Of a stretch of 58,625 nucleotides of DNA, positions 1-58,625 are shown piece by piece. The notes below the pieces were generated by a model that saw only the letters and a program-made list of their open reading frames with translations, ran no database searches and was not told the origin of the DNA. Numbering within the stretch: the stretch's first letter is position 1; every line of letters begins with the position of its first letter. Source of the stretch: an uncultured Clostridia bacterium (lineage in GTDB: Bacteria > Bacillota > Clostridia > Christensenellales > UBA1242); NCBI GenBank assembly GCA_947624415.1, contig CANQKH010000007.1:1-58625 (forward strand). The letters are read 5' to 3'. Position numbers and translations under genes: made by a program.

Positions 1-331
1 CTTCCGCACCAGAAACGAAGTGCGAAAGAAATAAAATGGGAGTCGAACCCACGGGTTCGCCGGGTTCCCTGAAAATTATAAATTTTTAGGGTAGGGCTTC
101 CATCTTCCGCACCAGAAACGAAGTGCGAAAGAAATAAAATGGGAGTCGAACCCACGGGTTCGCCGGGTTCCCTGAAAATTATAAATTTTTAGGGTAGGGC
201 TTCCATCTTCCGCACCAGAAACGAAGTGCGAAAGAAATAAAATGGGAGTCGAACCCACGGGTTCGCCGGGTTCCCTGAAAATTGTAAATTTTTAGGGTAG
301 GGCTTCCATCTTCCGCACCAAAAACGAAGTG
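1..331. repeat. Tandem array of a 103-bp repeat (3 full copies and a partial fourth)
   Basis: The phrase CTTCCGCACCAGAAACGAAG recurs at 1, 104 and 207, and in slightly changed form at 310, giving an exact 103-bp period. Copies 1 and 2 look identical, copy 3 has an A-to-G change in its AT-rich hairpin, and copy 4 decays after about 22 bp into the upstream region of the gene at 346. Each unit folds into three parts: an imperfect 9-bp hairpin (CTTCCGCAC/GTGCGAAAG), a tRNA T-arm-like hairpin on the minus strand (GTGGG-TTCGACT-CCCAT), and an 11-bp AT-rich hairpin with loop ATA (one G-T pair). The period is not a multiple of three, so the array is not coding. It touches the window edge, so its full length is unknown. 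Confidence 0.95.
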
Positions 332-345
332 TCGAGGAGGAATAA

Positions 346-867
346 ATGGGAGTAATTATTGCAGCATTTGCAGGTGTGGGCAAGAGTTATGTTGGAAGAA
401 AATATCCAAATGTTTTAGATTTGGAATCAACTTATTATAAGTGGCTGGATGATGGCATTTCTCATTTGACCGAAGAAAAAAGAAAGGGGTTAAAAAATCG
501 AACTTTAAATCCACTTTGGCCTCAGAATTATATTGACGAAATTTTAAAACAAAAAGACAGATATGATATTGTTTTAATTCAACTGAGCCATCCAAGGCTG
601 AAAAATGAACAGATTTTTGATTTTTTTGAAAGAAACAATATTGAGTATTATGTTGCCAGACCTCAAAAAACAGGTTGGGAATATATTGAAAACAGATTAA
701 TAGAAAGGGGTAACACCCCAGAATTTATTGATGAAGTAAAAGCAAACTTTGAAGTTTTTGTAGAAGAATTTTCTAAAGAAAAATATAAACAAATTATCAT
801 CAATGATGGAGAATTTTTGTCTGATGCTCTGATTCAAAATGGTTTTTTAAAAACAAATGAGGAGTAA
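346..867 (+). CDS. Small P-loop NTPase, possible nucleoside or nucleotide kinase
   Basis: This 173-residue protein begins with a hydrophobic strand followed by a Walker A-like loop, AGVGKS at residues 9-14, as in small kinases. I see no clear Walker B. A ribosome-binding site (GAGGAGG) lies just upstream of the ATG. It ends 6 bp before a PnuC-type transporter and its last codons supply that gene's ribosome-binding site, so the two are probably co-transcribed. PnuC transporters often depend on a kinase that traps the imported riboside, so I infer a salvage kinase, but the sequence does not fix the substrate. The 5' end abuts the 103-bp repeats. Confidence 0.75.
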   Translation: MGVIIAAFAGVGKSYVGRKYPNVLDLESTYYKWLDDGISHLTEEKRKGLKNRTLNPLWPQNYIDEILKQKDRYDIVLIQLSHPRLKNEQIFDFFERNNIEYYVARPQKTGWEYIENRLIERGNTPEFIDEVKANFEVFVEEFSKEKYKQIIINDGEFLSDALIQNGFLKTNEE

Positions 868-873
868 GATTTT

Positions 874-1569
874 TTGAAATTAAAATTGCTTAAAAATTGG
901 AATATTTTTGAAATAGTTTTTCTTTTTGCAAGTCTTTTGGGATTGTCGCTGTGTTTTATTTTTGAAGTGGATAAAAATGTCCTTTCATTTATTACATCGC
1001 TTGTTGGCGTTGTTTCAGTTTTGCTAGTTGCTAAAGGGCTGGTGATTGCACCGTTTATTGATATTGTTTATAACATTTTATATTCAATTGTTGCTATAAC
1101 ACAAAAATATTACGGCGAGGCAATTATTTATATTGCTTTAATGATTCCAATAAGTTTATTTGCAATAATTTCATGGCTAAGAAACAAAAGCAAAAACAAC
1201 AATGCCATGGTTGAACAAAACAACATATATGGCAAAGAATATCTTTATCTTGCTATTGTTACTATGATTTCAACAGTTGCGTTTTATTTTTTATTGAAGG
1301 CTTTAAACACCAATGAACTCATTATTAGCACATTATCTTTGATTACCTCGGCTGTTGCATCATATCTCATGTTAAGGCGTTGCAAATATTATGCTTTAGG
1401 ATTTGTTGCTAATGATATAATTCTCATAATAATGTGGGCAATTGTTGTGAAAAATAGCGGGTTGGGATATCTTCCAACCTTAATAAGTTTTGCTATTTTT
1501 TTAATAAATGACATATATGGCTTTATTCGTTGGTCTATTGAACAAAGGAAACAGAATAAAGAAGGTTAA
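874..1569 (+). CDS. pnuC: PnuC-family vitamin/nucleoside transporter
   Basis: This 231-residue integral membrane protein has about seven hydrophobic segments and the PnuC arrangement: a short amphipathic start (KNWNIFEI), paired helices, a YYGEAI segment, an SWLRN motif near residue 106 and a C-terminal NDIYGFIRW segment. The family facilitates diffusion of nicotinamide riboside, other B-vitamin precursors or nucleosides, and the substrate is trapped by phosphorylation. The start is a TTG at 874, set by GAGGAG 9 nt upstream inside the preceding gene. The substrate is not predictable here; the P-loop gene upstream is the likely partner. Confidence 0.8.
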   Translation: MKLKLLKNWNIFEIVFLFASLLGLSLCFIFEVDKNVLSFITSLVGVVSVLLVAKGLVIAPFIDIVYNILYSIVAITQKYYGEAIIYIALMIPISLFAIISWLRNKSKNNNAMVEQNNIYGKEYLYLAIVTMISTVAFYFLLKALNTNELIISTLSLITSAVASYLMLRRCKYYALGFVANDIILIIMWAIVVKNSGLGYLPTLISFAIFLINDIYGFIRWSIEQRKQNKEG

Positions 1570-1622
1570 ACCATTTCGCACCAAGACGTGTAAAAGGATT
1601 AAATTTGAATCGAATTTCAAAT

Positions 1623-1786
1623 TCAATTTTTTATTTGTTTCATTAAATTTACTATTGTTTGTTTGCCTTCTGGCGAAAGGTTATTGAACATTTCAAGCAT
1701 ATTTTTATTTCATCGTAATCAATTTGCTTGTTGTTCATTTGACTTGCATAATGGTTGACAATATAAAATAAATTGACAGTAGTCAT
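1623..1786 (-). pseudogene. Frameshifted small protein gene of about 54 residues
   Basis: This is the only coding-like content in the 336-bp gap between 1570 and 1905. On the minus strand an ATG at 1786 opens MTTVNLFYIVNHYASQMNN and continues to DEIK. The frame then breaks at an A-run, and the rest (MLEMFNNLSPEGKQTI, then VNLMKQIKN and a stop at 1623) continues in another frame. One added A in the run would restore a 54-residue protein with a typical LSPEGKQ helix start. It is either a recent pseudogene or a sequencing error in a homopolymer. No family is recognised. Confidence 0.5.
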
Positions 1787-1876
1787 TTTTGTGCCTTAAT
1801 CAAAAAAAATGAAAAGTAAATTAGTAAAAATATGCCGATGTGAGTAAAAGTGTCGTGCATTTTGTCTAAAATGTTG

Positions 1877-1900
1877 TATAATGAAAATGTCGAAAGGAGA
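1877..1900 (+). promoter_or_regulatory. -10 element and ribosome-binding site for the 1906 operon
   Basis: A perfect TATAAT lies at 1877-1882 and a strong AAGGAGA ribosome-binding site follows before the ATG at 1906. No good -35 is visible at the normal distance. Confidence 0.5.
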
Positions 1901-1905
1901 GACTT

Positions 1906-2730
1906 ATGAAATTTGATGAATTTTATAATGTTAAAGTTGAAAACAACAAGGATTTAATGTCATCAAAAGCAATGTGGATTTTAAATGGCAAGACATATTC
2001 AACACATATAAAAAATTTGGCAGAAAAATTTTCGAAAGCATATGTTGAGGTGGAAAAAGACACCTGTCAAAAAATTGAAATTGAAAGCGATATCCTTTTT
2101 GAAATTAAAAGAGAAGGGGATAACTTTTTTCTTGCAATAAATGGAGATAAAATCACGGATATTAAAAATATAAAAGTTTCTCTTGACAAAGCACTTGTTA
2201 AAAACATTTTGGGCTGGTTGGCATTGCGTTTTACAATTTATTCCAAACTTGTGGAACAAGATGTTTGCTATATTGTTGGAGAAGCGATGTATGACAATAA
2301 AATTGCATTTAAAACACACAATGACACAAATTTCATAACTTATAAGGATTTTTATTTAGAAAGTTGGGAAAATTGTGATGAACTTGAAATATTAAGATTT
2401 TTTAGAAATTATGTAGAAAGCAAGGATAAGAAGGAAGTATTTGACCTTTTAATCGAGGGCGAGCCGGGGCTTGCGGTTTTTGATAATTACATATATATTC
2501 AAAATGACAAATTATATTTGACATATAAAAAGTCATCTATGGCGACAGAAGAAGAGGCGAGTGATTGGAAAGAGCAATATGGAGATTTTAACAGTGTTGA
2601 AGAAAGTGAAACAGATGCAAAAACTCTCGCAAAGCAAATTATTAAAATTTTTAATGAAAATAAAGAGCAAATTATAAAACATATTCCAAAAGGATATGAA
2701 GAAAATTTTTTAAAACTACTGGAGGAATAA
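1906..2730 (+). CDS. Hypothetical protein, first gene of a five-gene set
   Basis: This 274-residue protein has no signal peptide or membrane segment and is rich in Lys, Glu, Asn and Ile. The ATG follows a strong AAGGAGA site and a TATAAT. The composition suggests a soluble alpha/beta protein with an acidic stretch (TEEEASDWKEQ) near residue 213 and a helical C terminus. I do not recognise the family. The next gene starts 4 bp downstream with a ribosome-binding site inside this gene's end, so it is probably co-transcribed with an HTH regulator, a CPCC zinc-ribbon protein and two more hypotheticals. Confidence 0.75.
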   Translation: MKFDEFYNVKVENNKDLMSSKAMWILNGKTYSTHIKNLAEKFSKAYVEVEKDTCQKIEIESDILFEIKREGDNFFLAINGDKITDIKNIKVSLDKALVKNILGWLALRFTIYSKLVEQDVCYIVGEAMYDNKIAFKTHNDTNFITYKDFYLESWENCDELEILRFFRNYVESKDKKEVFDLLIEGEPGLAVFDNYIYIQNDKLYLTYKKSSMATEEEASDWKEQYGDFNSVEESETDAKTLAKQIIKIFNENKEQIIKHIPKGYEENFLKLLEE

Positions 2731-2734
2731 ACAA

Positions 2735-3220
2735 ATGAAGTTTTCTGAGAAATTAAAAAAGTTGCGAACAGAAAGAAATATGACACAAGAGGAACTTGCA
2801 GATAAAATTTTTGTTACGCGAACAGCAATTTCAAAATGGGAGACCGATAATGGCTATCCAAGCATTGAAAGTTTGAAGCAACTTGCAAAATTTTTTGGCA
2901 CAAGTGTTGATGAACTTATAAGCGAAGAGGATATTGTTCAAAAAGAAAAACTCGACAAAAACAAAAATAGGACAAATTTTATAATTTCACTTGTATGTTT
3001 TGCTGTTGCACTTGCTTTCAGTCTTTCAGGAGCGTTTACCCAATATAAATTTCTTTTTGCAATAGCAGTTGCCGCAGCAGCTTGTTTTGTATTCTTTGCC
3101 GAACTTTCAATTCCAAAAGAGAAGCGTAAAACAAAAATAAGCAACCTGCGTTTTGTTTTTGAAGCAATAATCCTAGGCCTTGCAGTGTGGGGATTTATAG
3201 AAATGTGCATTGGAATTTAA
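2735..3220 (+). CDS. XRE-type HTH regulator with C-terminal membrane segments
   Basis: The protein has 161 residues. Residues 3-60 form a classic Cro/C1 helix-turn-helix (LRTERNMTQEELADKI, then TRTAISKWE and a YPSIESLKQLAKFF stretch). Residues 80-160 hold three hydrophobic helices, so this is the membrane-anchored XRE type common in clostridia. It probably represses its own operon in response to an envelope signal; that role is inferred from the family and its position as second gene. The ATG at 2735 is set by GGAGG at 2721-2725 inside the preceding gene. Confidence 0.9.
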   Translation: MKFSEKLKKLRTERNMTQEELADKIFVTRTAISKWETDNGYPSIESLKQLAKFFGTSVDELISEEDIVQKEKLDKNKNRTNFIISLVCFAVALAFSLSGAFTQYKFLFAIAVAAAACFVFFAELSIPKEKRKTKISNLRFVFEAIILGLAVWGFIEMCIGI

Positions 3221-3232
3221 AAGGAGAGAAAA

Positions 3233-3877
3233 ATGGGAAAATATGTTTGTCCAATTTGTGGATATAATGGTCTCGAGGAAGAGCCATATTGCTCATATGA
3301 AATTTGTCCATGTTGTGGCTATGAATTTGGGAGCAGTGAATATTTTAATAAAAGTAATTATTCAGTTGATGTGGGATATGAGTTTGATTACAAAGAAAAT
3401 GAAAAATTTTATGCTTTTATTCGTTTATTATGGTTAAAAAATGGTGCAAAATGGTGGGCAAAAGATGAACGCAGGCCTAAAAATTGGAATTTAGTTAAAC
3501 AATTAAATCATATTCAAAACTATGTTTTTGAGAAAAATAGAGAACAGGGTGAATTTTTGGAATTTCAATTTTGTGAAGAAGAGAATAAGGAAGGGGTTGA
3601 TTTAAAAAAGATTAAGCATTGGAAAGATAATTCCTTGTATGTTCATATTGAAAATCCACTTTTTGAAAAATATCTTGCCCTCTTGCAAAATTCAGTATTG
3701 ACAAATGGGGAATTGGGGTTTGACGAGGGTGGAATAAACTATTACTCTCATGAAAAGACGATTGAGTTTTACAAAAAAATCCAACAAGATGAAAGTTTGC
3801 CTGACAGAAAGGTTTTGCTTTCATGGCTTGAGGAGGCAATTAAGAGAGAGAAAGGATTTTATATTTTAGGAATTTAG
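3233..3877 (+). CDS. Cysteine-rich CPCC zinc-ribbon protein
   Basis: The first 35 residues carry two paired-cysteine knuckles, CPICGY at residues 6-11 and CPCCGYEFG at about 25-33, matching the Cys-rich CPCC domain, which probably binds one zinc. The remaining 180 residues (Trp-rich NGAKWWAKDERRPKNW, then helices) resemble nothing I can name. The protein is soluble and 214 residues long. It starts 12 bp after the HTH gene with a good AAGGAGAG site. CPCC proteins are often found among contact-toxin and immunity genes, but no toxin is visible here. Confidence 0.8.
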   Translation: MGKYVCPICGYNGLEEEPYCSYEICPCCGYEFGSSEYFNKSNYSVDVGYEFDYKENEKFYAFIRLLWLKNGAKWWAKDERRPKNWNLVKQLNHIQNYVFEKNREQGEFLEFQFCEEENKEGVDLKKIKHWKDNSLYVHIENPLFEKYLALLQNSVLTNGELGFDEGGINYYSHEKTIEFYKKIQQDESLPDRKVLLSWLEEAIKREKGFYILGI

Positions 3878-3889
3878 AGGGAGGGTAAA

Positions 3890-4555
3890 ATGGCAAAAAT
3901 GGAGTTTGATTGTCCTGGAATTATACATGGTGGGATTTATGACGGATGGACAATAACAATAGAAAAAGCATTGGATGATCCAGACTTTATGTGTGCTTTT
4001 TTGAAAGCACCAAATTCAACAGAAAAGTATGATCATTTTCTTGAAGATGGCATTGATGAAAAACTTGATGAATTTGTTGAAAATTGCGATATAGAGTGGC
4101 AGATTGACAAAAAATTACAAATTAGCGAAGTAAGACAAAAAGAAAACAAAGTTATAGGTTGGTGGGTTAAAAATTTGCCAAAATCAATAAAAGTTTTTGA
4201 TATGATGATAGATGGTTATGATGCGGCAGAAGAGGTTGGCATCTATGTTTTGATTGGCAGTTTGGTTTTGGAATTTTATGACAAGCCACTTGAAAAGCAT
4301 AACAGCAAGGAACTAAAAAAGTTTCTTGAATTATATAATCAATTTATAGACGAGTTTAAAGGAATGTTTTTGGAAAACATTTGCGAGTGGCTACCCGGAA
4401 GTGCAGAAGTTCAGGATTCCATTATTGCAATGGTTAGCACAGAAATGGGTGAAGGGACATATCCAAAAGACTATGATTATGTTTTAAATCTTATGCCAGA
4501 AGGAATTATGAAAGAAGAGTTTAAAAATTTTGTTAATTGGGCTAAAAATAACTAA
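3890..4555 (+). CDS. Hypothetical protein
   Basis: This soluble, acidic 221-residue protein has no signal peptide and contains an early IIHGGIYDGWTI strand-turn. The acidic, Trp-rich, all-cytoplasmic character and the cluster position would suit an immunity-like protein, but this is not supported by any motif. The ATG follows GGGAGGG, 12 bp after the CPCC gene. Confidence 0.75.
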   Translation: MAKMEFDCPGIIHGGIYDGWTITIEKALDDPDFMCAFLKAPNSTEKYDHFLEDGIDEKLDEFVENCDIEWQIDKKLQISEVRQKENKVIGWWVKNLPKSIKVFDMMIDGYDAAEEVGIYVLIGSLVLEFYDKPLEKHNSKELKKFLELYNQFIDEFKGMFLENICEWLPGSAEVQDSIIAMVSTEMGEGTYPKDYDYVLNLMPEGIMKEEFKNFVNWAKNN

Positions 4556-4574
4556 TATATAAAGGAGAAAATAA

Positions 4575-5192
4575 ATGTTAAAAATAACAGGTCCGGGCTG
4601 GGCAGAAATAAAAATTGGGGATAGAGTAATTTGTGAGGCAAGTTATTTGACAGATGTTCCACTTGACTTTTTAAAGGCACTTTATGATTATTTCAACAAA
4701 TATGACGCGGCAGACAAAAGATTTTCATCAAGCGTTTATGTTGATTTGGAGGGAAGTTTTTTCAATTTTGTTTTTACAACAGAAGATGGAACAGAGCCAG
4801 CAATTTTTATAATTTATAAGGATTTTACAAAAGGTGGTGTGTTAAAGATTGAAAAACTTTCAACTGATCCTTATTTTCTTGCAAAGGAACTTATTGATGA
4901 CATTGAAAAGGATATGCATTCTTGGGTGGACTTTATGGACTATGGCTCTGAAACTGAAGAATACAAGGCAAGCAGAAAAAAAGAGATAACTTTTTGGCTT
5001 AACAAACTCGAAGATGTTATAAAAGATGAAAAACCTTATGCAGAAAAATTTAAGGCTTGGAACACTCCTGGCACACCTGAAAACGAGGAAATTGAAAGAG
5101 TGAGGATTCTTGCACTTGAAGGCCTTAAAAATGGTGAAAATGATATAAATTATGAACACATTGAGAAACATATGCCCAAAAAAGACAAATAA
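4575..5192 (+). CDS. Hypothetical protein
   Basis: This soluble acidic protein has 205 residues. Its N-terminal half looks beta-rich (ITGPGWAEIKIGD, then SSVYVDLEGSFFNFVF), and its C-terminal half is helical with many Lys and Glu. The N-terminal GPGWAEI motif and DVPLDFLKAL segment recur in uncharacterised clostridial proteins as I remember them, but I cannot name the family. It follows the previous gene by 19 bp with an AAAGGAG site and is the last of the tight set. Confidence 0.7.
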   Translation: MLKITGPGWAEIKIGDRVICEASYLTDVPLDFLKALYDYFNKYDAADKRFSSSVYVDLEGSFFNFVFTTEDGTEPAIFIIYKDFTKGGVLKIEKLSTDPYFLAKELIDDIEKDMHSWVDFMDYGSETEEYKASRKKEITFWLNKLEDVIKDEKPYAEKFKAWNTPGTPENEEIERVRILALEGLKNGENDINYEHIEKHMPKKDK

Positions 5193-5229
5193 AATTTAAT
5201 AATGTTTTAGCAAAAAGGATAGGACGAAA

Positions 5230-5751
5230 ATGAAAAAAGACAAATTTTTAACAGTTTATGCAGTTTTTGATGATGAAACACAACAAAAATTTAAATATAT
5301 GCAAGAGGAAGTGATAAAGTTGGGCAACAAAGGGAGTCAGACAATGGGCATTCCTTTCCATATATCACTTGGGAGTTTTTCCCTTGATAAAAGGGATTTG
5401 CTTATAGAAGAAATGATAAAAGTTAGCACGGAATTTCAAAAATTTGACATATTTTTCAATCAAATAAGGGATTTTAATAATAGAGTGCTATTTATAGAAC
5501 CACAGCCAAACAGCATATTAACAGATTTGCATCGCCATTTTGATGATAATTATGCTGACGGGTTTCCGTGGCACGCCCATGCAACTATTTTTTGCGGTGA
5601 GGTCAATGAGGTTTTGCTTGCGAAGAAAAAGTTAAATGAAATTTTTTCACCATTTTCTGCAAAGGTTGTTGCATTGCAGGTGGGTGAGTTTTTTCCTGCA
5701 AATATTATTTTTACAAAAGAATTAGATAAAAAATTCCAAGATGCAGATTAA
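5230..5751 (+). CDS. 2H phosphoesterase (2'-5' RNA ligase-like)
   Basis: The protein has 173 residues. Both signature motifs of the 2H superfamily are present and correctly spaced: HIS at residues 44-46 and HAT at 117-119. These histidines line the cleft that acts on 2',3'-cyclic or 2'-5' phosphodiesters in RNA or nucleotides. The length matches the family. It probably belongs to RNA or cyclic-nucleotide processing; the substrate is unknown. It sits 37 bp after the hypothetical set with its own AAGGA site, and a separate promoter starts the next gene. Confidence 0.85.
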   Translation: MKKDKFLTVYAVFDDETQQKFKYMQEEVIKLGNKGSQTMGIPFHISLGSFSLDKRDLLIEEMIKVSTEFQKFDIFFNQIRDFNNRVLFIEPQPNSILTDLHRHFDDNYADGFPWHAHATIFCGEVNEVLLAKKKLNEIFSPFSAKVVALQVGEFFPANIIFTKELDKKFQDAD

Positions 5752-5776
5752 TATTTTTTACTTTTTTGTAAAATAC

Positions 5777-5805
5777 TTGATTTTTTTAAAATGTTTTACT
5801 ATACT
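5777..5805 (+). promoter_or_regulatory. Promoter for the LRR membrane protein gene
   Basis: TTGATT at 5777-5782 and TATACT at 5800-5805 are separated by 17 bp, about 55 bp upstream of the ATG at 5860. Confidence 0.7.
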
Positions 5806-5859
5806 AAACTTGATTTATATGTTTTTTGAAAATTATGTATTTAACTAAGGAGGCAGTTT

Positions 5860-7551
5860 ATGGAGAATATTCCTACATTAATATTGACGACAGTAATAAC
5901 CTCAATTGTGGGAACAACCATTACTATATTGATACAAAATTTATCGCAAATTAGGAAAAAAAAGAATGTAAGGGTTGACGTTGTTGATGCCACAAAAGAT
6001 GGTGTGGTAACCATTGAAGAAGTTAAAAAAGAAAATACATTAAAGAATTTTTTTAAAAAACCATTAACAAAAAGTGTGATATTATATATAACTGCAATAG
6101 TTCTCGCAATATGCCCTTTATTGGCTATTAATTTTAATGTAATATTAACAACAAATACTTTCCTATTTTGGTTTATTTTAGTCGCTGCTATTTTATCAAT
6201 TCTAGTTATTTCTTGTTGGTGGTATGTGTTCATTAAAGGTTGGCTTAAAGTTGCCAAGCTAAAAGCAGCAAAAACTAATTTATATTTGTTTATTGGATAT
6301 TGTGTAGGAATGTTGATTTCTATCTTAAGTTGTTATATAGGAATTTGGACAAAAAACGAATTCTATTTTTGGCTGTCTTTTTTATGCTCAATTGTTCTTC
6401 TCGTTTCAATCTCACTTGTAAGTTTTTTTTACGGGAAATCAAGCGGAAAGGAAATGTCGAGATATAGGTTGCTCATAGTTTGCATGATTATAGGGTTTAC
6501 AAGCATTTTAGAAAATTCTATTGTTGCGTTCTCTTCTAATATTAGTTATTTGAGTCTTTATAACACAATTTTTACATATCAAAAACATTATTATATGAAA
6601 AATGAAGATGGCACACTTGCTTTTGTTATGAGCGATTATAATGAAACAAATCTTATAATTCCAAGTGAGGTTAACGGCAAGGCGGTAACAACATTAAATT
6701 TTGGACCGCAATATTTAGAGGGTAATAAAGATTATATTTCAATTGTTGTTCCCGATAGCATAGAAACTCTTCCAATTGCCATATTTGAAAATTGCAGTAA
6801 ACTTGAAAGATTAACCATTCCATTCATAGATTGGGAGTTTGAAAGTGGTGTCAATAATTATGAAGGAGAAGCGAGGCTTCACAGCAGATTTGGAAATTTA
6901 TTTGGCACGTGGGAATATGAAAACAGTATGGGAGTTGAGCAAAGCAGCAATGGAATTTATATTACTGGAGATAAGGCAGAGCAGGAAACCACTTTTGTAA
7001 ATACTTTTTATATTCCTAAATCTCTTTATTCTGTTACAGTCAATGGTGGCAATGTGCAATATGGAGCATTTATGAATTGCAGTAATATAACAGAAATAAA
7101 ATTAAATGTAGAGAGCGTAGAACAGGGAGCATTTACAGGCTGCGGAGCGGTGCAAAATTATGAAGGTATGTCCTATGTAGATAATTGGGTTATAAGTAGT
7201 GATAAAACGCTTTCAACTTTTACTCTTAAATCTGAAACTATAGGAATTGCAGACAGAGCATTTGAAAGTGGAGCATTGTCGAAAATAACCTTAAATGAGA
7301 ATTTAAAAAATATAGGAATGTCTGCCTTCGCCAGCACAAAGATTACTGATATAAAAATCCCTGCAAGTGTAGAGATTATAAACAAAAAAGCATTTTCAAA
7401 TTGCAGTAAATTGAGTAATGCGGAATTTGACAACGCCGTCAATTGGTATGCCGATGACGTATATGTTTCCAGCGAGAGTTTGCATAATTCTCAAACGGCG
7501 GCAAGTTATTTGACAAACAAATATAAAGACGCAAAATGGACAAGACGGTAG
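5860..7551 (+). CDS. Membrane protein with BspA-like leucine-rich-repeat ectodomain
   Basis: The protein has 563 residues. Residues 1-228 contain about six hydrophobic helices, one at the very N terminus and a group from about 70 to 228. Residues from about 250 onward form BspA-type LRR_5 repeats: IPSEVNGKAVTTL, VPDSIETLPIAIFENC, KLERLTIP, EGALSKITLNENLKNIGMSAF and IPASVEIINKKAFSNC. Such repeats mediate surface adhesion, so the C-terminal part probably faces outward. It has its own promoter and an AAGGAGG site. The mixture of polytopic membrane anchor and LRR tail is unusual compared with signal-peptide BspA proteins. Confidence 0.85.
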   Translation: MENIPTLILTTVITSIVGTTITILIQNLSQIRKKKNVRVDVVDATKDGVVTIEEVKKENTLKNFFKKPLTKSVILYITAIVLAICPLLAINFNVILTTNTFLFWFILVAAILSILVISCWWYVFIKGWLKVAKLKAAKTNLYLFIGYCVGMLISILSCYIGIWTKNEFYFWLSFLCSIVLLVSISLVSFFYGKSSGKEMSRYRLLIVCMIIGFTSILENSIVAFSSNISYLSLYNTIFTYQKHYYMKNEDGTLAFVMSDYNETNLIIPSEVNGKAVTTLNFGPQYLEGNKDYISIVVPDSIETLPIAIFENCSKLERLTIPFIDWEFESGVNNYEGEARLHSRFGNLFGTWEYENSMGVEQSSNGIYITGDKAEQETTFVNTFYIPKSLYSVTVNGGNVQYGAFMNCSNITEIKLNVESVEQGAFTGCGAVQNYEGMSYVDNWVISSDKTLSTFTLKSETIGIADRAFESGALSKITLNENLKNIGMSAFASTKITDIKIPASVEIINKKAFSNCSKLSNAEFDNAVNWYADDVYVSSESLHNSQTAASYLTNKYKDAKWTRR

Positions 7552-7582
7552 GTAAAAAAGGTTTTAAAGTTTAAATTTTATA

Positions 7583-7611
7583 TTGACAAAAACAATAAAG
7601 CATGATAAAAT
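7583..7611 (+). promoter_or_regulatory. Consensus promoter for the ABC-F leader
   Basis: TTGACA at 7583-7588 and TAAAAT at 7606-7611 are separated by 17 bp. The promoter starts a leader transcript of about 195 nt before the ABC-F start codon. Confidence 0.85.
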
Positions 7612-7633
7612 AAAGTTGAAATAAGGAGGAGAA

Positions 7634-7660
7634 ATGAGAATAAATTTTGCTAACAATTAA
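7634..7660 (+). CDS. Leader peptide (8 residues) of the ABC-F gene
   Basis: The sequence ATAAGGAGGAGAAATG gives a near-perfect ribosome-binding site in front of an ORF encoding MRINFANN and a stop. It lies at the start of a structured leader before an ABC-F resistance-type gene. Antibiotic-inducible ABC-F genes are often controlled by such peptides, where a drug-stalled ribosome changes the downstream RNA fold. The role is inferred from its position and the folds described for the attenuator. Confidence 0.7.
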   Translation: MRINFANN

Positions 7661-7662
7661 AA

Positions 7663-7809
7663 GCACAATAAATTTGAAGCGAATTAACTTTTTTTTTTGT
7701 TGTGCAAAACAAGGAAGTTAACAAAATTATTCTTATTAGACAATTTAAATCCATAATTCTAATAGGTTGCAAGGTTAATTTCCTTGTAACTTATTTTTAT
7801 TTTTGGAGG
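7663..7809 (+). promoter_or_regulatory. Transcription attenuator upstream of the ABC-F gene
   Basis: Competing stems can be drawn by hand. The terminator is GTTGCAAGG (7766-7774) with CCTTGTAAC (7782-7790), fully paired with one G-U, loop TTAATTT, followed by a T-rich tract at 7791-7804. The antiterminator is ACAAGGAAGTTAAC (7709-7722), pairing with GTTAATTTCCTTGT (7773-7786) and breaking the terminator. A third stem, TTAACTT (7684-7690) with AAGTTAA (7715-7721), helped by TTGTT/AACAA, would sequester the antiterminator. GCACAA (7663-7668) with TTGTGC (7700-7705) is a further alternative next to the leader stop codon. The mutually exclusive pairings fit ribosome-stalling control. Confidence 0.75.
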
Positions 7810-7814
7810 TTAAT

Positions 7815-9290
7815 ATGGCTCAAATAAGTATACAAAATTTAACGTTTTCTTATGAAAACAACAATAAAAACATTTTTGAAAATTTAAATATGTCTTTTGA
7901 TAGTGATTGGAAAATAGGATTAATAGGCAGAAATGGAATAGGTAAAACAACCTTTTTAAATTTGCTGTTGAAAAGGTTTGAGTTTTCGGGTAAAATTCTA
8001 AGTTCTGTGGCATTTGACTATTTCCCATATGTTGTGGAAGATAAAAATAAATTAGCAATAGACCTAATTGATGAGATTGCAAATGAAACGCCATATTGGG
8101 AGGTGTTAAAGAAATTTAAAGACCTAGAACTTGAAGATGAATGCCTTTATCAAGTTTTTGGGACACTTTCAAATGGCGAGCAGACCAAATTGTTGCTTGC
8201 AATATTGTTTGCAAAAGAGAACAACTTTTTGCTAATTGATGAACCAACAAATCATCTTGATGTAAAAAGTCGGGAGTGTGTAAAAAGGTTTTTAAGCAAG
8301 CAAAAAGGGTTTATAGTGGTCTCACATGACAGGGATTTTATTGACGGCACTGTTGACCATATAATAGCAATAAACAAAAATGATGTGGAAATACAAAAAG
8401 GTAATTTTTCATCATGGTGGAAGAATAAACAAGATAAGGACAATGCAGAAATAAGCCAAAATCAAAGACTGAAAAAGGAAATAACAAGATTGCAAGAAAG
8501 TGCAAATCAAAAGCGAGTGTGGGCTGAGCGAGTTGAAAGCACCAAAGGCACGCGAAATTCTGGGGTTAAGGTTGACAAAGGGTATGTCGGGCATAAAGCA
8601 GAAAGAATGGCAAAACGTGGAAAAGTAATTGAAGAGCGGACTCAAAAGGCAATAGAGGAGAAGAAAAAACTTTTAAAGAATATTGACAAACAAGACGACC
8701 TATTTTTAAATGAGAATAGGGTGAGACAGGAAAATATTTTAAATATAAAAGACTTATCGTTGTCATATGTTGATAAGGTGATTTTTAAAAATTTAAGTTT
8801 TGATGTTTATGGTGGTGAGAAAGTTGCAATCAAAGGAGCAAACGGGTGCGGGAAGTCCAGTCTCTTAAAGTTTATCTGTGGGGAAAACATTGCTCATGCA
8901 GGCGAAGTTTATATAAAAAATAAATGCAAGATTTCATATATAAGCCAAAATTATGATTGGCTTGGCGGAAAACTTATTGACTATGCAAAAGAAAGCAAAA
9001 TTGACCAAACGCGATTTTTAACACTTTTATATAAAATGGGATTTAACCGTGAACAATTTGATTTAGACATTAAAGATTTTAGTGCGGGGCAGAAAAAGAA
9101 GGTGTTGATTGCAAGGAGTTTATGTGAGGAATGCGATTTGTATGTGTGGGACGAACCATTAAACTACATTGACGTTATTTCTCGCCTGCAAATTGAGGAA
9201 ATGCTTAAAAATTCAAATATAACATTATTATTTGTTGAGCATGATGTTGCGTTTATAAACAATTTGGCAGATAAAATTGTGGAAATTTAA
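7815..9290 (+). CDS. ABC-F ATPase, Vga/Lsa-like ribosome-protection type
   Basis: This 491-residue protein has two ABC domains and no membrane segments. Domain 1 has Walker A GRNGIGKTT near residue 38, signature LSNGEQ near 119 and Walker B LLIDEPTNHLD near 138. A charged linker of Lys/Arg/Glu helices follows. Domain 2 has Walker A GANGCGKSS near 341, signature FSAGQKK near 422 and WDEPLNYIDVISR near 445, wording typical of Lsa/Vga/VmlR-type antibiotic-resistance ABC-F proteins rather than housekeeping EttA or Uup. These bind the ribosomal E site and dislodge lincosamides, streptogramin A or pleuromutilins. The ATG at 7815 follows GGAGG at 7805-7809. A leader peptide and attenuator precede it, supporting a drug-inducible role. 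Confidence 0.9.
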   Translation: MAQISIQNLTFSYENNNKNIFENLNMSFDSDWKIGLIGRNGIGKTTFLNLLLKRFEFSGKILSSVAFDYFPYVVEDKNKLAIDLIDEIANETPYWEVLKKFKDLELEDECLYQVFGTLSNGEQTKLLLAILFAKENNFLLIDEPTNHLDVKSRECVKRFLSKQKGFIVVSHDRDFIDGTVDHIIAINKNDVEIQKGNFSSWWKNKQDKDNAEISQNQRLKKEITRLQESANQKRVWAERVESTKGTRNSGVKVDKGYVGHKAERMAKRGKVIEERTQKAIEEKKKLLKNIDKQDDLFLNENRVRQENILNIKDLSLSYVDKVIFKNLSFDVYGGEKVAIKGANGCGKSSLLKFICGENIAHAGEVYIKNKCKISYISQNYDWLGGKLIDYAKESKIDQTRFLTLLYKMGFNREQFDLDIKDFSAGQKKKVLIARSLCEECDLYVWDEPLNYIDVISRLQIEEMLKNSNITLLFVEHDVAFINNLADKIVEI

Positions 9291-9356
9291 AAATTTTATT
9301 TTGACATAAAATAATTTATTATTTTCGACATTATTTTTAATATAAAGGAGAAAAAT

Positions 9357-9758
9357 ATGAAGCATATAGCCATTTTACGACAACCATTTTATGACATGAT
9401 TTTAAGGGGCGAAAAAACCATTGAAAGCAGATGGAGTATGAATAAGATTGCCCCATTTAATAAAGTGCAGATAGGGGATATAATATATTTAAAAATAAGT
9501 GGACGTCCAATAACTGCAAAAGCAGAGGTTCAAGATGTTAAATTTTTCAGTTTAACTCCTAAATTAGCAGGGGAAATTCTTGAAAAATATGGGGAAAGAA
9601 TTGGCGTTAAAAAATTTAAGAATATAGAGAAATATTTGAATAAAAGATATTTAACTTTAATTTGGCTTAATAATGTTGAAAGAATTGAAGAAATTAAGCC
9701 ACCTAAGAGCAATGGTGCAGGGTGGATTATAATGAGAGAAAGTATTGACAAAAATTAA
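9357..9758 (+). CDS. ASCH-domain protein
   Basis: This 133-residue protein has the ASCH pattern: ILRQPFYDMILRGEKTIESR near the start (the GEKTIESRW motif), then KVQIGDIIYLK and a strand-rich core. ASCH domains adopt a PUA-like beta-barrel and are linked to RNA binding or modified-nucleotide handling; some are amidohydrolases acting on N4-acetylcytidine. The exact function is unknown. It has an AAGGAG site and sits 66 bp after the ABC-F gene. The promoter of the next gene overlaps its 3' end. Confidence 0.85.
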   Translation: MKHIAILRQPFYDMILRGEKTIESRWSMNKIAPFNKVQIGDIIYLKISGRPITAKAEVQDVKFFSLTPKLAGEILEKYGERIGVKKFKNIEKYLNKRYLTLIWLNNVERIEEIKPPKSNGAGWIIMRESIDKN

Positions 9759-9773
9759 TGGCTGTGATAAAAT
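9745..9773 (+). promoter_or_regulatory. Promoter for the metallopeptidase gene
   Basis: TTGACA at 9745-9750 and TAAAAT at 9768-9773 are separated by 17 bp. The -35 lies inside the last codons of the ASCH gene, and the ATG of the next gene is 21 bp downstream of the -10. Confidence 0.75.
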
Positions 9774-9794
9774 AAAAAAAATTCAAGGAGATGT

Positions 9795-10652
9795 ATGAAA
9801 ATAAAAAATATCCATGGCAAAAAGAGAATTTTGAAATATTTCTTAAATCGTGATATTACGGGAACGGAAGAAATTTTGAATATTTTTGAAAAATTGGAAG
9901 GGGCAAAGCGAGGCTGGTCGTCAAAAGGTTATCCATACATTTTTGTTCCCGGTAAAAATGAAAACAAGGTGCTTTTAACGGCACATTGCGACACTGTTTG
10001 GAATGATGAAAATTACGATCAAAAATTAAGATATAAATCTGGAGTATTTTATTCTGGCAACCCCAAAATTGGTATAGGGGCTGACGACAGAGCGGGGGTT
10101 GCAATGTTGTATTTGCTTAGAAAAAGTGGGAATTCCCTTTTAGTTACCACCGGCGAAGAAGATGGGATGATGTGTTCAAGATTCTTGACAAAAGAAGAAT
10201 ATGACATGATAAATGACCATAACTTTATTGTTCAACTTGACAAATGTGGGAATAAAGAGTTTAAGTGCTATAGCGTTGGGAGTGAGGAGTTTATCAATTA
10301 CATTAAAGAAAAAACTGGATTTAAATATATTGAGCCATCATCTTTCACCGACATTGTTTCACTTTGCAAAACTATATGTGGAGTAAATTTATCTGTGGGA
10401 TATTACAACGAACACACAAAAAATGAAATGCTTGTTTATGACGAATGGCTCACCACTCTTAAAACGACACAAAAGTTAATACAAGATTCAAAAAAGTTTG
10501 AACTTGACAGAACAAAAAACACACAGCAACAGCAAGAGGATGATAAGTTTGGCTATAATGATTATGATATTTTGAAATGGATTGATATGTTCAACCAAAT
10601 GCAAGAAAATGGAGAAATTGATGACGACGATTTGCCTGAGATATTCCTATAA
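9795..10652 (+). CDS. Zinc metallopeptidase of the M20/M28 type
   Basis: This 285-residue protein has the ligand-bearing motifs of co-catalytic zinc exopeptidases: LLTAHCDTV near residue 58 (His and Asp), GIGADDRAGVAML near 94 (bridging Asp) and TTGEEDG near 117 (catalytic and ligand Glu). Later, FTDIVSL and NEHTKNE supply a plausible Asp and His. There is no signal peptide, so it is probably a cytoplasmic aminopeptidase or deacylase. After residue 235 it ends in an acidic, Gln-rich tail (NTQQQQEDD, then DDDDLPEIFL) outside the catalytic core. It has its own promoter and a terminator follows. Confidence 0.8.
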   Translation: MKIKNIHGKKRILKYFLNRDITGTEEILNIFEKLEGAKRGWSSKGYPYIFVPGKNENKVLLTAHCDTVWNDENYDQKLRYKSGVFYSGNPKIGIGADDRAGVAMLYLLRKSGNSLLVTTGEEDGMMCSRFLTKEEYDMINDHNFIVQLDKCGNKEFKCYSVGSEEFINYIKEKTGFKYIEPSSFTDIVSLCKTICGVNLSVGYYNEHTKNEMLVYDEWLTTLKTTQKLIQDSKKFELDRTKNTQQQQEDDKFGYNDYDILKWIDMFNQMQENGEIDDDDLPEIFL

Positions 10653-10689
10653 ATAGTATTTTGTATAAAAGAAAAACTACAATATAAAG

Positions 10690-10735
10690 AAAAATTCACC
10701 AGTAGATAAAAACATATAAATGGTGAATTTTTTTA
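10690..10735. terminator. Bidirectional intrinsic terminator
   Basis: AAAATTCACCA pairs with TGGTGAATTTT and has A- and T-runs on both sides. It serves the metallopeptidase gene on the plus strand and the mini-ferritin gene on the minus strand. Confidence 0.85.
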
Positions 10736-10759
10736 TTGAATGTAAGATATTATGTAATT

Positions 10760-11050
10760 TTATTTGTCATCGTCAGTTGTAAATTCTTTGTATCCTTTTT
10801 CAAATTGCCTTTGAGAGATTGGGTCAAGTTTGAAAAGGAGTCCAAACAGTTGACCAACATGAAGTTTTTCTTCGTCAACAATATCTTGAATTGTTGCACG
10901 TGCGGAAGGGTCATCTGTGCTAAAAAGATGGTTTTCATATTGAATTATTGCATCCAGTTCGCCAATTATATCTTCCCTGCAATTTTGAATTGTCATAAAG
11001 TTGTTTGACCTGTTCATGTTGTTGTCATAAATATTAAAAAATCTTTTCAT
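10760..11050 (-). CDS. EncFtn-like mini-ferritin
   Basis: This 96-residue protein forms half of a ferritin four-helix bundle. Helix 1 carries E31 in GELDAIIQYEN and helix 2 carries E61 and H64 in DEEKLH, after a DDPSAR turn. This matches the E32/E62/H65 di-iron ligand set reported for encapsulated ferritins, shifted by one residue. Such proteins dimerise to build the ferroxidase site. EncFtn proteins usually sit inside encapsulin shells, and no encapsulin gene is in this window. No encapsulin-targeting peptide is obvious; the C terminus is KEFTTDDDK. The start follows TAGGAGG. The gene is divergent from LE-tail cluster A. Confidence 0.8.
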   Translation of the reverse strand: MKRFFNIYDNNMNRSNNFMTIQNCREDIIGELDAIIQYENHLFSTDDPSARATIQDIVDEEKLHVGQLFGLLFKLDPISQRQFEKGYKEFTTDDDK

Positions 11051-11112
11051 TTTACCTCCTATAAGTTTATATGAGTATGAAATGAAATTGTGATAGGTTT
11101 AAGAAATAAATC

Positions 11113-11141
11113 TTGACTTTATACACTTTTATTAGTATAAT
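11113..11141 (+). promoter_or_regulatory. Promoter of LE-tail cluster A
   Basis: TTGACT at 11113-11118 and TATAAT at 11136-11141 are separated by 17 bp, 55 bp before the first gene of the cluster. The promoter of cluster B has the same two hexamers and spacing. Confidence 0.8.
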
Positions 11142-11196
11142 ATATGTTATAAATAAATGTCCTTAAATATAAATTAAAGATTTTAAAGGAGAGAAA

Positions 11197-11673
11197 ATGC
11201 AATACGACAATATTTATCAATATAAAATATTTTATTTCGACAAAGCAAGCAAGCGGGCTATTAATATTTATAGCGACAGTGCCGACATTCACTCTCTTCA
11301 AAACTTACCTGACACAACCTTTTATGTTGAACAGTTTTACCTTGCTAGTAGAGATGGGGAAAGGCCATATAAAGGGTCTTATCTCGTTGGAAAACCGCTT
11401 GGGATTGAGGAGATTGAAAAAGAAATAGAACTTATAGAACACTCAGATGATTTGTCTTACCTTAAATATTTAGAAAGAATACTTGAACTAAAATCTCACA
11501 ATGAAGCATCTTACACGATATTTAGAATACAAGGAAAACTTATATATTTATATAAAAATGAGTATGAAGGTGAACTTGCCGGTGAGATTAAGGATGGAAA
11601 GATAGTTAAGGAGGATTTGCAAGCAGAGGAACAACCTCCAGAACACAATTATAATTACATCGACCTTGAATAG
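11197..11673 (+). CDS. LE-tail family protein A1
   Basis: This 158-residue protein is the first of seven intact plus-strand relatives of similar size. Shared blocks are an N-terminal MQYDNIYxYxIFY strand, SDSADIHSLQNLPDTTFYVE at residues 27-46, YLVGKPLGIEEIEKEI near 63-78, FRIQGKLIYL near 109 and GEIKDGKIV near 128. A short Glu/Pro-rich linker then leads to the C-terminal tail NYNYIDLE. It has no signal peptide, membrane segment or catalytic motif. Family and function are not recognised. It is first in the operon, behind a TTGACT/TATAAT promoter. Confidence 0.85.
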   Translation: MQYDNIYQYKIFYFDKASKRAINIYSDSADIHSLQNLPDTTFYVEQFYLASRDGERPYKGSYLVGKPLGIEEIEKEIELIEHSDDLSYLKYLERILELKSHNEASYTIFRIQGKLIYLYKNEYEGELAGEIKDGKIVKEDLQAEEQPPEHNYNYIDLE

Positions 11674-11721
11674 AAATAATATTTTGTTTACAAGGCAGGA
11701 AATTTAAAAAAAGGGGAAAGA

Positions 11722-12279
11722 ATGCAATACGACAATATTTATATGTTTGATATACTTTACGAGGATAAGAATGGGAAGGATGCTTTCTTTAAAATTTATA
11801 GTGATAAAGCAAATGTATATGCTCTTGAAAATTTACCTGATACGACCTATAAGATTGAAAGAAGACATTTACTGAAAGATTTTGATGGTAATTTTTCCTT
11901 TACTTATAGTATGTATGATGAGGATTTTTTTGATGACACCACTTTAGATGAATATTGGGTTGGGCAAAAACTGACGCTTACAGATTTAAAAACGGAAATT
12001 AAGACAGCCACCGATAAAAAATATCGCGATCGCTTGAACCATTGGTATAACAGCATGACCAATGATGGTGATGATTGTAATACTATAATATTAAAACTAA
12101 AAAACAATCACATTATATTTGTAAACATTGACCCGAAAAGGGTTGTTGGCGTCATTAATGGTGGCAAGATTGTTAGGCAAGGATTACAAACCAAACAACC
12201 TGCACAAACAAAACAGCCCCCACAAAAACAATCTGTAAAAAGTAAATATGATAATGATAATTACATCGACCTTGAATAG
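11722..12279 (+). CDS. LE-tail family protein A2
   Basis: This 185-residue member starts MQYDNIYMF like A1 and keeps the SDKANVYALENLPDTTYKIE block near residues 28-47 and the YWVGQKLTLTDLKTEI block near 77-92. An insertion (DEDFFDDTTLDE) between them is not found in A1. After GGKIVRQG a low-complexity Gln/Pro/Lys linker (QTKQPAQTKQPPQ) leads to the tail YDNDNYIDLE. The linker makes the tail look like a separately presented element. The start follows AAGGGGAAAG. Function is unknown. Confidence 0.85.
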   Translation: MQYDNIYMFDILYEDKNGKDAFFKIYSDKANVYALENLPDTTYKIERRHLLKDFDGNFSFTYSMYDEDFFDDTTLDEYWVGQKLTLTDLKTEIKTATDKKYRDRLNHWYNSMTNDGDDCNTIILKLKNNHIIFVNIDPKRVVGVINGGKIVRQGLQTKQPAQTKQPPQKQSVKSKYDNDNYIDLE

Positions 12280-12294
12280 AAATTTTGATTACAA
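12244..12294 (+). repeat. 51-bp direct repeat at the A2/A3 junction (copy 1)
   Basis: The tail-coding end of A2 and the following intergenic bases are identical over 51 bp to 12792-12842 at the A3/A4 junction, while the bodies of the two genes have diverged. This indicates recent recombination or gene conversion at the tails. Confidence 0.9.
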
Positions 12295-12320
12295 GGCAAA
12301 AACTTTTAAAAGGAGAAAGA

Positions 12321-12827
12321 ATGCAATTCAAAAATGTTTTTCGTTTTAAGATATTTTATATTAACGAAGAAGGCAATAAAGACTATTTTTATATTTATAG
12401 TGAAAAAGAGGACGTCTATTCTCTTGAAGATTTGCCAGACACAACTTTTTATATTGAACGGTTTTACTGCACACATAAAGAGGAGAGTAGGTCATTTGGA
12501 TCTTATCTCGTTGGGACACCGCTTAGCATTGATGAACTTAAAAAAGAAATAAAAAATACAGATATTTCGGCGAGATCATATCTCCATGATTTATCGTCAG
12601 CATATCGAAGAATAACTGAACTGGGATCAAATTATCATATACTTAGAAAACAAGGGAAACTAATATGTTTGGATAAGCTTTATTTCCCAGGCGAAAATGT
12701 TGGCGAGATAAACGATGGTAAGATTGTAATGCAAGGAGCGCAAACAAAACAACCCGCACAAATTAAACAACCCGTAAAAAGTATAAAAAGCAAATATGAT
12801 AATGATAATTACATCGACCTTGAATAG
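12321..12827 (+). CDS. LE-tail family protein A3
   Basis: This 168-residue member (MQFKNVFRFKIFY) has blocks SEKEDVYSLEDLPDTTFYIE, SYLVGTPLSIDELKKEI, RKQGKLICLDK and GEINDGKIV in the same order as A1. A QTKQPAQIKQPVK linker precedes the tail YDNDNYIDLE. The ATG at 12321 is chosen because AAAAGGAGAAAG precedes it; an in-frame ATG 36 bp upstream has no ribosome-binding site. No enzymatic motif is visible. Confidence 0.85.
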   Translation: MQFKNVFRFKIFYINEEGNKDYFYIYSEKEDVYSLEDLPDTTFYIERFYCTHKEESRSFGSYLVGTPLSIDELKKEIKNTDISARSYLHDLSSAYRRITELGSNYHILRKQGKLICLDKLYFPGENVGEINDGKIVMQGAQTKQPAQIKQPVKSIKSKYDNDNYIDLE

Positions 12828-12842
12828 AAATTTTGATTACAA
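12792..12842 (+). repeat. 51-bp direct repeat at the A3/A4 junction (copy 2)
   Basis: This is the second identical copy of the segment at 12244-12294. It encodes the tail of A3 and the start of the intergenic spacer. Confidence 0.9.
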
Positions 12843-12862
12843 AAACTTTAAAAGGAAAAAAA

Positions 12863-13357
12863 ATGCAATACGATAATATTTATTTGTTTAGAATTCTTTA
12901 TTCTGATAAGAATGGGTTTGAGGAAGAATACAAAACTTATTCTGATAATGACAATGTATATTCTCTTGAAAATTTACCAGAAACGACATATTTTATTGAG
13001 GTATATCTTTTAAAGAAGGATTTTAAAGACATTCAAGGCGAAGATACTGTTGGCAATTATCTTATTGGAACTCCTCTTAAGATCGAAGATTTAGAAAAAG
13101 AGATAAAAACTGTTGCTGCAACAAGCCCCGACTCAAAATACCTTCAAGACTTGAAGGGGTGGCATTATGAAATAGAAACATTAAGATATCCTCACGTTAT
13201 CTTTAGAATACAAGGAAAACTTGTATGTTTAAATAAGTTTATGTATCCTGGCAAGGTTATTGGCGTCATAAAGGATGGAAAAATAGTTGCTGGAGATTTT
13301 CAAAACGAGCAAACAAATGATAAGTATGATAATGATAATTACATTGATCTTGAATAG
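12863..13357 (+). CDS. LE-tail family protein A4
   Basis: This 164-residue member begins MQYDNIYLFRILY and keeps SDNDNVYSLENLPETTYFIE, YLIGTPLKIEDLEKEI, FRIQGKLVCLNK and GVIKDGKIV. The linker is short (NEQTNDK) and the tail is YDNDNYIDLE. The ATG at 12863 is used because an AAAGGAAA site precedes it; the earlier in-frame ATG at 12833 lies upstream of that site. A1 and A4 share the FRIQGKL block more closely than either does with A2, which suggests shuffled segments. Confidence 0.85.
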   Translation: MQYDNIYLFRILYSDKNGFEEEYKTYSDNDNVYSLENLPETTYFIEVYLLKKDFKDIQGEDTVGNYLIGTPLKIEDLEKEIKTVAATSPDSKYLQDLKGWHYEIETLRYPHVIFRIQGKLVCLNKFMYPGKVIGVIKDGKIVAGDFQNEQTNDKYDNDNYIDLE

Positions 13358-13393
13358 ACAAAATATACAAGAAATTTTCAAGAAGGAGAAAAA

Positions 13394-14512
13394 ATGGGTT
13401 ATTATGCAAGGTTGACAAGGGAACTAAAAAATAAAATTATAATAGATGAACAACCTTTGAAAGACGATAAAATTTCATCTGTAAAATTTTTGAATGGAAC
13501 TGATATTGTTGAAATTTATAAAAAGGAAATGCCTGAAGATAAAAATAAACCAATAATTCAGTTGCCAGAATATAAAAAGTTTTATGTTGGGAATTATTAT
13601 CGTTATGAAGATTTCAAACAAAAGCATCCCAGCCTTATAAATGTTTGGGGCGATAAATTAAAGACATGGGATGGTGTTTGCCAAACATTAAGCGAGGGAA
13701 CATTTCATGCTATACCAGACAGAGAAAATTATCCTGTTTTAGAGCCAAAGCAAATTTCTGGAGGGAAATATTATCATTCTCATGGTGATAAGACATATTA
13801 TGTAAAATTTTACAAAAAGAATTTACAGCAGCAAACATCATGGACAGAAAGACTTGAAAGTTTGAGGCTGGAAGACTTAGAAATTGAAGAGGGCGTGTAT
13901 GGCTTTAAAATATATGCCAAAGATGACAGTTGGAAAACGGTTGACGAAAAAAATTATATAATAGGAAGACTTGCAAAGGAAAATGAAATTTTGCAAGCAG
14001 GATATAATCCCCAAAACAACTCAAACACCTATTTACTTACTTCGGCAGGTGTAAAAAGAATGGGAGAAAAGAATTTTATAGTTTTATCCCCAGAAAATAT
14101 AAAAGAAGGAAGATACGTTGAAGATAAAGATAACAATATAACTATAAAATATTATAGAAAACTTAAAGGTGGCGGCGAAAGTCATTGGGAAAGGGATGAC
14201 AATGTGGATGATATTGAAAGTGTTGTTTTTAAACAAGGGCTTTACAGGGTGAAATTTTGCTATAAATTGAAAGATGGGGCAAAATATGACGAGCAAGAAT
14301 TTATTTTAGGAAGAGAAATATCTTCTAAAGATACAATGGAAAATTATCCCGATGTCTATGAAAAATATAAAGATAGAAATCCAATATTTGTCGAGACGCC
14401 ATATGGTGCAACAATAGTGCGATGTGCAAAATGCACAATAATTGCACCTGAGAAACTTGTGAATTTTAAATATGACCCATATAAAGATAAGGATTATGTA
14501 AATCTTGAATAA
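13394..14512 (+). CDS. LE-tail family protein A5, long multidomain member
   Basis: At 372 residues this is the largest member. It seems to contain two or three copies of a beta-rich unit: YKKFYVGNYYRYEDFKQ, then KQISGGKYYHSHGDKTYYVK and ENIKEGRYVEDKDNNITIKY, each followed by a yGfKIY/YRVKFCY strand and a second motif (NYIIGRLAKENE and EFILGREISSKD) that parallels the YxxGxxLsxEE block of the small members. The tail is KDKDYVNLE. No catalytic or membrane motif is visible. The start follows AGAAGGAG. The end of this gene is echoed in the chimeric fragment at 15005-15091. Confidence 0.8.
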   Translation: MGYYARLTRELKNKIIIDEQPLKDDKISSVKFLNGTDIVEIYKKEMPEDKNKPIIQLPEYKKFYVGNYYRYEDFKQKHPSLINVWGDKLKTWDGVCQTLSEGTFHAIPDRENYPVLEPKQISGGKYYHSHGDKTYYVKFYKKNLQQQTSWTERLESLRLEDLEIEEGVYGFKIYAKDDSWKTVDEKNYIIGRLAKENEILQAGYNPQNNSNTYLLTSAGVKRMGEKNFIVLSPENIKEGRYVEDKDNNITIKYYRKLKGGGESHWERDDNVDDIESVVFKQGLYRVKFCYKLKDGAKYDEQEFILGREISSKDTMENYPDVYEKYKDRNPIFVETPYGATIVRCAKCTIIAPEKLVNFKYDPYKDKDYVNLE

Positions 14513-14524
14513 AAGGGAGGGGAA

Positions 14525-14989
14525 ATGAAAATCAAAGAATTATATCAATTTACAATTTTTTACAATCAGAACTTTGAAGGCGAAAGTAAAGAGCGGGTAA
14601 TGCTTTGCGATAGTGATGACATCAGCCAATTGTCAGACTTGCCGCGAAACACCGTGTTTATATGTTGTAAAAAGTATGATGAAAGGGGAAATAATTTCTT
14701 ACCACACAAAAACTACCTGTTTGGAGAGGTTTTGGGATATGATGACCTAAAAGATGAATTTTTTCATTGTAAAAATGAAAAAACGGCAGGTTATATAAAA
14801 TATATAGCATCAAGAAGAAAAGAATTAGAGGGGAAATTCTGCATTTTTAAAAATCACAACAAAATATGTGTTTATAATATTTCTGATGCCGATTGCGATG
14901 TTTTATCGGAAAGCCAACTAGCAAACGGAAGAGTGCTTGTAGAAAATGAAGTCGATTATTCCAATAAAGATTATATTAATTTGGAATAA
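14525..14989 (+). CDS. LE-tail family protein A6
   Basis: This 154-residue member starts MKIKELYQFTIFYNQNF. It has the block SDDISQLSDLPRNTVFICC and a YLFGEVLGYDDLKDEF block near residues 72-87. The unit FKNHNKICVYNISDADCDV, then SESQLANGRV, is shared with A7 (15107), its closest paralogue. The tail is SNKDYINLE. It is cysteine-richer than the A1-A4 group. The start follows GGGAGGGG, 12 bp after A5. Confidence 0.85.
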   Translation: MKIKELYQFTIFYNQNFEGESKERVMLCDSDDISQLSDLPRNTVFICCKKYDERGNNFLPHKNYLFGEVLGYDDLKDEFFHCKNEKTAGYIKYIASRRKELEGKFCIFKNHNKICVYNISDADCDVLSESQLANGRVLVENEVDYSNKDYINLE

Positions 14990-15073
14990 AAAGGAGGAAA
15001 AAGTATGCAATTTGATAAGATTTATATTTTTGAAGTTTTATATTATAATGAAAAGGGAGACATAGCAAAATCA
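14981..15073 (+). repeat. 93-bp perfect direct repeat, copy 1
   Basis: Positions 14981-15073 are identical to 15569-15661, 588 bp away. The repeat spans the end of A6, a ribosome-binding site and the first 23 codons of a gene identical to the start of A8. The flanking genes A6 and A7 are much more diverged, so the identity is recent. Confidence 0.95.
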
Positions 15074-15082
15074 AATTTGTAA
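15005..15082 (+). pseudogene. Truncated and chimeric LE-tail gene remnant
   Basis: A GGAGG site and ATG open a 25-residue ORF whose first 23 codons match A8 at the DNA level. It then ends at NL and a stop. The bases after the break (TTTGTAAATCTTGATTAA, to 15092) read FVNLD and a stop in another frame, resembling the tail codons of A5 (DYVNLE). So the 5' end of A8 appears fused out of frame to the 3' end of another family member, the scar of recombination between paralogues. Confidence 0.8.
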
Positions 15083-15106
15083 ATCTTGATTAAAAATGGA
15101 GGGGAA

Positions 15107-15577
15107 ATGGAAATAAAAAATCTATACAAAATTACAATTTTCTATAATCAAAGATTTGCCAATTTTTGCGACGATAAAATAATATTTAGCGATAGTGATA
15201 ACATTCATAATCTTACAAATCTCCCCGAGGACACTGCTTTTGTGTTTTGTGAAAAATGGGATGACGAAAAAAGAGATTTTGTGGCAGTGAAAAATTATGC
15301 AATAGGACACGAGTTAAATGCACTTGATCTTTATAATGAGTTAGAAAAGCAAACTGACAAAAAGCAAAGAGAGTTTATAGATTATATAATTAATCACATC
15401 TTGCCTATAAATAAAAATCCTAACAAAAAATATTGTATTTTCAAAAATCGCGACAATGTATGTTTTTACAGGATTTCCGATGCCGAATGTGAAGTCTTTC
15501 CAGAGAGCCAACTGGTTAATGGAAGAGTGAATGAGGCTGTCGAAAATACAGAAAAAGATTATATAAGTTTGGAATAA
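15107..15577 (+). CDS. LE-tail family protein A7
   Basis: This 156-residue protein is a close paralogue of A6, sharing IFYNQRF, SDSDNIHNLTNLPEDTAFVF, NYAIGHELNALDLYNEL and FKNRDNVCFYRISDAECEV, then PESQLVNGRV. The tail is TEKDYISLE. The ATG at 15107 follows GGAGGGG; an earlier in-frame ATG at 15086 lies inside the remnant's scar and has no site of its own. It has no recognised domain. Confidence 0.85.
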   Translation: MEIKNLYKITIFYNQRFANFCDDKIIFSDSDNIHNLTNLPEDTAFVFCEKWDDEKRDFVAVKNYAIGHELNALDLYNELEKQTDKKQREFIDYIINHILPINKNPNKKYCIFKNRDNVCFYRISDAECEVFPESQLVNGRVNEAVENTEKDYISLE

Positions 15578-15661
15578 AAAGGAGGAAAAAGTATGCAATT
15601 TGATAAGATTTATATTTTTGAAGTTTTATATTATAATGAAAAGGGAGACATAGCAAAATCA
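15569..15661 (+). repeat. 93-bp perfect direct repeat, copy 2
   Basis: This is the second copy of 14981-15073. It covers the end of A7, the ribosome-binding site and the first codons of A8. Confidence 0.95.
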
Positions 15662-16069
15662 CAGTTATATAGCGATAGTGATGATGTTTATGCACTAAAA
15701 GATTTGCCAGAGGCTACATATGCAATTAATATGTTGGAACGCGACAATGACTTACGCGCTTCTGACAATGGGACAGTATTTAAGAAAACTAAGGAATATT
15801 TTGTGGGCGAGCGAATATCCTTAGAGGAGTTTGAAAAAATAATGGGCAAACTAAACTTAAATCCCTATCAAGCAGACCGTTTGATTGAAGCATATAAGGA
15901 AATGAAGAACGGGAAGGGAAATTACTACATAATTAAAGTGGGTGATGACGCTGCCGATTGCCTTGCTGTGGGTGGCAGAAAGGATATTGGCAGGATAAGA
16001 GATGGAATGATAGTCCCAAAATCCTCGGCGAACAAATATGAGGATAAAGATTATATAGATTTGGAATAG
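15593..16069 (+). CDS. LE-tail family protein A8
   Basis: This 158-residue member begins MQFDKIYIFEVLYYNEKG, closer to the A1-A4 group. It has SDSDDVYALKDLPEATYAI, YFVGERISLEEFEKIM and GRIRDGMIV blocks, then NKYEDKDYIDLE as tail. It is the last gene of cluster A; the next gene, ppdK, has its own promoter. The 5' end lies in the 93-bp repeat and was probably the donor or recipient of a recent conversion. No function is recognised. Confidence 0.85.
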   Translation: MQFDKIYIFEVLYYNEKGDIAKSQLYSDSDDVYALKDLPEATYAINMLERDNDLRASDNGTVFKKTKEYFVGERISLEEFEKIMGKLNLNPYQADRLIEAYKEMKNGKGNYYIIKVGDDAADCLAVGGRKDIGRIRDGMIVPKSSANKYEDKDYIDLE

Positions 16070-16210
16070 GCTTTTAACATTGAGAAGCATAATTTTTAAA
16101 AATAAAAGGAACTCGACATTATTCTTGCAAATAAATATGATATATTTTTGAATTATGCGTTTAAAGAAGTTGTTAAATGTAAAAAAATAAAAAATAATAT
16201 TCAAATTCAT

Positions 16211-16239
16211 TTGGATATTTTTTTTAAATAGTATATAAT
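16211..16239 (+). promoter_or_regulatory. Promoter of ppdK
   Basis: TTGGAT at 16211-16216 and TATAAT at 16234-16239 are separated by 17 bp, 25 bp before the ATG. Confidence 0.7.
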
Positions 16240-16264
16240 TTTATAGTGTTAAAAAGGAGAATAT

Positions 16265-18892
16265 ATGAAACAATTTGTTTATCTTTTTAAAGAGGCTGAT
16301 GGCAAAAATAAAGCCCTCTTTGGCGGCAAGGGTGCAAATCTTGCCGAAATGACAAACCTAGGAATGCCTGTTCCACAAGGTTTTACAATTACAACCGAGG
16401 CTTGCACACAATATTATAAAGACGGAAGAAAAATCAATGATTTGATGATGTCTCAAATTGAGTATAAACTCGGCGAACTTGAAAAAATGACAGGCAAAAA
16501 ATTGGGAGATAAGAAAAATCCTCTTCTTGTTTCTGTTCGTTCTGGTGCCAGAGTTTCAATGCCTGGTATGATGGATACAATCCTCAACCTTGGACTTAAT
16601 GACGAAGTTGTTGAAGGACTTGCAACTCTTACGAACAATCCAAGATTTGCTTATGATTCTTATAGAAGATTTATCCAAATGTTCTCTGATGTTGTTATGC
16701 AACAAGAAAAATCAAAATATGAGAGAATACTTGACAGAGTAAAACAAGAAAAGGGTGTTCAATATGACAAAGACCTCACGGCAGAAGACCTTAAGGAAAT
16801 TGTTAAATTATTTAAAGAGTTATATTTAAAAGCCCAAGGCGAAGAATTCCCACAAGACCCAAAAGTTCAACTTATTGAGGCTGTTAGGGCAGTTTTCCGC
16901 TCATGGGATAATGAAAGAGCCAATGTTTACAGAAGAATGCATGACATTCCTTATGAATGGGGAACTGCTGTAAACGTTCAATCAATGGTATTTGGAAATA
17001 TGGGAGAAACATCAGGAACAGGTGTTGCATTCTCAAGAAACCCTGCAACAGGTGAAAATGTGTTGTATGGTGAATACCTTATGAACGCTCAGGGAGAAGA
17101 TGTTGTTGCCGGAATTAGAACTCCTCAACCAATTTCAGCACTTCAAAAACAAAACCCATTAGTTTACAGACAATTTGCAGAAATTGCAAAGAAACTTGAA
17201 AAACATAACAAAGATATGCAAGATATGGAGTTCACAATTGAAAATGGAAGACTCTATATGCTTCAAACAAGAAATGGTAAAAGAACAGCAAAGGCGGCTT
17301 TAAAGATTGCTGTTGACCTTGTAAATGAAGGTATGATAACAGAGCAAGAAGCCCTTATGATGCTTGACCCTAAACAACTTGATGCACTTTTGCACCCACA
17401 ATTTGAAGAAAAAGCATTAAAGGATGCTTGCCCAATCGCAAAAGCACTTCCTGCATCTCCAGGAGCCGCTTGTGGTAAAATTGTTTTCACTGCTGAGAGA
17501 GCAAAAGAACTTGCAAGCCAAGGCGAAAAAGTTGTGCTTGTTCGACTTGAAACATCTCCAGAAGATATTGAAGGTATGGCTGTAAGCCAAGGTGTTTTAA
17601 CTGCAAGAGGTGGTATGACATCTCACGCTGCCGTAGTTGCACGTGGTATGGGAACAGCCTGCGTTGCAGGATGCTCTTCAATTAAATTTGCAGAAGACGA
17701 AAAATCATTCTCAATTGATGGCAAAGAATACAGAGAAGGAGATGAACTTTCATTTGATGGTTCAACAGGAAATGTTTATGATGGACTTATCAAAACAGAA
17801 CCTGCCAAGATTTCTGGTGAATTTGCAACTATTATGGAATGGGCTGATAAATATCGTGCTATGCAAGTTAGAACAAATGCCGACAACCCAAAAGATGCAA
17901 AGAATGCATTTAACTTTGGTGCACAAGGTGTAGGACTTTGCAGAACAGAACATATGTTCTTTGAAGAAGATAGAATTCCAGCAGTTCGAGAAATGATTGT
18001 ATCTTCAACTGTTGAAGAGAGAAAGAAGGCTCTTGCAAAACTTCTTCCAATGCAAAGAAAAGACTTTATTGGAATTTATAAAGCAATGCAAGGACTTCCT
18101 GTTACAATTCGTTTCCTTGACCCACCACTTCATGAATTTTTACCTCACGAGGATAGTGATATAAGAGATTTGGCAAGAGAAATGGGATTGACTTTTGACA
18201 AATTGAAGCAAACAGTTGCCGACCTTCACGAATTTAACCCAATGATGGGACATCGTGGACTTCGTCTTGCAGTAACATATCCAGAAATTGCAGAAATGCA
18301 AACACAGGCTGTTATTGAAGCAGCAATTGCTGTAAATAAAGAAATGGGCTTCAAGATTGTTCCTGAAATTATGATACCTCTTACTTGCGATAGCAGAGAA
18401 TTTAAATATGTTCGTGATATTGTTGCAAATAAAGCAGATCAAGTTATTGCAGAAAATGGTGTAGAACTTACCTATAAGATTGGAACAATGATTGAGATTC
18501 CACGTGCTGCAGTAACCGCTGACGAAGTTGCAAAATATGCAGAATTCTTCTCATTTGGAACAAACGACCTTACTCAAATGACTTATGGTTTCAGCCGTGA
18601 TGATGCTGGAAAATTCCTCGATGTTTACTATGCAAAGAAGATTTTTGAAAGCGACCCATTTGCAAGACTTGACCAAAATGGTGTTGGAAAACTTGTAAAA
18701 ATGGCTTGCGACCTTGGAAAGAGCGTTCGCCCAGACATTAAACTTGGAATTTGTGGAGAACATGGTGGCGACCCATCAAGCGTAGAATTCTGCCACAATG
18801 CAGGACTTACTTACGTTTCTTGCTCACCATTTAGAGTTCCTATTGCAAGACTTGCAGCCGCTCAGGCAAACATTAAAAATCCAAGAAGATAA
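16265..18892 (+). CDS. ppdK: Pyruvate, phosphate dikinase
   Basis: This 875-residue protein matches the family length. The N-terminal ATP-grasp begins FGGKGANLAEMTNLGMPVPQ (residues 18-37). The phosphohistidine swivel carries GGMTSHAAVVARG near 449-461 with catalytic His at about 454. The C-terminal PEP/pyruvate TIM barrel has ICGEHGGDP near 827-835 with the catalytic Cys. The enzyme interconverts PEP, AMP and PPi with pyruvate, ATP and phosphate, and in anaerobes often runs in the glycolytic direction. Codon use is noticeably more biased (highly expressed type) than in the LE-tail genes on each side. It has its own promoter and terminator. Confidence 0.98.
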   Translation: MKQFVYLFKEADGKNKALFGGKGANLAEMTNLGMPVPQGFTITTEACTQYYKDGRKINDLMMSQIEYKLGELEKMTGKKLGDKKNPLLVSVRSGARVSMPGMMDTILNLGLNDEVVEGLATLTNNPRFAYDSYRRFIQMFSDVVMQQEKSKYERILDRVKQEKGVQYDKDLTAEDLKEIVKLFKELYLKAQGEEFPQDPKVQLIEAVRAVFRSWDNERANVYRRMHDIPYEWGTAVNVQSMVFGNMGETSGTGVAFSRNPATGENVLYGEYLMNAQGEDVVAGIRTPQPISALQKQNPLVYRQFAEIAKKLEKHNKDMQDMEFTIENGRLYMLQTRNGKRTAKAALKIAVDLVNEGMITEQEALMMLDPKQLDALLHPQFEEKALKDACPIAKALPASPGAACGKIVFTAERAKELASQGEKVVLVRLETSPEDIEGMAVSQGVLTARGGMTSHAAVVARGMGTACVAGCSSIKFAEDEKSFSIDGKEYREGDELSFDGSTGNVYDGLIKTEPAKISGEFATIMEWADKYRAMQVRTNADNPKDAKNAFNFGAQGVGLCRTEHMFFEEDRIPAVREMIVSSTVEERKKALAKLLPMQRKDFIGIYKAMQGLPVTIRFLDPPLHEFLPHEDSDIRDLAREMGLTFDKLKQTVADLHEFNPMMGHRGLRLAVTYPEIAEMQTQAVIEAAIAVNKEMGFKIVPEIMIPLTCDSREFKYVRDIVANKADQVIAENGVELTYKIGTMIEIPRAAVTADEVAKYAEFFSFGTNDLTQMTYGFSRDDAGKFLDVYYAKKIFESDPFARLDQNGVGKLVKMACDLGKSVRPDIKLGICGEHGGDPSSVEFCHNAGLTYVSCSPFRVPIARLAAAQANIKNPRR

Positions 18893-18926
18893 CATTGAAT
18901 TTACAGAAATTTCAATTTTATTGCCG

Positions 18927-18961
18927 AAAAAAAATATGGACAGATTTGTCCATATTTTTTT
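18927..18961 (+). terminator. Intrinsic terminator of ppdK
   Basis: AAAATATGGACA pairs with TGTCCATATTTT around a 4-nt loop and is followed by a T-run. Confidence 0.9.
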
Positions 18962-19090
18962 ATGTAAATTTTAAAAGATAAATTATTCCAAACCTTCAAT
19001 CTTTTTGTCAATATTAATTTATTTTTGATATGATTTTGAAAGCAGACAGCCTTTATGACAATTTTTTTAACACCTCTTTTAAAAAATCAC

Positions 19091-19119
19091 TTTACATTTA
19101 AAGAAAACAATGTTATAAT
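19091..19119 (+). promoter_or_regulatory. Promoter of rpoZ
   Basis: TTTACA at 19091-19096 and TATAAT at 19114-19119 are separated by 17 bp, 34 bp before the start codon. Confidence 0.75.
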
Positions 19120-19152
19120 AATCGAGAAATTAATTTTGAGAGGTGATGTATT

Positions 19153-19353
19153 ATGATGATTGAACCATCAATTGATAGTATGCTAAATAAGGTCGGTGGC
19201 AACAGATACGTGCTTTGCAATGTCATTGCCAAGAGGGCGAAGGAGATTGAAAGCGTTCGCAGACTGGAACTTGCAGACCAAGAAAAAAAGTCAATAAGTA
19301 TTGCTTGTGAAGAAGTGGCAACTGGCAAAGTTAAACCAACAGAAATAAAATAA
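19153..19353 (+). CDS. rpoZ: RNA polymerase omega subunit
   Basis: This 66-residue protein matches omega: IEPSIDSMLNKVGGNRYVLCN near the start, then the AKRAKEIE helix and the conserved IACEEVATGKV helix. Omega stabilises the beta-prime subunit. The start is the first of two ATGs after AGAGGTGATG. In many Firmicutes rpoZ lies between gmk and coaBC-priA; here it stands alone between the two LE-tail clusters, far from priA at 50332. Confidence 0.93.
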   Translation: MMIEPSIDSMLNKVGGNRYVLCNVIAKRAKEIESVRRLELADQEKKSISIACEEVATGKVKPTEIK

Positions 19354-19355
19354 GG

Positions 19356-19413
19356 AAAAAACACCATATAGAGAAATGCACCTTTTGGGGCAACTCAAAT
19401 TGGTGTTTTTTTA
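19356..19413. terminator. Terminator between rpoZ and LE-tail cluster B
   Basis: AAAAACACCA (19356-19365) pairs with TGGTGTTTTT (19401-19410) around a 35-nt loop and has T-runs in both orientations, so it can serve the convergent transcripts. Confidence 0.75.
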
Positions 19414-19435
19414 TTAATTTATTGTTAAGCAATAA

Positions 19436-19888
19436 CTATTCCAAATCAAAGTAATCTTTTCCTGAATAACCTGTATATTTATTTTCATTATTAATAAATT
19501 GGGGAGAAATTAATTCTCCATGTCGCTTTGAGCCACATCTTATTCTGTTGTCTATTCCACGATATAGCAGGATAGAAGGGTCATTATATTTAAGAATTGA
19601 TTCAAGGTTGACTTTGTAAATTAAGTCGTTTTTGTCGATGCTTTTGAGTGCTTGCCTTACTTCTTCAATTGTTGCTGGGTAACCAAAGTAGTAGCATTTA
19701 ACTTTCTTTTGTTTTTTTACATCTTGATTAAATCTATCCTTTACAATTATATTCTCTCTCACATCAACAAAGACTATATTGCTTGGAAGATGAAAATCTG
19801 TTATTTCCTTTTCATTACTTTCAATTGAACAATAATTGAGTGCACCATTGCGTTTGCTAGTCCAAAAAATTATTTCGTATTTTTTCAT
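19436..19888 (-). CDS. LE-tail family protein B5
   Basis: This 150-residue protein is the last gene of the minus-strand cluster. It shows the family architecture in diverged form: an opening KKYEIIFWTS strand, NEKEITDFHLPSNIVFVDV near residues 26-44, YYFGYPATIEEVRQAL near 66-81, and a C-terminal SPQFINNENKYTGYSGKDYFDLE region of which the last nine residues are the tail. A basic KKQKKVKC stretch precedes the second block. The start follows TGGAGGT. No function is recognised. Confidence 0.8.
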   Translation of the reverse strand: MKKYEIIFWTSKRNGALNYCSIESNEKEITDFHLPSNIVFVDVRENIIVKDRFNQDVKKQKKVKCYYFGYPATIEEVRQALKSIDKNDLIYKVNLESILKYNDPSILLYRGIDNRIRCGSKRHGELISPQFINNENKYTGYSGKDYFDLE

Positions 19889-19899
19889 CTTACCTCCAA

Positions 19900-20334
19900 T
19901 TACTCTAAGTCTAAATATGAATTGTCGGTCTGAGTTGCTTTGAGAAGTTGCATATTAAACTTTCCTGTTTTAATGACCATGGGGTCTACAAGGGTGCCTT
20001 CGACTACGTAAAAGAAATTGTCGACACCTTTAAAGATTGGGGAATCACCCAAAAAGTAGGCTTCTATATATAAATACCAATCTTTTGGTTCAAGAGTAGG
20101 GGTTGGACTTGGCAAAACTTCTTTTTCATTTTGCCATTCGCTTTTGTCTGCCAAATATCCAAAACTATATGCTTTAACAATTTTATTGTTATAAATCCCT
20201 TTTTCTGCGAACCTAACAAATATTGTGGATGGCGGGAGATTCAAATTAGTAATATCGGTTGAGAGTGTTGTCAATTTTATATTTTGCAATTTTTTGTCTT
20301 TCGTGAATATTATTTCAACCTCATAATTTTTCAT
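19900..20334 (-). CDS. LE-tail family protein B4
   Basis: This 144-residue member has an opening KNYEVEIIFTKDKK strand, STDITNLNLPPSTIFVRF near residues 26-43, and AYSFGYLADKSEW in place of the YxxG block. A Pro-rich LPSPTPTLEPKD stretch follows. The end is QTDNSYLDLE. The ATG at 20334 is preferred because GAGGTG precedes it at close range and overlaps the stop codon of the upstream gene; a GTG 6 bp further upstream is possible. The family is unknown. Confidence 0.8.
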   Translation of the reverse strand: MKNYEVEIIFTKDKKLQNIKLTTLSTDITNLNLPPSTIFVRFAEKGIYNNKIVKAYSFGYLADKSEWQNEKEVLPSPTPTLEPKDWYLYIEAYFLGDSPIFKGVDNFFYVVEGTLVDPMVIKTGKFNMQLLKATQTDNSYLDLE

Positions 20335-20341
20335 TTTCACC

Positions 20342-21139
20342 TCACTCTAAATTAATATAACTTTTGTCTTCGTAAGGACGATAAAAACCATCCTTGTTAA
20401 TAAATGATGGATTTAAAAATGTAATTTCATTGGCTGGGTGAGTAAGAGAATGAAATGTAGTTAAATTAAACCTGCATAATCCATTATTTTGCTCTGCTTT
20501 TTTTAAAAGGATTTCGTTGTTTGGAAATTCATATTTAATTCTTTCTGGGGAATAGAATTCGCCGAAATAATATATTTTTCTGTCATTTATTGTCTTGCCT
20601 GGGGTAAAACTGAAAATAATTGCCTTTCTTACTTTTTTTGGCAGTTGTATATTTTCTATTTCCAAACCATCGATTTTTTCTTCACATCTTTCTATATTAA
20701 AATCATTTTCATACTCAAATCTTACAAAATTTGTAGTTGATAAAAGAGATTGTCCAATTTTGCCATGCAAATAACCTTTTTCATCAATATTATTTTCATC
20801 TATAAAGTCAACTGAGCATTTGCCGTTTTTATATGGATATACTTCATTTTCACGCGTTAAAAGTGCTTTTTGAGCATTTTCTTTTAGCAAAAACTTAAAT
20901 TTTGATGAATTTTCACCGAATTTATCTTTAATTTCCTCTTTACTTACAATTTTTCCTATTTTGTATATATGTTCGCTTACTATGGCCTCTCCAAAATCTT
21001 GACTTATAACTCCTTGAATTCTTATGCTTGAAACATCATTTGGAATTTGTTTGAAGTTTAGCATATTGATGTTTGAGATTATTCCTTCTCGTGAATAATT
21101 TCCATTTGAGTTATATGAAACTATTTGATAATTTATCAT
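20342..21139 (-). CDS. LE-tail family protein B3, two-domain member
   Basis: At 265 residues this protein carries two family units. The first (about 1-130) includes INMLNFKQIPNDVSSIRI and YKIGKIVSKEEIKDKFGE, followed by a NIDEKGYL motif. The second (about 140-265) includes LEIENIQLPKKVRKAIIF and YYFGEFYSPERIKYEF, then SFINKDGFYRP and the tail YEDKSYINLE. The KFGE/IDEKGYL pair is shared with B1. Two units but one tail show that the tail belongs to the protein end, not to each domain. The start follows GAGGTG. Confidence 0.8.
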   Translation of the reverse strand: MINYQIVSYNSNGNYSREGIISNINMLNFKQIPNDVSSIRIQGVISQDFGEAIVSEHIYKIGKIVSKEEIKDKFGENSSKFKFLLKENAQKALLTRENEVYPYKNGKCSVDFIDENNIDEKGYLHGKIGQSLLSTTNFVRFEYENDFNIERCEEKIDGLEIENIQLPKKVRKAIIFSFTPGKTINDRKIYYFGEFYSPERIKYEFPNNEILLKKAEQNNGLCRFNLTTFHSLTHPANEITFLNPSFINKDGFYRPYEDKSYINLE

Positions 21140-21148
21140 AATTCACCT

Positions 21149-21880
21149 CTATTCAAGTTCCAAATAGGAAAGGCGGTCAGGCTCAAAAAAGCCTTCATTA
21201 TTAAAAGCATTTGGTGGCAAAATTTTTACATTTTTTTCTGTAATAGGGAAAACTTTTTGTTTAGAATCCATAAACGCCTGTTTAATATTGAATTTTTGCA
21301 TATACTCGAATGCTCTTAAATTTAATTTAGCCACCTCTTCTAAGGAAAGGGAAGTGCCAATAGCAAATAATTCTACATTTATTTTTTCGTAATCTGGAGT
21401 TAAATCATAAAGTTCGATGAAGTTGGCAGTTTGCCAATTATCTGTTATTTTGACCTTAGTTATATCGTGATTTTGGAGATTGAATTTTCTAATATATCCT
21501 TCTGTATGTGGATAGTCAATAGTATAAGCGATGTGGCATAATTGCTTAGGCTGGGTTAGATTTAATTCTTGAGGAGAAATTATATTTGTTCGATTGCTAA
21601 AATTTATAGTTGGACCATTAAAAAGTTTAAGCCAAGACTTAGGTCCTTCATTTGTGGCTTGCTTATTGTCTTCATTTTGATATACAATATCGCCAATAAG
21701 AAATGATTTTGAGTGATTGTCGTCGGGGTAGTCAAGAAAAATCATATTTACGTCATCAGGCAGTTTTAATTTTTTTATATCATCAATTTCTGTGTATATA
21801 GAACCAATTTCCTCATAATTGCCTTTTAAAAACTGCACTCTAATTTTTGTAGACGGGGTGTATATATGCTTAATTTTCAT
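21149..21880 (-). CDS. LE-tail family protein B2, two-domain member
   Basis: This 243-residue protein has two family units. Unit one has IDDIKKLKLPDDVNMIFLDY and SFLIGDIVYQN; unit two has NWQTANFIELYDL followed by LFAIGTSLSLEEVAKL near residue 185. It then shows FNNEGFFEP and the tail PDRLSYLELE. The ATG at 21880 follows GGAG; an in-frame ATG 12 bp earlier overlaps that site. It has no membrane segment or catalytic motif. Confidence 0.8.
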   Translation of the reverse strand: MKIKHIYTPSTKIRVQFLKGNYEEIGSIYTEIDDIKKLKLPDDVNMIFLDYPDDNHSKSFLIGDIVYQNEDNKQATNEGPKSWLKLFNGPTINFSNRTNIISPQELNLTQPKQLCHIAYTIDYPHTEGYIRKFNLQNHDITKVKITDNWQTANFIELYDLTPDYEKINVELFAIGTSLSLEEVAKLNLRAFEYMQKFNIKQAFMDSKQKVFPITEKNVKILPPNAFNNEGFFEPDRLSYLELE

Positions 21881-21920
21881 TAAAATCTCCATTTTTGTTA
21901 TTTTTTATAATAAGTAAATG

Positions 21921-22352
21921 TTATTCAAGCCACAGATAATTTTTATCGCAATTATTAATTAAAAATCCTTTTTCATCAATAGAATTTACATTAATACAAG
22001 TTGCACCCAACTTTGACATTAAAGGTGAGAAAGTTCCATCTTTAAGCAAAATTATGTTTTGTAAGTTGTTTTCTATAATAAATTTTTCTTCTTGGGAAAA
22101 TTCACCAAATTTTATTTGTGCTTCTTGTGCGGAGAGTTGGCTTCCAATACAATAAAATTCAACATTCAAAGGCTTTGAATATGCATAGTCTGTCAACTTT
22201 TGTTTTTCGCAAAGTGTTACAACGTCTGCATTTTGAGGTATGCAAACTTTAAAAATATCTTTTTGCTCAATTTCTACTTCATGATATATTGGTGTAATCA
22301 AATTACTTTTTGAAAATTTATAGAAATTTGCATAATATTTCACTTCGTTCAT
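21921..22352 (-). CDS. LE-tail family protein B1
   Basis: This 143-residue protein is the first gene of cluster B. It opens MNEVKYYANFYKF and has IEQKDIFKVCIPQNADVVTL near residues 28-47 and FYCIGSQLSAQEAQIKFGE near 66-84. The NSIDEKGFL motif is shared with B3, and the tail is NCDKNYLWLE, the most deviant of the set, with Trp in the variable position. The ATG at 22352 follows AAGGAG; upstream in-frame codons lack a site. It is transcribed from the TTGACT/TATAAT promoter at 22391-22419. Confidence 0.8.
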   Translation of the reverse strand: MNEVKYYANFYKFSKSNLITPIYHEVEIEQKDIFKVCIPQNADVVTLCEKQKLTDYAYSKPLNVEFYCIGSQLSAQEAQIKFGEFSQEEKFIIENNLQNIILLKDGTFSPLMSKLGATCINVNSIDEKGFLINNCDKNYLWLE

Positions 22353-22390
22353 AATTCTCCTTATATTTAGTAGCATAAATAATTAATATA

Positions 22391-22419
22391 ATTATAGCAA
22401 TTAATTAAATAAAAGTCAA
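22391..22419 (-). promoter_or_regulatory. Promoter of LE-tail cluster B
   Basis: Read on the minus strand, TTGACT (22414-22419) and TATAAT (22391-22396) are separated by 17 bp. It is divergent from the promoter at 22453-22481 and identical in hexamers and spacing to that of cluster A. Confidence 0.8.
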
Positions 22420-22452
22420 TATATATTAAATCACCTTAAATTGGAATAAATC

Positions 22453-22481
22453 TTGACAGGGAAAATTTTGTATGATATAAT
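22453..22481 (+). promoter_or_regulatory. Consensus promoter of the 22502 gene
   Basis: TTGACA at 22453-22458 and TATAAT at 22476-22481 match the vegetative consensus fully with 17-bp spacing. Confidence 0.85.
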
Positions 22482-22501
22482 AAACATATAAAGGAGCAAA
22501 G

Positions 22502-23035
22502 ATGAAAAAAGTTGATAAATTATTGGCACAAGACAGACGAACGCACTCGATGGTAGAGTATGAGAATGCTATCAATTCTTTTATAGGCGAAAATCAAAAC
22601 AAAGAAGATATGAAGGAAGATGTAAAACTTGCCAAGGTTTTAAGATTTTATATTGAGTTTTATGGAAGCATAAGAGATAAGGAAAGATATGATTTTATTG
22701 GAGATGTCCTCGACTATTACACAAATATTGTTCCAAATAAAAATGACATATTCCAAAGACCTACAATTGAATTTCATATCCCAGCAAAAATAAGGAAATT
22801 GCTATACAAAGGTTTTGTAGAATTTAATAAAAACAGAGAAATTGAATTAAAAAAGGATGCAGAAGAATTGCTACTTCCACTTACAGAGAATGAGAAACTT
22901 TTAAAGACACTAATACTTGAAGAATACAAAAAACAATTATTACAAAAATTTTTAGAACAAAAAACACCTTCAGCGTCAGATAAAAACAAACAGCCTTCAT
23001 TAGAAGGAGAAGAAATAGATTTGGGAAATGATTAA
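22502..23035 (+). CDS. Hypothetical alpha-helical protein
   Basis: This soluble, Lys/Glu-rich 177-residue protein is predicted by eye to be mostly helical (AKVLRFYIEFYGSIRDKERYD, then a long helix at 120-155). It ends in a Ser/Pro-rich segment and EGEEIDLGND. The end faintly recalls the IDLE tail but does not terminate in LE, so I do not count it as a family member. It has a perfect consensus promoter and its own terminator, suggesting strong expression. No function is recognised. Confidence 0.75.
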   Translation: MKKVDKLLAQDRRTHSMVEYENAINSFIGENQNKEDMKEDVKLAKVLRFYIEFYGSIRDKERYDFIGDVLDYYTNIVPNKNDIFQRPTIEFHIPAKIRKLLYKGFVEFNKNREIELKKDAEELLLPLTENEKLLKTLILEEYKKQLLQKFLEQKTPSASDKNKQPSLEGEEIDLGND

Positions 23036-23054
23036 TAATTCATTTCCCTTTTTT
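23023..23054 (+). terminator. Intrinsic terminator after the 22502 gene
   Basis: GGGAAATGA pairs with TCATTTCCC and is followed by TTTTTT. The 5' arm lies in the last codons of the gene. Confidence 0.85.
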
Positions 23055-23102
23055 ATTTGTATTTTTAAATTATTTATGCTAAAATAAAGCGATGGAGGAA
23101 TT

Positions 23103-23480
23103 ATGAAAAAATTAGTCTTTTATAAATGCGAAATATGTGGAAACATAGCAATTAAACTTGTTGACAAAAATGTTCCTATTTTTTGTTGTGGCAAGGCCAT
23201 GCAGGAAATAGTCCCAAATACTCAGGAAGGAGCAACAGAAAAACACATCCCAGTTGTAAACAAAAATGGAAATTCTGTTCACGTTATGGTTGGTCAAGTC
23301 AGCCATCCTATGAACGAGGACCACTACATATCTCATATAATATGTGAGAGCGAAAAAGGATTTTCTGTTCAATCGTTATCGCCAAATGATAAACCTGAAT
23401 GCACTTTTGTTTTGCGGGAAGGTGATGAAGTGAAAAATGTTTACAGCATGTGTAACTTGCACGGCCTTTGGAGAAATTAG
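23103..23480 (+). CDS. dfx: Desulfoferrodoxin (superoxide reductase)
   Basis: This 125-residue protein has every metal ligand of two-domain desulfoferrodoxin at or near its usual number: C9, C12, C28 and C29 for the FeCys4 desulforedoxin centre, and H48, H68, H74, C117 and H120 for the His4Cys active iron. The enzyme reduces superoxide to peroxide without making oxygen, using electrons from rubredoxin-like donors, and is typical of anaerobes. A GGAGG site precedes the ATG. The next gene begins 8 bp downstream, but a functional link with it is not evident. Confidence 0.97.
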   Translation: MKKLVFYKCEICGNIAIKLVDKNVPIFCCGKAMQEIVPNTQEGATEKHIPVVNKNGNSVHVMVGQVSHPMNEDHYISHIICESEKGFSVQSLSPNDKPECTFVLREGDEVKNVYSMCNLHGLWRN

Positions 23481-23488
23481 GGGGATAA

Positions 23489-23884
23489 ATGGCTAAAAGA
23501 AGCAATTCAAAACAGGCAAGCAAAAAATTTAATTTGCTTATATTTATTATTGCTCTTTCCCTTGTTTTGGGTGGAATAGTGGGCTACTTTACGGGATGGG
23601 CATTAATTAAAAATGATAAGTTTGTGATAAATGGAGAAAGTATAATTGAAGTTTTCATCGGGGAAAGTTATGAAGACGAAGGTGCGATTGCCATATCATT
23701 TGGAAAAGATGTGTCAAGCAAAATAAAAACAGAAAGCAATGTCAATTACGATGAAGAAGGGAATTATTACATAAAATATACAGTTGACAACATTCGTTAT
23801 AGAGGGGTTGAACGTTACAGGACAATAATTGTAAAGGCGGCGGCGGAAGAGGCTCATGTTGAGGTGCAGTATGAAAAAAGGTAA
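23489..23884 (+). CDS. Membrane-anchored Ig-like (DUF5011-type) protein
   Basis: This 131-residue protein has a basic N terminus, one transmembrane helix at about 15-36 (LLIFIIALSLVLGGIVGYF) and a single extracytoplasmic beta-sandwich with the motif VFIGESYEDEGAIAISF and later YYIKYTVDN, as in DUF5011 bacterial Ig-like domains. Its 3' end overlaps the next gene by 14 bp, so the two are translationally coupled and probably act together at the cell surface. Confidence 0.8.
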   Translation: MAKRSNSKQASKKFNLLIFIIALSLVLGGIVGYFTGWALIKNDKFVINGESIIEVFIGESYEDEGAIAISFGKDVSSKIKTESNVNYDEEGNYYIKYTVDNIRYRGVERYRTIIVKAAAEEAHVEVQYEKR

Positions 23885-24980
23885 AATATTTTTATATTGC
23901 ATATTAGCATTTATTGTTTTTTGCGTAGGCTGTCTTGCAACGTTTGGAGTTTATACATTAATTTTGGCAAAGCCAGAAAGCGACGTTTATATATCTGGTG
24001 ATTTATCAATTCATTTTATGGAACTAGGCAATAAATATGTTGGAGATTCCATTTATATAAAATGTGGAGAGAATGATATACTTATAGACGCCGGTTCGCG
24101 TCAAGATAGTGCAGAAACTATAATAAATTATGTTGATGAATATGTCGATGACAACAAACTTGAATACGTTATTGCGACACATGGCCATCAAGACCATATT
24201 GCGGCATTTGTTAGCACAGGCAAAAAAGATGGCATTTTCGACCATTACAAAGTGGGAACAATAATTGATTTTCCAATAAGCAACTCAAATTCTGAAATTC
24301 TTCAAAAATACAGAAGTGCGGTGGAGAAAGAGGTTAATGATGGAGCAACTCACTATACAGCACTTGAGTGTTTCAATAATCAAAAAGGAGCATTGAGGAA
24401 GTATCAACTTTCTCCAAGTGTAGAACTTGAAATATTATACAATTATTACTATGAAAATCAAAGTAATGATGAAAATAATTATTCTGTATGCGTAATGATA
24501 AATCAAGGAGAAAATCATTATTTGTTTACTGGCGACCTTGAAGAAGATGGAGAAAGAAAACTGGTAAAATATTATGATGATAATTTTGGTGGCCTGCCTC
24601 ATTGCGTGTTGTATAAAGCGGGGCATCATGGCTCAGGAACATCAAGCACTGAAGAACTTTTGAGTGCTATAAAGCCGGAAATAGTTTGTATTTGCACCTG
24701 TGCCGGCACTTGTGAATACACCCAAAATAAAGACAACCAATTCCCATATCAAGTAACTGTTGATAAACTTGCAAAATATACAGATGCCGTTTATGTAACC
24801 TCAGTTGTAGATGTTTATTCAAATGTCAAAAGTGAATACACGGTAAAATCAATGAATGGGAATATAGTGTTTACAGTAAAAAATGGTAAATATGAAATTT
24901 CATGCAGTAATAATAATTTAAAACTTAAAGATACAGATTGGTTTAAAAACAATCGTAGATGTCCGGCAGAATGGAAATAA
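23871..24980 (+). CDS. Membrane-anchored metallo-beta-lactamase-fold hydrolase (ComEC C-domain-like)
   Basis: This 369-residue protein has an N-terminal membrane anchor (residues 5-30) and an outward MBL domain. Motifs are ILIDAGS near 73, the zinc motif THGHQDH near 104-110, a central TGDLEEDG that supplies the bridging Asp, and KAGHHGSGTSS later. This is the arrangement of the ComEC/Rec2 C-terminal domain and related stand-alone extracellular nucleases or phosphodiesterases. The start at 23871 follows GAGGTG. The substrate is unknown. A CTCAGTCEYT Cys pair near 280 may be a disulfide. Confidence 0.85.
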   Translation: MKKGKIFLYCILAFIVFCVGCLATFGVYTLILAKPESDVYISGDLSIHFMELGNKYVGDSIYIKCGENDILIDAGSRQDSAETIINYVDEYVDDNKLEYVIATHGHQDHIAAFVSTGKKDGIFDHYKVGTIIDFPISNSNSEILQKYRSAVEKEVNDGATHYTALECFNNQKGALRKYQLSPSVELEILYNYYYENQSNDENNYSVCVMINQGENHYLFTGDLEEDGERKLVKYYDDNFGGLPHCVLYKAGHHGSGTSSTEELLSAIKPEIVCICTCAGTCEYTQNKDNQFPYQVTVDKLAKYTDAVYVTSVVDVYSNVKSEYTVKSMNGNIVFTVKNGKYEISCSNNNLKLKDTDWFKNNRRCPAEWK

Positions 24981-24983
24981 AAT

Positions 24984-25019
24984 AAAAAACGTCTCTTATA
25001 AATTTTGAGGCGTTTTTTA
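24984..25019. terminator. Bidirectional intrinsic terminator
   Basis: AAAAAACGTCTC pairs with GAGGCGTTTTTT (one G-T) between convergent genes. Confidence 0.9.
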
Positions 25020-25020
25020 T

Positions 25021-25710
25021 TTACTCTAAGTTTATATAAAGTCCATTAAAGTCGTCATTATTTTGCCCGGCAACATAATTTTTTTCGATATTATCTAAAA
25101 GAGGCTGGAGATATCTATAATCATATAAAGAATTAATGACCATAATGGGCGATGAGGTGAACTGTAAATAATTTTTCACGCAAGGCTCTTGTGGATTTTG
25201 ATTTATCACTCTTTCTACAAAAGGCTTTAAATTCAAATAGTCCTTAATATAATTATAGACGGTTTGATAATTTTCGACCATATCATTTATTTTGTCTTCA
25301 CCATATTTTGAGTATGCCGATTTAATTATTGCTAAGTTCTCCTTTGCAAGATCTACTATGCTCTTGAAGTTTTTTACACCAAGTATTTGTTCAGGAATGT
25401 TTTCAGTAGGGCTTGTTTGGTGATCTCTAACAAATTGTTCAAGATAATTTTTTTTATACTCAAAAAAAGTTTTGTCTACTTTTCCAAAGGTAAGGTTATA
25501 AATTAAAGTTGTAGAGTTTGACAAATTTACACATTGAGAGTTCATGATTAAGATTGTTTGATCTCCCATTCCATTGTCTGTCAAACTTTTTGCAATTTCG
25601 ATATAAAGTTTCCATTTTTCAACATAATCTTTTATAGGTGCTATATCTATCTCTTTGCAAGGATATGAAGACAAAAAGCGTGCGAAATTCTTGACGGCGT
25701 CAAAAGACAT
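25021..25710 (-). CDS. LE-tail protein with an unrelated helical body
   Basis: This 229-residue protein appears almost wholly alpha-helical (for example YVEKWKLYIEIAKSL and YSKYGEDKINDMVENY) and lacks the LP and YxxGxxL blocks of the cluster A and B proteins. Yet it ends NDDFNGLYINLE, the same C-terminal tail. There is no signal peptide. The start follows GGAGGAA. It is the key evidence that the tail is a module independent of the body. Function is unknown. It lies just downstream of the 25761 gene on the same strand and may share its transcript. Confidence 0.8.
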   Translation of the reverse strand: MSFDAVKNFARFLSSYPCKEIDIAPIKDYVEKWKLYIEIAKSLTDNGMGDQTILIMNSQCVNLSNSTTLIYNLTFGKVDKTFFEYKKNYLEQFVRDHQTSPTENIPEQILGVKNFKSIVDLAKENLAIIKSAYSKYGEDKINDMVENYQTVYNYIKDYLNLKPFVERVINQNPQEPCVKNYLQFTSSPIMVINSLYDYRYLQPLLDNIEKNYVAGQNNDDFNGLYINLE

Positions 25711-25760
25711 AAGTTTCCTCCTGCATTTATAATAGCATTTTTTGCCTAAAAAGTCAATAA

Positions 25761-26627
25761 TTATAAATCGTCTTGTATCTCTTTTATTTTGTCATCTTCC
25801 ATTGAAAATGTGTAAATTATATCTTTATTGTCTGACAGGGCAAAACAGGAGCATGGGTCAATCATGCAAAAATAACTTACATCACCGAAAAAGCCTTTTA
25901 GTGCCTTAGAGTCAAGTTGGGTTTTCATGTCATAACTAAGCAAGTCTCTTGCCCCATAATAATCACCACATTTTATAAAGCACATAAATTTATATGGGAT
26001 AAGTTCGGCAGGCATAACTTCACTTTTACGTGCAAAGTTTTCTTCTTTAATTTTCAGTCCATCTCTATCTATTATATATTTATGAGTGGAACTATTATAA
26101 TTTTCATTTTCGTTAAAAAGCGAAAATCCATTTTCTTCCATCACCAAATTATCAGAAGAGAAGATTTTTGCCGAGTTATTTCTGGTGTTGTAGCAAATAA
26201 TAACTTTTTTATCTAAATCGTCAAATTTAACATAGTTGATATGATAAAAGTTGCCCACACTTACATTAGAAATGGGGCGAGTAAGATTTATAGTTTTCTT
26301 GCCGTCAAGGCCGCAAAAAATTATTTGTTTTTGTCCAACTTCAACAGAGGTGCTTTCTCCATCATATTTTACGTTATGCACTCTTGTGTTTTCTGCAGAA
26401 TAGCCATCAAGCAAGAAAATTAGACGCCTGTCTTCTTTTTCAATAATCCTATAAAAAGGTGATGTTTGCGAGTCTATTTCAAATGAAAATTTTTCACGCC
26501 CACTTGGGAAAATGTAAATTGGCATTGAAACGTCGTCCAAGACGAGATGTTCATTTATTGAAATATGTTCTTTGTTTTCTCCATATTTGACTATGCAAGG
26601 AAAGGAGGTGTAAATTATTGTTTTCAT
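25761..26627 (-). CDS. Hypothetical protein
   Basis: This 288-residue protein looks beta-rich in the first 200 residues and helical after that, with a cysteine-containing MIDPCSCFALSD stretch near 264. It has no signal peptide or membrane segments. The N terminus KTIIYTSFPCIVKYGENKEHI resembles a hypothetical family I have seen in clostridia, with no known role. The ATG at 26627 has only a weak upstream site; a strong GGAGG-like sequence reads on the opposite strand here. It precedes the LE-tail helical protein by 50 bp. Confidence 0.7.
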   Translation of the reverse strand: MKTIIYTSFPCIVKYGENKEHISINEHLVLDDVSMPIYIFPSGREKFSFEIDSQTSPFYRIIEKEDRRLIFLLDGYSAENTRVHNVKYDGESTSVEVGQKQIIFCGLDGKKTINLTRPISNVSVGNFYHINYVKFDDLDKKVIICYNTRNNSAKIFSSDNLVMEENGFSLFNENENYNSSTHKYIIDRDGLKIKEENFARKSEVMPAELIPYKFMCFIKCGDYYGARDLLSYDMKTQLDSKALKGFFGDVSYFCMIDPCSCFALSDNKDIIYTFSMEDDKIKEIQDDL

Positions 26628-26772
26628 ATCTTAAAATATGAATTGATAAAGATATTAATTACATTTTTTGTCAAATTTTGTTTTAAGGGTTTATAAAATC
26701 ATTAATTTTGGGTTAACTTTATGTATAAATTATTTTTCATATGTCGATAATTTGCTCGAGGAGTGAAAGAAT

Positions 26773-27498
26773 ATGAAAGGAATTTGGAAAAACAGCGAAG
26801 TAAAAGAATTATTCTCAATAGTTGAGGATTACAAAGGAAACAATCGTTCTTTAAAGGATGCATTTATATCTCATGCACAAAAGTATGGCAGAAAGCCAAA
26901 TAGTGTAAGGAATTATTATTATCACGAGGTGGACAACTTAAAAAGTGATGAAAAGAGATTGGAGAAGTTGGGCATAGACTTGTCATTACACAACAAATCT
27001 TCTATCACCTATTTTTCGCAGGAGGAAGAAGAAAAATTAATGAAGGATGTGGATGACATGGTGAAGAAAGGAGTTTCCGTGAGAAAGGCTTGCCTAAGTT
27101 TGTCGGGTGGAGATGTTAGTCAAATGTTGCGTTATCAAAATAAGTATAGAAATTATATTTTGAAGAATAAACCGCCAAAAGAGGAGAAGAATAATGTCAT
27201 AACCTTCAAAAAAACGCCAAGAACATTGACAGATGGCGAGGTTCAATCTTTGTTTATGGGACTTGTTCGTCTTGTTAAAAAGAATGCTTATGAAGAGAGT
27301 GAAAATTTATATCGCGACAAACTTAACAAGGCAAATGACGAACTTAGAAAATTGCTTACACGTCTGTCATCACAGGAACGGGATTTTGAAAAGTTAAAGA
27401 TTGAGATTAAAGAACTAAAAAATGAAAATTCAGCACTTGAAAACAAAATGTTTGAACTAAGATGTAAGTATGCTGAGGATTTAAATAAGAAAGTATAA
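26773..27498 (+). CDS. Myb/SANT-like DNA-binding protein (RsfA-type)
   Basis: This 241-residue protein opens with a Myb-like unit: WKNSEVKELFSIVEDYKG, then RSLKDAFISHAQKYGRKPNSV and RNYYYHEV, resembling RsfA-family prespore regulators. A second diverged unit (YFSQEEEEKLMKDVDDMVKK, then VRKACLSLSGG) follows near residue 80. Residues 175-240 form a long coiled coil for dimerisation. A role in sporulation-stage transcription is inferred from the family and from the spore genes elsewhere in the window. The start follows GAGGAG. Confidence 0.75.
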   Translation: MKGIWKNSEVKELFSIVEDYKGNNRSLKDAFISHAQKYGRKPNSVRNYYYHEVDNLKSDEKRLEKLGIDLSLHNKSSITYFSQEEEEKLMKDVDDMVKKGVSVRKACLSLSGGDVSQMLRYQNKYRNYILKNKPPKEEKNNVITFKKTPRTLTDGEVQSLFMGLVRLVKKNAYEESENLYRDKLNKANDELRKLLTRLSSQERDFEKLKIEIKELKNENSALENKMFELRCKYAEDLNKKV

Positions 27499-27504
27499 CA
27501 AAAT

Positions 27505-27536
27505 ATGAGTTGGTGAAAAATTCCAACTCATTTTTA
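27505..27536 (+). terminator. Intrinsic terminator
   Basis: ATGAGTTGG pairs with CCAACTCAT and is followed by TTTTTAATT, directly after the Myb-like gene. Confidence 0.85.
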
Positions 27537-27574
27537 ATTATAGAAAGTTTAATATAATTTATAAATTTTTAAAA

Positions 27575-27609
27575 AATAATAGCATAAAAAGTTTGCTTAT
27601 GTTATTATT
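27575..27609 (+). other. 13-bp hairpin directly before the addB start codon
   Basis: AATAATAGCATAA pairs with TTATGTTATTATT (one G-T) around a 9-nt loop, ending 5 bp before the ATG at 27615. No ribosome-binding site is visible there, so the hairpin may control translation or overlap promoter elements. Confidence 0.5.
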
Positions 27610-27614
27610 AATAT

Positions 27615-30593
27615 ATGAAAATAAAACTTTATCAAAATATAACATCATATGAAGCAGTAAAAAGTATGATTTCGACAATCGACAACTCAAATATCGACAT
27701 TGACAATGTTGTAATTGTTCCAGATAGATTTTCGCTTTTAACCGAGAAATTGCTTCTTGAACTTCTTCCACATAAGTCTTTATTCAATGTTAGGGTTAGG
27801 ACATTGACGAGTTTTTCCACCGAACTTTTAAAGAGATTTAATATAAAAATTAATGCCGAGGATAATTTATCAAGCGGAGAAATTTTGTTAATCACAAGAG
27901 AGGCCATAATAAACGTAAAAAATCAGTTGTTATCTTTTAAAAAGAGTAAGATTGCTTTTTGTCAAGAAATGAGCAAACTCATATCACAATTAAAAAGTAG
28001 TGGCATAACTCCTTCAATGATGGAAGATGAAAGTGGATTAAGCCAGACAAAGTATCATGATCTCAAAATAATCATGACAGAATATGAAAGGTTGCTTGGA
28101 AATAAACTTGATGCAAACAAAAGGATGAATTTACTTAATGAAAATTTTGCAGGGCATATTCTTGAAAAAACAAAAGTGTATTTTGCGGGTTTTGACGCGT
28201 TCACTAAAGTCGGTTATGATTTTATAAAGAATATTCTTTTGTCGTGTGGTGAAGCAAGCATTTCAATGGCAACACCTCTTGACTATGGAAACGAATATAT
28301 TTATGAAAATGATATAGTAAAAAAATTAACAGCATTATCTAAGGAAATAGGTGCTATTATTGAAGTAAAAAGCCAAACAACGAAATTTTCTCCTCAGCGT
28401 GAGGCGATAGTGAGGGGAGTTTTTTCTTATCATAATGTAAGATGTGATAATGAAGGGTTTTACAATCTTTATTCTGCACAAAACGTAACAGAGGAAATTG
28501 AAGCGGTCGCAAAGCACATATTTTATTTAATACATAAAGGCTACAGATTTAAAGATTTTGGACTAGCGGTTGCTGATTTAAATAAATATCAAACACAAAT
28601 AGAAAACATTTTTGATAGGTATGAAATTCCATATTATATAGACACATCAATCACGGCAGACCAAACACTTTTAGGTCAATTAATATTTGATTTTTTTGAT
28701 GTTGTGAATTATGGTTACAGCGGAGAAAAATTAAGCAATCTTTTTTCAAATGTATTACTTGGTGAAAATGCAGATCTTATAGACAAATGCCAAAGATTTA
28801 AAATTGACAATAAGATAAAATATAAACAATACTTGGAAGAAGAATTTGCATTTGCAGATATACTTAATAAAATTGAAAAATATAAAGATGCAAAATCTAT
28901 GGGTGATGTTTTAAGAGATTTACTTAAAAGAGTGGAAGAAAAATTTCAAGAAACATTAGAGAAAATGGAAGAAATGTCATATCTTAAAGAAAGAAATATA
29001 AATGCCCAAATGTTTGATATTTTGGAAGAGAATATAAAGTTGATTGGAAGGTATGGCTGTGAAGATGCAGATGAGTATGAAAAATCATTAAAATTATTAT
29101 TGTCTTATGTTGAGGTTTCGACTGTTCCAACTTTTGTTGATGGTGTAATGATTGGCTCTGCCAGTGAGAGTTACTTTGGAGAGATGAAGGTTTTATATAT
29201 ATTAGGGGGACAGGCACTTCCAGCGTCATCAAAGGATAATGGTCTATTAAGTGATGATGATATAGGAAGGTTTGTTCATGAAATTGAGCCAACTATAAAA
29301 ATGATAAACAGAAGGGCAAGATTTAAACTTTTCAATCTATTAACACTTGCCGAAGATGGAATAATTATAACTTATCAAAATTTAAGCGAAGATGGAAAGA
29401 AAAACAGTTTGCCTGCCTATATTACATCACTTAATGATATATTTTCAATTTTTCCGGTAAGGGCAAGCAATGTGTTTTTTGTTTCAGACAGCAACAATTT
29501 ACAATTAGCACTTTTAAGTGCAGAAAAAGATAAAAAAGAGTTTGACTATACATTTGACACGAGAGAAAAATTAAAAATCGATGCCAAGAATTTATATTTT
29601 CCAACAAATGAAATAAAGGTAACAGAACTTGAAAGTTACTTTAACTGTCCTTTCAGCCATTTTGTGAATTATGGGTTAAAATTGAAGGAATTTCAACTTG
29701 AGGATGTTGATCAAAGAGATGTTGGAAATATTTGTCATAAGAATTGCGAGATGTATATAAGAAAATTAATAAAAGGCAATTTCACCTCAAAAATTGATCA
29801 TAAAAAATTTGTTGATGAAAACTTTGAATATATTTTGAAGGATTTAAACCTTGTTGAGAAAATCCAACATCTTGATGAAAAAGAATCATTTTTTAGATAT
29901 ATAAAGAGGCAAATGATGTCAAATCTTCACGATATTGACAGGGAACTTGAAAAGTCTGCATTTAGGCCCAAGTTTGTGGAACATAAGTTTAATGATTATA
30001 AAATTGAGGTGAACGGCAATGTATTCAATCTTGTTGGGCGTGTTGACAGAATTGATGAAAAAGATGATTATTTTAGGATTATAGACTATAAAACAGGTGC
30101 TGTGGGCGGAGTGCTTAAAGGTCTTTTTTATGGTGAAAAATTGCAATTATTTTTGTATCAAAAAATTGCAAGCAAAGTGCTTAACAAAATCTCTGCGGGA
30201 GGATATTATTTTAACGCAAAATTAGAATATGCAAACGATGAAGACGACAAATTTATTCTAAAAGGAATAGCGCCAAGTGATGAACAAATTTTATCCTATC
30301 TTGACAGCGATATTGAATTGTTAAACAAAAGCACCATTCATTCTATTGCAAAAGCATCAAATGGTGGATATAAGGGTGCAGGGGTTACAAAATACGATTT
30401 TAATTCTTTAAGCGATTACTCATTAAAACTAGTAAATAAAGGAATAAGTGAGATAATTGAGGGCTATGTTGAACCAAAGCCAACGTCATTTTCTTGCACT
30501 TATTGTAAACTGAGGGCATTATGCAGATATGAGAGCAGTCAAGGCATAAGAAAGAATGACAAAAGCAGGATAAATTTTAAAAGCGAGGAGTAA
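27615..30593 (+). CDS. addB: AddB/RexB-type subunit of the double-strand-break helicase-nuclease
   Basis: The protein has 992 residues. The C-terminal PD-(D/E)XK nuclease motif appears as GRVDRIDEKDDY then RIIDYKTG. The iron-sulfur staple is complete: one Cys near 678 (YFNCPFSHF) and CTYCKLRALC near 960-969. The N terminus starts MKIKLYQNITSYEAVK and lacks the GRAGSGKT Walker A loop of Bacillus AddB, as in the RexB subtype. With AddA it resects DNA ends for RecA. It is 2 bp from addA. The start has no Shine-Dalgarno sequence and is preceded by a hairpin. Confidence 0.9.
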   Translation: MKIKLYQNITSYEAVKSMISTIDNSNIDIDNVVIVPDRFSLLTEKLLLELLPHKSLFNVRVRTLTSFSTELLKRFNIKINAEDNLSSGEILLITREAIINVKNQLLSFKKSKIAFCQEMSKLISQLKSSGITPSMMEDESGLSQTKYHDLKIIMTEYERLLGNKLDANKRMNLLNENFAGHILEKTKVYFAGFDAFTKVGYDFIKNILLSCGEASISMATPLDYGNEYIYENDIVKKLTALSKEIGAIIEVKSQTTKFSPQREAIVRGVFSYHNVRCDNEGFYNLYSAQNVTEEIEAVAKHIFYLIHKGYRFKDFGLAVADLNKYQTQIENIFDRYEIPYYIDTSITADQTLLGQLIFDFFDVVNYGYSGEKLSNLFSNVLLGENADLIDKCQRFKIDNKIKYKQYLEEEFAFADILNKIEKYKDAKSMGDVLRDLLKRVEEKFQETLEKMEEMSYLKERNINAQMFDILEENIKLIGRYGCEDADEYEKSLKLLLSYVEVSTVPTFVDGVMIGSASESYFGEMKVLYILGGQALPASSKDNGLLSDDDIGRFVHEIEPTIKMINRRARFKLFNLLTLAEDGIIITYQNLSEDGKKNSLPAYITSLNDIFSIFPVRASNVFFVSDSNNLQLALLSAEKDKKEFDYTFDTREKLKIDAKNLYFPTNEIKVTELESYFNCPFSHFVNYGLKLKEFQLEDVDQRDVGNICHKNCEMYIRKLIKGNFTSKIDHKKFVDENFEYILKDLNLVEKIQHLDEKESFFRYIKRQMMSNLHDIDRELEKSAFRPKFVEHKFNDYKIEVNGNVFNLVGRVDRIDEKDDYFRIIDYKTGAVGGVLKGLFYGEKLQLFLYQKIASKVLNKISAGGYYFNAKLEYANDEDDKFILKGIAPSDEQILSYLDSDIELLNKSTIHSIAKASNGGYKGAGVTKYDFNSLSDYSLKLVNKGISEIIEGYVEPKPTSFSCTYCKLRALCRYESSQGIRKNDKSRINFKSEE

Positions 30594-30595
30594 GA

Positions 30596-33500
30596 GTGGA
30601 TTTAACAAAGGAACAGGATGCAATTTTAAAAAGCAAAGCGAGGAAACTTGTAATTTCGGCATCGGCAGGAAGCGGGAAAACTTTTGTGTTGATTGAGAAA
30701 CTGATAGATTTAATTTGCAATCAAAATGTAAGTGTTGACAGACTTTTAGTTTTAACTTTCACAAAAGTTGCCGCCGAAGAGATTTTGTCAAGACTTAATA
30801 GTGCAATATTAAAACAAAATCAAAATGCTCACCTTATTGACCAACTTGATTCTTTGCCAATAAGCGACATTTCAACAATAGACTCTTTTTGTGAAAAGAT
30901 AATAAAACAAAACATTAACAAATTGAATTTAGATGAAAACTTTATAATTCTTGATGAAAAATCATCTAAAAAACTTAAAAGATTGGCATTTTTAAGAACA
31001 TATCAATATTTTTCGCTAAACAATCCTCAAGATTTTGATGAAATTTATCTTTCTTTTAAAAAGAATAAGGATTTGATAGAGGAGAGTATATATTATTTAG
31101 AGGAATATCTTTCAAGCAGTGAAGACCAAACTCTTATTGACAAACTTGAAAAGGGAATAAAAGACTATGACCAAAAAGCAGTTGAATATTTGCAAGATTA
31201 TTTAAGTGAGAGAATAGCTCGTCTGCCTAGCATACTTCAATTATTAGATGGAGTGAAATTGACCCCAGCGGAGGGAAACCTTTTTAATGCACTTGAAGTT
31301 TTTTCACATTTAAATTTTAAAGATGATTTTTTCAGTTTAGTCAATAATATTGAGGCATTAAATCCTTTGCCAACTTTAGGTGGAAGGCATAAGGAAGAGA
31401 TAAAAAGAGTTTTTGACCTTGCAAAACGAAATGTTAAAGAGTGCTTTGAAATCTCGCAAGAGTTTAAGTGTTTGCCAAGTGATTATAGGGAGAAAGTGGA
31501 GTTATTGCCACATTCATTAATAAGTTTTTACAGACATTACAAAAAACTTTACACCTCATTAAAAGAAAAACGTTCTTCATTGGATTTTGCAGATATTGAA
31601 CATTTGGCAAAAAAACTCTTAGATGACGATGAGATTAAGAAAAGATTACAGGATAAATATGACTACATATTTATTGATGAATATCAAGATACAAACAGAT
31701 TGCAGGAGTCGATTTTAAAACCAATAGGCGAGGGTGGATATTTCACTTGTATAGGAGATATCAAACAGGGCATATATGGGTTTAGAAATGCAAGCATGGA
31801 AATAATGCAAGAAGATATTGAAAACTTTAAGAAACTCAAAGAGGGTGATGCTTTATTTTTAAGAGGAAATTTTAGGACTGATAATTCCATTTTGCAGTTT
31901 GTAAATAGTATATTTGTAAATTTAATGACAGTAAAAAGTGTGGGAATAGATTATAAAAAAACATCAATGCTTAAAGGTCTAAAAAAATTTAAAAAGGGTG
32001 ATTTTCCTGCTGTTATTGTTGATGTAATAAGGAAAAGTAAAGAGAATGTTTTGCCATTTGAAGACATTTATAGTGTTCGTGATGATATTTTAAATAATGA
32101 GAAAGGAGATAAACGAGAAGCATTAACAATTGTAAAGAGGGTGGAAGATTTTCTAGGTCGAAGAATTTATGATTCTAAGGCAGAAAGGTATAGACTTATA
32201 AAAGAGGAAGACATATCTCTTCTTTTTAGAGGAAGGTCAAATTTAATGAAAGAGGTTGCATCTCTTTTAAGGACACGCGGTCATCAAGTTATTGCAGATT
32301 TGAAAGAACCTCTTATTGAGGATAATCAAATTGCCCTTCTATGTGCACTTTTAAAATTAACGTTAAATATGGAAGATGATTTTTCGCTTTCAGCGGTTAT
32401 GTGTTCTCCATTTGGCAATTTTTCAATAGATGAACTTGCAACTCTTTTATATAATCATGATAAAAGTTTACGCGATATAGTAAAAAATTCAAATGATGAA
32501 AAGATTGTAAAGTTTCGTTCAATGATTGAGCAGTTAAAATTTGACATTCAAATTCATGGCATAATTAAGGCATTATGCAGACTTTTTGACAAAAGTTTTT
32601 ATTATGATTACTTAAAGACATTATCAAATGGGAGAGAAAAATTATCAAATATAAATTCTTTATATAAAATGATAAGAGGCTCTGGACTTAATAATAGTGT
32701 CGCTGGGGTTATTAATTCTCTTGAAACATTAAAAATAAGCAAGGAAAATAGTGAAGGTGGCGGCAATGCAATAACACTTACGACAATCCATTCCACGAAA
32801 GGACTTGAATATCCAATCGTAATACTATGCGACTGTGGCGAATCTTTCAAAAAGGTGTATAATAAAAGTTATTGTTTAAGCAAAGAATTTGGCTTGGGTT
32901 GTAAAATATGCGACTTTGAAAATATGACACGCATTTCAACACCTGCGTTTTTGGCGGGACGACTTGCAAGTAAAAAACGAGAATTTATTGACGAATTAAT
33001 GATATTTTATGTTGCAATGACAAGGGCTCAAAATCATCTTGTTATTATTGGAAGGGAGGAGGAAAAACTTACTTTTGATAATATTGAAAATCAAAATTCT
33101 TATTTAAAGTTAATTTTCTATGCTCTTGGCGAAAATTTTACATCTCAACTTTTTAGCCAGGATAAGGTTGTTACAAAAAATATGGAATTTAATGTAATAG
33201 ATGAAGTTGAGGTTGAAAGAAACGAAGAGAAAGAAGAAAAACCACGAAAAGATAAGTTTGCAAAGAAAAAGAAAGAATATTTAAACTTTAAATATTGCGG
33301 CATTGAAGAATGTGCATTAAGCTTTAAAAATTCTGTTACTGGTGCTATGAAATTAAACGATGAAAAGGTGCTTATAGTAAAAAGTGATGAGGAAGACAAC
33401 GACATAAACAGGCAACAGGCCATTTTGCGTGGAAATGCCTATCATGAAGCATTAAAAATTTTAGATTTTGATAAAATTGATAAAAAAGAGGATATAGATT

Positions 33501-33907
33501 GCAATTATCTCGAAGAGAATTTAACGTCAGGTTATTTTCCTTTAATAAACCTCGACATTCTTTTAAAAAACATTCTAATTATAAAAAAAGTAACATCAGG
33601 ATGTAAACTTGTAAAGGAAAGAGAATTTATTATGGAATGTTCACCAAGCGAAATAGACAAAACATTCTCCTGCGATTATGGTAATAAATTGATAGTTCAG
33701 GGCATAATAGACTTGTTCGCTGTTGGCGACCAATTAATTTTAATTGATTATAAATACTCATCACTTGATGCCTCTTCTCTTAAAGATAAGTATTCCCAAC
33801 AGATAAAATTATACAGTATGGCACTTGAAAAAGCGTTTGATAGAAAAGTGGATAAAAAATATCTTTTATCCCTTAAAGGCGGAGACCTTATTTTACTTGA
33901 TAAATAA
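30596..33907 (+). CDS. addA: AddA helicase-nuclease subunit
   Basis: This 1103-residue UvrD-type superfamily 1 helicase with a C-terminal nuclease domain has Walker A SASAGSGKTFVL near residues 20-31, Walker B YIFIDEYQDTN near 358, motif VI FYVAMTRAQNHLVI near 802 and nuclease motifs (IVQGIIDLF then LILIDYKYS) near 1035. It loads and unwinds DNA with 3'-5' polarity alongside AddB. The start is GTG at 30596 with GAGGAG upstream inside the addB end. It is slightly shorter than Bacillus AddA (about 1230 residues). Confidence 0.95.
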   Translation: MDLTKEQDAILKSKARKLVISASAGSGKTFVLIEKLIDLICNQNVSVDRLLVLTFTKVAAEEILSRLNSAILKQNQNAHLIDQLDSLPISDISTIDSFCEKIIKQNINKLNLDENFIILDEKSSKKLKRLAFLRTYQYFSLNNPQDFDEIYLSFKKNKDLIEESIYYLEEYLSSSEDQTLIDKLEKGIKDYDQKAVEYLQDYLSERIARLPSILQLLDGVKLTPAEGNLFNALEVFSHLNFKDDFFSLVNNIEALNPLPTLGGRHKEEIKRVFDLAKRNVKECFEISQEFKCLPSDYREKVELLPHSLISFYRHYKKLYTSLKEKRSSLDFADIEHLAKKLLDDDEIKKRLQDKYDYIFIDEYQDTNRLQESILKPIGEGGYFTCIGDIKQGIYGFRNASMEIMQEDIENFKKLKEGDALFLRGNFRTDNSILQFVNSIFVNLMTVKSVGIDYKKTSMLKGLKKFKKGDFPAVIVDVIRKSKENVLPFEDIYSVRDDILNNEKGDKREALTIVKRVEDFLGRRIYDSKAERYRLIKEEDISLLFRGRSNLMKEVASLLRTRGHQVIADLKEPLIEDNQIALLCALLKLTLNMEDDFSLSAVMCSPFGNFSIDELATLLYNHDKSLRDIVKNSNDEKIVKFRSMIEQLKFDIQIHGIIKALCRLFDKSFYYDYLKTLSNGREKLSNINSLYKMIRGSGLNNSVAGVINSLETLKISKENSEGGGNAITLTTIHSTKGLEYPIVILCDCGESFKKVYNKSYCLSKEFGLGCKICDFENMTRISTPAFLAGRLASKKREFIDELMIFYVAMTRAQNHLVIIGREEEKLTFDNIENQNSYLKLIFYALGENFTSQLFSQDKVVTKNMEFNVIDEVEVERNEEKEEKPRKDKFAKKKKEYLNFKYCGIEECALSFKNSVTGAMKLNDEKVLIVKSDEEDNDINRQQAILRGNAYHEALKILDFDKIDKKEDIDCNYLEENLTSGYFPLINLDILLKNILIIKKVTSGCKLVKEREFIMECSPSEIDKTFSCDYGNKLIVQGIIDLFAVGDQLILIDYKYSSLDASSLKDKYSQQIKLYSMALEKAFDRKVDKKYLLSLKGGDLILLDK

Positions 33908-33948
33908 ACGCAAAAAAATATTTAAAAAATTAAAAAAAATATCAATTT

Positions 33949-33976
33949 TTGTTAGTAAAAAAATTCATAGTATGAT
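33949..33976 (+). promoter_or_regulatory. Probable promoter of the 34005 gene
   Basis: TTGTTA at 33949-33954 and TATGAT at 33971-33976 are separated by 16 bp, within the AT-rich gap after addA. Confidence 0.5.
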
Positions 33977-34004
33977 ATACTAAATGTTGAAAAGGAGAAT
34001 TTTT

Positions 34005-36659
34005 ATGTGGTCAAATCTTTTAAATATAAGCGAATCACTAAGCAGATTCTTCGAACAACTCAAAGATGCAATTCATTTTGAAGGCTTTCTTGGAATTGCA
34101 CTTGGGGTCGAAGTCTTATTTATTTTGCTTTTTGCAATCAAGTCGATTTTCTCTTACGAGGCAAGACTAAAACGCATTCTTGACAAGTGTAATGCGTGGC
34201 TTTTCAGCCATAAAAAATTAGACTCAACAAATATTAAAGAGTTTAACACACTGGTTAAAAAAGGTCCAAAACGTTTTTCTTATTTTTGGCAACAATTTAT
34301 ATTAAATCGTGAAGGTGGTCCTACAGCGTATATGACAGAGGACAATATAATTGAAAAACCTCTCCGCACAAGCAGTTGGCAAAATAATGTAAAAAATTTA
34401 CAATTATTGACAGTCATTTGGTCGGTTGTTTCTCTTTTGTTGGGACTTGCGTCTTTCAGTGGAACAAACCTTTCTGTTCAAACTCTTATTATTGCATTTG
34501 TTTTGCCATCGGCAGTATTATTAGTGGGAACTATTGCAATATTGTTTATTAAGGGCAAAAGGGCATTGAACCTTGATGATATTTATCATCTTTATCACAT
34601 ATTTGCTCGTTTTGTAACTAATGCTTGTGATGAGTTGCCTCCTTATATTGATTTCGATTTACTTTTCAAACCAAAGGAAATTGAAAAAGGAAATGCTCAA
34701 ATTCGTGAATACTATGAAGAAAAGGCAAGACAGGCAAAAGAGGAATTTGAACAAGCACAAAAAGCAGAAGAAAATCAATTGGATTATAATTTCAGGGATG
34801 TTGGGGTTGATGGAGCCCTTCTTCTTGAAAGAGCAATGAAAGAAAGTGAGATTTACATAACAACTAAGAATAACACATTGGCTCAAATTGCCAAATTTGA
34901 GGCAGAAAGGGATGCTTTGAAACGTAACTATGAAACAGTTCAAATGGATTTACAAAGAAAGTTGCAGGCATCTAAGGAAAACATTCAAAGCCTTATTGAA
35001 CAACAGTCCACCACAACAAACAGATTTGAAGTTGGACGTTTAAGAGACAGACAAGATAAGGAAATCAAGAAGCAAGAAGAATTGCAAAAAGATTACGACA
35101 AAGAGGAAAGAAATTTCTTGAAATCTGATTCAGAAATCGAAGAGCAAATCAAGGCTTTAAGCGATACAATGGTTAAATCGCTTGACCAAGCAGAAAAAGG
35201 AATGACTGCAGAATATCAATCATTCTTCAAAAAAGTTATGAAATCTGCTTATGCAGTTGCAGAGGGCAAAGTTGCTGCAGAAAAGAAAGCACTCGAAGAT
35301 AACAAAAATGAGACAGAACAAGAATTAATAAGTGTTCAAACTCAAATCAAGAGATTGCTTGACGAGAATATAACTTTAAGAGCAAAGATAGATGAATTGT
35401 CAGAGCAACTTCAACAAAAGACTGAGCAGGTTGCAGCCGAACAAGAGAAAAATGCTCAAAAAAATGAAGGAACTTATGACGAGAACGGAAACTTCGTTTA
35501 TAGTGATGGCTCATATCATGATACAAAAGGCTTCTTCCATGATGTAGATGGCAGAGTTTATGATATGAATGGCAGACTGGTTATTGAAAACGAAAAAATT
35601 ACTGAAGAAGAAATAAATGCTGAAAAACTTAAAAATGAAATGTTAGATTCATTTGGTTCTGTTGCCATGGAAGAGGGTGAACAGGAAATGCCAAGCGAGG
35701 TTGAAGAAGAAATACAAGAAAATCTCGAACAGGCAAATTATGATGATACAGAATACAACAATTACACTGAAGAGGTAACTGAACAACCATATACATTTGA
35801 AACAGAGGAAAATGTTGAGCCTGAACAAGCGGTTGAACAAGTTGAAGAGGAAAATGTAACTGGTGAACAGGTTGAAGAGCCAGAAGTAGTAGAAACAAAC
35901 GAAGAGCCAGAAAGGGTTGAGACAAATGAGGATGCCCAACAAGAAGTTGTAACTCCTGAGAATGAAAATGTTGAAGGAGAGGACGTAATTGAAACGGTAG
36001 AAAGTTTTGATGACCTCGAAGAAAATCCACAAGGTGAAGTTGTAGAGGAAGAACAAAAGTCAGAGACCGTTGAGGAAAGGGAAGAACAAGTTGAAGAAGA
36101 TGCTGGCGAGGGAGAGGACGCTGAACAAGTTGAAGAGGAAACAGGAGAAGAAGGCGTCGAGGATGAACCTGAAGAGGAAGTTGAAGAGCCTGCTCAAGAG
36201 AAAAAGCCAAGAACACCAAGAAAAAGGACAACTTCAACTGCTAAAAAGCCAACACAAAGAAAGAAAAGGGCAAAACCTAGAAAACTTGTAAAAAAAGATG
36301 ATGAAGAAGAGCTTCAATCTACAGAGCCAAAAAAGAGGGGACGTCCAAGGAAGAATGCTGAGCCAAATAATGAAGATGCTATAAATAATATAAACAATCT
36401 CATAAGCGAGGAAGAGGCAAAACTCGAAAATATGAAGAATCAACTTTCACAAGACATTGACAGTGCAATAGATGGAAATGTTGATTTGGAAAGAGAGAAA
36501 AATGAACTTGTTGAGGCCGTTGAAGCATTAAAACAACAAGCAGATGCAATAAAAAACGGCGACAACAATGAAGATTTGGCAGCAGTAAATAAACGTCTTG
36601 AAGATTTGATTAATGAAATTTCAAATTTAAATAATAATGGGACGCCTGAAGAAAATTAA
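34005..36659 (+). CDS. Large membrane coiled-coil protein with acidic and AT-hook-like tracts
   Basis: This 884-residue protein has, in order: one membrane helix near 27-46, a cytoplasmic loop, two more helices near 130-185, a long coiled coil about 220-480 rich in Glu/Gln/Lys, a short Gly/Asp/Tyr repeat segment (DENGNFVYSDGSYHD), a Glu-rich acidic tract about 545-725, then a Lys/Arg/Pro/Thr tract with histone H1-like TPRKRTTSTAKKPTQRKKR near 738 and KKRGRPRKN near 772, which contains the RGRP core of an AT-hook. A final helical region follows. A membrane-to-nucleoid tether is a reasonable guess; I recognise no family. The ATG at 34005 follows AAGGAG. Confidence 0.8.
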   Translation: MWSNLLNISESLSRFFEQLKDAIHFEGFLGIALGVEVLFILLFAIKSIFSYEARLKRILDKCNAWLFSHKKLDSTNIKEFNTLVKKGPKRFSYFWQQFILNREGGPTAYMTEDNIIEKPLRTSSWQNNVKNLQLLTVIWSVVSLLLGLASFSGTNLSVQTLIIAFVLPSAVLLVGTIAILFIKGKRALNLDDIYHLYHIFARFVTNACDELPPYIDFDLLFKPKEIEKGNAQIREYYEEKARQAKEEFEQAQKAEENQLDYNFRDVGVDGALLLERAMKESEIYITTKNNTLAQIAKFEAERDALKRNYETVQMDLQRKLQASKENIQSLIEQQSTTTNRFEVGRLRDRQDKEIKKQEELQKDYDKEERNFLKSDSEIEEQIKALSDTMVKSLDQAEKGMTAEYQSFFKKVMKSAYAVAEGKVAAEKKALEDNKNETEQELISVQTQIKRLLDENITLRAKIDELSEQLQQKTEQVAAEQEKNAQKNEGTYDENGNFVYSDGSYHDTKGFFHDVDGRVYDMNGRLVIENEKITEEEINAEKLKNEMLDSFGSVAMEEGEQEMPSEVEEEIQENLEQANYDDTEYNNYTEEVTEQPYTFETEENVEPEQAVEQVEEENVTGEQVEEPEVVETNEEPERVETNEDAQQEVVTPENENVEGEDVIETVESFDDLEENPQGEVVEEEQKSETVEEREEQVEEDAGEGEDAEQVEEETGEEGVEDEPEEEVEEPAQEKKPRTPRKRTTSTAKKPTQRKKRAKPRKLVKKDDEEELQSTEPKKRGRPRKNAEPNNEDAINNINNLISEEEAKLENMKNQLSQDIDSAIDGNVDLEREKNELVEAVEALKQQADAIKNGDNNEDLAAVNKRLEDLINEISNLNNNGTPEEN

Positions 36660-36660
36660 T

Positions 36661-36698
36661 AAAAGGGACTGATAGTATACATATCAGTCCTTTTATAT
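36661..36698. terminator. Bidirectional terminator
   Basis: AAAAGGGACTGATA pairs with TATCAGTCCTTTT between convergent genes. Confidence 0.9.
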
Positions 36699-36714
36699 TA
36701 AACAAAATAATATT

Positions 36715-37278
36715 TTATCTTCCACGAAGAAGATTTTGCATTAGTTGAAGTTGATTTGATTGGTTTATAACAATATTTTCAGCAAGTGTTTTGAGTGAGC
36801 CACATATTTCAAATTTTAAAACATTTTTTGACATATTGATTGCTCCTTCATGATGAGGTATCATTTCAGAAAGGAAGTCAACATTAAGGTTGTTTGTTGT
36901 TGGAGCACCATTCATTTTTCTAATCATAGTGTCAAAGATTGCCAAAAATTCACGCTGATAAAGATTAACGTCAACATCGTTGTTTTCACAATTTGAACAT
37001 TCTTCCAACATTTTTTTCATATTTTCAATGTCTTTTGTTTGGTCTGAAATTATATTTTTCGCAAGATTTTCAATTGCTGTATCTGTAGTGTATTTAAGTA
37101 TGTTTTCACTCATTTTTATTGCCGCTTCATGGTGTGGAATCATTTGTTGAATAAAGGTTGAAGATATGCTTGAAGAGGGTTCAACCTCTTTCATTTTGTT
37201 TGACATTTCGTCAAGAATTTTATAAAAAGTATCTATGTATTCCTTAGTGTTATCACTTAATTTTTGGACTAAATTCAT
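36715..37278 (-). CDS. Tandem DUF305 protein
   Basis: This 187-residue protein carries two copies of the DUF305 helical-hairpin motif: FIQQMIPHHEAAIKMSENIL near residues 43-62 and FLSEMIPHHEGAINMSKNVL near 131-150, each followed by a helix rich in Asn, Ile and Gln. The paired histidines resemble metal-binding residues of the ferritin-like DUF305 fold, which is linked to copper or other metal handling in some bacteria. There is no signal peptide, although many DUF305 proteins are exported. The start follows GGGAGG. It is the only gene on its transcript. Confidence 0.85.
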   Translation of the reverse strand: MNLVQKLSDNTKEYIDTFYKILDEMSNKMKEVEPSSSISSTFIQQMIPHHEAAIKMSENILKYTTDTAIENLAKNIISDQTKDIENMKKMLEECSNCENNDVDVNLYQREFLAIFDTMIRKMNGAPTTNNLNVDFLSEMIPHHEGAINMSKNVLKFEICGSLKTLAENIVINQSNQLQLMQNLLRGR

Positions 37279-37322
37279 ATTTTCCTCCCATATTCTATTT
37301 ATGCGTAAAAGAAAAATATGTG

Positions 37323-37356
37323 AAAAAAAATGACATTGTTTAAAGATGTCATTTTT
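37323..37356 (-). terminator. Terminator of the 37412 membrane gene
   Basis: ATGACAT pairs with ATGTCAT and has A/T runs outside; on the minus strand it follows the gene at 37412-37822. Confidence 0.75.
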
Positions 37357-37411
37357 TCAATAATTTTAATTTTATATTTTTCTCTTATGGCAAAGTTTGG
37401 TAAAATTAATT

Positions 37412-37822
37412 TTACAAAATTGATGGGAATAGAGTTAGAGCAATACCAATAAATACAATTGAGGCGAGAAGTAATGAGTTAAGCACAAGGAAAATAATGC
37501 TGGTAACTTTGTTTGCTTTTTTTGTTGATTTTACGCCAGCAGCCCCCATACAAACTCCTATAATTGACAGAACAACTGTTGGAATATAAGTAACCCAGCC
37601 CAGCGTAACTACATAAAGAATAAAACCTATTGCAGCACCTGTTTTATCATTTGCTAAAAAGATTGAGAAAACGTAAAACGCTGTAACCGCAAAGAAACAA
37701 ATACCCACTGCAAACATAACGATTGCAGTTACCATAAAACCAGTCCTTTTATTTTCAACAGGTTTGCGTGGTTGCTCTTGTTGGTGGTTACTAAGGTCTG
37801 GCATAATGATTTCCTCGTCCAT
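37412..37822 (-). CDS. Small membrane protein
   Basis: This 136-residue protein has a hydrophilic N terminus (about 27 residues, Gln/Pro-rich) followed by three hydrophobic segments near 30-52, 62-95 and 108-133. The GVKSTKKANKVTSII linker before the last helix recalls small DUF4190-like membrane proteins, whose role is unknown. The start follows TAGGAGG. It is divergent from the YugP-like gene. Confidence 0.75.
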   Translation of the reverse strand: MDEEIIMPDLSNHQQEQPRKPVENKRTGFMVTAIVMFAVGICFFAVTAFYVFSIFLANDKTGAAIGFILYVVTLGWVTYIPTVVLSIIGVCMGAAGVKSTKKANKVTSIIFLVLNSLLLASIVFIGIALTLFPSIL

Positions 37823-37889
37823 TTTAACCTCCTATAGATTTAATATATAATATTTTTTCCTCCTTTGTCAAATAATATTATGAAAATAT

Positions 37890-37918
37890 TTGACTTTTTT
37901 ATTAAAATATAACATAAT
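37890..37918 (+). promoter_or_regulatory. Promoter of the YugP-like gene
   Basis: TTGACT at 37890-37895 and CATAAT at 37913-37918 are separated by 17 bp. Confidence 0.65.
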
Positions 37919-37932
37919 CTTAATATGGAGGT

Positions 37933-38703
37933 ATGAAAATGGGGATAATAGTGATATTGCTAATAGTAGTTTCTGTAGCTATTGGGGTATTGGCAGTTAT
38001 GTCATTAGTTACACGATTATTTTTGTTTTTTAAGTATCATCAACTAAATCACATGGAAAGTGCAACAAATTTGAATGCGACGGAGTTGGCGCGTAAGGTG
38101 CTTGATGCAAATGGGTTGACAGATGTCAAGGTTGAGAAAGTTGGTTTTTTCAGGATGTTGTTTTTTGGAAACCATTACAGCGTAATGAAGAAAACAATAT
38201 TTTTAAGGAAAAACATTGTTGATAAAAACTCAATAACAGCACTAGGAATTTCATTGCAAAAGGTTGGACTTGCAATTCAGCATCATAATAAGGCTAAGGG
38301 GTTCAAGGCAAAATACGTGTTTACTTTAATGTCATATTTCAGCCCTGTAATCTTCTATTTCTTGGTTGCAGTCGGTCTTATAATTGATTTCATCACAAGT
38401 TTTGCAGGCTTCTTGGGAGCACCATTAACATTCTTGTTCCTAATAATAGGAATTGTTTATTATATAGTTGTTTTGTTTGCTTTATTGTTTACAATAAAGG
38501 TGGACAAACGCGCAAATATAATGACAATGGATATGGTTCGAAAAGCAAATTTACTATCTGAAGAGGATGCAAAAAATTTGGAAACACTTTTGAATTCATA
38601 TATATGGGCAAATATAATAGACTTTGTAATTTCAATTTTGAGGATTATTCAACTATTCTTAAAATTAGTTTTGAATGTTGCAAAATTTAAAAAAGCAAAT
38701 TAA
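37933..38703 (+). CDS. YugP-like membrane protein lacking the zinc-protease motif
   Basis: This 256-residue protein has the topology of YugP-type membrane zinc peptidases: an N-terminal helix, a LNATELARKVLDANGLTDVKV segment like the family's ARxxLDxxGL motif, an ITALGISLQKVGLAIQHHNKA segment, then three or four helices. In active relatives the second segment reads AAHEAGHAIQH. Here the HExxH positions are Q, K and L, and the later ligand position (TIKVDKRA against the family's PVEFNAS) is also changed. So the fold looks kept while the zinc site is gone, a pseudo-peptidase. It has its own promoter and terminator. Confidence 0.75.
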   Translation: MKMGIIVILLIVVSVAIGVLAVMSLVTRLFLFFKYHQLNHMESATNLNATELARKVLDANGLTDVKVEKVGFFRMLFFGNHYSVMKKTIFLRKNIVDKNSITALGISLQKVGLAIQHHNKAKGFKAKYVFTLMSYFSPVIFYFLVAVGLIIDFITSFAGFLGAPLTFLFLIIGIVYYIVVLFALLFTIKVDKRANIMTMDMVRKANLLSEEDAKNLETLLNSYIWANIIDFVISILRIIQLFLKLVLNVAKFKKAN

Positions 38704-38728
38704 AAGCAGTGTTTAACTGCTTTTTTGT
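38702..38728 (+). terminator. Intrinsic terminator after the YugP-like gene
   Basis: AAAAGCAGT pairs with ACTGCTTTT and is followed by a T-run. Confidence 0.9.
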
Positions 38729-38840
38729 TAAAAAACTAATGAAAAATTTTTATTTTAATTTATTATAACAAAAAGGAATTTATTTATAAAATAACAATAT
38801 TTTTTAAACATTTTATTTGACCATTATAAGGGGAGAAAAA

Positions 38841-38861
38841 ATGTTTTTAAATTTAGAATAA
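38841..38861 (+). CDS. Six-codon mini-ORF ending in an LE-tail-like sequence
   Basis: A strong AAGGGGAG site 4 to 5 nt before ATG opens MFLNLE and a stop. The last four residues resemble the LE tail (compare YVNLE and YINLE). It lies in the spoIIP upstream region. It could be a family member reduced by internal deletion to start plus tail, a leader peptide for spoIIP, or chance. Confidence 0.35.
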   Translation: MFLNLE

Positions 38862-38889
38862 AAAATAATAAATTTTACATAATAAATGT

Positions 38890-39990
38890 ATGAAAAAATT
38901 ATTTTTTATAATATCAATTATATTTATTTTCCCATTAATTAATTTTACTGGAATTTCATGGGCAATTGATGGCGATGTTCTTGAAAATTATGTTGTATAT
39001 AATGACAAAGGAGAAGTTATATGTGAAAGAAGTTCTGTTGATGTTGGGGACAGTTTTATAACCAGCGATTTTGTGGAATATGAAATAGCACGAGTTGAAA
39101 ATCACAAAGCATATGCTGTGTTTGTCAAAAAACATTATAAACCGCAAATAAAACCAAAGGACGATTTAGCAAAAAGAAAGTCTGCCAAGCGTGGGGAACT
39201 TAAAAAGAAAATATGTTTGTATATGACTCATAATGATGAAAGTTATCGTCCAAGCGATGGCTATGACAGTGTTTACGGTGAGGGTGGTATACATGACGTT
39301 GCAAAAAGATTTAAATCAGATTTGGAAGATAAGGGAATTAATGTTGTGCTTGATGAAACTTTACACATTCCTCATAATAGTTCTGCATATTCACGTTCAT
39401 TAAAAACGGCAAACCGATTACTTGAAGAAGAGAGACCCGATGCAATGTTTGACGTTCATCGAGATGGGGTAAGCAAAAGTTATTACTATGTCAATAATGG
39501 TCAGGAGGAGTTTTCCAAGATAAGAATTGTTGTGGGGAAGGCAAATCCCAACTTTGAGGAAAATTATCAATTTGCACAAAGTGTATTTGCTCTTGGCAAT
39601 GAAATGTATCCCTCACTTTTTTCTGATATATATTTAGGAAAGGGAAGTTATAATCAATCATTGCAGCCTACAGACCTATTATTTGAAATGGGCACATATT
39701 TAATTGAAAAGGAATTTGTATATAATTCTTTGCCAAAACTTGCAAATGTTGTTGATACAATACTTTATGCAAGCGAGATTGATGAAGAAGGAAATATTGA
39801 GGTTGAATCGCAAGCGACAAATGATAATATGGTAAGTGTAATACCATCTTTGCAAGATAAAGAGGATAATTTAACCAGCCAAAAGAAGGGTGGATGGATT
39901 TGGGCAATGATAACATCATTCTTAATGCTTGGCATTTTAGTAGTTGGGGGATATTTCTTATATAAAAAGAGTAAACCTCAAGATAAATAA
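38890..39990 (+). CDS. spoIIP: Stage II sporulation protein P
   Basis: This 366-residue protein has a signal/anchor at 1-25 and the SpoIIP amidase/endopeptidase core: ICLYMTHNDESYRPSDG near residue 107, GEGGIHDVAKRF near 131, DVHRDG near 188 and later QSLQPTDLLFEMG, which carries the zinc-site residues. SpoIIP degrades peptidoglycan with SpoIID during engulfment. Unusually it also has a C-terminal membrane helix near 335-360 followed by KKSKPQDK. An RBS before the ATG at 38890 is weak. Confidence 0.92.
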   Translation: MKKLFFIISIIFIFPLINFTGISWAIDGDVLENYVVYNDKGEVICERSSVDVGDSFITSDFVEYEIARVENHKAYAVFVKKHYKPQIKPKDDLAKRKSAKRGELKKKICLYMTHNDESYRPSDGYDSVYGEGGIHDVAKRFKSDLEDKGINVVLDETLHIPHNSSAYSRSLKTANRLLEEERPDAMFDVHRDGVSKSYYYVNNGQEEFSKIRIVVGKANPNFEENYQFAQSVFALGNEMYPSLFSDIYLGKGSYNQSLQPTDLLFEMGTYLIEKEFVYNSLPKLANVVDTILYASEIDEEGNIEVESQATNDNMVSVIPSLQDKEDNLTSQKKGGWIWAMITSFLMLGILVVGGYFLYKKSKPQDK

Positions 39991-40064
39991 AAAAAGTATT
40001 ATCACACAATCTTAAATTTTGCATAAATTGTAATATGCTTTTAAGCATTTACAAAGGGGAAGAT

Positions 40065-41873
40065 ATGTGTGGAATATATGGTTACATAGGTGAAAAAAGT
40101 GTTGAGGAAGTAATGAAAGGAATCAAACGACTTGAATATCGAGGCTATGATTCAGCAGGAATTGCATTTCAAAGCGGAGAGAAACTCAACGAAGATGAAA
40201 ACACAACAAACGGAGAAAATATAACTGTAATTAAGAATAAGGGTGAGATTTCCAATTTAGAACGGATAGTATTAAATAAGAATTTAAAATCAAACGTGTC
40301 AATTGGGCATACAAGATGGGCGACTCACGGAGAGCCAAGTATAAAAAATTCTCATCCGCATTTAAGTGGTGATGGAAGATGGGCGATTGTCCATAATGGA
40401 ATAATAGAAAATTATCTTGATTTAAAAGAAGATTTGGGCTTGCAAGTTGAAAGTGAAACTGATACTGAGGTTGTAGCCCTCCTTCTCGAAAAATATTACA
40501 ATGGAAATGTATTGTCTACAATCAAAAATGTTTGTGAAAAATTGAATGGAAGTTACGCGTTTGCAATAATAACTTCTCATAGTCCAAACAAGATTTTTGT
40601 TGCCAAGCGTAACAGCCCTGTTGTCGTAGGATATGGGAAAAGATATGGGGTTGTTTGCTCTGACATTAATAGTATAAAAGGAGCAAATATTTATGTTTTA
40701 GAAAATGAGCAATACGCAGTTATTGAGAGAGGGAAAATAAATATTTTTGATAAAAATTTGATGGCAATAAATACAAGCGAGTTGGGAGTTGTAAAAAAAG
40801 TGGAAGGAGGCAAACTGGGGGATTATTCTCACTATATGCTAAAAGAAATTGACGAAATTCCTACTGCAATAAAAAGAACGGTAAATTTATATAATAATAT
40901 TGATACTTTAAATGACGCTTTGCACAAGTTGAAATTTAAAAATATTTTGATAATAGGATGCGGAACGGCTTATCATGCTGGTTTAATTGGGAAAAGATTA
41001 TTTGAAGAGGAAGGTATACATTGTGAATGCGAGATTGCCTCAGAATTTAGATATAAACCATTTGTAGACAAAAAAAACACGCTTGCTATTTTTGTAAGCC
41101 AGAGCGGTGAAACTGCAGATACAATAAATGCTTTGAAACTTTGCAAACAAAAGGGATTAAAGACGCTTGCAATAACAAACGTTAGGAATAGTTCAATAAC
41201 ATTTGTTGCCGACTATTGTATTTACACTTGTGCTGGCAGCGAAATTGGTGTGGCAAGCACAAAAGCCTATAATTGTCAACTGGCTATATTTCATATTTTG
41301 TCGAAATACTTTAATTATATTAAAAATGGTGATAGCAAGATGTTCTATGATGAGATAAAAAACTTAAAGAGCATTGCCACCTTAATAAGGAACAATGAAA
41401 TAAAACCAATTTGCCGTCATATAGCACAAAAAATATACAAATCAAAGAGTATATATATGATTGGAAGAGGATTGGATTATAGTATTGCGGCAGAAGCCTC
41501 ATTAAAGTTAAAGGAAATTTCCTATATTCATTGTGAGGCTTATCCAGCAGGAGAATTGAAACATGGCACAATATCATTGATAGACAAAAATACCTTTGTG
41601 TTTGCCTTTGTTACTCAAGAAAAAATAAAAGATAAAACATTTAGCAATATAAATGAGGTGGTTGCACGAGAGGGGAAAATAATTTTATTTTCACCATTTG
41701 ATAATTCAAATAAAAAGGTTGTCGAGGAGATAAAAGTCCCAAAAATTAAAGAAAGATATTATCCTTTATTTATAATTAATTATTTACAACTTATATCCTA
41801 TTATACAGCACTTTTACTTGGCAACAATCCTGACAAGCCACGTTCTCTTGCAAAGTCAGTTACAGTTGAATAG
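40065..41873 (+). CDS. glmS: Glutamine-fructose-6-phosphate aminotransferase (GlmS)
   Basis: This 602-residue protein starts MCGIYGYIGEK, with Cys2 as the N-terminal nucleophile of the glutaminase domain. Motifs include RRLEYRGYDSAGI-like KRLEYRGYDSAGI, GHTRWATHGEPS near 85 and HNGIIENY near 117. Two SIS sugar-isomerase domains follow (IIGCGTAYHAG near 297; IGRGLDYSIAAEASLKLKE near 467) and the end is LAKSVTVE. The enzyme makes glucosamine-6-phosphate for cell-wall synthesis. The ATG at 40065 follows AGGGGAAG. Only 74 bp separate it from spoIIP, too little for a glmS ribozyme. Confidence 0.97.
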   Translation: MCGIYGYIGEKSVEEVMKGIKRLEYRGYDSAGIAFQSGEKLNEDENTTNGENITVIKNKGEISNLERIVLNKNLKSNVSIGHTRWATHGEPSIKNSHPHLSGDGRWAIVHNGIIENYLDLKEDLGLQVESETDTEVVALLLEKYYNGNVLSTIKNVCEKLNGSYAFAIITSHSPNKIFVAKRNSPVVVGYGKRYGVVCSDINSIKGANIYVLENEQYAVIERGKINIFDKNLMAINTSELGVVKKVEGGKLGDYSHYMLKEIDEIPTAIKRTVNLYNNIDTLNDALHKLKFKNILIIGCGTAYHAGLIGKRLFEEEGIHCECEIASEFRYKPFVDKKNTLAIFVSQSGETADTINALKLCKQKGLKTLAITNVRNSSITFVADYCIYTCAGSEIGVASTKAYNCQLAIFHILSKYFNYIKNGDSKMFYDEIKNLKSIATLIRNNEIKPICRHIAQKIYKSKSIYMIGRGLDYSIAAEASLKLKEISYIHCEAYPAGELKHGTISLIDKNTFVFAFVTQEKIKDKTFSNINEVVAREGKIILFSPFDNSNKKVVEEIKVPKIKERYYPLFIINYLQLISYYTALLLGNNPDKPRSLAKSVTVE

Positions 41874-41902
41874 CAATCAAAAAAAAGATTGCTATTTTTT
41901 TA
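41868..41902 (+). terminator. Intrinsic terminator of glmS
   Basis: AATAGCAATC overlaps the stop codon, pairs with GATTGCTATT around an A-rich loop and is followed by a T-run. Confidence 0.9.
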
Positions 41903-41990
41903 AACTTAAATAATTTATCACTATATCTTTGCGTGCCTAAAAAAGAAAATTGCAGATGTCAAGGATGCAAATTATTTTTTGTTAAAAATT

Positions 41991-42021
41991 TGTTGACATG
42001 ACAACAAAAATATGCTAAAAT
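41991..42021 (+). promoter_or_regulatory. Promoter with palindromic operator of the marR-degV pair
   Basis: TTGACA at 41993-41998 and TAAAAT at 42016-42021 are separated by 17 bp. The -35 lies within the near-palindrome TGTTGACATGACAACA (41991-42006), typical of a MarR-family operator for autorepression. Confidence 0.7.
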
Positions 42022-42043
42022 GCAATTCGGTTAAGGAGAAGAT

Positions 42044-42499
42044 ATGGAAAGATATAACAAATTCTATTATTTAATATCAAGTATAAGCAAAAGCATACAA
42101 AAAATTAAAAATGAAGAAATGGCAACGCTTGGGCTGAGGGGAAAACAAGTGCAATGTCTTTATCATTTATTTAATGAAGAAGAAGGTATATCCATGCTTA
42201 AATTGTGTCAAGTTTGTGGTGAGGACAAAGGTGCGATGTCGCGGACTATAAGTGAATTAGAGAAGGGTGATTTTTTATATGTTGAAGAGACAAAGACGCA
42301 AAAATACAGAAATCCAATTAAGTTAACAAAACGAGGCAGAGAGGTTGGCGAATTTGTAAACAGAAAAATAAATGAGATGTTTGCTATTGGAAGTGAGGGT
42401 GTAAAAGAGGAAGATAGGGATAAATTGTATGAGAATTTGTCTATAGTAGATCAAAACTTAAAAAATATTTGTAGTAATTATGGAGGTAACAATGATTAA
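42044..42499 (+). CDS. MarR-family transcriptional regulator
   Basis: This 151-residue winged-helix protein has a dimerisation helix at the N terminus, then LRGKQVQCLYHLFNEEEGIS, the recognition region LCQVCGEDKGAMSRTISELEKG near 60-81 and the wing YVEETKTQKYRNPIKLTKRG near 85-104. It overlaps the degV gene by 8 bp, so they are translationally coupled. MarR regulators beside fatty-acid binding DegV/FakB proteins suggest control by acyl groups (compare FabT), which is an inference. It probably represses itself through the dyad at 41991. Confidence 0.9.
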   Translation: MERYNKFYYLISSISKSIQKIKNEEMATLGLRGKQVQCLYHLFNEEEGISMLKLCQVCGEDKGAMSRTISELEKGDFLYVEETKTQKYRNPIKLTKRGREVGEFVNRKINEMFAIGSEGVKEEDRDKLYENLSIVDQNLKNICSNYGGNND

Positions 42500-43340
42500 A
42501 GTATTAATTGATTCTTCGTCTGATTTAGACCAAGAAGAGGCCGATAAATTAGGAGTAACCTTGCTCCCAATTCAGGTGAGATTTGGCAATGATGAATATT
42601 TGGATGGAGTAAATCTTTCACATAAAAGATTTTTTGAACTTTTAATTGAAAACGACGATTTGCCTAAAACAAGTCAAATAAATGAATTTAGATATGAAGA
42701 GGCTTTTGAAAAAATGACACAAAATGGCGATGATGTTATTGCAATTATATTATCATCAAAATTGTCTGGCTCATATAATTGTGCGGTTTCGGCAGCAAAA
42801 AAGTTTAATGGAAAGGTAAGAGTTATAGACAGTTTGAATGCCTGCATAGGGGAAAGAATATTATGTCAATATGCGTTAAATTTAATAAAGGATGGTCTAT
42901 CTTTGGATGAAGTGGTCTCAAAATTGGAGGAGAATAAAAAGAAAATAAAACTATTGGCTTTGCTTGATACTTTAAAATATTTAAAAAGAGGGGGAAGAAT
43001 TTCTGCAGTTGTAGCCCTTACAGGAGAGGTCTTTAATATAAAACCTGTTGTTTCCGTTGAAAATGGTGAAGTAAAATTAGTTGGAAAAGCAGTTGGTTCA
43101 AGGAAGGGAAACAACCTTTTAATGAAATTAGTTGAAAATTGTGGAGGTATTAATTTTTCAATGCCTTTTGCGGTGGCATACTCAGGGCTTTCAGATCAAT
43201 TACTGCAAAAATACCTTGAGGACAGCAGAACAATTTGGGAGAAAAATACAGATAACATTCCTCAGTATATGATAGGAAGCACAATTGGAACTCATGTTGG
43301 ACCCGGTGCTATAGCGGTATGTTTTTTTGCAAACGATTAA
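42492..43340 (+). CDS. DegV-family fatty-acid-binding protein
   Basis: This 282-residue protein has the DegV fold: VLIDSSSDLDQEEADKLGV at the N terminus, the KTSQINEFRYEEAF segment, IILSSKLSGSYNCAVSAA near 86-103 and LDTLKYLKRGGRIS near 158-171. DegV proteins bind a fatty acid and, as FakB, present it to the FakA kinase for incorporation into phospholipid. No FakA gene is in the window. The ATG at 42492 follows GGAGGT; the first 8 bp overlap marR. Confidence 0.92.
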   Translation: MIKVLIDSSSDLDQEEADKLGVTLLPIQVRFGNDEYLDGVNLSHKRFFELLIENDDLPKTSQINEFRYEEAFEKMTQNGDDVIAIILSSKLSGSYNCAVSAAKKFNGKVRVIDSLNACIGERILCQYALNLIKDGLSLDEVVSKLEENKKKIKLLALLDTLKYLKRGGRISAVVALTGEVFNIKPVVSVENGEVKLVGKAVGSRKGNNLLMKLVENCGGINFSMPFAVAYSGLSDQLLQKYLEDSRTIWEKNTDNIPQYMIGSTIGTHVGPGAIAVCFFAND

Positions 43341-43387
43341 TTTTTTTGCATATTACTAAAAAAAATAAAGAAAATAAACATAGTTGT

Positions 43388-43417
43388 TTGACATCATAGA
43401 AATAAAGATGATATAAT
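43388..43417 (+). promoter_or_regulatory. Promoter of the VirD4-like gene
   Basis: TTGACA at 43388-43393 and TATAAT at 43412-43417 are separated by 18 bp. Confidence 0.75.
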
Positions 43418-43442
43418 ATAAAATATAAAAGGAGAGAAAAAT

Positions 43443-45497
43443 ATGCAAAAATCAGGTTGGGGAAGAAGATTTAAGTTAGGCTTAATATTCTTCATTATTC
43501 TTGGTATAGTTGGTTTTGCTGTCGGTGTACTTATCAGCTATGTCATGAATAAAGATTTAAAGACGGCTTTATACAGCCCAGAAAGTCCTTATTCCTTGGT
43601 TTGTGCTATCATAGGTGCACTTATTGGTCTTGGAATGGGGCTGTTTAGCAGGAGAAAAATTAATGCGAATACAAACACTGGTGTCGACACAGAAGGAAAA
43701 GATTCGGATATAGCATTCGATTCAAAATTCATCACACCAGAAGAAATGAAAACCGATAAGGAACTTATTTACACCACATGGAGTAACTTGCCAAAGTGTA
43801 ACAAAACGGGATTTGTTTTTAGAAACAAACAAGCGGGCGGACACTTTGAAATAAACATGAAACCTGAAACTCATGCTCTTGTTCTTGGTACAACCGGAAC
43901 AGGTAAAACTCAGGTTCTTGCAAACCCAACAATACGTATATTGGCACACTCTGGTGAAAAGCCAAGTATTGTTATGACCGACCCTAAAGGTGAACTTTAT
44001 GCAGATAATGCAGCAATTTTACAGGAAGAGGGCTATAAAATTATAGTTTTAAACTTAAATGACCCTTATGCATCTTCTATGTGGAACCCAATGGAAATTG
44101 CCTACAAAACTTATGAAAGGGCAGGTAATCTTGCAAAAGAGGTTAAAACTTTTGACGACAAAACGCCAGATGAGGCAGGTTATGCGACATTTAAAGATGA
44201 TGTGTTAATGGGACAAAAATATGGCAAAACATGGTATGGTTTTGAAGGAAAAGCCTTCCCAACGAAAGAGATGTTGCAACAGGAACTTGAATCAAGACAG
44301 GTTCAACTTGAAGACGAAGCAAAGAGTGATATTAGAAATATTTCCCTTTCGCTTATTCCTGAAGACCCTAACAGTAAAGACCCAACATGGACAAATGGTT
44401 GCCGCGACTTTATAACAGGTATTATGTATGCCATGATGGAAGACACCAGAGACCCAAGATTGGGTATGACACTTGACAAATTCAATTTCTTCAACTTATA
44501 TAAAATATGTATGAGAAGAGACCCTGCTGGAGATAGAGAGAGTGCGTTAAAAACAGTTACAACTTACGCTGACGGAAGAGATAAAGTTCGTGGAAACGTT
44601 TATCAATTAATGAGCGGTGTATGTCTTGCCGGTGGTGTAACTCAAAGGTCCTTCCTTTCAACGTTATCATCGTCAATTGGTAAAACTCTTGGTGATGAAG
44701 GTATTCTTTTCTTGACAAGCGGAACAGATATAGACTTTACAAAAATACCAGAAGTTCCAACAGCATTCTTTATAAGAATTCCTGACCACAAAACAGAAAG
44801 ACACCCACTTGGTGTTCTATGTATAAGCCAGTTATATAAGGTTTTGGTTGATGTTGCAAACAAAACAGTAAATCCAAAGACTGGAAAGGGTGGAACATTG
44901 AAACGTCCTGTTTACTTTATTCTAGATGAATTTGGTAATATGCCAGCCGTTCCAAACTTTGGAACAATGGTTACAGTATCGCGTTCAAGAAAGATATTCT
45001 TTGAAATTATTTTGCAGTCATATAAACAACTTGATATTAAATATGGACCTGATGAAGCTCAAAACATTCGTGGTAACTTCCAGATGGAAGTATTCTTAGG
45101 ATCTGAAGACCCAACAACAATTCAAGCCTTTTCTGAGGCCTGCGGTGAAACAACGGTATTCAGTGAGGAAATGCAGAGGTCAAGACAGACGAGCAGGGAT
45201 ATTGCATCAAGTGGTGAAAATATTACAATATCCACTCATAGAAACAGAAAGCCTTTACTTGATAAACAAGAGTTGAGACAACTTCCACGATGGACTGTTG
45301 TTGCGAAGATATTCCGTAAGGCAATTATGAAAGATGTTATGACTCCATTCTATGAAACAAAATGTATGGAAAAGAAATCAGCTCCTCCAATTGTTTCAAT
45401 GTCAAAGAAACTTGATATAGACAAGATTTACTATGATATTGACAGAAGAAATCAAATTGTTATGGGCAAGCAAAAAAATCCTTATGAGGAAGACTAG
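43443..45497 (+). CDS. VirD4/TraG-type coupling ATPase
   Basis: This 684-residue protein has two N-terminal membrane helices (about 12-33 and 49-66) followed by the T4SS coupling-protein ATPase: Walker A LGTTGTGKTQVL near 147, MTDPKGELY near 179, Walker B VYFILDEFGNMPAVPNF near 490, then SRSRKIFFEIILQSYKQLD, ending near QLPRWTVVAKIFRK. Coupling proteins select substrates, often by C-terminal signals, for type IV secretion or conjugation. No relaxase, VirB4 or pilus gene lies nearby; neighbours are degV and veg, so it is an orphan here. It has its own promoter and terminator. Confidence 0.92.
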   Translation: MQKSGWGRRFKLGLIFFIILGIVGFAVGVLISYVMNKDLKTALYSPESPYSLVCAIIGALIGLGMGLFSRRKINANTNTGVDTEGKDSDIAFDSKFITPEEMKTDKELIYTTWSNLPKCNKTGFVFRNKQAGGHFEINMKPETHALVLGTTGTGKTQVLANPTIRILAHSGEKPSIVMTDPKGELYADNAAILQEEGYKIIVLNLNDPYASSMWNPMEIAYKTYERAGNLAKEVKTFDDKTPDEAGYATFKDDVLMGQKYGKTWYGFEGKAFPTKEMLQQELESRQVQLEDEAKSDIRNISLSLIPEDPNSKDPTWTNGCRDFITGIMYAMMEDTRDPRLGMTLDKFNFFNLYKICMRRDPAGDRESALKTVTTYADGRDKVRGNVYQLMSGVCLAGGVTQRSFLSTLSSSIGKTLGDEGILFLTSGTDIDFTKIPEVPTAFFIRIPDHKTERHPLGVLCISQLYKVLVDVANKTVNPKTGKGGTLKRPVYFILDEFGNMPAVPNFGTMVTVSRSRKIFFEIILQSYKQLDIKYGPDEAQNIRGNFQMEVFLGSEDPTTIQAFSEACGETTVFSEEMQRSRQTSRDIASSGENITISTHRNRKPLLDKQELRQLPRWTVVAKIFRKAIMKDVMTPFYETKCMEKKSAPPIVSMSKKLDIDKIYYDIDRRNQIVMGKQKNPYEED

Positions 45498-45540
45498 TGA
45501 TTAAATTTCCTAATTAGGAATATAAACTTAATAATATAAA

Positions 45541-45593
45541 AAAGCATATTGGCAGACACATTAAATATTTGCAAATCCAATATGCTTTTTTTT
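45541..45593 (+). terminator. Intrinsic terminator of the VirD4-like gene
   Basis: AAAGCATATTGG (45541-45552) pairs with CCAATATGCTTT (45577-45588) and is followed by a T-run. Confidence 0.85.
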
Positions 45594-45684
45594 AATAAAT
45601 AAAAAAAACATTTAATTAAAAAATAAATTAATATAAAACGATGTTGTTATAATAGAATTTAATGAATATGGAGTAACAAATACT

Positions 45685-45915
45685 TCAATTTTCTATAAAT
45701 ATGACATTCCCACAAAGGACATCATAATATGAGAAAGTTTGAATATTTTTTTCTTCTATGGCGACTGTGAAAACACTTGGATAGACATCTTTTATAATAC
45801 CATTAAGGGTGTCGTATTTTTTTCTCCCTCTATTTACATTCATTTCAACGGCTCTCCCTTTCAATGATAGAATTTTGTCTTTTACTTCATCAATACTAAG
45901 TCCGGCCTTTCGCAT
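45685..45915 (-). CDS. veg: Veg protein
   Basis: This 76-residue protein has the Veg pattern: DEVKDKILSLKGRAVEM, VNRGRKKYDTLNGIIKDVYPSVFTV and a final YYDVLCGNVIFIE. Veg is a small, highly expressed SH3-like protein found across Firmicutes and reported to affect biofilm formation and spore germination. The ATG at 45915 follows AGGAGGAG. It is divergent from the SPOCS/LysM gene, as in other clostridia. Confidence 0.93.
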   Translation of the reverse strand: MRKAGLSIDEVKDKILSLKGRAVEMNVNRGRKKYDTLNGIIKDVYPSVFTVAIEEKNIQTFSYYDVLCGNVIFIEN

Positions 45916-46024
45916 AATACTCCTCCTAAATAATTTTTGCCAAGATTTTAAAATTTTAAACAAAATAGTAATAAAATTATAAAATCCATCGTAAATATAT
46001 CTCGTAAATGTATTTGGAGGTAAT

Positions 46025-47539
46025 ATGGCATTTGAAAAGGAAAAATTTGAAGTTGCAAGAAAGGTTGATTTCAATAAAGGTGAAGTAACCGTTGAATGTA
46101 ATCTTTCGGCAGGAAGCAGTGTCGCAAAGATTTTATCATTATCCGTTGAGGGCTATGTGTTAAGTAGTGAAACACTTAACGGTGTGGTGAATTATTCAGG
46201 TGCGGTCGATTTAAAACTTGTTGTATTGGGGGAAGATGGTGAAATAAATTCAACTTGTTCAACCTGTCCTTTCTCGTCAAAGTTTGAAAGTGGTGAGATT
46301 CAAAATGGGCAAGATGCTTTTGTAAAAGTAAAGGTTATTGATTATAATGTTGAATCAATAGGCGGAGAGATGGTAAAGGTTGGAGTAATGCTAGAACAAA
46401 GCGGATTTCTTCTTTCAAACAGGGAAGTTGCCTGCCTTGCTTGCCACGATGATGACATATGCCTAAAACAAGATGAAATGACACTTATAAAATATCTTGG
46501 CTTTTCAAAGAGTGAAGCAACAGTTGAAAGCGAGATAAATTTAAGAGAAAACATTAAAAAAGTTTTACTCACTGAGAGCCATGTGCTTGTTAGAAATGTT
46601 GACACGGGAGTTGGATTTGTATCTGTAAGTGGCGATGTGATTTCAAGAGTGCTGTATTTAAATGAAGATGATAAGTTTGAAAGTGGATATGTAAATGATA
46701 CCTTCAAAGAAGAGGTGGAACTTTCTTCATGCACACGCGAGAGTTTTGTTGAGGGTGATGCATATGTGAAACAAGAAAGTGTTGTAACTGAAATTGTCCA
46801 AGATGAAAAGGGTGGCAAAATTGTAGTTAAAGTTCCAATTACTATATCGGCAAGGGCATACGAGGAGGGGAAAAGAGGAGTTATTCAAGACTTATACAGC
46901 ACAAAAAATGAATTAAATGTAACAACAGAATCATTTTCAATGACAAGAGTAAGCCCATTAGATATTGTAGAGGGAAAAATAGAAGGGTCATTATCGCTTG
47001 AAGAGGAGCATCCACGTGTGGATAAATTACTTTTCAATGGTGGAAACAGTTTGACGGTTACAAATGCTTATATCAATGATGGAGAAATTACAATTGAAGG
47101 AATTGCAAAAACAAGTGTTGTATATCTAAATGACGAGGATTCGTCATTGCATAGTGTTCAACTCGATGTTCCATTTGTATTGTCAGATAAATTTAGTGAA
47201 GAAGAGGGAGGAAGCCTTTATATTGATGCTACTTTAAACGATGTTGATGTTGTTGTCAAAAAGGGTAGAGAAATTTATTACGATGCAAAGGTAAAGGCGA
47301 GTGTAAACTATTGCCATGATGAGGCACAAGGAGTTATAAGTGATGCTTCTGCTTTAGATGAATATGGGAAAAAGGATTATGCAATGGAGGTGATTTTTGC
47401 TCCTGCAGGTGAAGATTTGTGGACTGTCGCAAAGAAGGCAAAGGTTAAAGAGGAGCAGATTGTTGCCCAAAATCCAGAGGTTATTTTCCCAACAACAGAT
47501 TATACACCATTGGTTCTATTTTATCAACGTGTAGAATAA
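46025..47539 (+). CDS. SPOCS (DUF3794) and LysM spore-envelope protein, SipL-like
   Basis: This 504-residue protein has repeated SPOCS/DUF3794 units (for example AFEKEKFEVARKVDFNKGEV, then CNLSAGSSVAKILSLSVEG; a second unit near 160-290; a third near 290-430 with SFSMTRVSPLDIVEGKIEG). It ends in a LysM-like domain (DLWTVAKKAKVKEEQIVAQN then PLVLFYQRVE). This is the layout of SipL, which links the coat basement protein SpoIVA to the forespore in Clostridioides difficile. The start follows TGGAGGT. It is divergent from veg and upstream of spoIIR. Confidence 0.85.
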   Translation: MAFEKEKFEVARKVDFNKGEVTVECNLSAGSSVAKILSLSVEGYVLSSETLNGVVNYSGAVDLKLVVLGEDGEINSTCSTCPFSSKFESGEIQNGQDAFVKVKVIDYNVESIGGEMVKVGVMLEQSGFLLSNREVACLACHDDDICLKQDEMTLIKYLGFSKSEATVESEINLRENIKKVLLTESHVLVRNVDTGVGFVSVSGDVISRVLYLNEDDKFESGYVNDTFKEEVELSSCTRESFVEGDAYVKQESVVTEIVQDEKGGKIVVKVPITISARAYEEGKRGVIQDLYSTKNELNVTTESFSMTRVSPLDIVEGKIEGSLSLEEEHPRVDKLLFNGGNSLTVTNAYINDGEITIEGIAKTSVVYLNDEDSSLHSVQLDVPFVLSDKFSEEEGGSLYIDATLNDVDVVVKKGREIYYDAKVKASVNYCHDEAQGVISDASALDEYGKKDYAMEVIFAPAGEDLWTVAKKAKVKEEQIVAQNPEVIFPTTDYTPLVLFYQRVE

Positions 47540-47557
47540 TTTTAGTAAAAAATCGTC

Positions 47558-47588
47558 AAAATAGGCAAAAAATGCCTATTTTTTATTG
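47558..47588 (+). terminator. Intrinsic terminator
   Basis: AAATAGGCA pairs with TGCCTATTT and is followed by a T-run, ending the SPOCS gene. Confidence 0.9.
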
Positions 47589-47634
47589 ATTTTCATTCAA
47601 TTTGTTGGAAATAATTGTTTCACAAGGAGATTTT

Positions 47635-48159
47635 ATGAAATATATTATTGGAATTTTTGCTGCGTTAGGACTTGCCTTAATCTTTATTTTTTGCCCCATA
47701 AAAAATATAGGTCAGCCACAAAAGGAATATCTTAGAATACATATTCGAGCAAACTCAAACTCCACCGAAGACCAAAGGGTGAAATATATGGTTAAAGAGG
47801 CAGTGGTCGATGCTTTAATACCATTGCTGTCAAATATTGAAACATTTGAAGATGCAAAAATGATGATGCAAAAGAACTTTGACCTTATTGAGAATGTTGC
47901 TAATAAGGTGTTAAGTGAGGAAGGTTTTTCATATAAATGTAAGGCAGAAATTGACAACGAATATTTCCCTGCAAGAACTTATGATACAATAACTCTTGGA
48001 GAGGGGTATTATGATGCCTTAATTTTGCAACTTGGAAATGCTGAGGGGGATAATTGGTGGTGTTTGGTTTTTCCGGCATTTTGCTTCACAAATTCGCAAA
48101 ATTCTGACAATATTGTATATATTTCTAAGATTTGGGAGATAATTAAAAGTGTAATCTAG
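47635..48159 (+). CDS. spoIIR: Stage II sporulation protein R
   Basis: This 174-residue protein has an N-terminal signal/anchor (residues 4-20). The SpoIIR domain follows: YLRIHIRANSNSTEDQRVKY near 33-52 with the conserved HIRANS, a long helix pair, AEIDNEYFPARTYDTITLGEG then GYYDALILQLG and the DNWWCLVFPAFCF motif. SpoIIR is secreted from the forespore and triggers SpoIIGA to process pro-sigma-E in the mother cell. It ends soon after the core, so it is on the short side. The ATG at 47635 follows AAGGAG. Confidence 0.93.
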   Translation: MKYIIGIFAALGLALIFIFCPIKNIGQPQKEYLRIHIRANSNSTEDQRVKYMVKEAVVDALIPLLSNIETFEDAKMMMQKNFDLIENVANKVLSEEGFSYKCKAEIDNEYFPARTYDTITLGEGYYDALILQLGNAEGDNWWCLVFPAFCFTNSQNSDNIVYISKIWEIIKSVI

Positions 48160-48168
48160 GAGGAAACT

Positions 48169-48852
48169 ATGAAAAATAGACTATTAATAGTTGTTGCACT
48201 TTTCTTTATTTTTGCATTTTCGTTTGCGGGCTTTGGTTTTATGATGAAAAATGATGTAATTGAAAAGAGTGGGGAAGAAATTGTTGAGACACTCACTACT
48301 GCTGAAAACAGAACTGTTCAAACAAAATTAAAAAGATGGGGATATTATACAGGTTCTGTGGACGGCATATATGGTTCAAAAACAAAGCAGGCAGTTAAGG
48401 ATTTCCAAAGAAAAAATGGACTTGCAGTTGATGGAATAGTTGGGCCTAAAACGGCGGCAGCCCTCGGTATGACGTTGTCGTCAAGCAAAACGACTCAGTC
48501 ATCAAACGACCTTTATCTTCTTGCAAAATGTGTTTATGCCGAATCAAGGGGTGAGCCTTATACTGGGCAGGTGGCAGTTGCTGCAGTAATTTTGAATAGA
48601 GTTAAGAGTCCATCTTTCCCCAATACAATATCTGGGGTGATTTATCAACCTTATGCGTTTACTGCAGTCAGCGATGGGCAAATAAATCTCACGCCAAACA
48701 GCACTGCATACAAAGCGGCACAAGATGCTCTTAATGGTTGGGATCCAACATATGGATGCTTATATTATTATAATCCTGCAACTGCGACAAGTTCATGGAT
48801 ATGGTCAAGAAAAACAGTTGTAACAATAGGAAAGCACGTTTTTGCTATTTAA
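48169..48852 (+). CDS. sleB: Spore cortex-lytic enzyme SleB
   Basis: This 227-residue exported protein has a signal peptide at 1-24. A peptidoglycan-binding domain lies at about 46-102 (TVQTKLKRWGYYTGSVDG, then KDFQRKNGLAVDGIVG). The hydrolase_2 lytic transglycosylase domain begins LAKCVYAESRGEPYTGQVAV near 118, with the catalytic Glu in AESRGE, and ends YYNPATATSSW. SleB attacks the spore cortex at germination and depends on YpeB, encoded 12 bp downstream. The start follows TAGGAGG. Confidence 0.95.
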   Translation: MKNRLLIVVALFFIFAFSFAGFGFMMKNDVIEKSGEEIVETLTTAENRTVQTKLKRWGYYTGSVDGIYGSKTKQAVKDFQRKNGLAVDGIVGPKTAAALGMTLSSSKTTQSSNDLYLLAKCVYAESRGEPYTGQVAVAAVILNRVKSPSFPNTISGVIYQPYAFTAVSDGQINLTPNSTAYKAAQDALNGWDPTYGCLYYYNPATATSSWIWSRKTVVTIGKHVFAI

Positions 48853-48864
48853 AAGGAGAGTTTT

Positions 48865-50259
48865 ATGAAGGAAAGATATGATGACAGCAAGGAAAGTGTG
48901 CTTGCTGATGAAAAGAAAAAGAATAAAAAAAACAAGGGAGCAATTATTGGACTTGCAATTGCGACAGGAGTTTTAGGTTTGTCAACGCTTGGTCTTGGTA
49001 TAGGCTTTGGTATAGCAGACGGAAAGGCTATGGAATATAGAAACGAACTCACAAATATATATAATGAAAATTTTTATAATATGCTTGACAGTGTAAACAA
49101 TCTTGAAAATAAATTGTCAAAAACATTAAATTCAAATGGAGTTTCATATCAAAGAAAAACATTGCTTGAGGCATCAAAAAATGCAAGTGAAGCAGAAATA
49201 TCTGTCTCACAATTGCCATTATCACAAGCAGAAATTCAAGAAATAGTAAAATTTGTAAATCAAATTTCTGGTTATACCTCAACACTTGCAAGCAAAATGG
49301 TTGACGGGACGGAATTAACAAAGGAAGAGATATCAACACTCGATGATATACATAAAAGCATATTACAACTTAAAAATCAACTGAATGAATTTGAAAGAAA
49401 AATGGAAAAAGGTTATTCTATTATTGACAATATCGATATTGATGTAAAAAACAATGATTTTTCTCAACTTATAACTTTGTCTAAAAGTAATGCAATAGAA
49501 TATCCAACAATGATTTATGATGGTCCATTTTCTGACAGTGTAACGGACAGTAAAGTTAAAGGTTTAAAGGGAGAAATTGTATCCAAAGGTAAAGCCCAAG
49601 AAATAGTAGAAAAGCAATTTAAAAACACGGCGGAAATAAAGTTTGAAGGAGAAACAAAGGGCAAATTTGAAACTTATAATTTTAGAATAAAAAATTCAGA
49701 TAGTGAAATGTTATATATTCAAATATCAAAGGTTGGCGGCCACATATTAACTATTAGTGGTGCTGGCAAGGATGGAGAGGCAACAATAGATATGGATGCT
49801 GCAAAGGACTTGGCGATAAAATTTGCAAAGGAGAATGGAGTTGAAGACGCACAAGTCGTGTGGAGTGATCAAATCAAAGAAGATGTATATTTGAATATTG
49901 CCCCATCATCAAATGGAATTATTCTTTATCCCGATCTTGTAAAGGTTAAGATTGATTTAACAAATGGCATGATTGTTGGATATGATGCGACAACTTATTT
50001 TACAAATCATATTTCTCGCACACTTAAACGTGGTATATTAGCTGAGAGTGATGCACGTGGAAAAGTGCCATCAAACTTTGAGATTGTGCAGAGCCGACTT
50101 GTTTTAAGTCCACTCGAATATAACAGAGAAGTTGTATGTTATGAAGTGGAAGCAGATTATCAAAATGACACATATTACTTTTATTTCAATGTTGAGAATG
50201 GAGAACTCGAAAATGTTTTAAAGGTAATAAAAACTGATAATGGCAATCTATTAATGTAA
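48865..50259 (+). CDS. ypeB: Germination protein YpeB
   Basis: This 464-residue protein has a basic N-terminal tail, a membrane helix at about 26-50 and a helical domain (about 60-190) followed by PepSY-like repeats near 230-460 (SKGKAQEIVEKQFKN; DMDAAKDLAIKFAKENG; VCYEVEADYQNDTYYFYFN). YpeB is needed for SleB deposition and stability in spores. The pair is conserved across spore formers. The start follows AAGGAGAG and a terminator comes right after the stop. Confidence 0.95.
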   Translation: MKERYDDSKESVLADEKKKNKKNKGAIIGLAIATGVLGLSTLGLGIGFGIADGKAMEYRNELTNIYNENFYNMLDSVNNLENKLSKTLNSNGVSYQRKTLLEASKNASEAEISVSQLPLSQAEIQEIVKFVNQISGYTSTLASKMVDGTELTKEEISTLDDIHKSILQLKNQLNEFERKMEKGYSIIDNIDIDVKNNDFSQLITLSKSNAIEYPTMIYDGPFSDSVTDSKVKGLKGEIVSKGKAQEIVEKQFKNTAEIKFEGETKGKFETYNFRIKNSDSEMLYIQISKVGGHILTISGAGKDGEATIDMDAAKDLAIKFAKENGVEDAQVVWSDQIKEDVYLNIAPSSNGIILYPDLVKVKIDLTNGMIVGYDATTYFTNHISRTLKRGILAESDARGKVPSNFEIVQSRLVLSPLEYNREVVCYEVEADYQNDTYYFYFNVENGELENVLKVIKTDNGNLLM

Positions 50260-50287
50260 AAGACATTTTTAAAGTGTCTTTTTTTAT
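50258..50287 (+). terminator. Intrinsic terminator of sleB-ypeB
   Basis: AAAAGACA pairs with TGTCTTTT and is followed by a T-run; it overlaps the ypeB stop codon. Confidence 0.85.
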
Positions 50288-50315
50288 TGTTTTAAAACAA
50301 ATTTTATGCTATAAT
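50287..50315 (+). promoter_or_regulatory. Promoter of the priA operon
   Basis: TTGTTT at 50287-50292 and TATAAT at 50310-50315 are separated by 17 bp, shortly before the ATG at 50332. Confidence 0.7.
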
Positions 50316-50331
50316 AACTTTTGGAGAATTT

Positions 50332-52503
50332 ATGTTTGCAGAGGTAATTATAGACCAAGATGCAAAAGCCCTAGATAAGGTTTTTGAATATATAATTCCG
50401 CAGGATATGGATTTGCAGGTTGGGATGCGAGTTTTAGTGCCATTTGGGAAAAGACAACTGCAAGGTTTTGTTATAAAAATAAAAGATAATTGCGACTATG
50501 ATAGTGAAAAATTGAAGAAAATTATTGAAAAAATAGAGGATTTTGCTGCGATTAAAGGCGAAATGCTTGAAATTATGAATTTCATGGCTAAAAAATTTCA
50601 CTTAAAACTTGCTTCAATATTGCGATTATTCATACCGGCAGAGATGCGAGAAGGAAAGGTTAAAGAACTTTTTGAAACATATTATTGCCTTTCAAAAAAT
50701 GCTCAAATAAACATATCGAAATCGGCAAAAAGACAACTTGAAGTAATAGAAGAATTGAAAAATGGAGAAAAATCATCTTCATATTTAGGTGATAAATATG
50801 GTTATGCCCCTCTTAAAGCATTGGTTGAAAAAGGTTATATTGAAAAAGAGAAAAGAGAAACAAAGCGAACACCTTTTGTAATTGCTCAAAATGATAAAAG
50901 GGTAAATTTAAACGAAGGACAACTTGACGCATTAAGAAGAATTAAAGAAGACAAAACCTATCTTTTGCATGGTGTTACAGGAAGCGGAAAAACTGAAATT
51001 TATATGAACCTTATTGAAAAAGTATTGCAAAATGATAAAAATGCAATATTGCTTGTTCCAGAAATATCATTAACGCCACAAATTATGTCAAATTTTAAAA
51101 GTAGATTTGGAGACAATGTTGCACTGTTGCATAGTGGTCTTTCGGCAGGTGAGAGATTTGACGAGTGGAAACGATTGTTTTCGGGAGAGGCTAGAATTGC
51201 AATTGGTGCAAGGTCGGCAATATTTGCTCCACTTGAAAATCTGGGAATTATCATTATAGACGAGGAGCATGAAGGAAGTTATATATCAGAGTCAAATCCA
51301 AGATATGATACGCATAGTATCGCCCAATTTCGAGCAAGATTTAATAAATGTCCGTTGTTGCTAGGGTCGGCAACGCCATCTATTGAAAGTTATCAAAAGG
51401 CGAAAAATGGTGAATATGAATTAATTGAACTTCCAGTTAGAGCAAATGGGAAATCTATGCCACCTGTCCAAATTGTTGATATGATGGAAGAATTGCGAAG
51501 AGGCAACTCGTCTATATTTTCAAATCAATTGATTGCAGATTTGGCAAATGTTATCAATAACAAGAAGCAGGCAATGATTTTTATGAACAGAAGAGGTTTT
51601 TCTTCGTTTATGAGATGTAGAGAGTGCGGATTTGTAGCAAAATGTATTAATTGCGATGTAAGCCTTGTTTATCATAAAGAGGATAACCGTTTAAAATGTC
51701 ATTATTGTGGAAAACAGTATAAAGTGTTGGCACAATGTCCAAATTGCAAGAGTAAAAATATAAAATATGGTGCTGTTGGGACTGAGCAGATTGTCCAAAA
51801 ATTGCATGAGATATTCCCTGATGTAAAAATATTGAGAATGGACAACGATACGACATCAACAAAAAATGCTCATCAAAAGATATTAGATGAATTTAGAAAT
51901 ACCAAGCCTTGCATACTTGTTGGCACCCAGATGATTGCAAAGGGGCATGATTTTGAAGACGTAGTGCTTGTGGGAATAGTTGACGGCGATCAAGGATTAT
52001 ATCAAACTGATTATAGAAGTAGTGAAAGAACGTTCCAACTTATAACGCAAGTTGCGGGGAGGGCTGGAAGAAGTGAAAGTGAAGGAAAGGTGGTTTTGCA
52101 AACATACAGCCCTAAGCATTATGTTTATAAGTTTGCCTCAAATTACGATTATAAGGGATTTTTTAGAAAAGAGATAAATATAAGACAAACGGCGGGGTTT
52201 CCACCATTTACAAGACTTTTACGAATACTTTTTAGCGATTTTGATGAAAATCATGTTCGAGATTTATTAAAAGTATGCTATAATGAAATAGCAATGTTAA
52301 AAGAGGAGTATGGCGATCAGATAATATACTTAGATGCGATGAAATCACCAATCAAAAGATTGCAAGACAAATATCGTTATCAAATTATGATGCGTTTAAA
52401 ACTTGAAAAAGCGGATGAAATAGAGAATAAATGCTTTGAAATTGTGAATTCAGCCTCAAAGAATTGGGTGTTTTTTGAAGTGAATCCTCAAAACTTATCT
52501 TAA
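50332..52503 (+). CDS. priA: Primosomal helicase PriA
   Basis: This 723-residue protein has an N-terminal DNA-binding domain with RVLVPFGKRQLQGFV, helicase Walker A GVTGSGKTEIY near 213, Walker B IIIDEEHEGSYIS near 304, and eight paired cysteines binding two zinc ions from CRECGFVAKCINC (near 428) through CPNCKSKN. It restarts stalled replication forks. It is the first gene of a tight operon with def, fmt, rlmN, rsgA and rpe. Confidence 0.97.
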   Translation: MFAEVIIDQDAKALDKVFEYIIPQDMDLQVGMRVLVPFGKRQLQGFVIKIKDNCDYDSEKLKKIIEKIEDFAAIKGEMLEIMNFMAKKFHLKLASILRLFIPAEMREGKVKELFETYYCLSKNAQINISKSAKRQLEVIEELKNGEKSSSYLGDKYGYAPLKALVEKGYIEKEKRETKRTPFVIAQNDKRVNLNEGQLDALRRIKEDKTYLLHGVTGSGKTEIYMNLIEKVLQNDKNAILLVPEISLTPQIMSNFKSRFGDNVALLHSGLSAGERFDEWKRLFSGEARIAIGARSAIFAPLENLGIIIIDEEHEGSYISESNPRYDTHSIAQFRARFNKCPLLLGSATPSIESYQKAKNGEYELIELPVRANGKSMPPVQIVDMMEELRRGNSSIFSNQLIADLANVINNKKQAMIFMNRRGFSSFMRCRECGFVAKCINCDVSLVYHKEDNRLKCHYCGKQYKVLAQCPNCKSKNIKYGAVGTEQIVQKLHEIFPDVKILRMDNDTTSTKNAHQKILDEFRNTKPCILVGTQMIAKGHDFEDVVLVGIVDGDQGLYQTDYRSSERTFQLITQVAGRAGRSESEGKVVLQTYSPKHYVYKFASNYDYKGFFRKEINIRQTAGFPPFTRLLRILFSDFDENHVRDLLKVCYNEIAMLKEEYGDQIIYLDAMKSPIKRLQDKYRYQIMMRLKLEKADEIENKCFEIVNSASKNWVFFEVNPQNLS

Positions 52504-52513
52504 AGGAGAGAAT

Positions 52514-52984
52514 ATGGCAATAAGAAAAATTGTAAAATTGGGAGAAGAGGGGTTAAGAAAAAAGTCAAAACCTGTTGTAAATTTTGATAAATCTTTGTGG
52601 GAATTGCTTGATGACATGAAGGAGACCATGTATGCTTTTGATGGAATGGGACTTGCAGCACCACAGGTTGGAGTTTTAAGACGGGTTGTTATTGTTGATG
52701 TGAATAATGCATTTATAGAACTTGTAAACCCAGAAATTGTTAAAACAAAAGGCGAGGATATAGAAGAGGAGGGATGCTTGTCTGTTGAGGGATTTAGGGG
52801 AAGAGTTGTAAGACCAATGAAAATAACAGTCAACGCTTTCGATAGATATGGTTATCCTTTCACATTGACGGGAGAGAAGTGGCTTGCAAGGTGTATATGT
52901 CATGAAGTTGACCACCTTGATGGCATTGTTTTTGTTGATAAAAGTTTAGATAAAGAAAAATATTTAAAAAACAATAGATTATAG
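52514..52984 (+). CDS. def: Peptide deformylase
   Basis: This 156-residue protein has all three metal-site motifs: GMGLAAPQVG near 43, EEGCLSV near 92 (Cys ligand) and CHEVDHLDG near 133 (HExxH). It removes the N-formyl group from nascent proteins. It begins 10 bp after priA with AAGGAGAG and pairs functionally with fmt downstream. Confidence 0.97.
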   Translation: MAIRKIVKLGEEGLRKKSKPVVNFDKSLWELLDDMKETMYAFDGMGLAAPQVGVLRRVVIVDVNNAFIELVNPEIVKTKGEDIEEEGCLSVEGFRGRVVRPMKITVNAFDRYGYPFTLTGEKWLARCICHEVDHLDGIVFVDKSLDKEKYLKNNRL

Positions 52985-52991
52985 GAGAGAA

Positions 52992-53897
52992 ATGAAAATA
53001 TTATTTTTAGGAAGTTCAAAATTTTCAAAAATTGTTTTAGAAAGTTTAATTAATGCAGGTTTTAATGTTTCATGCGTAATAACTCAACCCGATAAACCTA
53101 GTGGGCGAGGTCATAAATTAACGCCAACAGAGGTTAAAGTTTTTTCTCAACAACGGGGAATTGAAGTGAAGACTTTCGACAAATTTAGACAACACATGGA
53201 TGAAATAAAACAAATAGATTATGATTATTCGGTTGTGGCATCATATGGTCAAATATTGCCAAATGACTTTTTAGAGTTCAAGCCATGCGTCAATGTTCAT
53301 CCTTCACTTTTGCCAAAATATAGAGGTGCATCACCCATCCAAAGCAGCATAATAAATGGAGATAAAATAACAGGTGTTACTATTATGAAGGTTGCGCAAA
53401 AAGTGGATGCGGGTGATATTTTGGCACAAGAAAGTTTTGAAACAAATGGAGAGTATTATTTAGAATTAGAAGAAAAATTAGCGATTTTAGGTGGAAAAAT
53501 GCTTGAAAAAGTGTTGAAAAACTATAAAAATATCAATCCAGTGGTTCAAAACGACGAAGAAGCAACATTTACAAGAAAGTTTGAGAAGGTGGACGGTGAA
53601 CTAAAATCAAGCATGACAATTCATCAACTTGTAAATAGAGTTAGGGCATTATCTCAGACAGAAGGGACATATATAAATGTTGACGACGCCACTATTAAAA
53701 TATTGAAACTAAGGGAATCAACTTTCACTGATTTGAAGGAAGGAGAATTTCTACAAGACAAAAAGCATTTCGTATTTGGTTGTGCAGATGGGAGTGTTGA
53801 GATTGAGGAGTGCCTTTCTCCGGCTGGTAAAAGAATAACAGGAAGGGATTATATAAATGGCCATAATGATATTTTAACTAAGAGGGTAAAATGTTAG
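52992..53897 (+). CDS. fmt: Methionyl-tRNA formyltransferase
   Basis: This 301-residue protein has ILFLGSSKFSKIVLESL at the N terminus, ITQPDKPSGRGHK near 35, the catalytic segment NVHPSLLPKYRGASPIQ near 107-123 and IMKVAQKVDAGDIL near 138. A C-terminal OB-like domain follows. It formylates initiator Met-tRNA. It starts 7 bp after def and overlaps rlmN by 7 bp. Confidence 0.97.
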   Translation: MKILFLGSSKFSKIVLESLINAGFNVSCVITQPDKPSGRGHKLTPTEVKVFSQQRGIEVKTFDKFRQHMDEIKQIDYDYSVVASYGQILPNDFLEFKPCVNVHPSLLPKYRGASPIQSSIINGDKITGVTIMKVAQKVDAGDILAQESFETNGEYYLELEEKLAILGGKMLEKVLKNYKNINPVVQNDEEATFTRKFEKVDGELKSSMTIHQLVNRVRALSQTEGTYINVDDATIKILKLRESTFTDLKEGEFLQDKKHFVFGCADGSVEIEECLSPAGKRITGRDYINGHNDILTKRVKC

Positions 53898-54919
53898 CCG
53901 ATTATTCTTATGAAGAAATGAAAATTTATGCTAAAATTAAAAATTTACCCACTTTTCGAGGTGAGCAGATTTATGAAGCAATAAATGGGGCAAAAACACT
54001 TGAAGAAATTTCCAATATTCCAAATGCCTTAAAGGAACAGATTCGTCAAGATTATCCGGCATATAAGATAGAAAGGGTTTTTGAGAGCAAAGATGGAACA
54101 AAGAAGTATATAATTTCTTATCCCGATGGCAATATTGTTGAAAGCGTGCTTATGAAATACAAATATGGTTATACAGTTTGTTTGTCAACTCAAGTTGGAT
54201 GTCGAATGGGGTGTAAATTTTGTGCATCAACACTAAATGGCCTTGTGAGAAATTTAAGTGCAGGAGAAATTTTGGGGCAGGCTTTACTTATAAATAGAGA
54301 ACTTGGTGGCACAAAGAAAAATCGAATGATAACCAATATTGTCTTAATGGGCAGCGGAGAGCCACTAGATAATTTTGATAATGTTTGCAAATTTATCGAC
54401 CTTGTATCATCTCAAAGAGGGTTAAATGTTAGTCAAAGGAATATATCTCTTTCAACTTGTGGACTTGTAGACAAAATTGAAAAATTGGGGGAGAAAAACT
54501 ATAATATAACCTTAACAATTTCTTTACATTCAACATTGGATGAAAAAAGAAAGGAAATAATGCCTATAGCAAATAGATATACTATAAAAGAGATAATTTC
54601 TTCGTGTAAGAGATATTATGAAAAAACGGGAAGAAGAATTTACTTTGAATACACTTTAATAAAGGGAGTAAATGATGGTGAAAACGATATAGAAAGATTG
54701 TCCAACTTGCTGAGGGGTTTAAATTGTCATGTCAATATTATTCCTTTAAATAGTGTTAAAGAAAGAAATTTGATTGGTTCGACACGACTTGAAGCATATA
54801 AATTTGCAGATAAATTAAATGAGAAAAAGATTTCAGCAACTGTTAGGCGAACTATGGGTGAAGATATTGAAGGTGCTTGCGGACAATTAAGAAATAAAAT
54901 ATTAAAAGGTGGAAGTTAA
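53891..54919 (+). CDS. rlmN: Radical-SAM rRNA/tRNA adenosine C2-methyltransferase RlmN
   Basis: This 342-residue protein has LPTFRGEQIYEAI near 19, the radical-SAM cluster motif CRMGCKFCAS near 101, NIVLMGSGEPLDN near 141 and the catalytic C-terminal Cys in EDIEGACGQLR near 332. It methylates A2503 of 23S rRNA and A37 of some tRNAs. In most Firmicutes rsmB lies just upstream and stp1-prkC downstream; here fmt and rsgA directly flank it. Confidence 0.97.
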   Translation: MLADYSYEEMKIYAKIKNLPTFRGEQIYEAINGAKTLEEISNIPNALKEQIRQDYPAYKIERVFESKDGTKKYIISYPDGNIVESVLMKYKYGYTVCLSTQVGCRMGCKFCASTLNGLVRNLSAGEILGQALLINRELGGTKKNRMITNIVLMGSGEPLDNFDNVCKFIDLVSSQRGLNVSQRNISLSTCGLVDKIEKLGEKNYNITLTISLHSTLDEKRKEIMPIANRYTIKEIISSCKRYYEKTGRRIYFEYTLIKGVNDGENDIERLSNLLRGLNCHVNIIPLNSVKERNLIGSTRLEAYKFADKLNEKKISATVRRTMGEDIEGACGQLRNKILKGGS

Positions 54920-54920
54920 A

Positions 54921-55760
54921 TTGCAGGGAATCGTTATTTCAAAAAATGCCGATTTATTTACTGTTGAAAACGAAGGTGGAGAGAAAAAATTGAAGCCTAG
55001 TGGCAAGACAAAATCAACAGGGATTTTTGTTGGCGACAATGTTGAATTTGATGAAAATATAACACTTGTTCACCCAAGGAAAAATCTATTAATAAGACCA
55101 CCACTTGCAAATGTTGACAAGATGTTTATTGTAATTTCTCAAAAACCAATGATAGAGTTTTCGCTATTAGATAGGCTTTTAATATATTGCAAAATCAATG
55201 CTATAACCCCAGTCATAGTAATAAACAAAATTGATATATGTTCTAGTGAATTTATAGATAATATTGAAAAAATATATGAAAAATACTATAAAATCATAAA
55301 AATAAGTGCAAAAAACAATATTTTGGAAGATTTTGAAGATGAAATTGAAGGTATTACCGTTCTTGCAGGACAGAGTGCGGTTGGAAAATCTTCTATTATT
55401 AAAACCTTGTTTAAAAATGAAATTTCAGTTGAAATAGGGGATTTATCAAAGAAAATAGAAAGAGGAAAACAAACAACGCGACTAGTTAAACTTTTTAAAT
55501 TTAAGAATGGTTTTATTGCGGATACAGCAGGTTTCTCACTTTTAAACCTCGCAATGGTTACAAGCCTTGAGCCACGCGAACTTTGCTTATATTACCCAGA
55601 TTTCTTGGAGTATATTCCTAAATGTAAGTATCGCTCATGTTTACATGAAGGTGGGGATTGTGGTGTATTAAATGCTGTAAAAACAGGTGAAATTTCACGA
55701 CAGAGATATGAAAGTTATTTGAAAATTTTAAATGAATTAAAGTCAAGAAAAACATATTAA
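54921..55760 (+). CDS. rsgA: Ribosome small-subunit GTPase RsgA
   Basis: This protein of about 279 residues has an N-terminal OB-fold, a circularly permuted GTPase with G4 VINKID before G1 GQSAVGKSSI and G3 DTAGFS, and a zinc domain (CKYRSCLHEGGDCGV) near 235. It assists late 30S assembly. TTG at 54921 is preferred because AAAGGTGG precedes it at good distance; a GTG at 54909 inside rlmN is possible but has no site. The rlmN stop (54917-54919) lies between the two. Confidence 0.93.
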   Translation: MQGIVISKNADLFTVENEGGEKKLKPSGKTKSTGIFVGDNVEFDENITLVHPRKNLLIRPPLANVDKMFIVISQKPMIEFSLLDRLLIYCKINAITPVIVINKIDICSSEFIDNIEKIYEKYYKIIKISAKNNILEDFEDEIEGITVLAGQSAVGKSSIIKTLFKNEISVEIGDLSKKIERGKQTTRLVKLFKFKNGFIADTAGFSLLNLAMVTSLEPRELCLYYPDFLEYIPKCKYRSCLHEGGDCGVLNAVKTGEISRQRYESYLKILNELKSRKTY

Positions 55761-55770
55761 TGGAGGATTT

Positions 55771-56433
55771 ATGAAAAAAGTATTTATTTCAGTGTCAACA
55801 GACCCAGTTACAAGTTTTCAAGGTATTGTTGATTATGCAAAAGAATTGCAAGGGATTGCCGATTTTATTCATTGTGATATTATGGATGGTAAATTTGTGC
55901 CAAGCATAACATATGATGCGGCCTTGGTTAATAATATAAATCAAAACACGTTGACAATGCTTGATGTTCACCTTATGTGTAATGAGCCTTTAAAGATAAT
56001 AGATGAATATTTGAAGGCGGGTGCGAACATCTTGACAATTCATTATGAGGCGTTCAAGAATAAAGATGATATAATGCTTGCATTGAAAAAAATTAAAGCG
56101 GCAAATGGACTTGCCGGGCTTTCAATAAATCCTGACACTAAAATAAAAGATATAAAAGTATATTTGCATGATTTCGATATAATTTTATTAATGAGTGTTC
56201 AGCCGGGGGCAAGTGGTCAAAAATTGTTGCCAGAAACCTTTGAAAGATTGCAGACTTTGAATAATGAAAGGGAACGCAATGATTTAAAATTCAAAATAGA
56301 AGTTGACGGAGGAGTAAACAATGAAAATGCTCAACGACTGGTTGAGTGTGGTGCCGATATATTAGTTAGCGGGAATTATATTTATAAATCTAATGATAGA
56401 AAAAAAGCCATTAATATATTAAAAAACAGTTAA
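55771..56433 (+). CDS. rpe: Ribulose-phosphate 3-epimerase
   Basis: This 220-residue TIM-barrel protein has FIHCDIMDGKFVPSIT near 31-46 (catalytic Asp), MLDVHLMC near 63, VQPGASGQKLL near 141 and EVDGGVNNENA near 172, with the phosphate-binding VSGNYIYKS near 200. It interconverts ribulose-5-phosphate and xylulose-5-phosphate. The N terminus (KKVFISVSTDPVTSFQ) departs from the usual SPSILSADF. It is the last gene of the priA operon, and a terminator follows. Confidence 0.95.
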   Translation: MKKVFISVSTDPVTSFQGIVDYAKELQGIADFIHCDIMDGKFVPSITYDAALVNNINQNTLTMLDVHLMCNEPLKIIDEYLKAGANILTIHYEAFKNKDDIMLALKKIKAANGLAGLSINPDTKIKDIKVYLHDFDIILLMSVQPGASGQKLLPETFERLQTLNNERERNDLKFKIEVDGGVNNENAQRLVECGADILVSGNYIYKSNDRKKAINILKNS

Positions 56434-56452
56434 AAAACCATTAAAAAATGAA

Positions 56453-56497
56453 AAAAAAGAGCATATTGACTATAATTTTCAATATGTTCTCTTTTTT
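56453..56497 (+). terminator. Intrinsic terminator of the priA-rpe operon
   Basis: AAAGAGCATATTGA pairs with TCAATATGTTCTCTTT and has a T-run. Confidence 0.9.
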
Positions 56498-56568
56498 ATT
56501 ATTGTTTTGTTGCGAAATCAAACTTTATTATATATAGAGTATTGCGACAAATATTTAAATCAATTTTT

Positions 56569-56886
56569 TTAGTTTCCATGCTCACATTCGACATCATAAG
56601 CACTGCTATCTGGTTTATTTTTATATAAATTTCCTCTATTTGCACTAGACCAAATATAATTATCACAGCATTCAGTTTGAATTGTGAATGATTCCGAGTC
56701 AGAATCTGCCCATGATTTTACTTTATGTAAAACATCTTGCCCGTTCTCTTCAATTACAGCATAATTAAATTGATAATGCAAATCAGTTATATCTTTATTG
56801 CAACTTGTGAAAGTAAGTGCTGCTACAGCCACAACTCCTGTTGCCAAAGTGCAGTAAAGAATTTTCTTCAGAAGACCTTTTTTCAT
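56569..56886 (-). CDS. Small putative lipoprotein
   Basis: This 105-residue protein has a type II signal peptide: MKKGLLKKILYCTLATG, a hydrophobic stretch and the lipobox-like TFTSC at about residue 28, so the mature protein would be lipid-anchored. The mature part of about 78 residues contains a Cys pair (TECCDNYIW) and ends DVECEHGN, which suggests a disulfide. The family is unknown. The start follows TTGGAGG, and a minus-strand promoter lies at 56946-56974. Confidence 0.75.
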   Translation of the reverse strand: MKKGLLKKILYCTLATGVVAVAALTFTSCNKDITDLHYQFNYAVIEENGQDVLHKVKSWADSDSESFTIQTECCDNYIWSSANRGNLYKNKPDSSAYDVECEHGN

Positions 56887-56945
56887 AATAATTACCTCCA
56901 ATTTTTAAACATTTCAAATTCTTAAAGTTTAAATTTTATATGCTT

Positions 56946-56974
56946 ATTATATTATATTTTTTTGTTAATGTCAA
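56946..56974 (-). promoter_or_regulatory. Promoter of the lipoprotein gene
   Basis: On the minus strand TTGACA (56969-56974) and TATAAT (56946-56951) are separated by 17 bp. Confidence 0.8.
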
Positions 56975-57070
56975 TACCTAAAATTGATAAATAGTCAAAA
57001 AAGATAGCCTATTTCAATTACATAAGTCTAAGGCATCTTAAAAAAAATTCAAAGATTTTTTCAAAAGCTA

Positions 57071-57101
57071 TTGACACGCCCCCCCCCATTCGTGCTATAA
57101 T
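57071..57101 (+). promoter_or_regulatory. Promoter with a C9 tract in the spacer, probable phase-variable switch
   Basis: TTGACA at 57071-57076 and TATAAT at 57096-57101 both match the consensus. Their spacer is 19 bp, longer than the optimum, and contains nine consecutive C residues at 57079-57087 in an otherwise AT-rich genome. Loss of two C would give the ideal 17 bp. This is the classic arrangement of slipped-strand promoter phase variation. Confidence 0.75.
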
Positions 57102-57124
57102 AAATTTGTATTAAGGAGGAAAAT

Positions 57125-57832
57125 ATGGAAAAAAGTAAAGAAGTAAATGAAAAAATAAAAGAGGTTGTATTAAGAGATCCTGAAACACAGTCATGTGCAA
57201 AAACAATAGATGAATATCAAGATTTATTAAATCAACTTAAAAGACAATTTAATGATGTTTTTTATTTTACCGATAATTATTATGGTATAAGCCATGAGCC
57301 AACTCCTGCACCAAAGGAGGGAGTGTTTAAGTTTGTAAGACCAATTGCTTTAAGCAATGAAAATTTACAAAAAATTCGCGACTTTGCAAATTCATCTGAT
57401 TTATTTAGCAAGGCAACAATGAAAAGACTTGGTGATGGCAAAATAAGCAAAGACAGGAAGGCCAAGATATTGCAAGCACAAGTCGATGCAAAAGAGTTTT
57501 TGAAAGTAATGGAGAAATATCCAGATGACTTGTATGAAAATTATATGAAAAGCAGGGAAAAACTTCAATCGATTATAGAAACAGCAATAAGAAAAACATG
57601 GCAAGATAATGAAGAGTTGGTGAACGAAGCATTGTTTGAAAACGGACTTGGAACGGGAGTTATGTCGAATAAATTTGTATTTACGCCATATAATTATTTC
57701 AACACTATGGCCAGCGCTGTGGCTTGGGATAATATGCAGGGGGCACTTTATAGTTTCAATGCCTCAACTGCAAAAGAGATTGCTAGTGCCAACGAAATCA
57801 AGAAAGAGGATGAAGTGCCAGAACTTGAATAA
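57125..57832 (+). CDS. Hypothetical protein under a poly-C promoter
   Basis: This 235-residue soluble, mostly helical protein has no signal peptide. The centre has a Lys-rich DGKISKDRKAKILQAQ stretch and the C-terminal half a NKFVFTPYNYFNTMASAVAW segment. It ends KKEDEVPELE, so its last residues are LE, but without the Tyr of the LE-tail consensus. I recognise no family. The start follows AAGGAGG. Its promoter spacer holds a C9 tract, so on/off expression is likely. A terminator follows. Confidence 0.8.
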   Translation: MEKSKEVNEKIKEVVLRDPETQSCAKTIDEYQDLLNQLKRQFNDVFYFTDNYYGISHEPTPAPKEGVFKFVRPIALSNENLQKIRDFANSSDLFSKATMKRLGDGKISKDRKAKILQAQVDAKEFLKVMEKYPDDLYENYMKSREKLQSIIETAIRKTWQDNEELVNEALFENGLGTGVMSNKFVFTPYNYFNTMASAVAWDNMQGALYSFNASTAKEIASANEIKKEDEVPELE

Positions 57833-57840
57833 GAAAAAAT

Positions 57841-57883
57841 AAGAAGATTTTTTATCATTAAGATTTTAAATCTTCTTTTTTTG
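57841..57883 (+). terminator. Intrinsic terminator
   Basis: AAGAAGATTT (57841-57850) pairs with AAATCTTCTT (57868-57877) and is followed by a T-run. Confidence 0.85.
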
Positions 57884-58006
57884 TGAATACTGTTCCCAAT
57901 ATAGAAAAAATGTATATATATGATGTAATTTATTGTATATAAATATTAATCTATATTATATATGAGAAGATAATTAAAAATATTTTGAAAAATTTTCAAA
58001 AAAAGG

Positions 58007-58035
58007 TTGACTTGCAACTAAATATTTGTTACAAT
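58007..58035 (+). promoter_or_regulatory. Promoter of the S10 ribosomal operon
   Basis: TTGACT at 58007-58012 and TACAAT at 58030-58035 are separated by 17 bp, giving a leader of about 220 nt before rpsJ. Confidence 0.8.
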
Positions 58036-58042
58036 AGGGAAG

Positions 58043-58255
58043 CTGTGAATTATGGGTTGATGCATAAGGTTACCTTGATTACCTGCAATCAATGGAGAAT
58101 TTATGTGGACAAGTTTGTGGCAAAGACCACGGGCGACTGACCAAAAATCACATTTTTTAATCCTTCACAGTGTGAAACACATGGGGTAGTGTAACATGGT
58201 TTCATAAATCGTTACGATTCAAGGATAGGTCGGATAGTTGTTAACAGGAGGTATT
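58043..58255 (+). promoter_or_regulatory. Structured mRNA leader of the S10 operon
   Basis: The 431-bp gap between 57833 and 58263 contains a terminator, a promoter and this leader. CTGTGAA (58043-58049) can pair with TTCACAG (58164-58170), closing a domain of about 128 nt with internal hairpins such as GTGG/CCAC near 58113-58127. A second small hairpin, AATCG-TTA-CGATT, lies near 58207-58219. GC content is higher than in other gaps. Such leaders of the S10 operon bind a ribosomal protein, often L4, for feedback. This is inference from position and fold; the Rfam class is not assigned. Confidence 0.55.
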
Positions 58256-58263
58256 TAAAATTA

Positions 58264-58572
58264 ATGGCAACACAAGTTATCAGAATCAAGTTGAAGGCCT
58301 TTGAACATGCTCTTATTGATGAAGCTTGCAAGAGAATCATTGATACGGCAGAAAAGTTCGGCGCCAAAGTGGCAGGGCCAATCCCACTTCCAACAGATAA
58401 AGAAGTGGTTACAGTAATTCGTTCACCATACAACTTCAAAGACAGTCGTGAACAATTCGAGTCAAGGACTCACAAAAGACTTATAGATATCTATTCACCA
58501 AATGCCAAGGCAGTTGATGCACTTATGAAGATTGATTTGCCTGCAGGTGTAGATATTAAGATTAAACTATAA
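58264..58572 (+). CDS. rpsJ: Ribosomal protein S10
   Basis: This 102-residue protein matches S10 throughout: [29 protein letters not shown] near 38, and [19 protein letters not shown] near 60. It is part of the 30S head and, as NusE, of antitermination complexes. It is the first gene of the operon, behind an AGGAGG site. The usual upstream fus-tuf genes are absent here. Confidence 0.99.
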
Positions 58573-58590
58573 AATGGAGGAAGACATTAA

Positions 58591-58625
58591 ATGAAAAAAG
58601 CAATTATCGGAAAGAAACTTGGTAT
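58591..58625 (+). CDS. rplC: Ribosomal protein L3 (partial, 3' end outside the window)
   Basis: A GGAGG site precedes an ATG at 58591 that opens MKKAIIGKKLG before the window ends. This matches the L3 N terminus, and the position after rpsJ is standard for the S10 operon. Confidence 0.93.
   Translation, partial: MKKAIIGKKLG

What the first reader, a model, noticed from the sequence alone, without database searches (positions are those of the whole stretch)
11197..25710. A family of small proteins with a fixed C-terminal LE tail, in two clusters
Seven intact genes on the plus strand besides one long member (11197-11673, 11722-12279, 12321-12827, 12863-13357, 13394-14512, 14525-14989, 15107-15577, 15593-16069) and five on the minus strand (19436-22352) encode proteins whose bodies diverge strongly but whose last residues are almost fixed: NYIDLE, DYVNLE, DYINLE, DYISLE, DYFDLE, SYLDLE, SYINLE, SYLELE, NYLWLE. 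A sixth minus gene at 25021 shares it. Body blocks (D[IV]xxLxxLP and YxxGxxLsxEE) recur in order, so clusters A and B are homologous. A fixed tail on fast-changing bodies, often after a Pro/Gln linker, looks like a recognition signal for export, assembly or degradation. I know of no described system like this.
Basis: partly seen in the sequence, partly recalled or inferred. Interest (0 to 1): 0.9.

Follow-up and report, generated by a model that had tools for sequence, protein, structure and literature searches.

The report
Shared C-terminal tag on unrelated proteins
Two related, uncultured gut-type bacteria put the same short tail, ending in tyrosine-x-x-leucine-glutamate, on dozens of proteins with very different bodies, which looks like a new address label, perhaps for secretion.

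Summary
All 14 genes in the window end Y-x-x-L-E. The tail is not confined to one family. A pattern-directed, incomplete catalogue holds 65 proteins ending YxxL[ED] (30 in the window's genome G000, 35 in its relative G047) in 19 sequence-defined body groups. Elsewhere it is at background: 150 ORFs in stretches not chosen for tails gave 1, and 144 ORFs of another genome of the genus gave 0. Exact YIDLE-stop occurs 11 times in G000 and at most once in 395 other genomes of the order (G047 not drawn).

Selection acts on amino acids. Between the two genomes tail proteins have median 59% identity against 83% for other proteins, yet 15 of 16 complete pairs keep the motif. None of the 65 has an N-terminal hydrophobic segment. 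Near-consensus promoters are common (16 of 23 vs 3 of 73).

Best reading: a C-terminal export or targeting tag read by a secretion ATPase. It fits the type VII F/YxxxD/E signal, and of 73 same-genus genomes only the two tail species gave a second EssC-like match. But those ATPases are only 27% identical, helical partners are not established, and no receptor is shown.

The parts
11197..11673 (+). tail protein A1, 158 aa, ends NYIDLE
   Evidence: near-consensus promoter upstream
11722..12279 (+). tail protein A2, 185 aa, ends NYIDLE
12321..12827 (+). tail protein A3, ends NYIDLE
12863..13357 (+). tail protein A4, ends NYIDLE
13394..14512 (+). tail protein, 372 aa, body not found by a profile of the short A proteins, ends DYVNLE; G047 orthologue ends DFTYLE
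14525..14989 (+). tail protein, 154 aa, ends DYINLE
14992..15081 (.). remnant of a duplicated gene start (copy of 15580-15669)
15107..15577 (+). tail protein, ends DYISLE
15593..16069 (+). tail protein, 158 aa, ends DYIDLE
19436..19888 (-). tail protein B1, ends DYFDLE
   Evidence: found by the cluster A profile without tails
19900..20340 (-). tail protein B2, ends SYLDLE
20342..21139 (-). tail protein B3, 265 aa, ends SYINLE
21149..21892 (-). tail protein B4, ends SYLELE
21921..22376 (-). tail protein B5, ends NYLWLE (start 22352 or 22376)
22502..23035 (+). divergent neighbour of cluster B, 177 aa, no tail, also next to cluster B in G047 (51% identity), near-consensus promoter
25021..25710 (-). 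tail protein, 229 aa, body not found by the cluster A profile, ends LYINLE
43443..45497 (+). VirD4/TraG-type coupling protein, candidate reader of the tag
   Evidence: PF02534 5.2e-34; a match in 72 of 73 same-genus genomes

Best explanation
The last ten or so residues, about [YF]-x-[DN]-[KDN]-[SND]-[YF]-[IL]-[DE]-L-[ED]-COOH, are a transferable C-terminal address tag (well supported) that directs a large set of leaderless, apparently soluble and well transcribed proteins out of the cytoplasm (inferred). The tag is most likely docked by an FtsK/HerA-superfamily secretion ATPase that reads a C-terminal peptide (inferred). Of two candidates, an EssC-like ATPase is slightly preferred, because the tail satisfies the type VII F/YxxxD/E pattern including F and D variants and because, of 73 genomes of the genus searched, a second EssC-like match was found only in the two tail species. 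The other candidate is the genus-wide VirD4/VirB4 pair. Bodies diversify quickly, as effectors or surface antigens would, while the tag stays fixed.
For: 65 proteins with YxxL[ED] ends in 19 body groups, among them LRR_5 and, below cut-off, DUF6273-like bodies. Columns not used for selection are informative too: -4 is I or L in 52 of 65, -3 is D or E in 48, -6 is S, N or D in 58, -10 is Y in 27. Leu at -2 uses both CTN and TTR, Ser at -6 both TCN and AGT, and there is no conservation after the stop, so the constraint is on protein. 15 of 16 complete orthologue pairs keep the motif while the 18 pairs sit at median 59% identity against 83% for 65 other pairs. 0 of 65 have an N-terminal hydrophobic segment, against 28 of 149 background ORFs. 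Variants YxxLD, FxxLE and FxxLD occur, as in the F/YxxxD/E motif that T7SS partner proteins need and whose T7SSa counterpart interacts with EccC (PMC10730906, passages). Of 73 same-genus genomes only G000 and G047 have a second match to the G000 EssC-like ATPase; TIGR03928 agrees for the 55 it covered. The G000 ATPase lies on the contig of a tail cluster. 16 of 23 tail transcription-unit heads carry near-consensus promoters against 3 of 73 background heads.
Against: No transport, localisation or binding is shown. The two EssC-like ATPases share only 27% identity, and the G047 one lies on a contig with an integrase-like gene (by eye). Neither has a predicted transmembrane segment, and no EssB or EsaA was recognised beside them. 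Pfam gives no WXG100 match for the three small genes after the G000 ATPase, and for the one small G047 gene scanned only 14.7 bits against a cut-off of 27.3, so calling them WXG100-like rests on size, place and a W-D-D motif. Genes near the G000 ATPase lie on G047 contig C59 without an ATPase; G047 is 72% complete, so this is inconclusive. G101 and G084 in the order also have a second match without tail enrichment. The 16 tail bodies scanned match no WXG/LXG family. Leu at -2 is not part of the T7SS motif, and F/YxxxD/E ends without that Leu are few. Among window non-tail heads 4 of 17 also have the promoter match.
Confidence: 0.45

Rival explanations
1. The tag is read by the genus-wide VirD4/VirB4 type IV machinery as a C-terminal translocation signal (a special case that overlaps the best explanation).
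For: VirD4 lies in the window and is matched in 72 of 73 same-genus genomes, with one match in 45 of them and in many of the rest two pieces of one frame; a VirB4-like gene is matched in 73 of 73. Both have hydrophobic segments in G000. T4SS signals are often C-terminal (PMC3297438, passages), and acidic Glu-rich tails recruit Legionella effectors through DotM (PMC5802825, passages).
Against: Distribution does not match: almost the whole genus has VirD4 and VirB4, two genomes have the tail. The review passage describes positively charged or hydrophobic C-terminal clusters, while the last 25 residues here average net charge -3.5.
Confidence: 0.2
2. The tag is an assembly or docking peptide that gathers the proteins on one intracellular or surface scaffold without translocation.
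For: Fixed terminal peptide, linker rich in Q, D, E and P, strongly hydrophobic stretch in only 1 of 65; proteins with glycine-rich hydrophobic stretches lie next to tail genes.
Against: No scaffold identified; gene arrays of fast-diverging paralogues suit effectors or antigens better than structural parts (inference).
Confidence: 0.22
3. The tag is a C-terminal degron.
For: C-terminal peptides do serve as degrons in bacteria (recalled).
Against: Near-consensus promoters on the same genes and restriction to two species argue against a housekeeping degradation signal; the proteases that read such signals are widespread (recalled).
Confidence: 0.06
4. The tail is a DNA-level element (gene-conversion or recombination site) or a by-product of recent duplication.
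For: Two cluster A 3' ends are 98% identical over 59 nt.
Against: Third codon positions vary, Leu and Ser use both of their codon families, and there is no conservation after the stop; the tail is on many body groups on several contigs.
Confidence: 0.03

Closest known systems
Type VII (ESX/T7SSb) F/YxxxD/E C-terminal secretion motif
   Same: C-terminal aromatic-x-x-x-acidic pattern; leaderless substrates; an EssC-like ATPase in both tail genomes
   Different: Exactly terminal, Leu at -2 fixed, on bodies that match no WXG/LXG family where scanned, no T7SS membrane partners recognised
VirD4/Dot-Icm type IV secretion C-terminal signals (positively charged/hydrophobic, or Glu-rich E-block)
   Same: Short, acidic C-terminal signal on diverse bodies; coupling protein present
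   Different: Strict five-residue motif; coupling protein distribution does not match tag distribution
Type IX CTD, LPXTG and PEP-CTERM sorting tags (recalled)
   Same: Shared C-terminal sorting module on unrelated proteins
   Different: Those use a larger C-terminal domain or a transmembrane stretch plus an N-terminal signal peptide (recalled); no N-terminal hydrophobic segment in 65 proteins here

Membership tests
Type VII secretion substrate | C-terminal F/YxxxD/E motif | tested here: met
   65 proteins YxxL[ED] plus FxxLE and FxxLD variants; motif definition from PMC5311947 and PMC10730906 passages. Positions -5, -2 and -1 of the 65 are fixed by selection of the set; ends of the motif without Leu are few.
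Type VII secretion substrate | Helical WXG100/LXG/PE bundle in the substrate or partner | tested here: not met
   No WXG or LXG family on 16 of the 65 tail proteins scanned with Pfam (8, 8); the other 49 were not scanned with Pfam and structures were not predicted
Type VII secretion system | EssC/EccC-type ATPase in the genome | tested here: inconclusive
   G000 C10 ATPase matches TIGR03928 at 97.9 bits against a cut-off of 778.4; no transmembrane segment
Type VII secretion system | WXG100 partner proteins beside the ATPase | tested here: inconclusive
   Three small genes follow the G000 ATPase, one with W-D-D and YADEE, but Pfam gives no WXG100 match
Type VII secretion system | Membrane partners (EssB, EsaA, EssA) | tested here: inconclusive
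   None recognised among the genes scanned downstream of the ATPase; not searched genome-wide
Type IV secretion effector | VirD4-type coupling protein and VirB4 present | tested here: met
Type IV secretion effector | Positively charged or hydrophobic C-terminal cluster | tested here: inconclusive
   Mean net charge of last 25 residues -3.49 vs +0.13 in background, so not positive; hydrophobic residues at -4 and -2
Type IV secretion effector | Signal distribution tracks the coupling protein | tested here: not met
   VirD4 matched in 72 of 73 same-genus genomes; tail enriched in 2
LPXTG / sortase substrate | N-terminal signal peptide and C-terminal hydrophobic stretch | tested here: not met
   0 of 65 with N-terminal hydrophobic segment; 1 of 65 with any strongly hydrophobic stretch
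C-terminal degron | Tag shortens protein lifetime | not testable with these tools
   needs an experiment

The most novel reading that the evidence does not exclude
A lineage-specific secretion signal of a new kind: a strictly terminal [YF]xxL[ED] peptide that alone, without a helical partner domain, sends thirty or more proteins per genome, from many unrelated families, through an EssC-like or VirD4-like ATPase.
Probability: 0.3. Interest if true: 0.9.

Novelty: new variant of a known kind. Interest (0 to 1): 0.73.

Why it matters
If the tag is an export signal, its simplicity (a few nearly fixed terminal residues) makes it a direct handle on how FtsK/HerA-family secretion ATPases choose substrates, and it lists, in two uncultured bacteria, dozens of candidate secreted proteins without a recognisable N-terminal signal. 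If it is a docking tag, it points to an unknown scaffold. Either way the tag turns a set of unknown proteins into one testable system.

Tried and rejected
Spore-coat targeting: disfavoured, because 16 of 23 tail-gene unit heads have sigma-A-type promoters, although the genome carries sporulation genes (SpoIIP; others by eye).

Phage or plasmid origin: no relative in viral contigs by A3, no exact match of one tail pattern in viral contigs, no tblastn match of one A protein in plasmids or phages, no viral relative of the ATPase. For the 14 window members PHROGs gave two unnamed families, one member each (E 0.0025 and 0.0056), PADLOC nothing. No Rfam family in 10500-26800.

The G049 match as a tail-less homologue: the profile hit (E 5.1e-8) is not supported by pairwise comparison (E 0.051), so I do not lean on it.

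DNA-level element: rejected by codon evidence. PDB sequence search with the family profile gave nothing below E 0.29. Papers: searches listed no paper whose title or abstract start describes a shared terminal YxxLE tag; this covers open-licence PMC text and those terms only, and the listings were capped.
Full report
Observation. Aligned, they agree at Y, L and E of the last five residues and nearly at three other columns. A degenerate DNA pattern for [DNSG]-Y-x-x-L-E-stop gave 17 places in the 1.45-Mb genome (90% complete) and none for the reversed control. Ten lie in the window. Of the seven outside, C5:1108 ends in TGG and C8:5423 matches no ORF listed; the remaining five are the ends of ORFs.

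Extent. I fetched fifteen 20-kb stretches of the same genome, five around tail hits and ten not chosen for tails. The ten gave 150 ORFs of at least 80 aa, of which one ends YxxLE; 144 ORFs from G050, another genome of the genus, gave none. With further stretches from G000 and G047, mostly chosen around pattern hits, the catalogue reached 67 ORFs ending Y-x-x-x-[ED], 65 of them with Leu at -2: 30 in G000 and 35 in G047. It is incomplete for both genomes. Two further ORFs have Phe instead of Tyr and end FTYLE and FTDLD (counts). F/YxxxD/E ends without Leu at -2 are few: 7 of 419 ORFs in G000, 3 of 165 in G047, 2 of 170 in G043 plus G050; the last set has no [FY]xxL[DE] end.

The bodies. With the last 16 residues removed, BLASTP and phmmer single linkage at E 1e-3 sorted the 65 proteins into 19 groups, the largest of 25. 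Of 16 scanned, Pfam recognises BspA-type LRR_5 in two and, below its cut-off, DUF6273 in a third; the others have no family over its cut-off. Clusters A and B share at most a weak common body: a profile of cluster A without tails finds 19436 at E 4e-6 and 21149 at 7.5e-4, other window B genes marginally, 13394 and 25021 not at all; profile comparison gives 24% probability, E 8.5e-4. The 97.7% is not independent, because two B proteins were in that alignment.

The tail is a protein feature. At -2 leucine is encoded by CTN in 34 and TTR in 31 of 65 genes. Serine at -6 uses TCN (23) and AGT (3). Third positions vary, and the 18 bases after the stop show no conservation. Because the set was selected on -5, -2 and -1, those columns are fixed by construction. 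The unselected ones still carry signal: -4 I or L 52 of 65, -3 D or E 48, -6 S, N or D 58, -10 Y 27.

Tail kept, bodies lost. Reciprocal best hits between fetched stretches of G000 and G047 gave 18 pairs in which at least one partner carries the tail, at median 59.0% identity, and 65 other pairs at median 82.9%. Two of the 18 are cut at contig ends. Of the other 16, 15 keep [FY]xxL[ED] in both; the exception ends YEELE in one and YEELQ in the other.

Distribution. Over 121 genomes the first pattern gave 17 in G000, 10 in G047 and at most 3 in any other. A wider pattern gave 41 against 18 controls in G000 and 46 against 13 in G047. In G049, G037, G043, G055 and G041 it was below control, and in G050 it was 13 against 9. 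Exact YIDLE-stop in 396 genomes of the order (G047 not drawn) occurs 11 times in G000 and once each in five others. A profile of the window proteins matches G000, G047 and, weakly and not confirmed pairwise, G049. The name Lapin suggests a rabbit source (inference). So, as far as searched, this is a system of two related Clostridia; no tree was built.

Properties. None of the 65 has an N-terminal hydrophobic segment, against 28 of 149 background ORFs; the last 25 residues average net charge -3.49 against +0.13. Of 23 transcription-unit heads with tails, 16 have a near-consensus TTGAC...TATAAT promoter, against 3 of 73 background heads, 2 of 45 when the background is limited to ATG starts and at least 100 aa, and 4 of 17 non-tail heads in the window; nucleotide shuffles match 9 times in 4,600. 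This suggests strong vegetative transcription and argues against a spore-coat role and a plain degron.

Which machine. (a) Type IV: the window holds a VirD4-type coupling protein, NCBIfam's CD1115 type just under its cut-off (243.9 against 250). It is matched in 72 of 73 same-genus genomes and a VirB4-like gene in all 73, so it cannot by itself explain a tail limited to two species. (b) Type VII: the tail satisfies F/YxxxD/E, the C-terminal motif of T7SS partner proteins (PMC10730906 and PMC5311947, passages only). TIGR03928 finds one match far under its cut-off, which I take to be SpoIIIE/FtsK, in nearly every genome, but within the 55 same-genus genomes covered a second one only in G000 and G047. 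The G000 ATPase used as a query over all 73 gives the same two. In G000 it lies at C10:44546-47413 on the contig of a tail cluster and is followed by three small genes, one with a WDD motif and YADEE near its end; Pfam does not call any of them WXG100. Against this link: the G047 ATPase is 27% identical and lies on a contig with an integrase-like gene (by eye), small WXG100-like genes (one scanned: 14.7 bits, below cut-off) and a glutamine-deamidase toxin domain; neither ATPase has a transmembrane segment; genes near the G000 ATPase lie on G047 contig C59 without an ATPase, though that contig is short and G047 72% complete; and G101 and G084 have a second match without tails. The two tail species are related, so the co-occurrence counts as one or two events, not as 73 independent trials.

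Conclusion. That the peptide is a modular C-terminal tag is well supported. That it is an export signal is the most likely of several uses (about 0.45 for export through an FtsK/HerA-type ATPase, type VII-like slightly ahead of type IV). I do not file it as a type VII substrate family, because the helical domain was tested on 16 members and not found, nor as a type IV effector family, because its distribution does not follow the coupling protein. Structure prediction, which might have shown the folds, was not available.

Noticed in passing
window 43443-45497; G000:C9:19284-20414 (L081 1176-3953): A VirD4-type coupling protein and a VirB4-like ATPase on different contigs of G000 are matched in 72 of 73 and 73 of 73 genomes of the genus, as if a type IV apparatus had become a resident part of this genus; in G000 VirD4 lies among sporulation-type genes (SpoIIP, others by eye).
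   Followed up: partly
L036 2435-3686; L087 555-5607: About 200-aa proteins with glycine-rich hydrophobic stretches and charged C-termini often ending near Y[ST]EE[IV]E, two in G000 and seven in G047, next to tail genes.
   Followed up: no
L036 12252-14810; L086 2399-5020: A surface-type protein next to tail clusters in both genomes; the G000 one has a Peptidase M60 domain, the G047 one is its reciprocal best hit at 70%.
   Followed up: no
L132 5880-7961 and related loci: An AAA_5 ATPase with a DUF6273-like region; relatives in 22 of 73 same-genus genomes, several each in G000, G047 and G043.
   Followed up: partly
L046 7763-19144: A 3,793-aa lipoprotein-like surface protein (by eye) next to the VirB4 gene.
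   Followed up: no
L133 (G047 C27): Integrase-like, ThiF- and JAB-like genes (by eye), an EssC-like ATPase, small WXG100-like proteins and a papain-fold glutamine-deamidase toxin domain.
   Followed up: partly
L040 5553-7238; L089 2126-3811: A 561-aa protein pair beside another tail protein ends DEFLE in G000 and GDYLE in G047, close to but not matching the tag.
   Followed up: no
window 57125-57832: A 235-aa protein with a near-consensus promoter ends VPELE, without the tyrosine.
   Followed up: no
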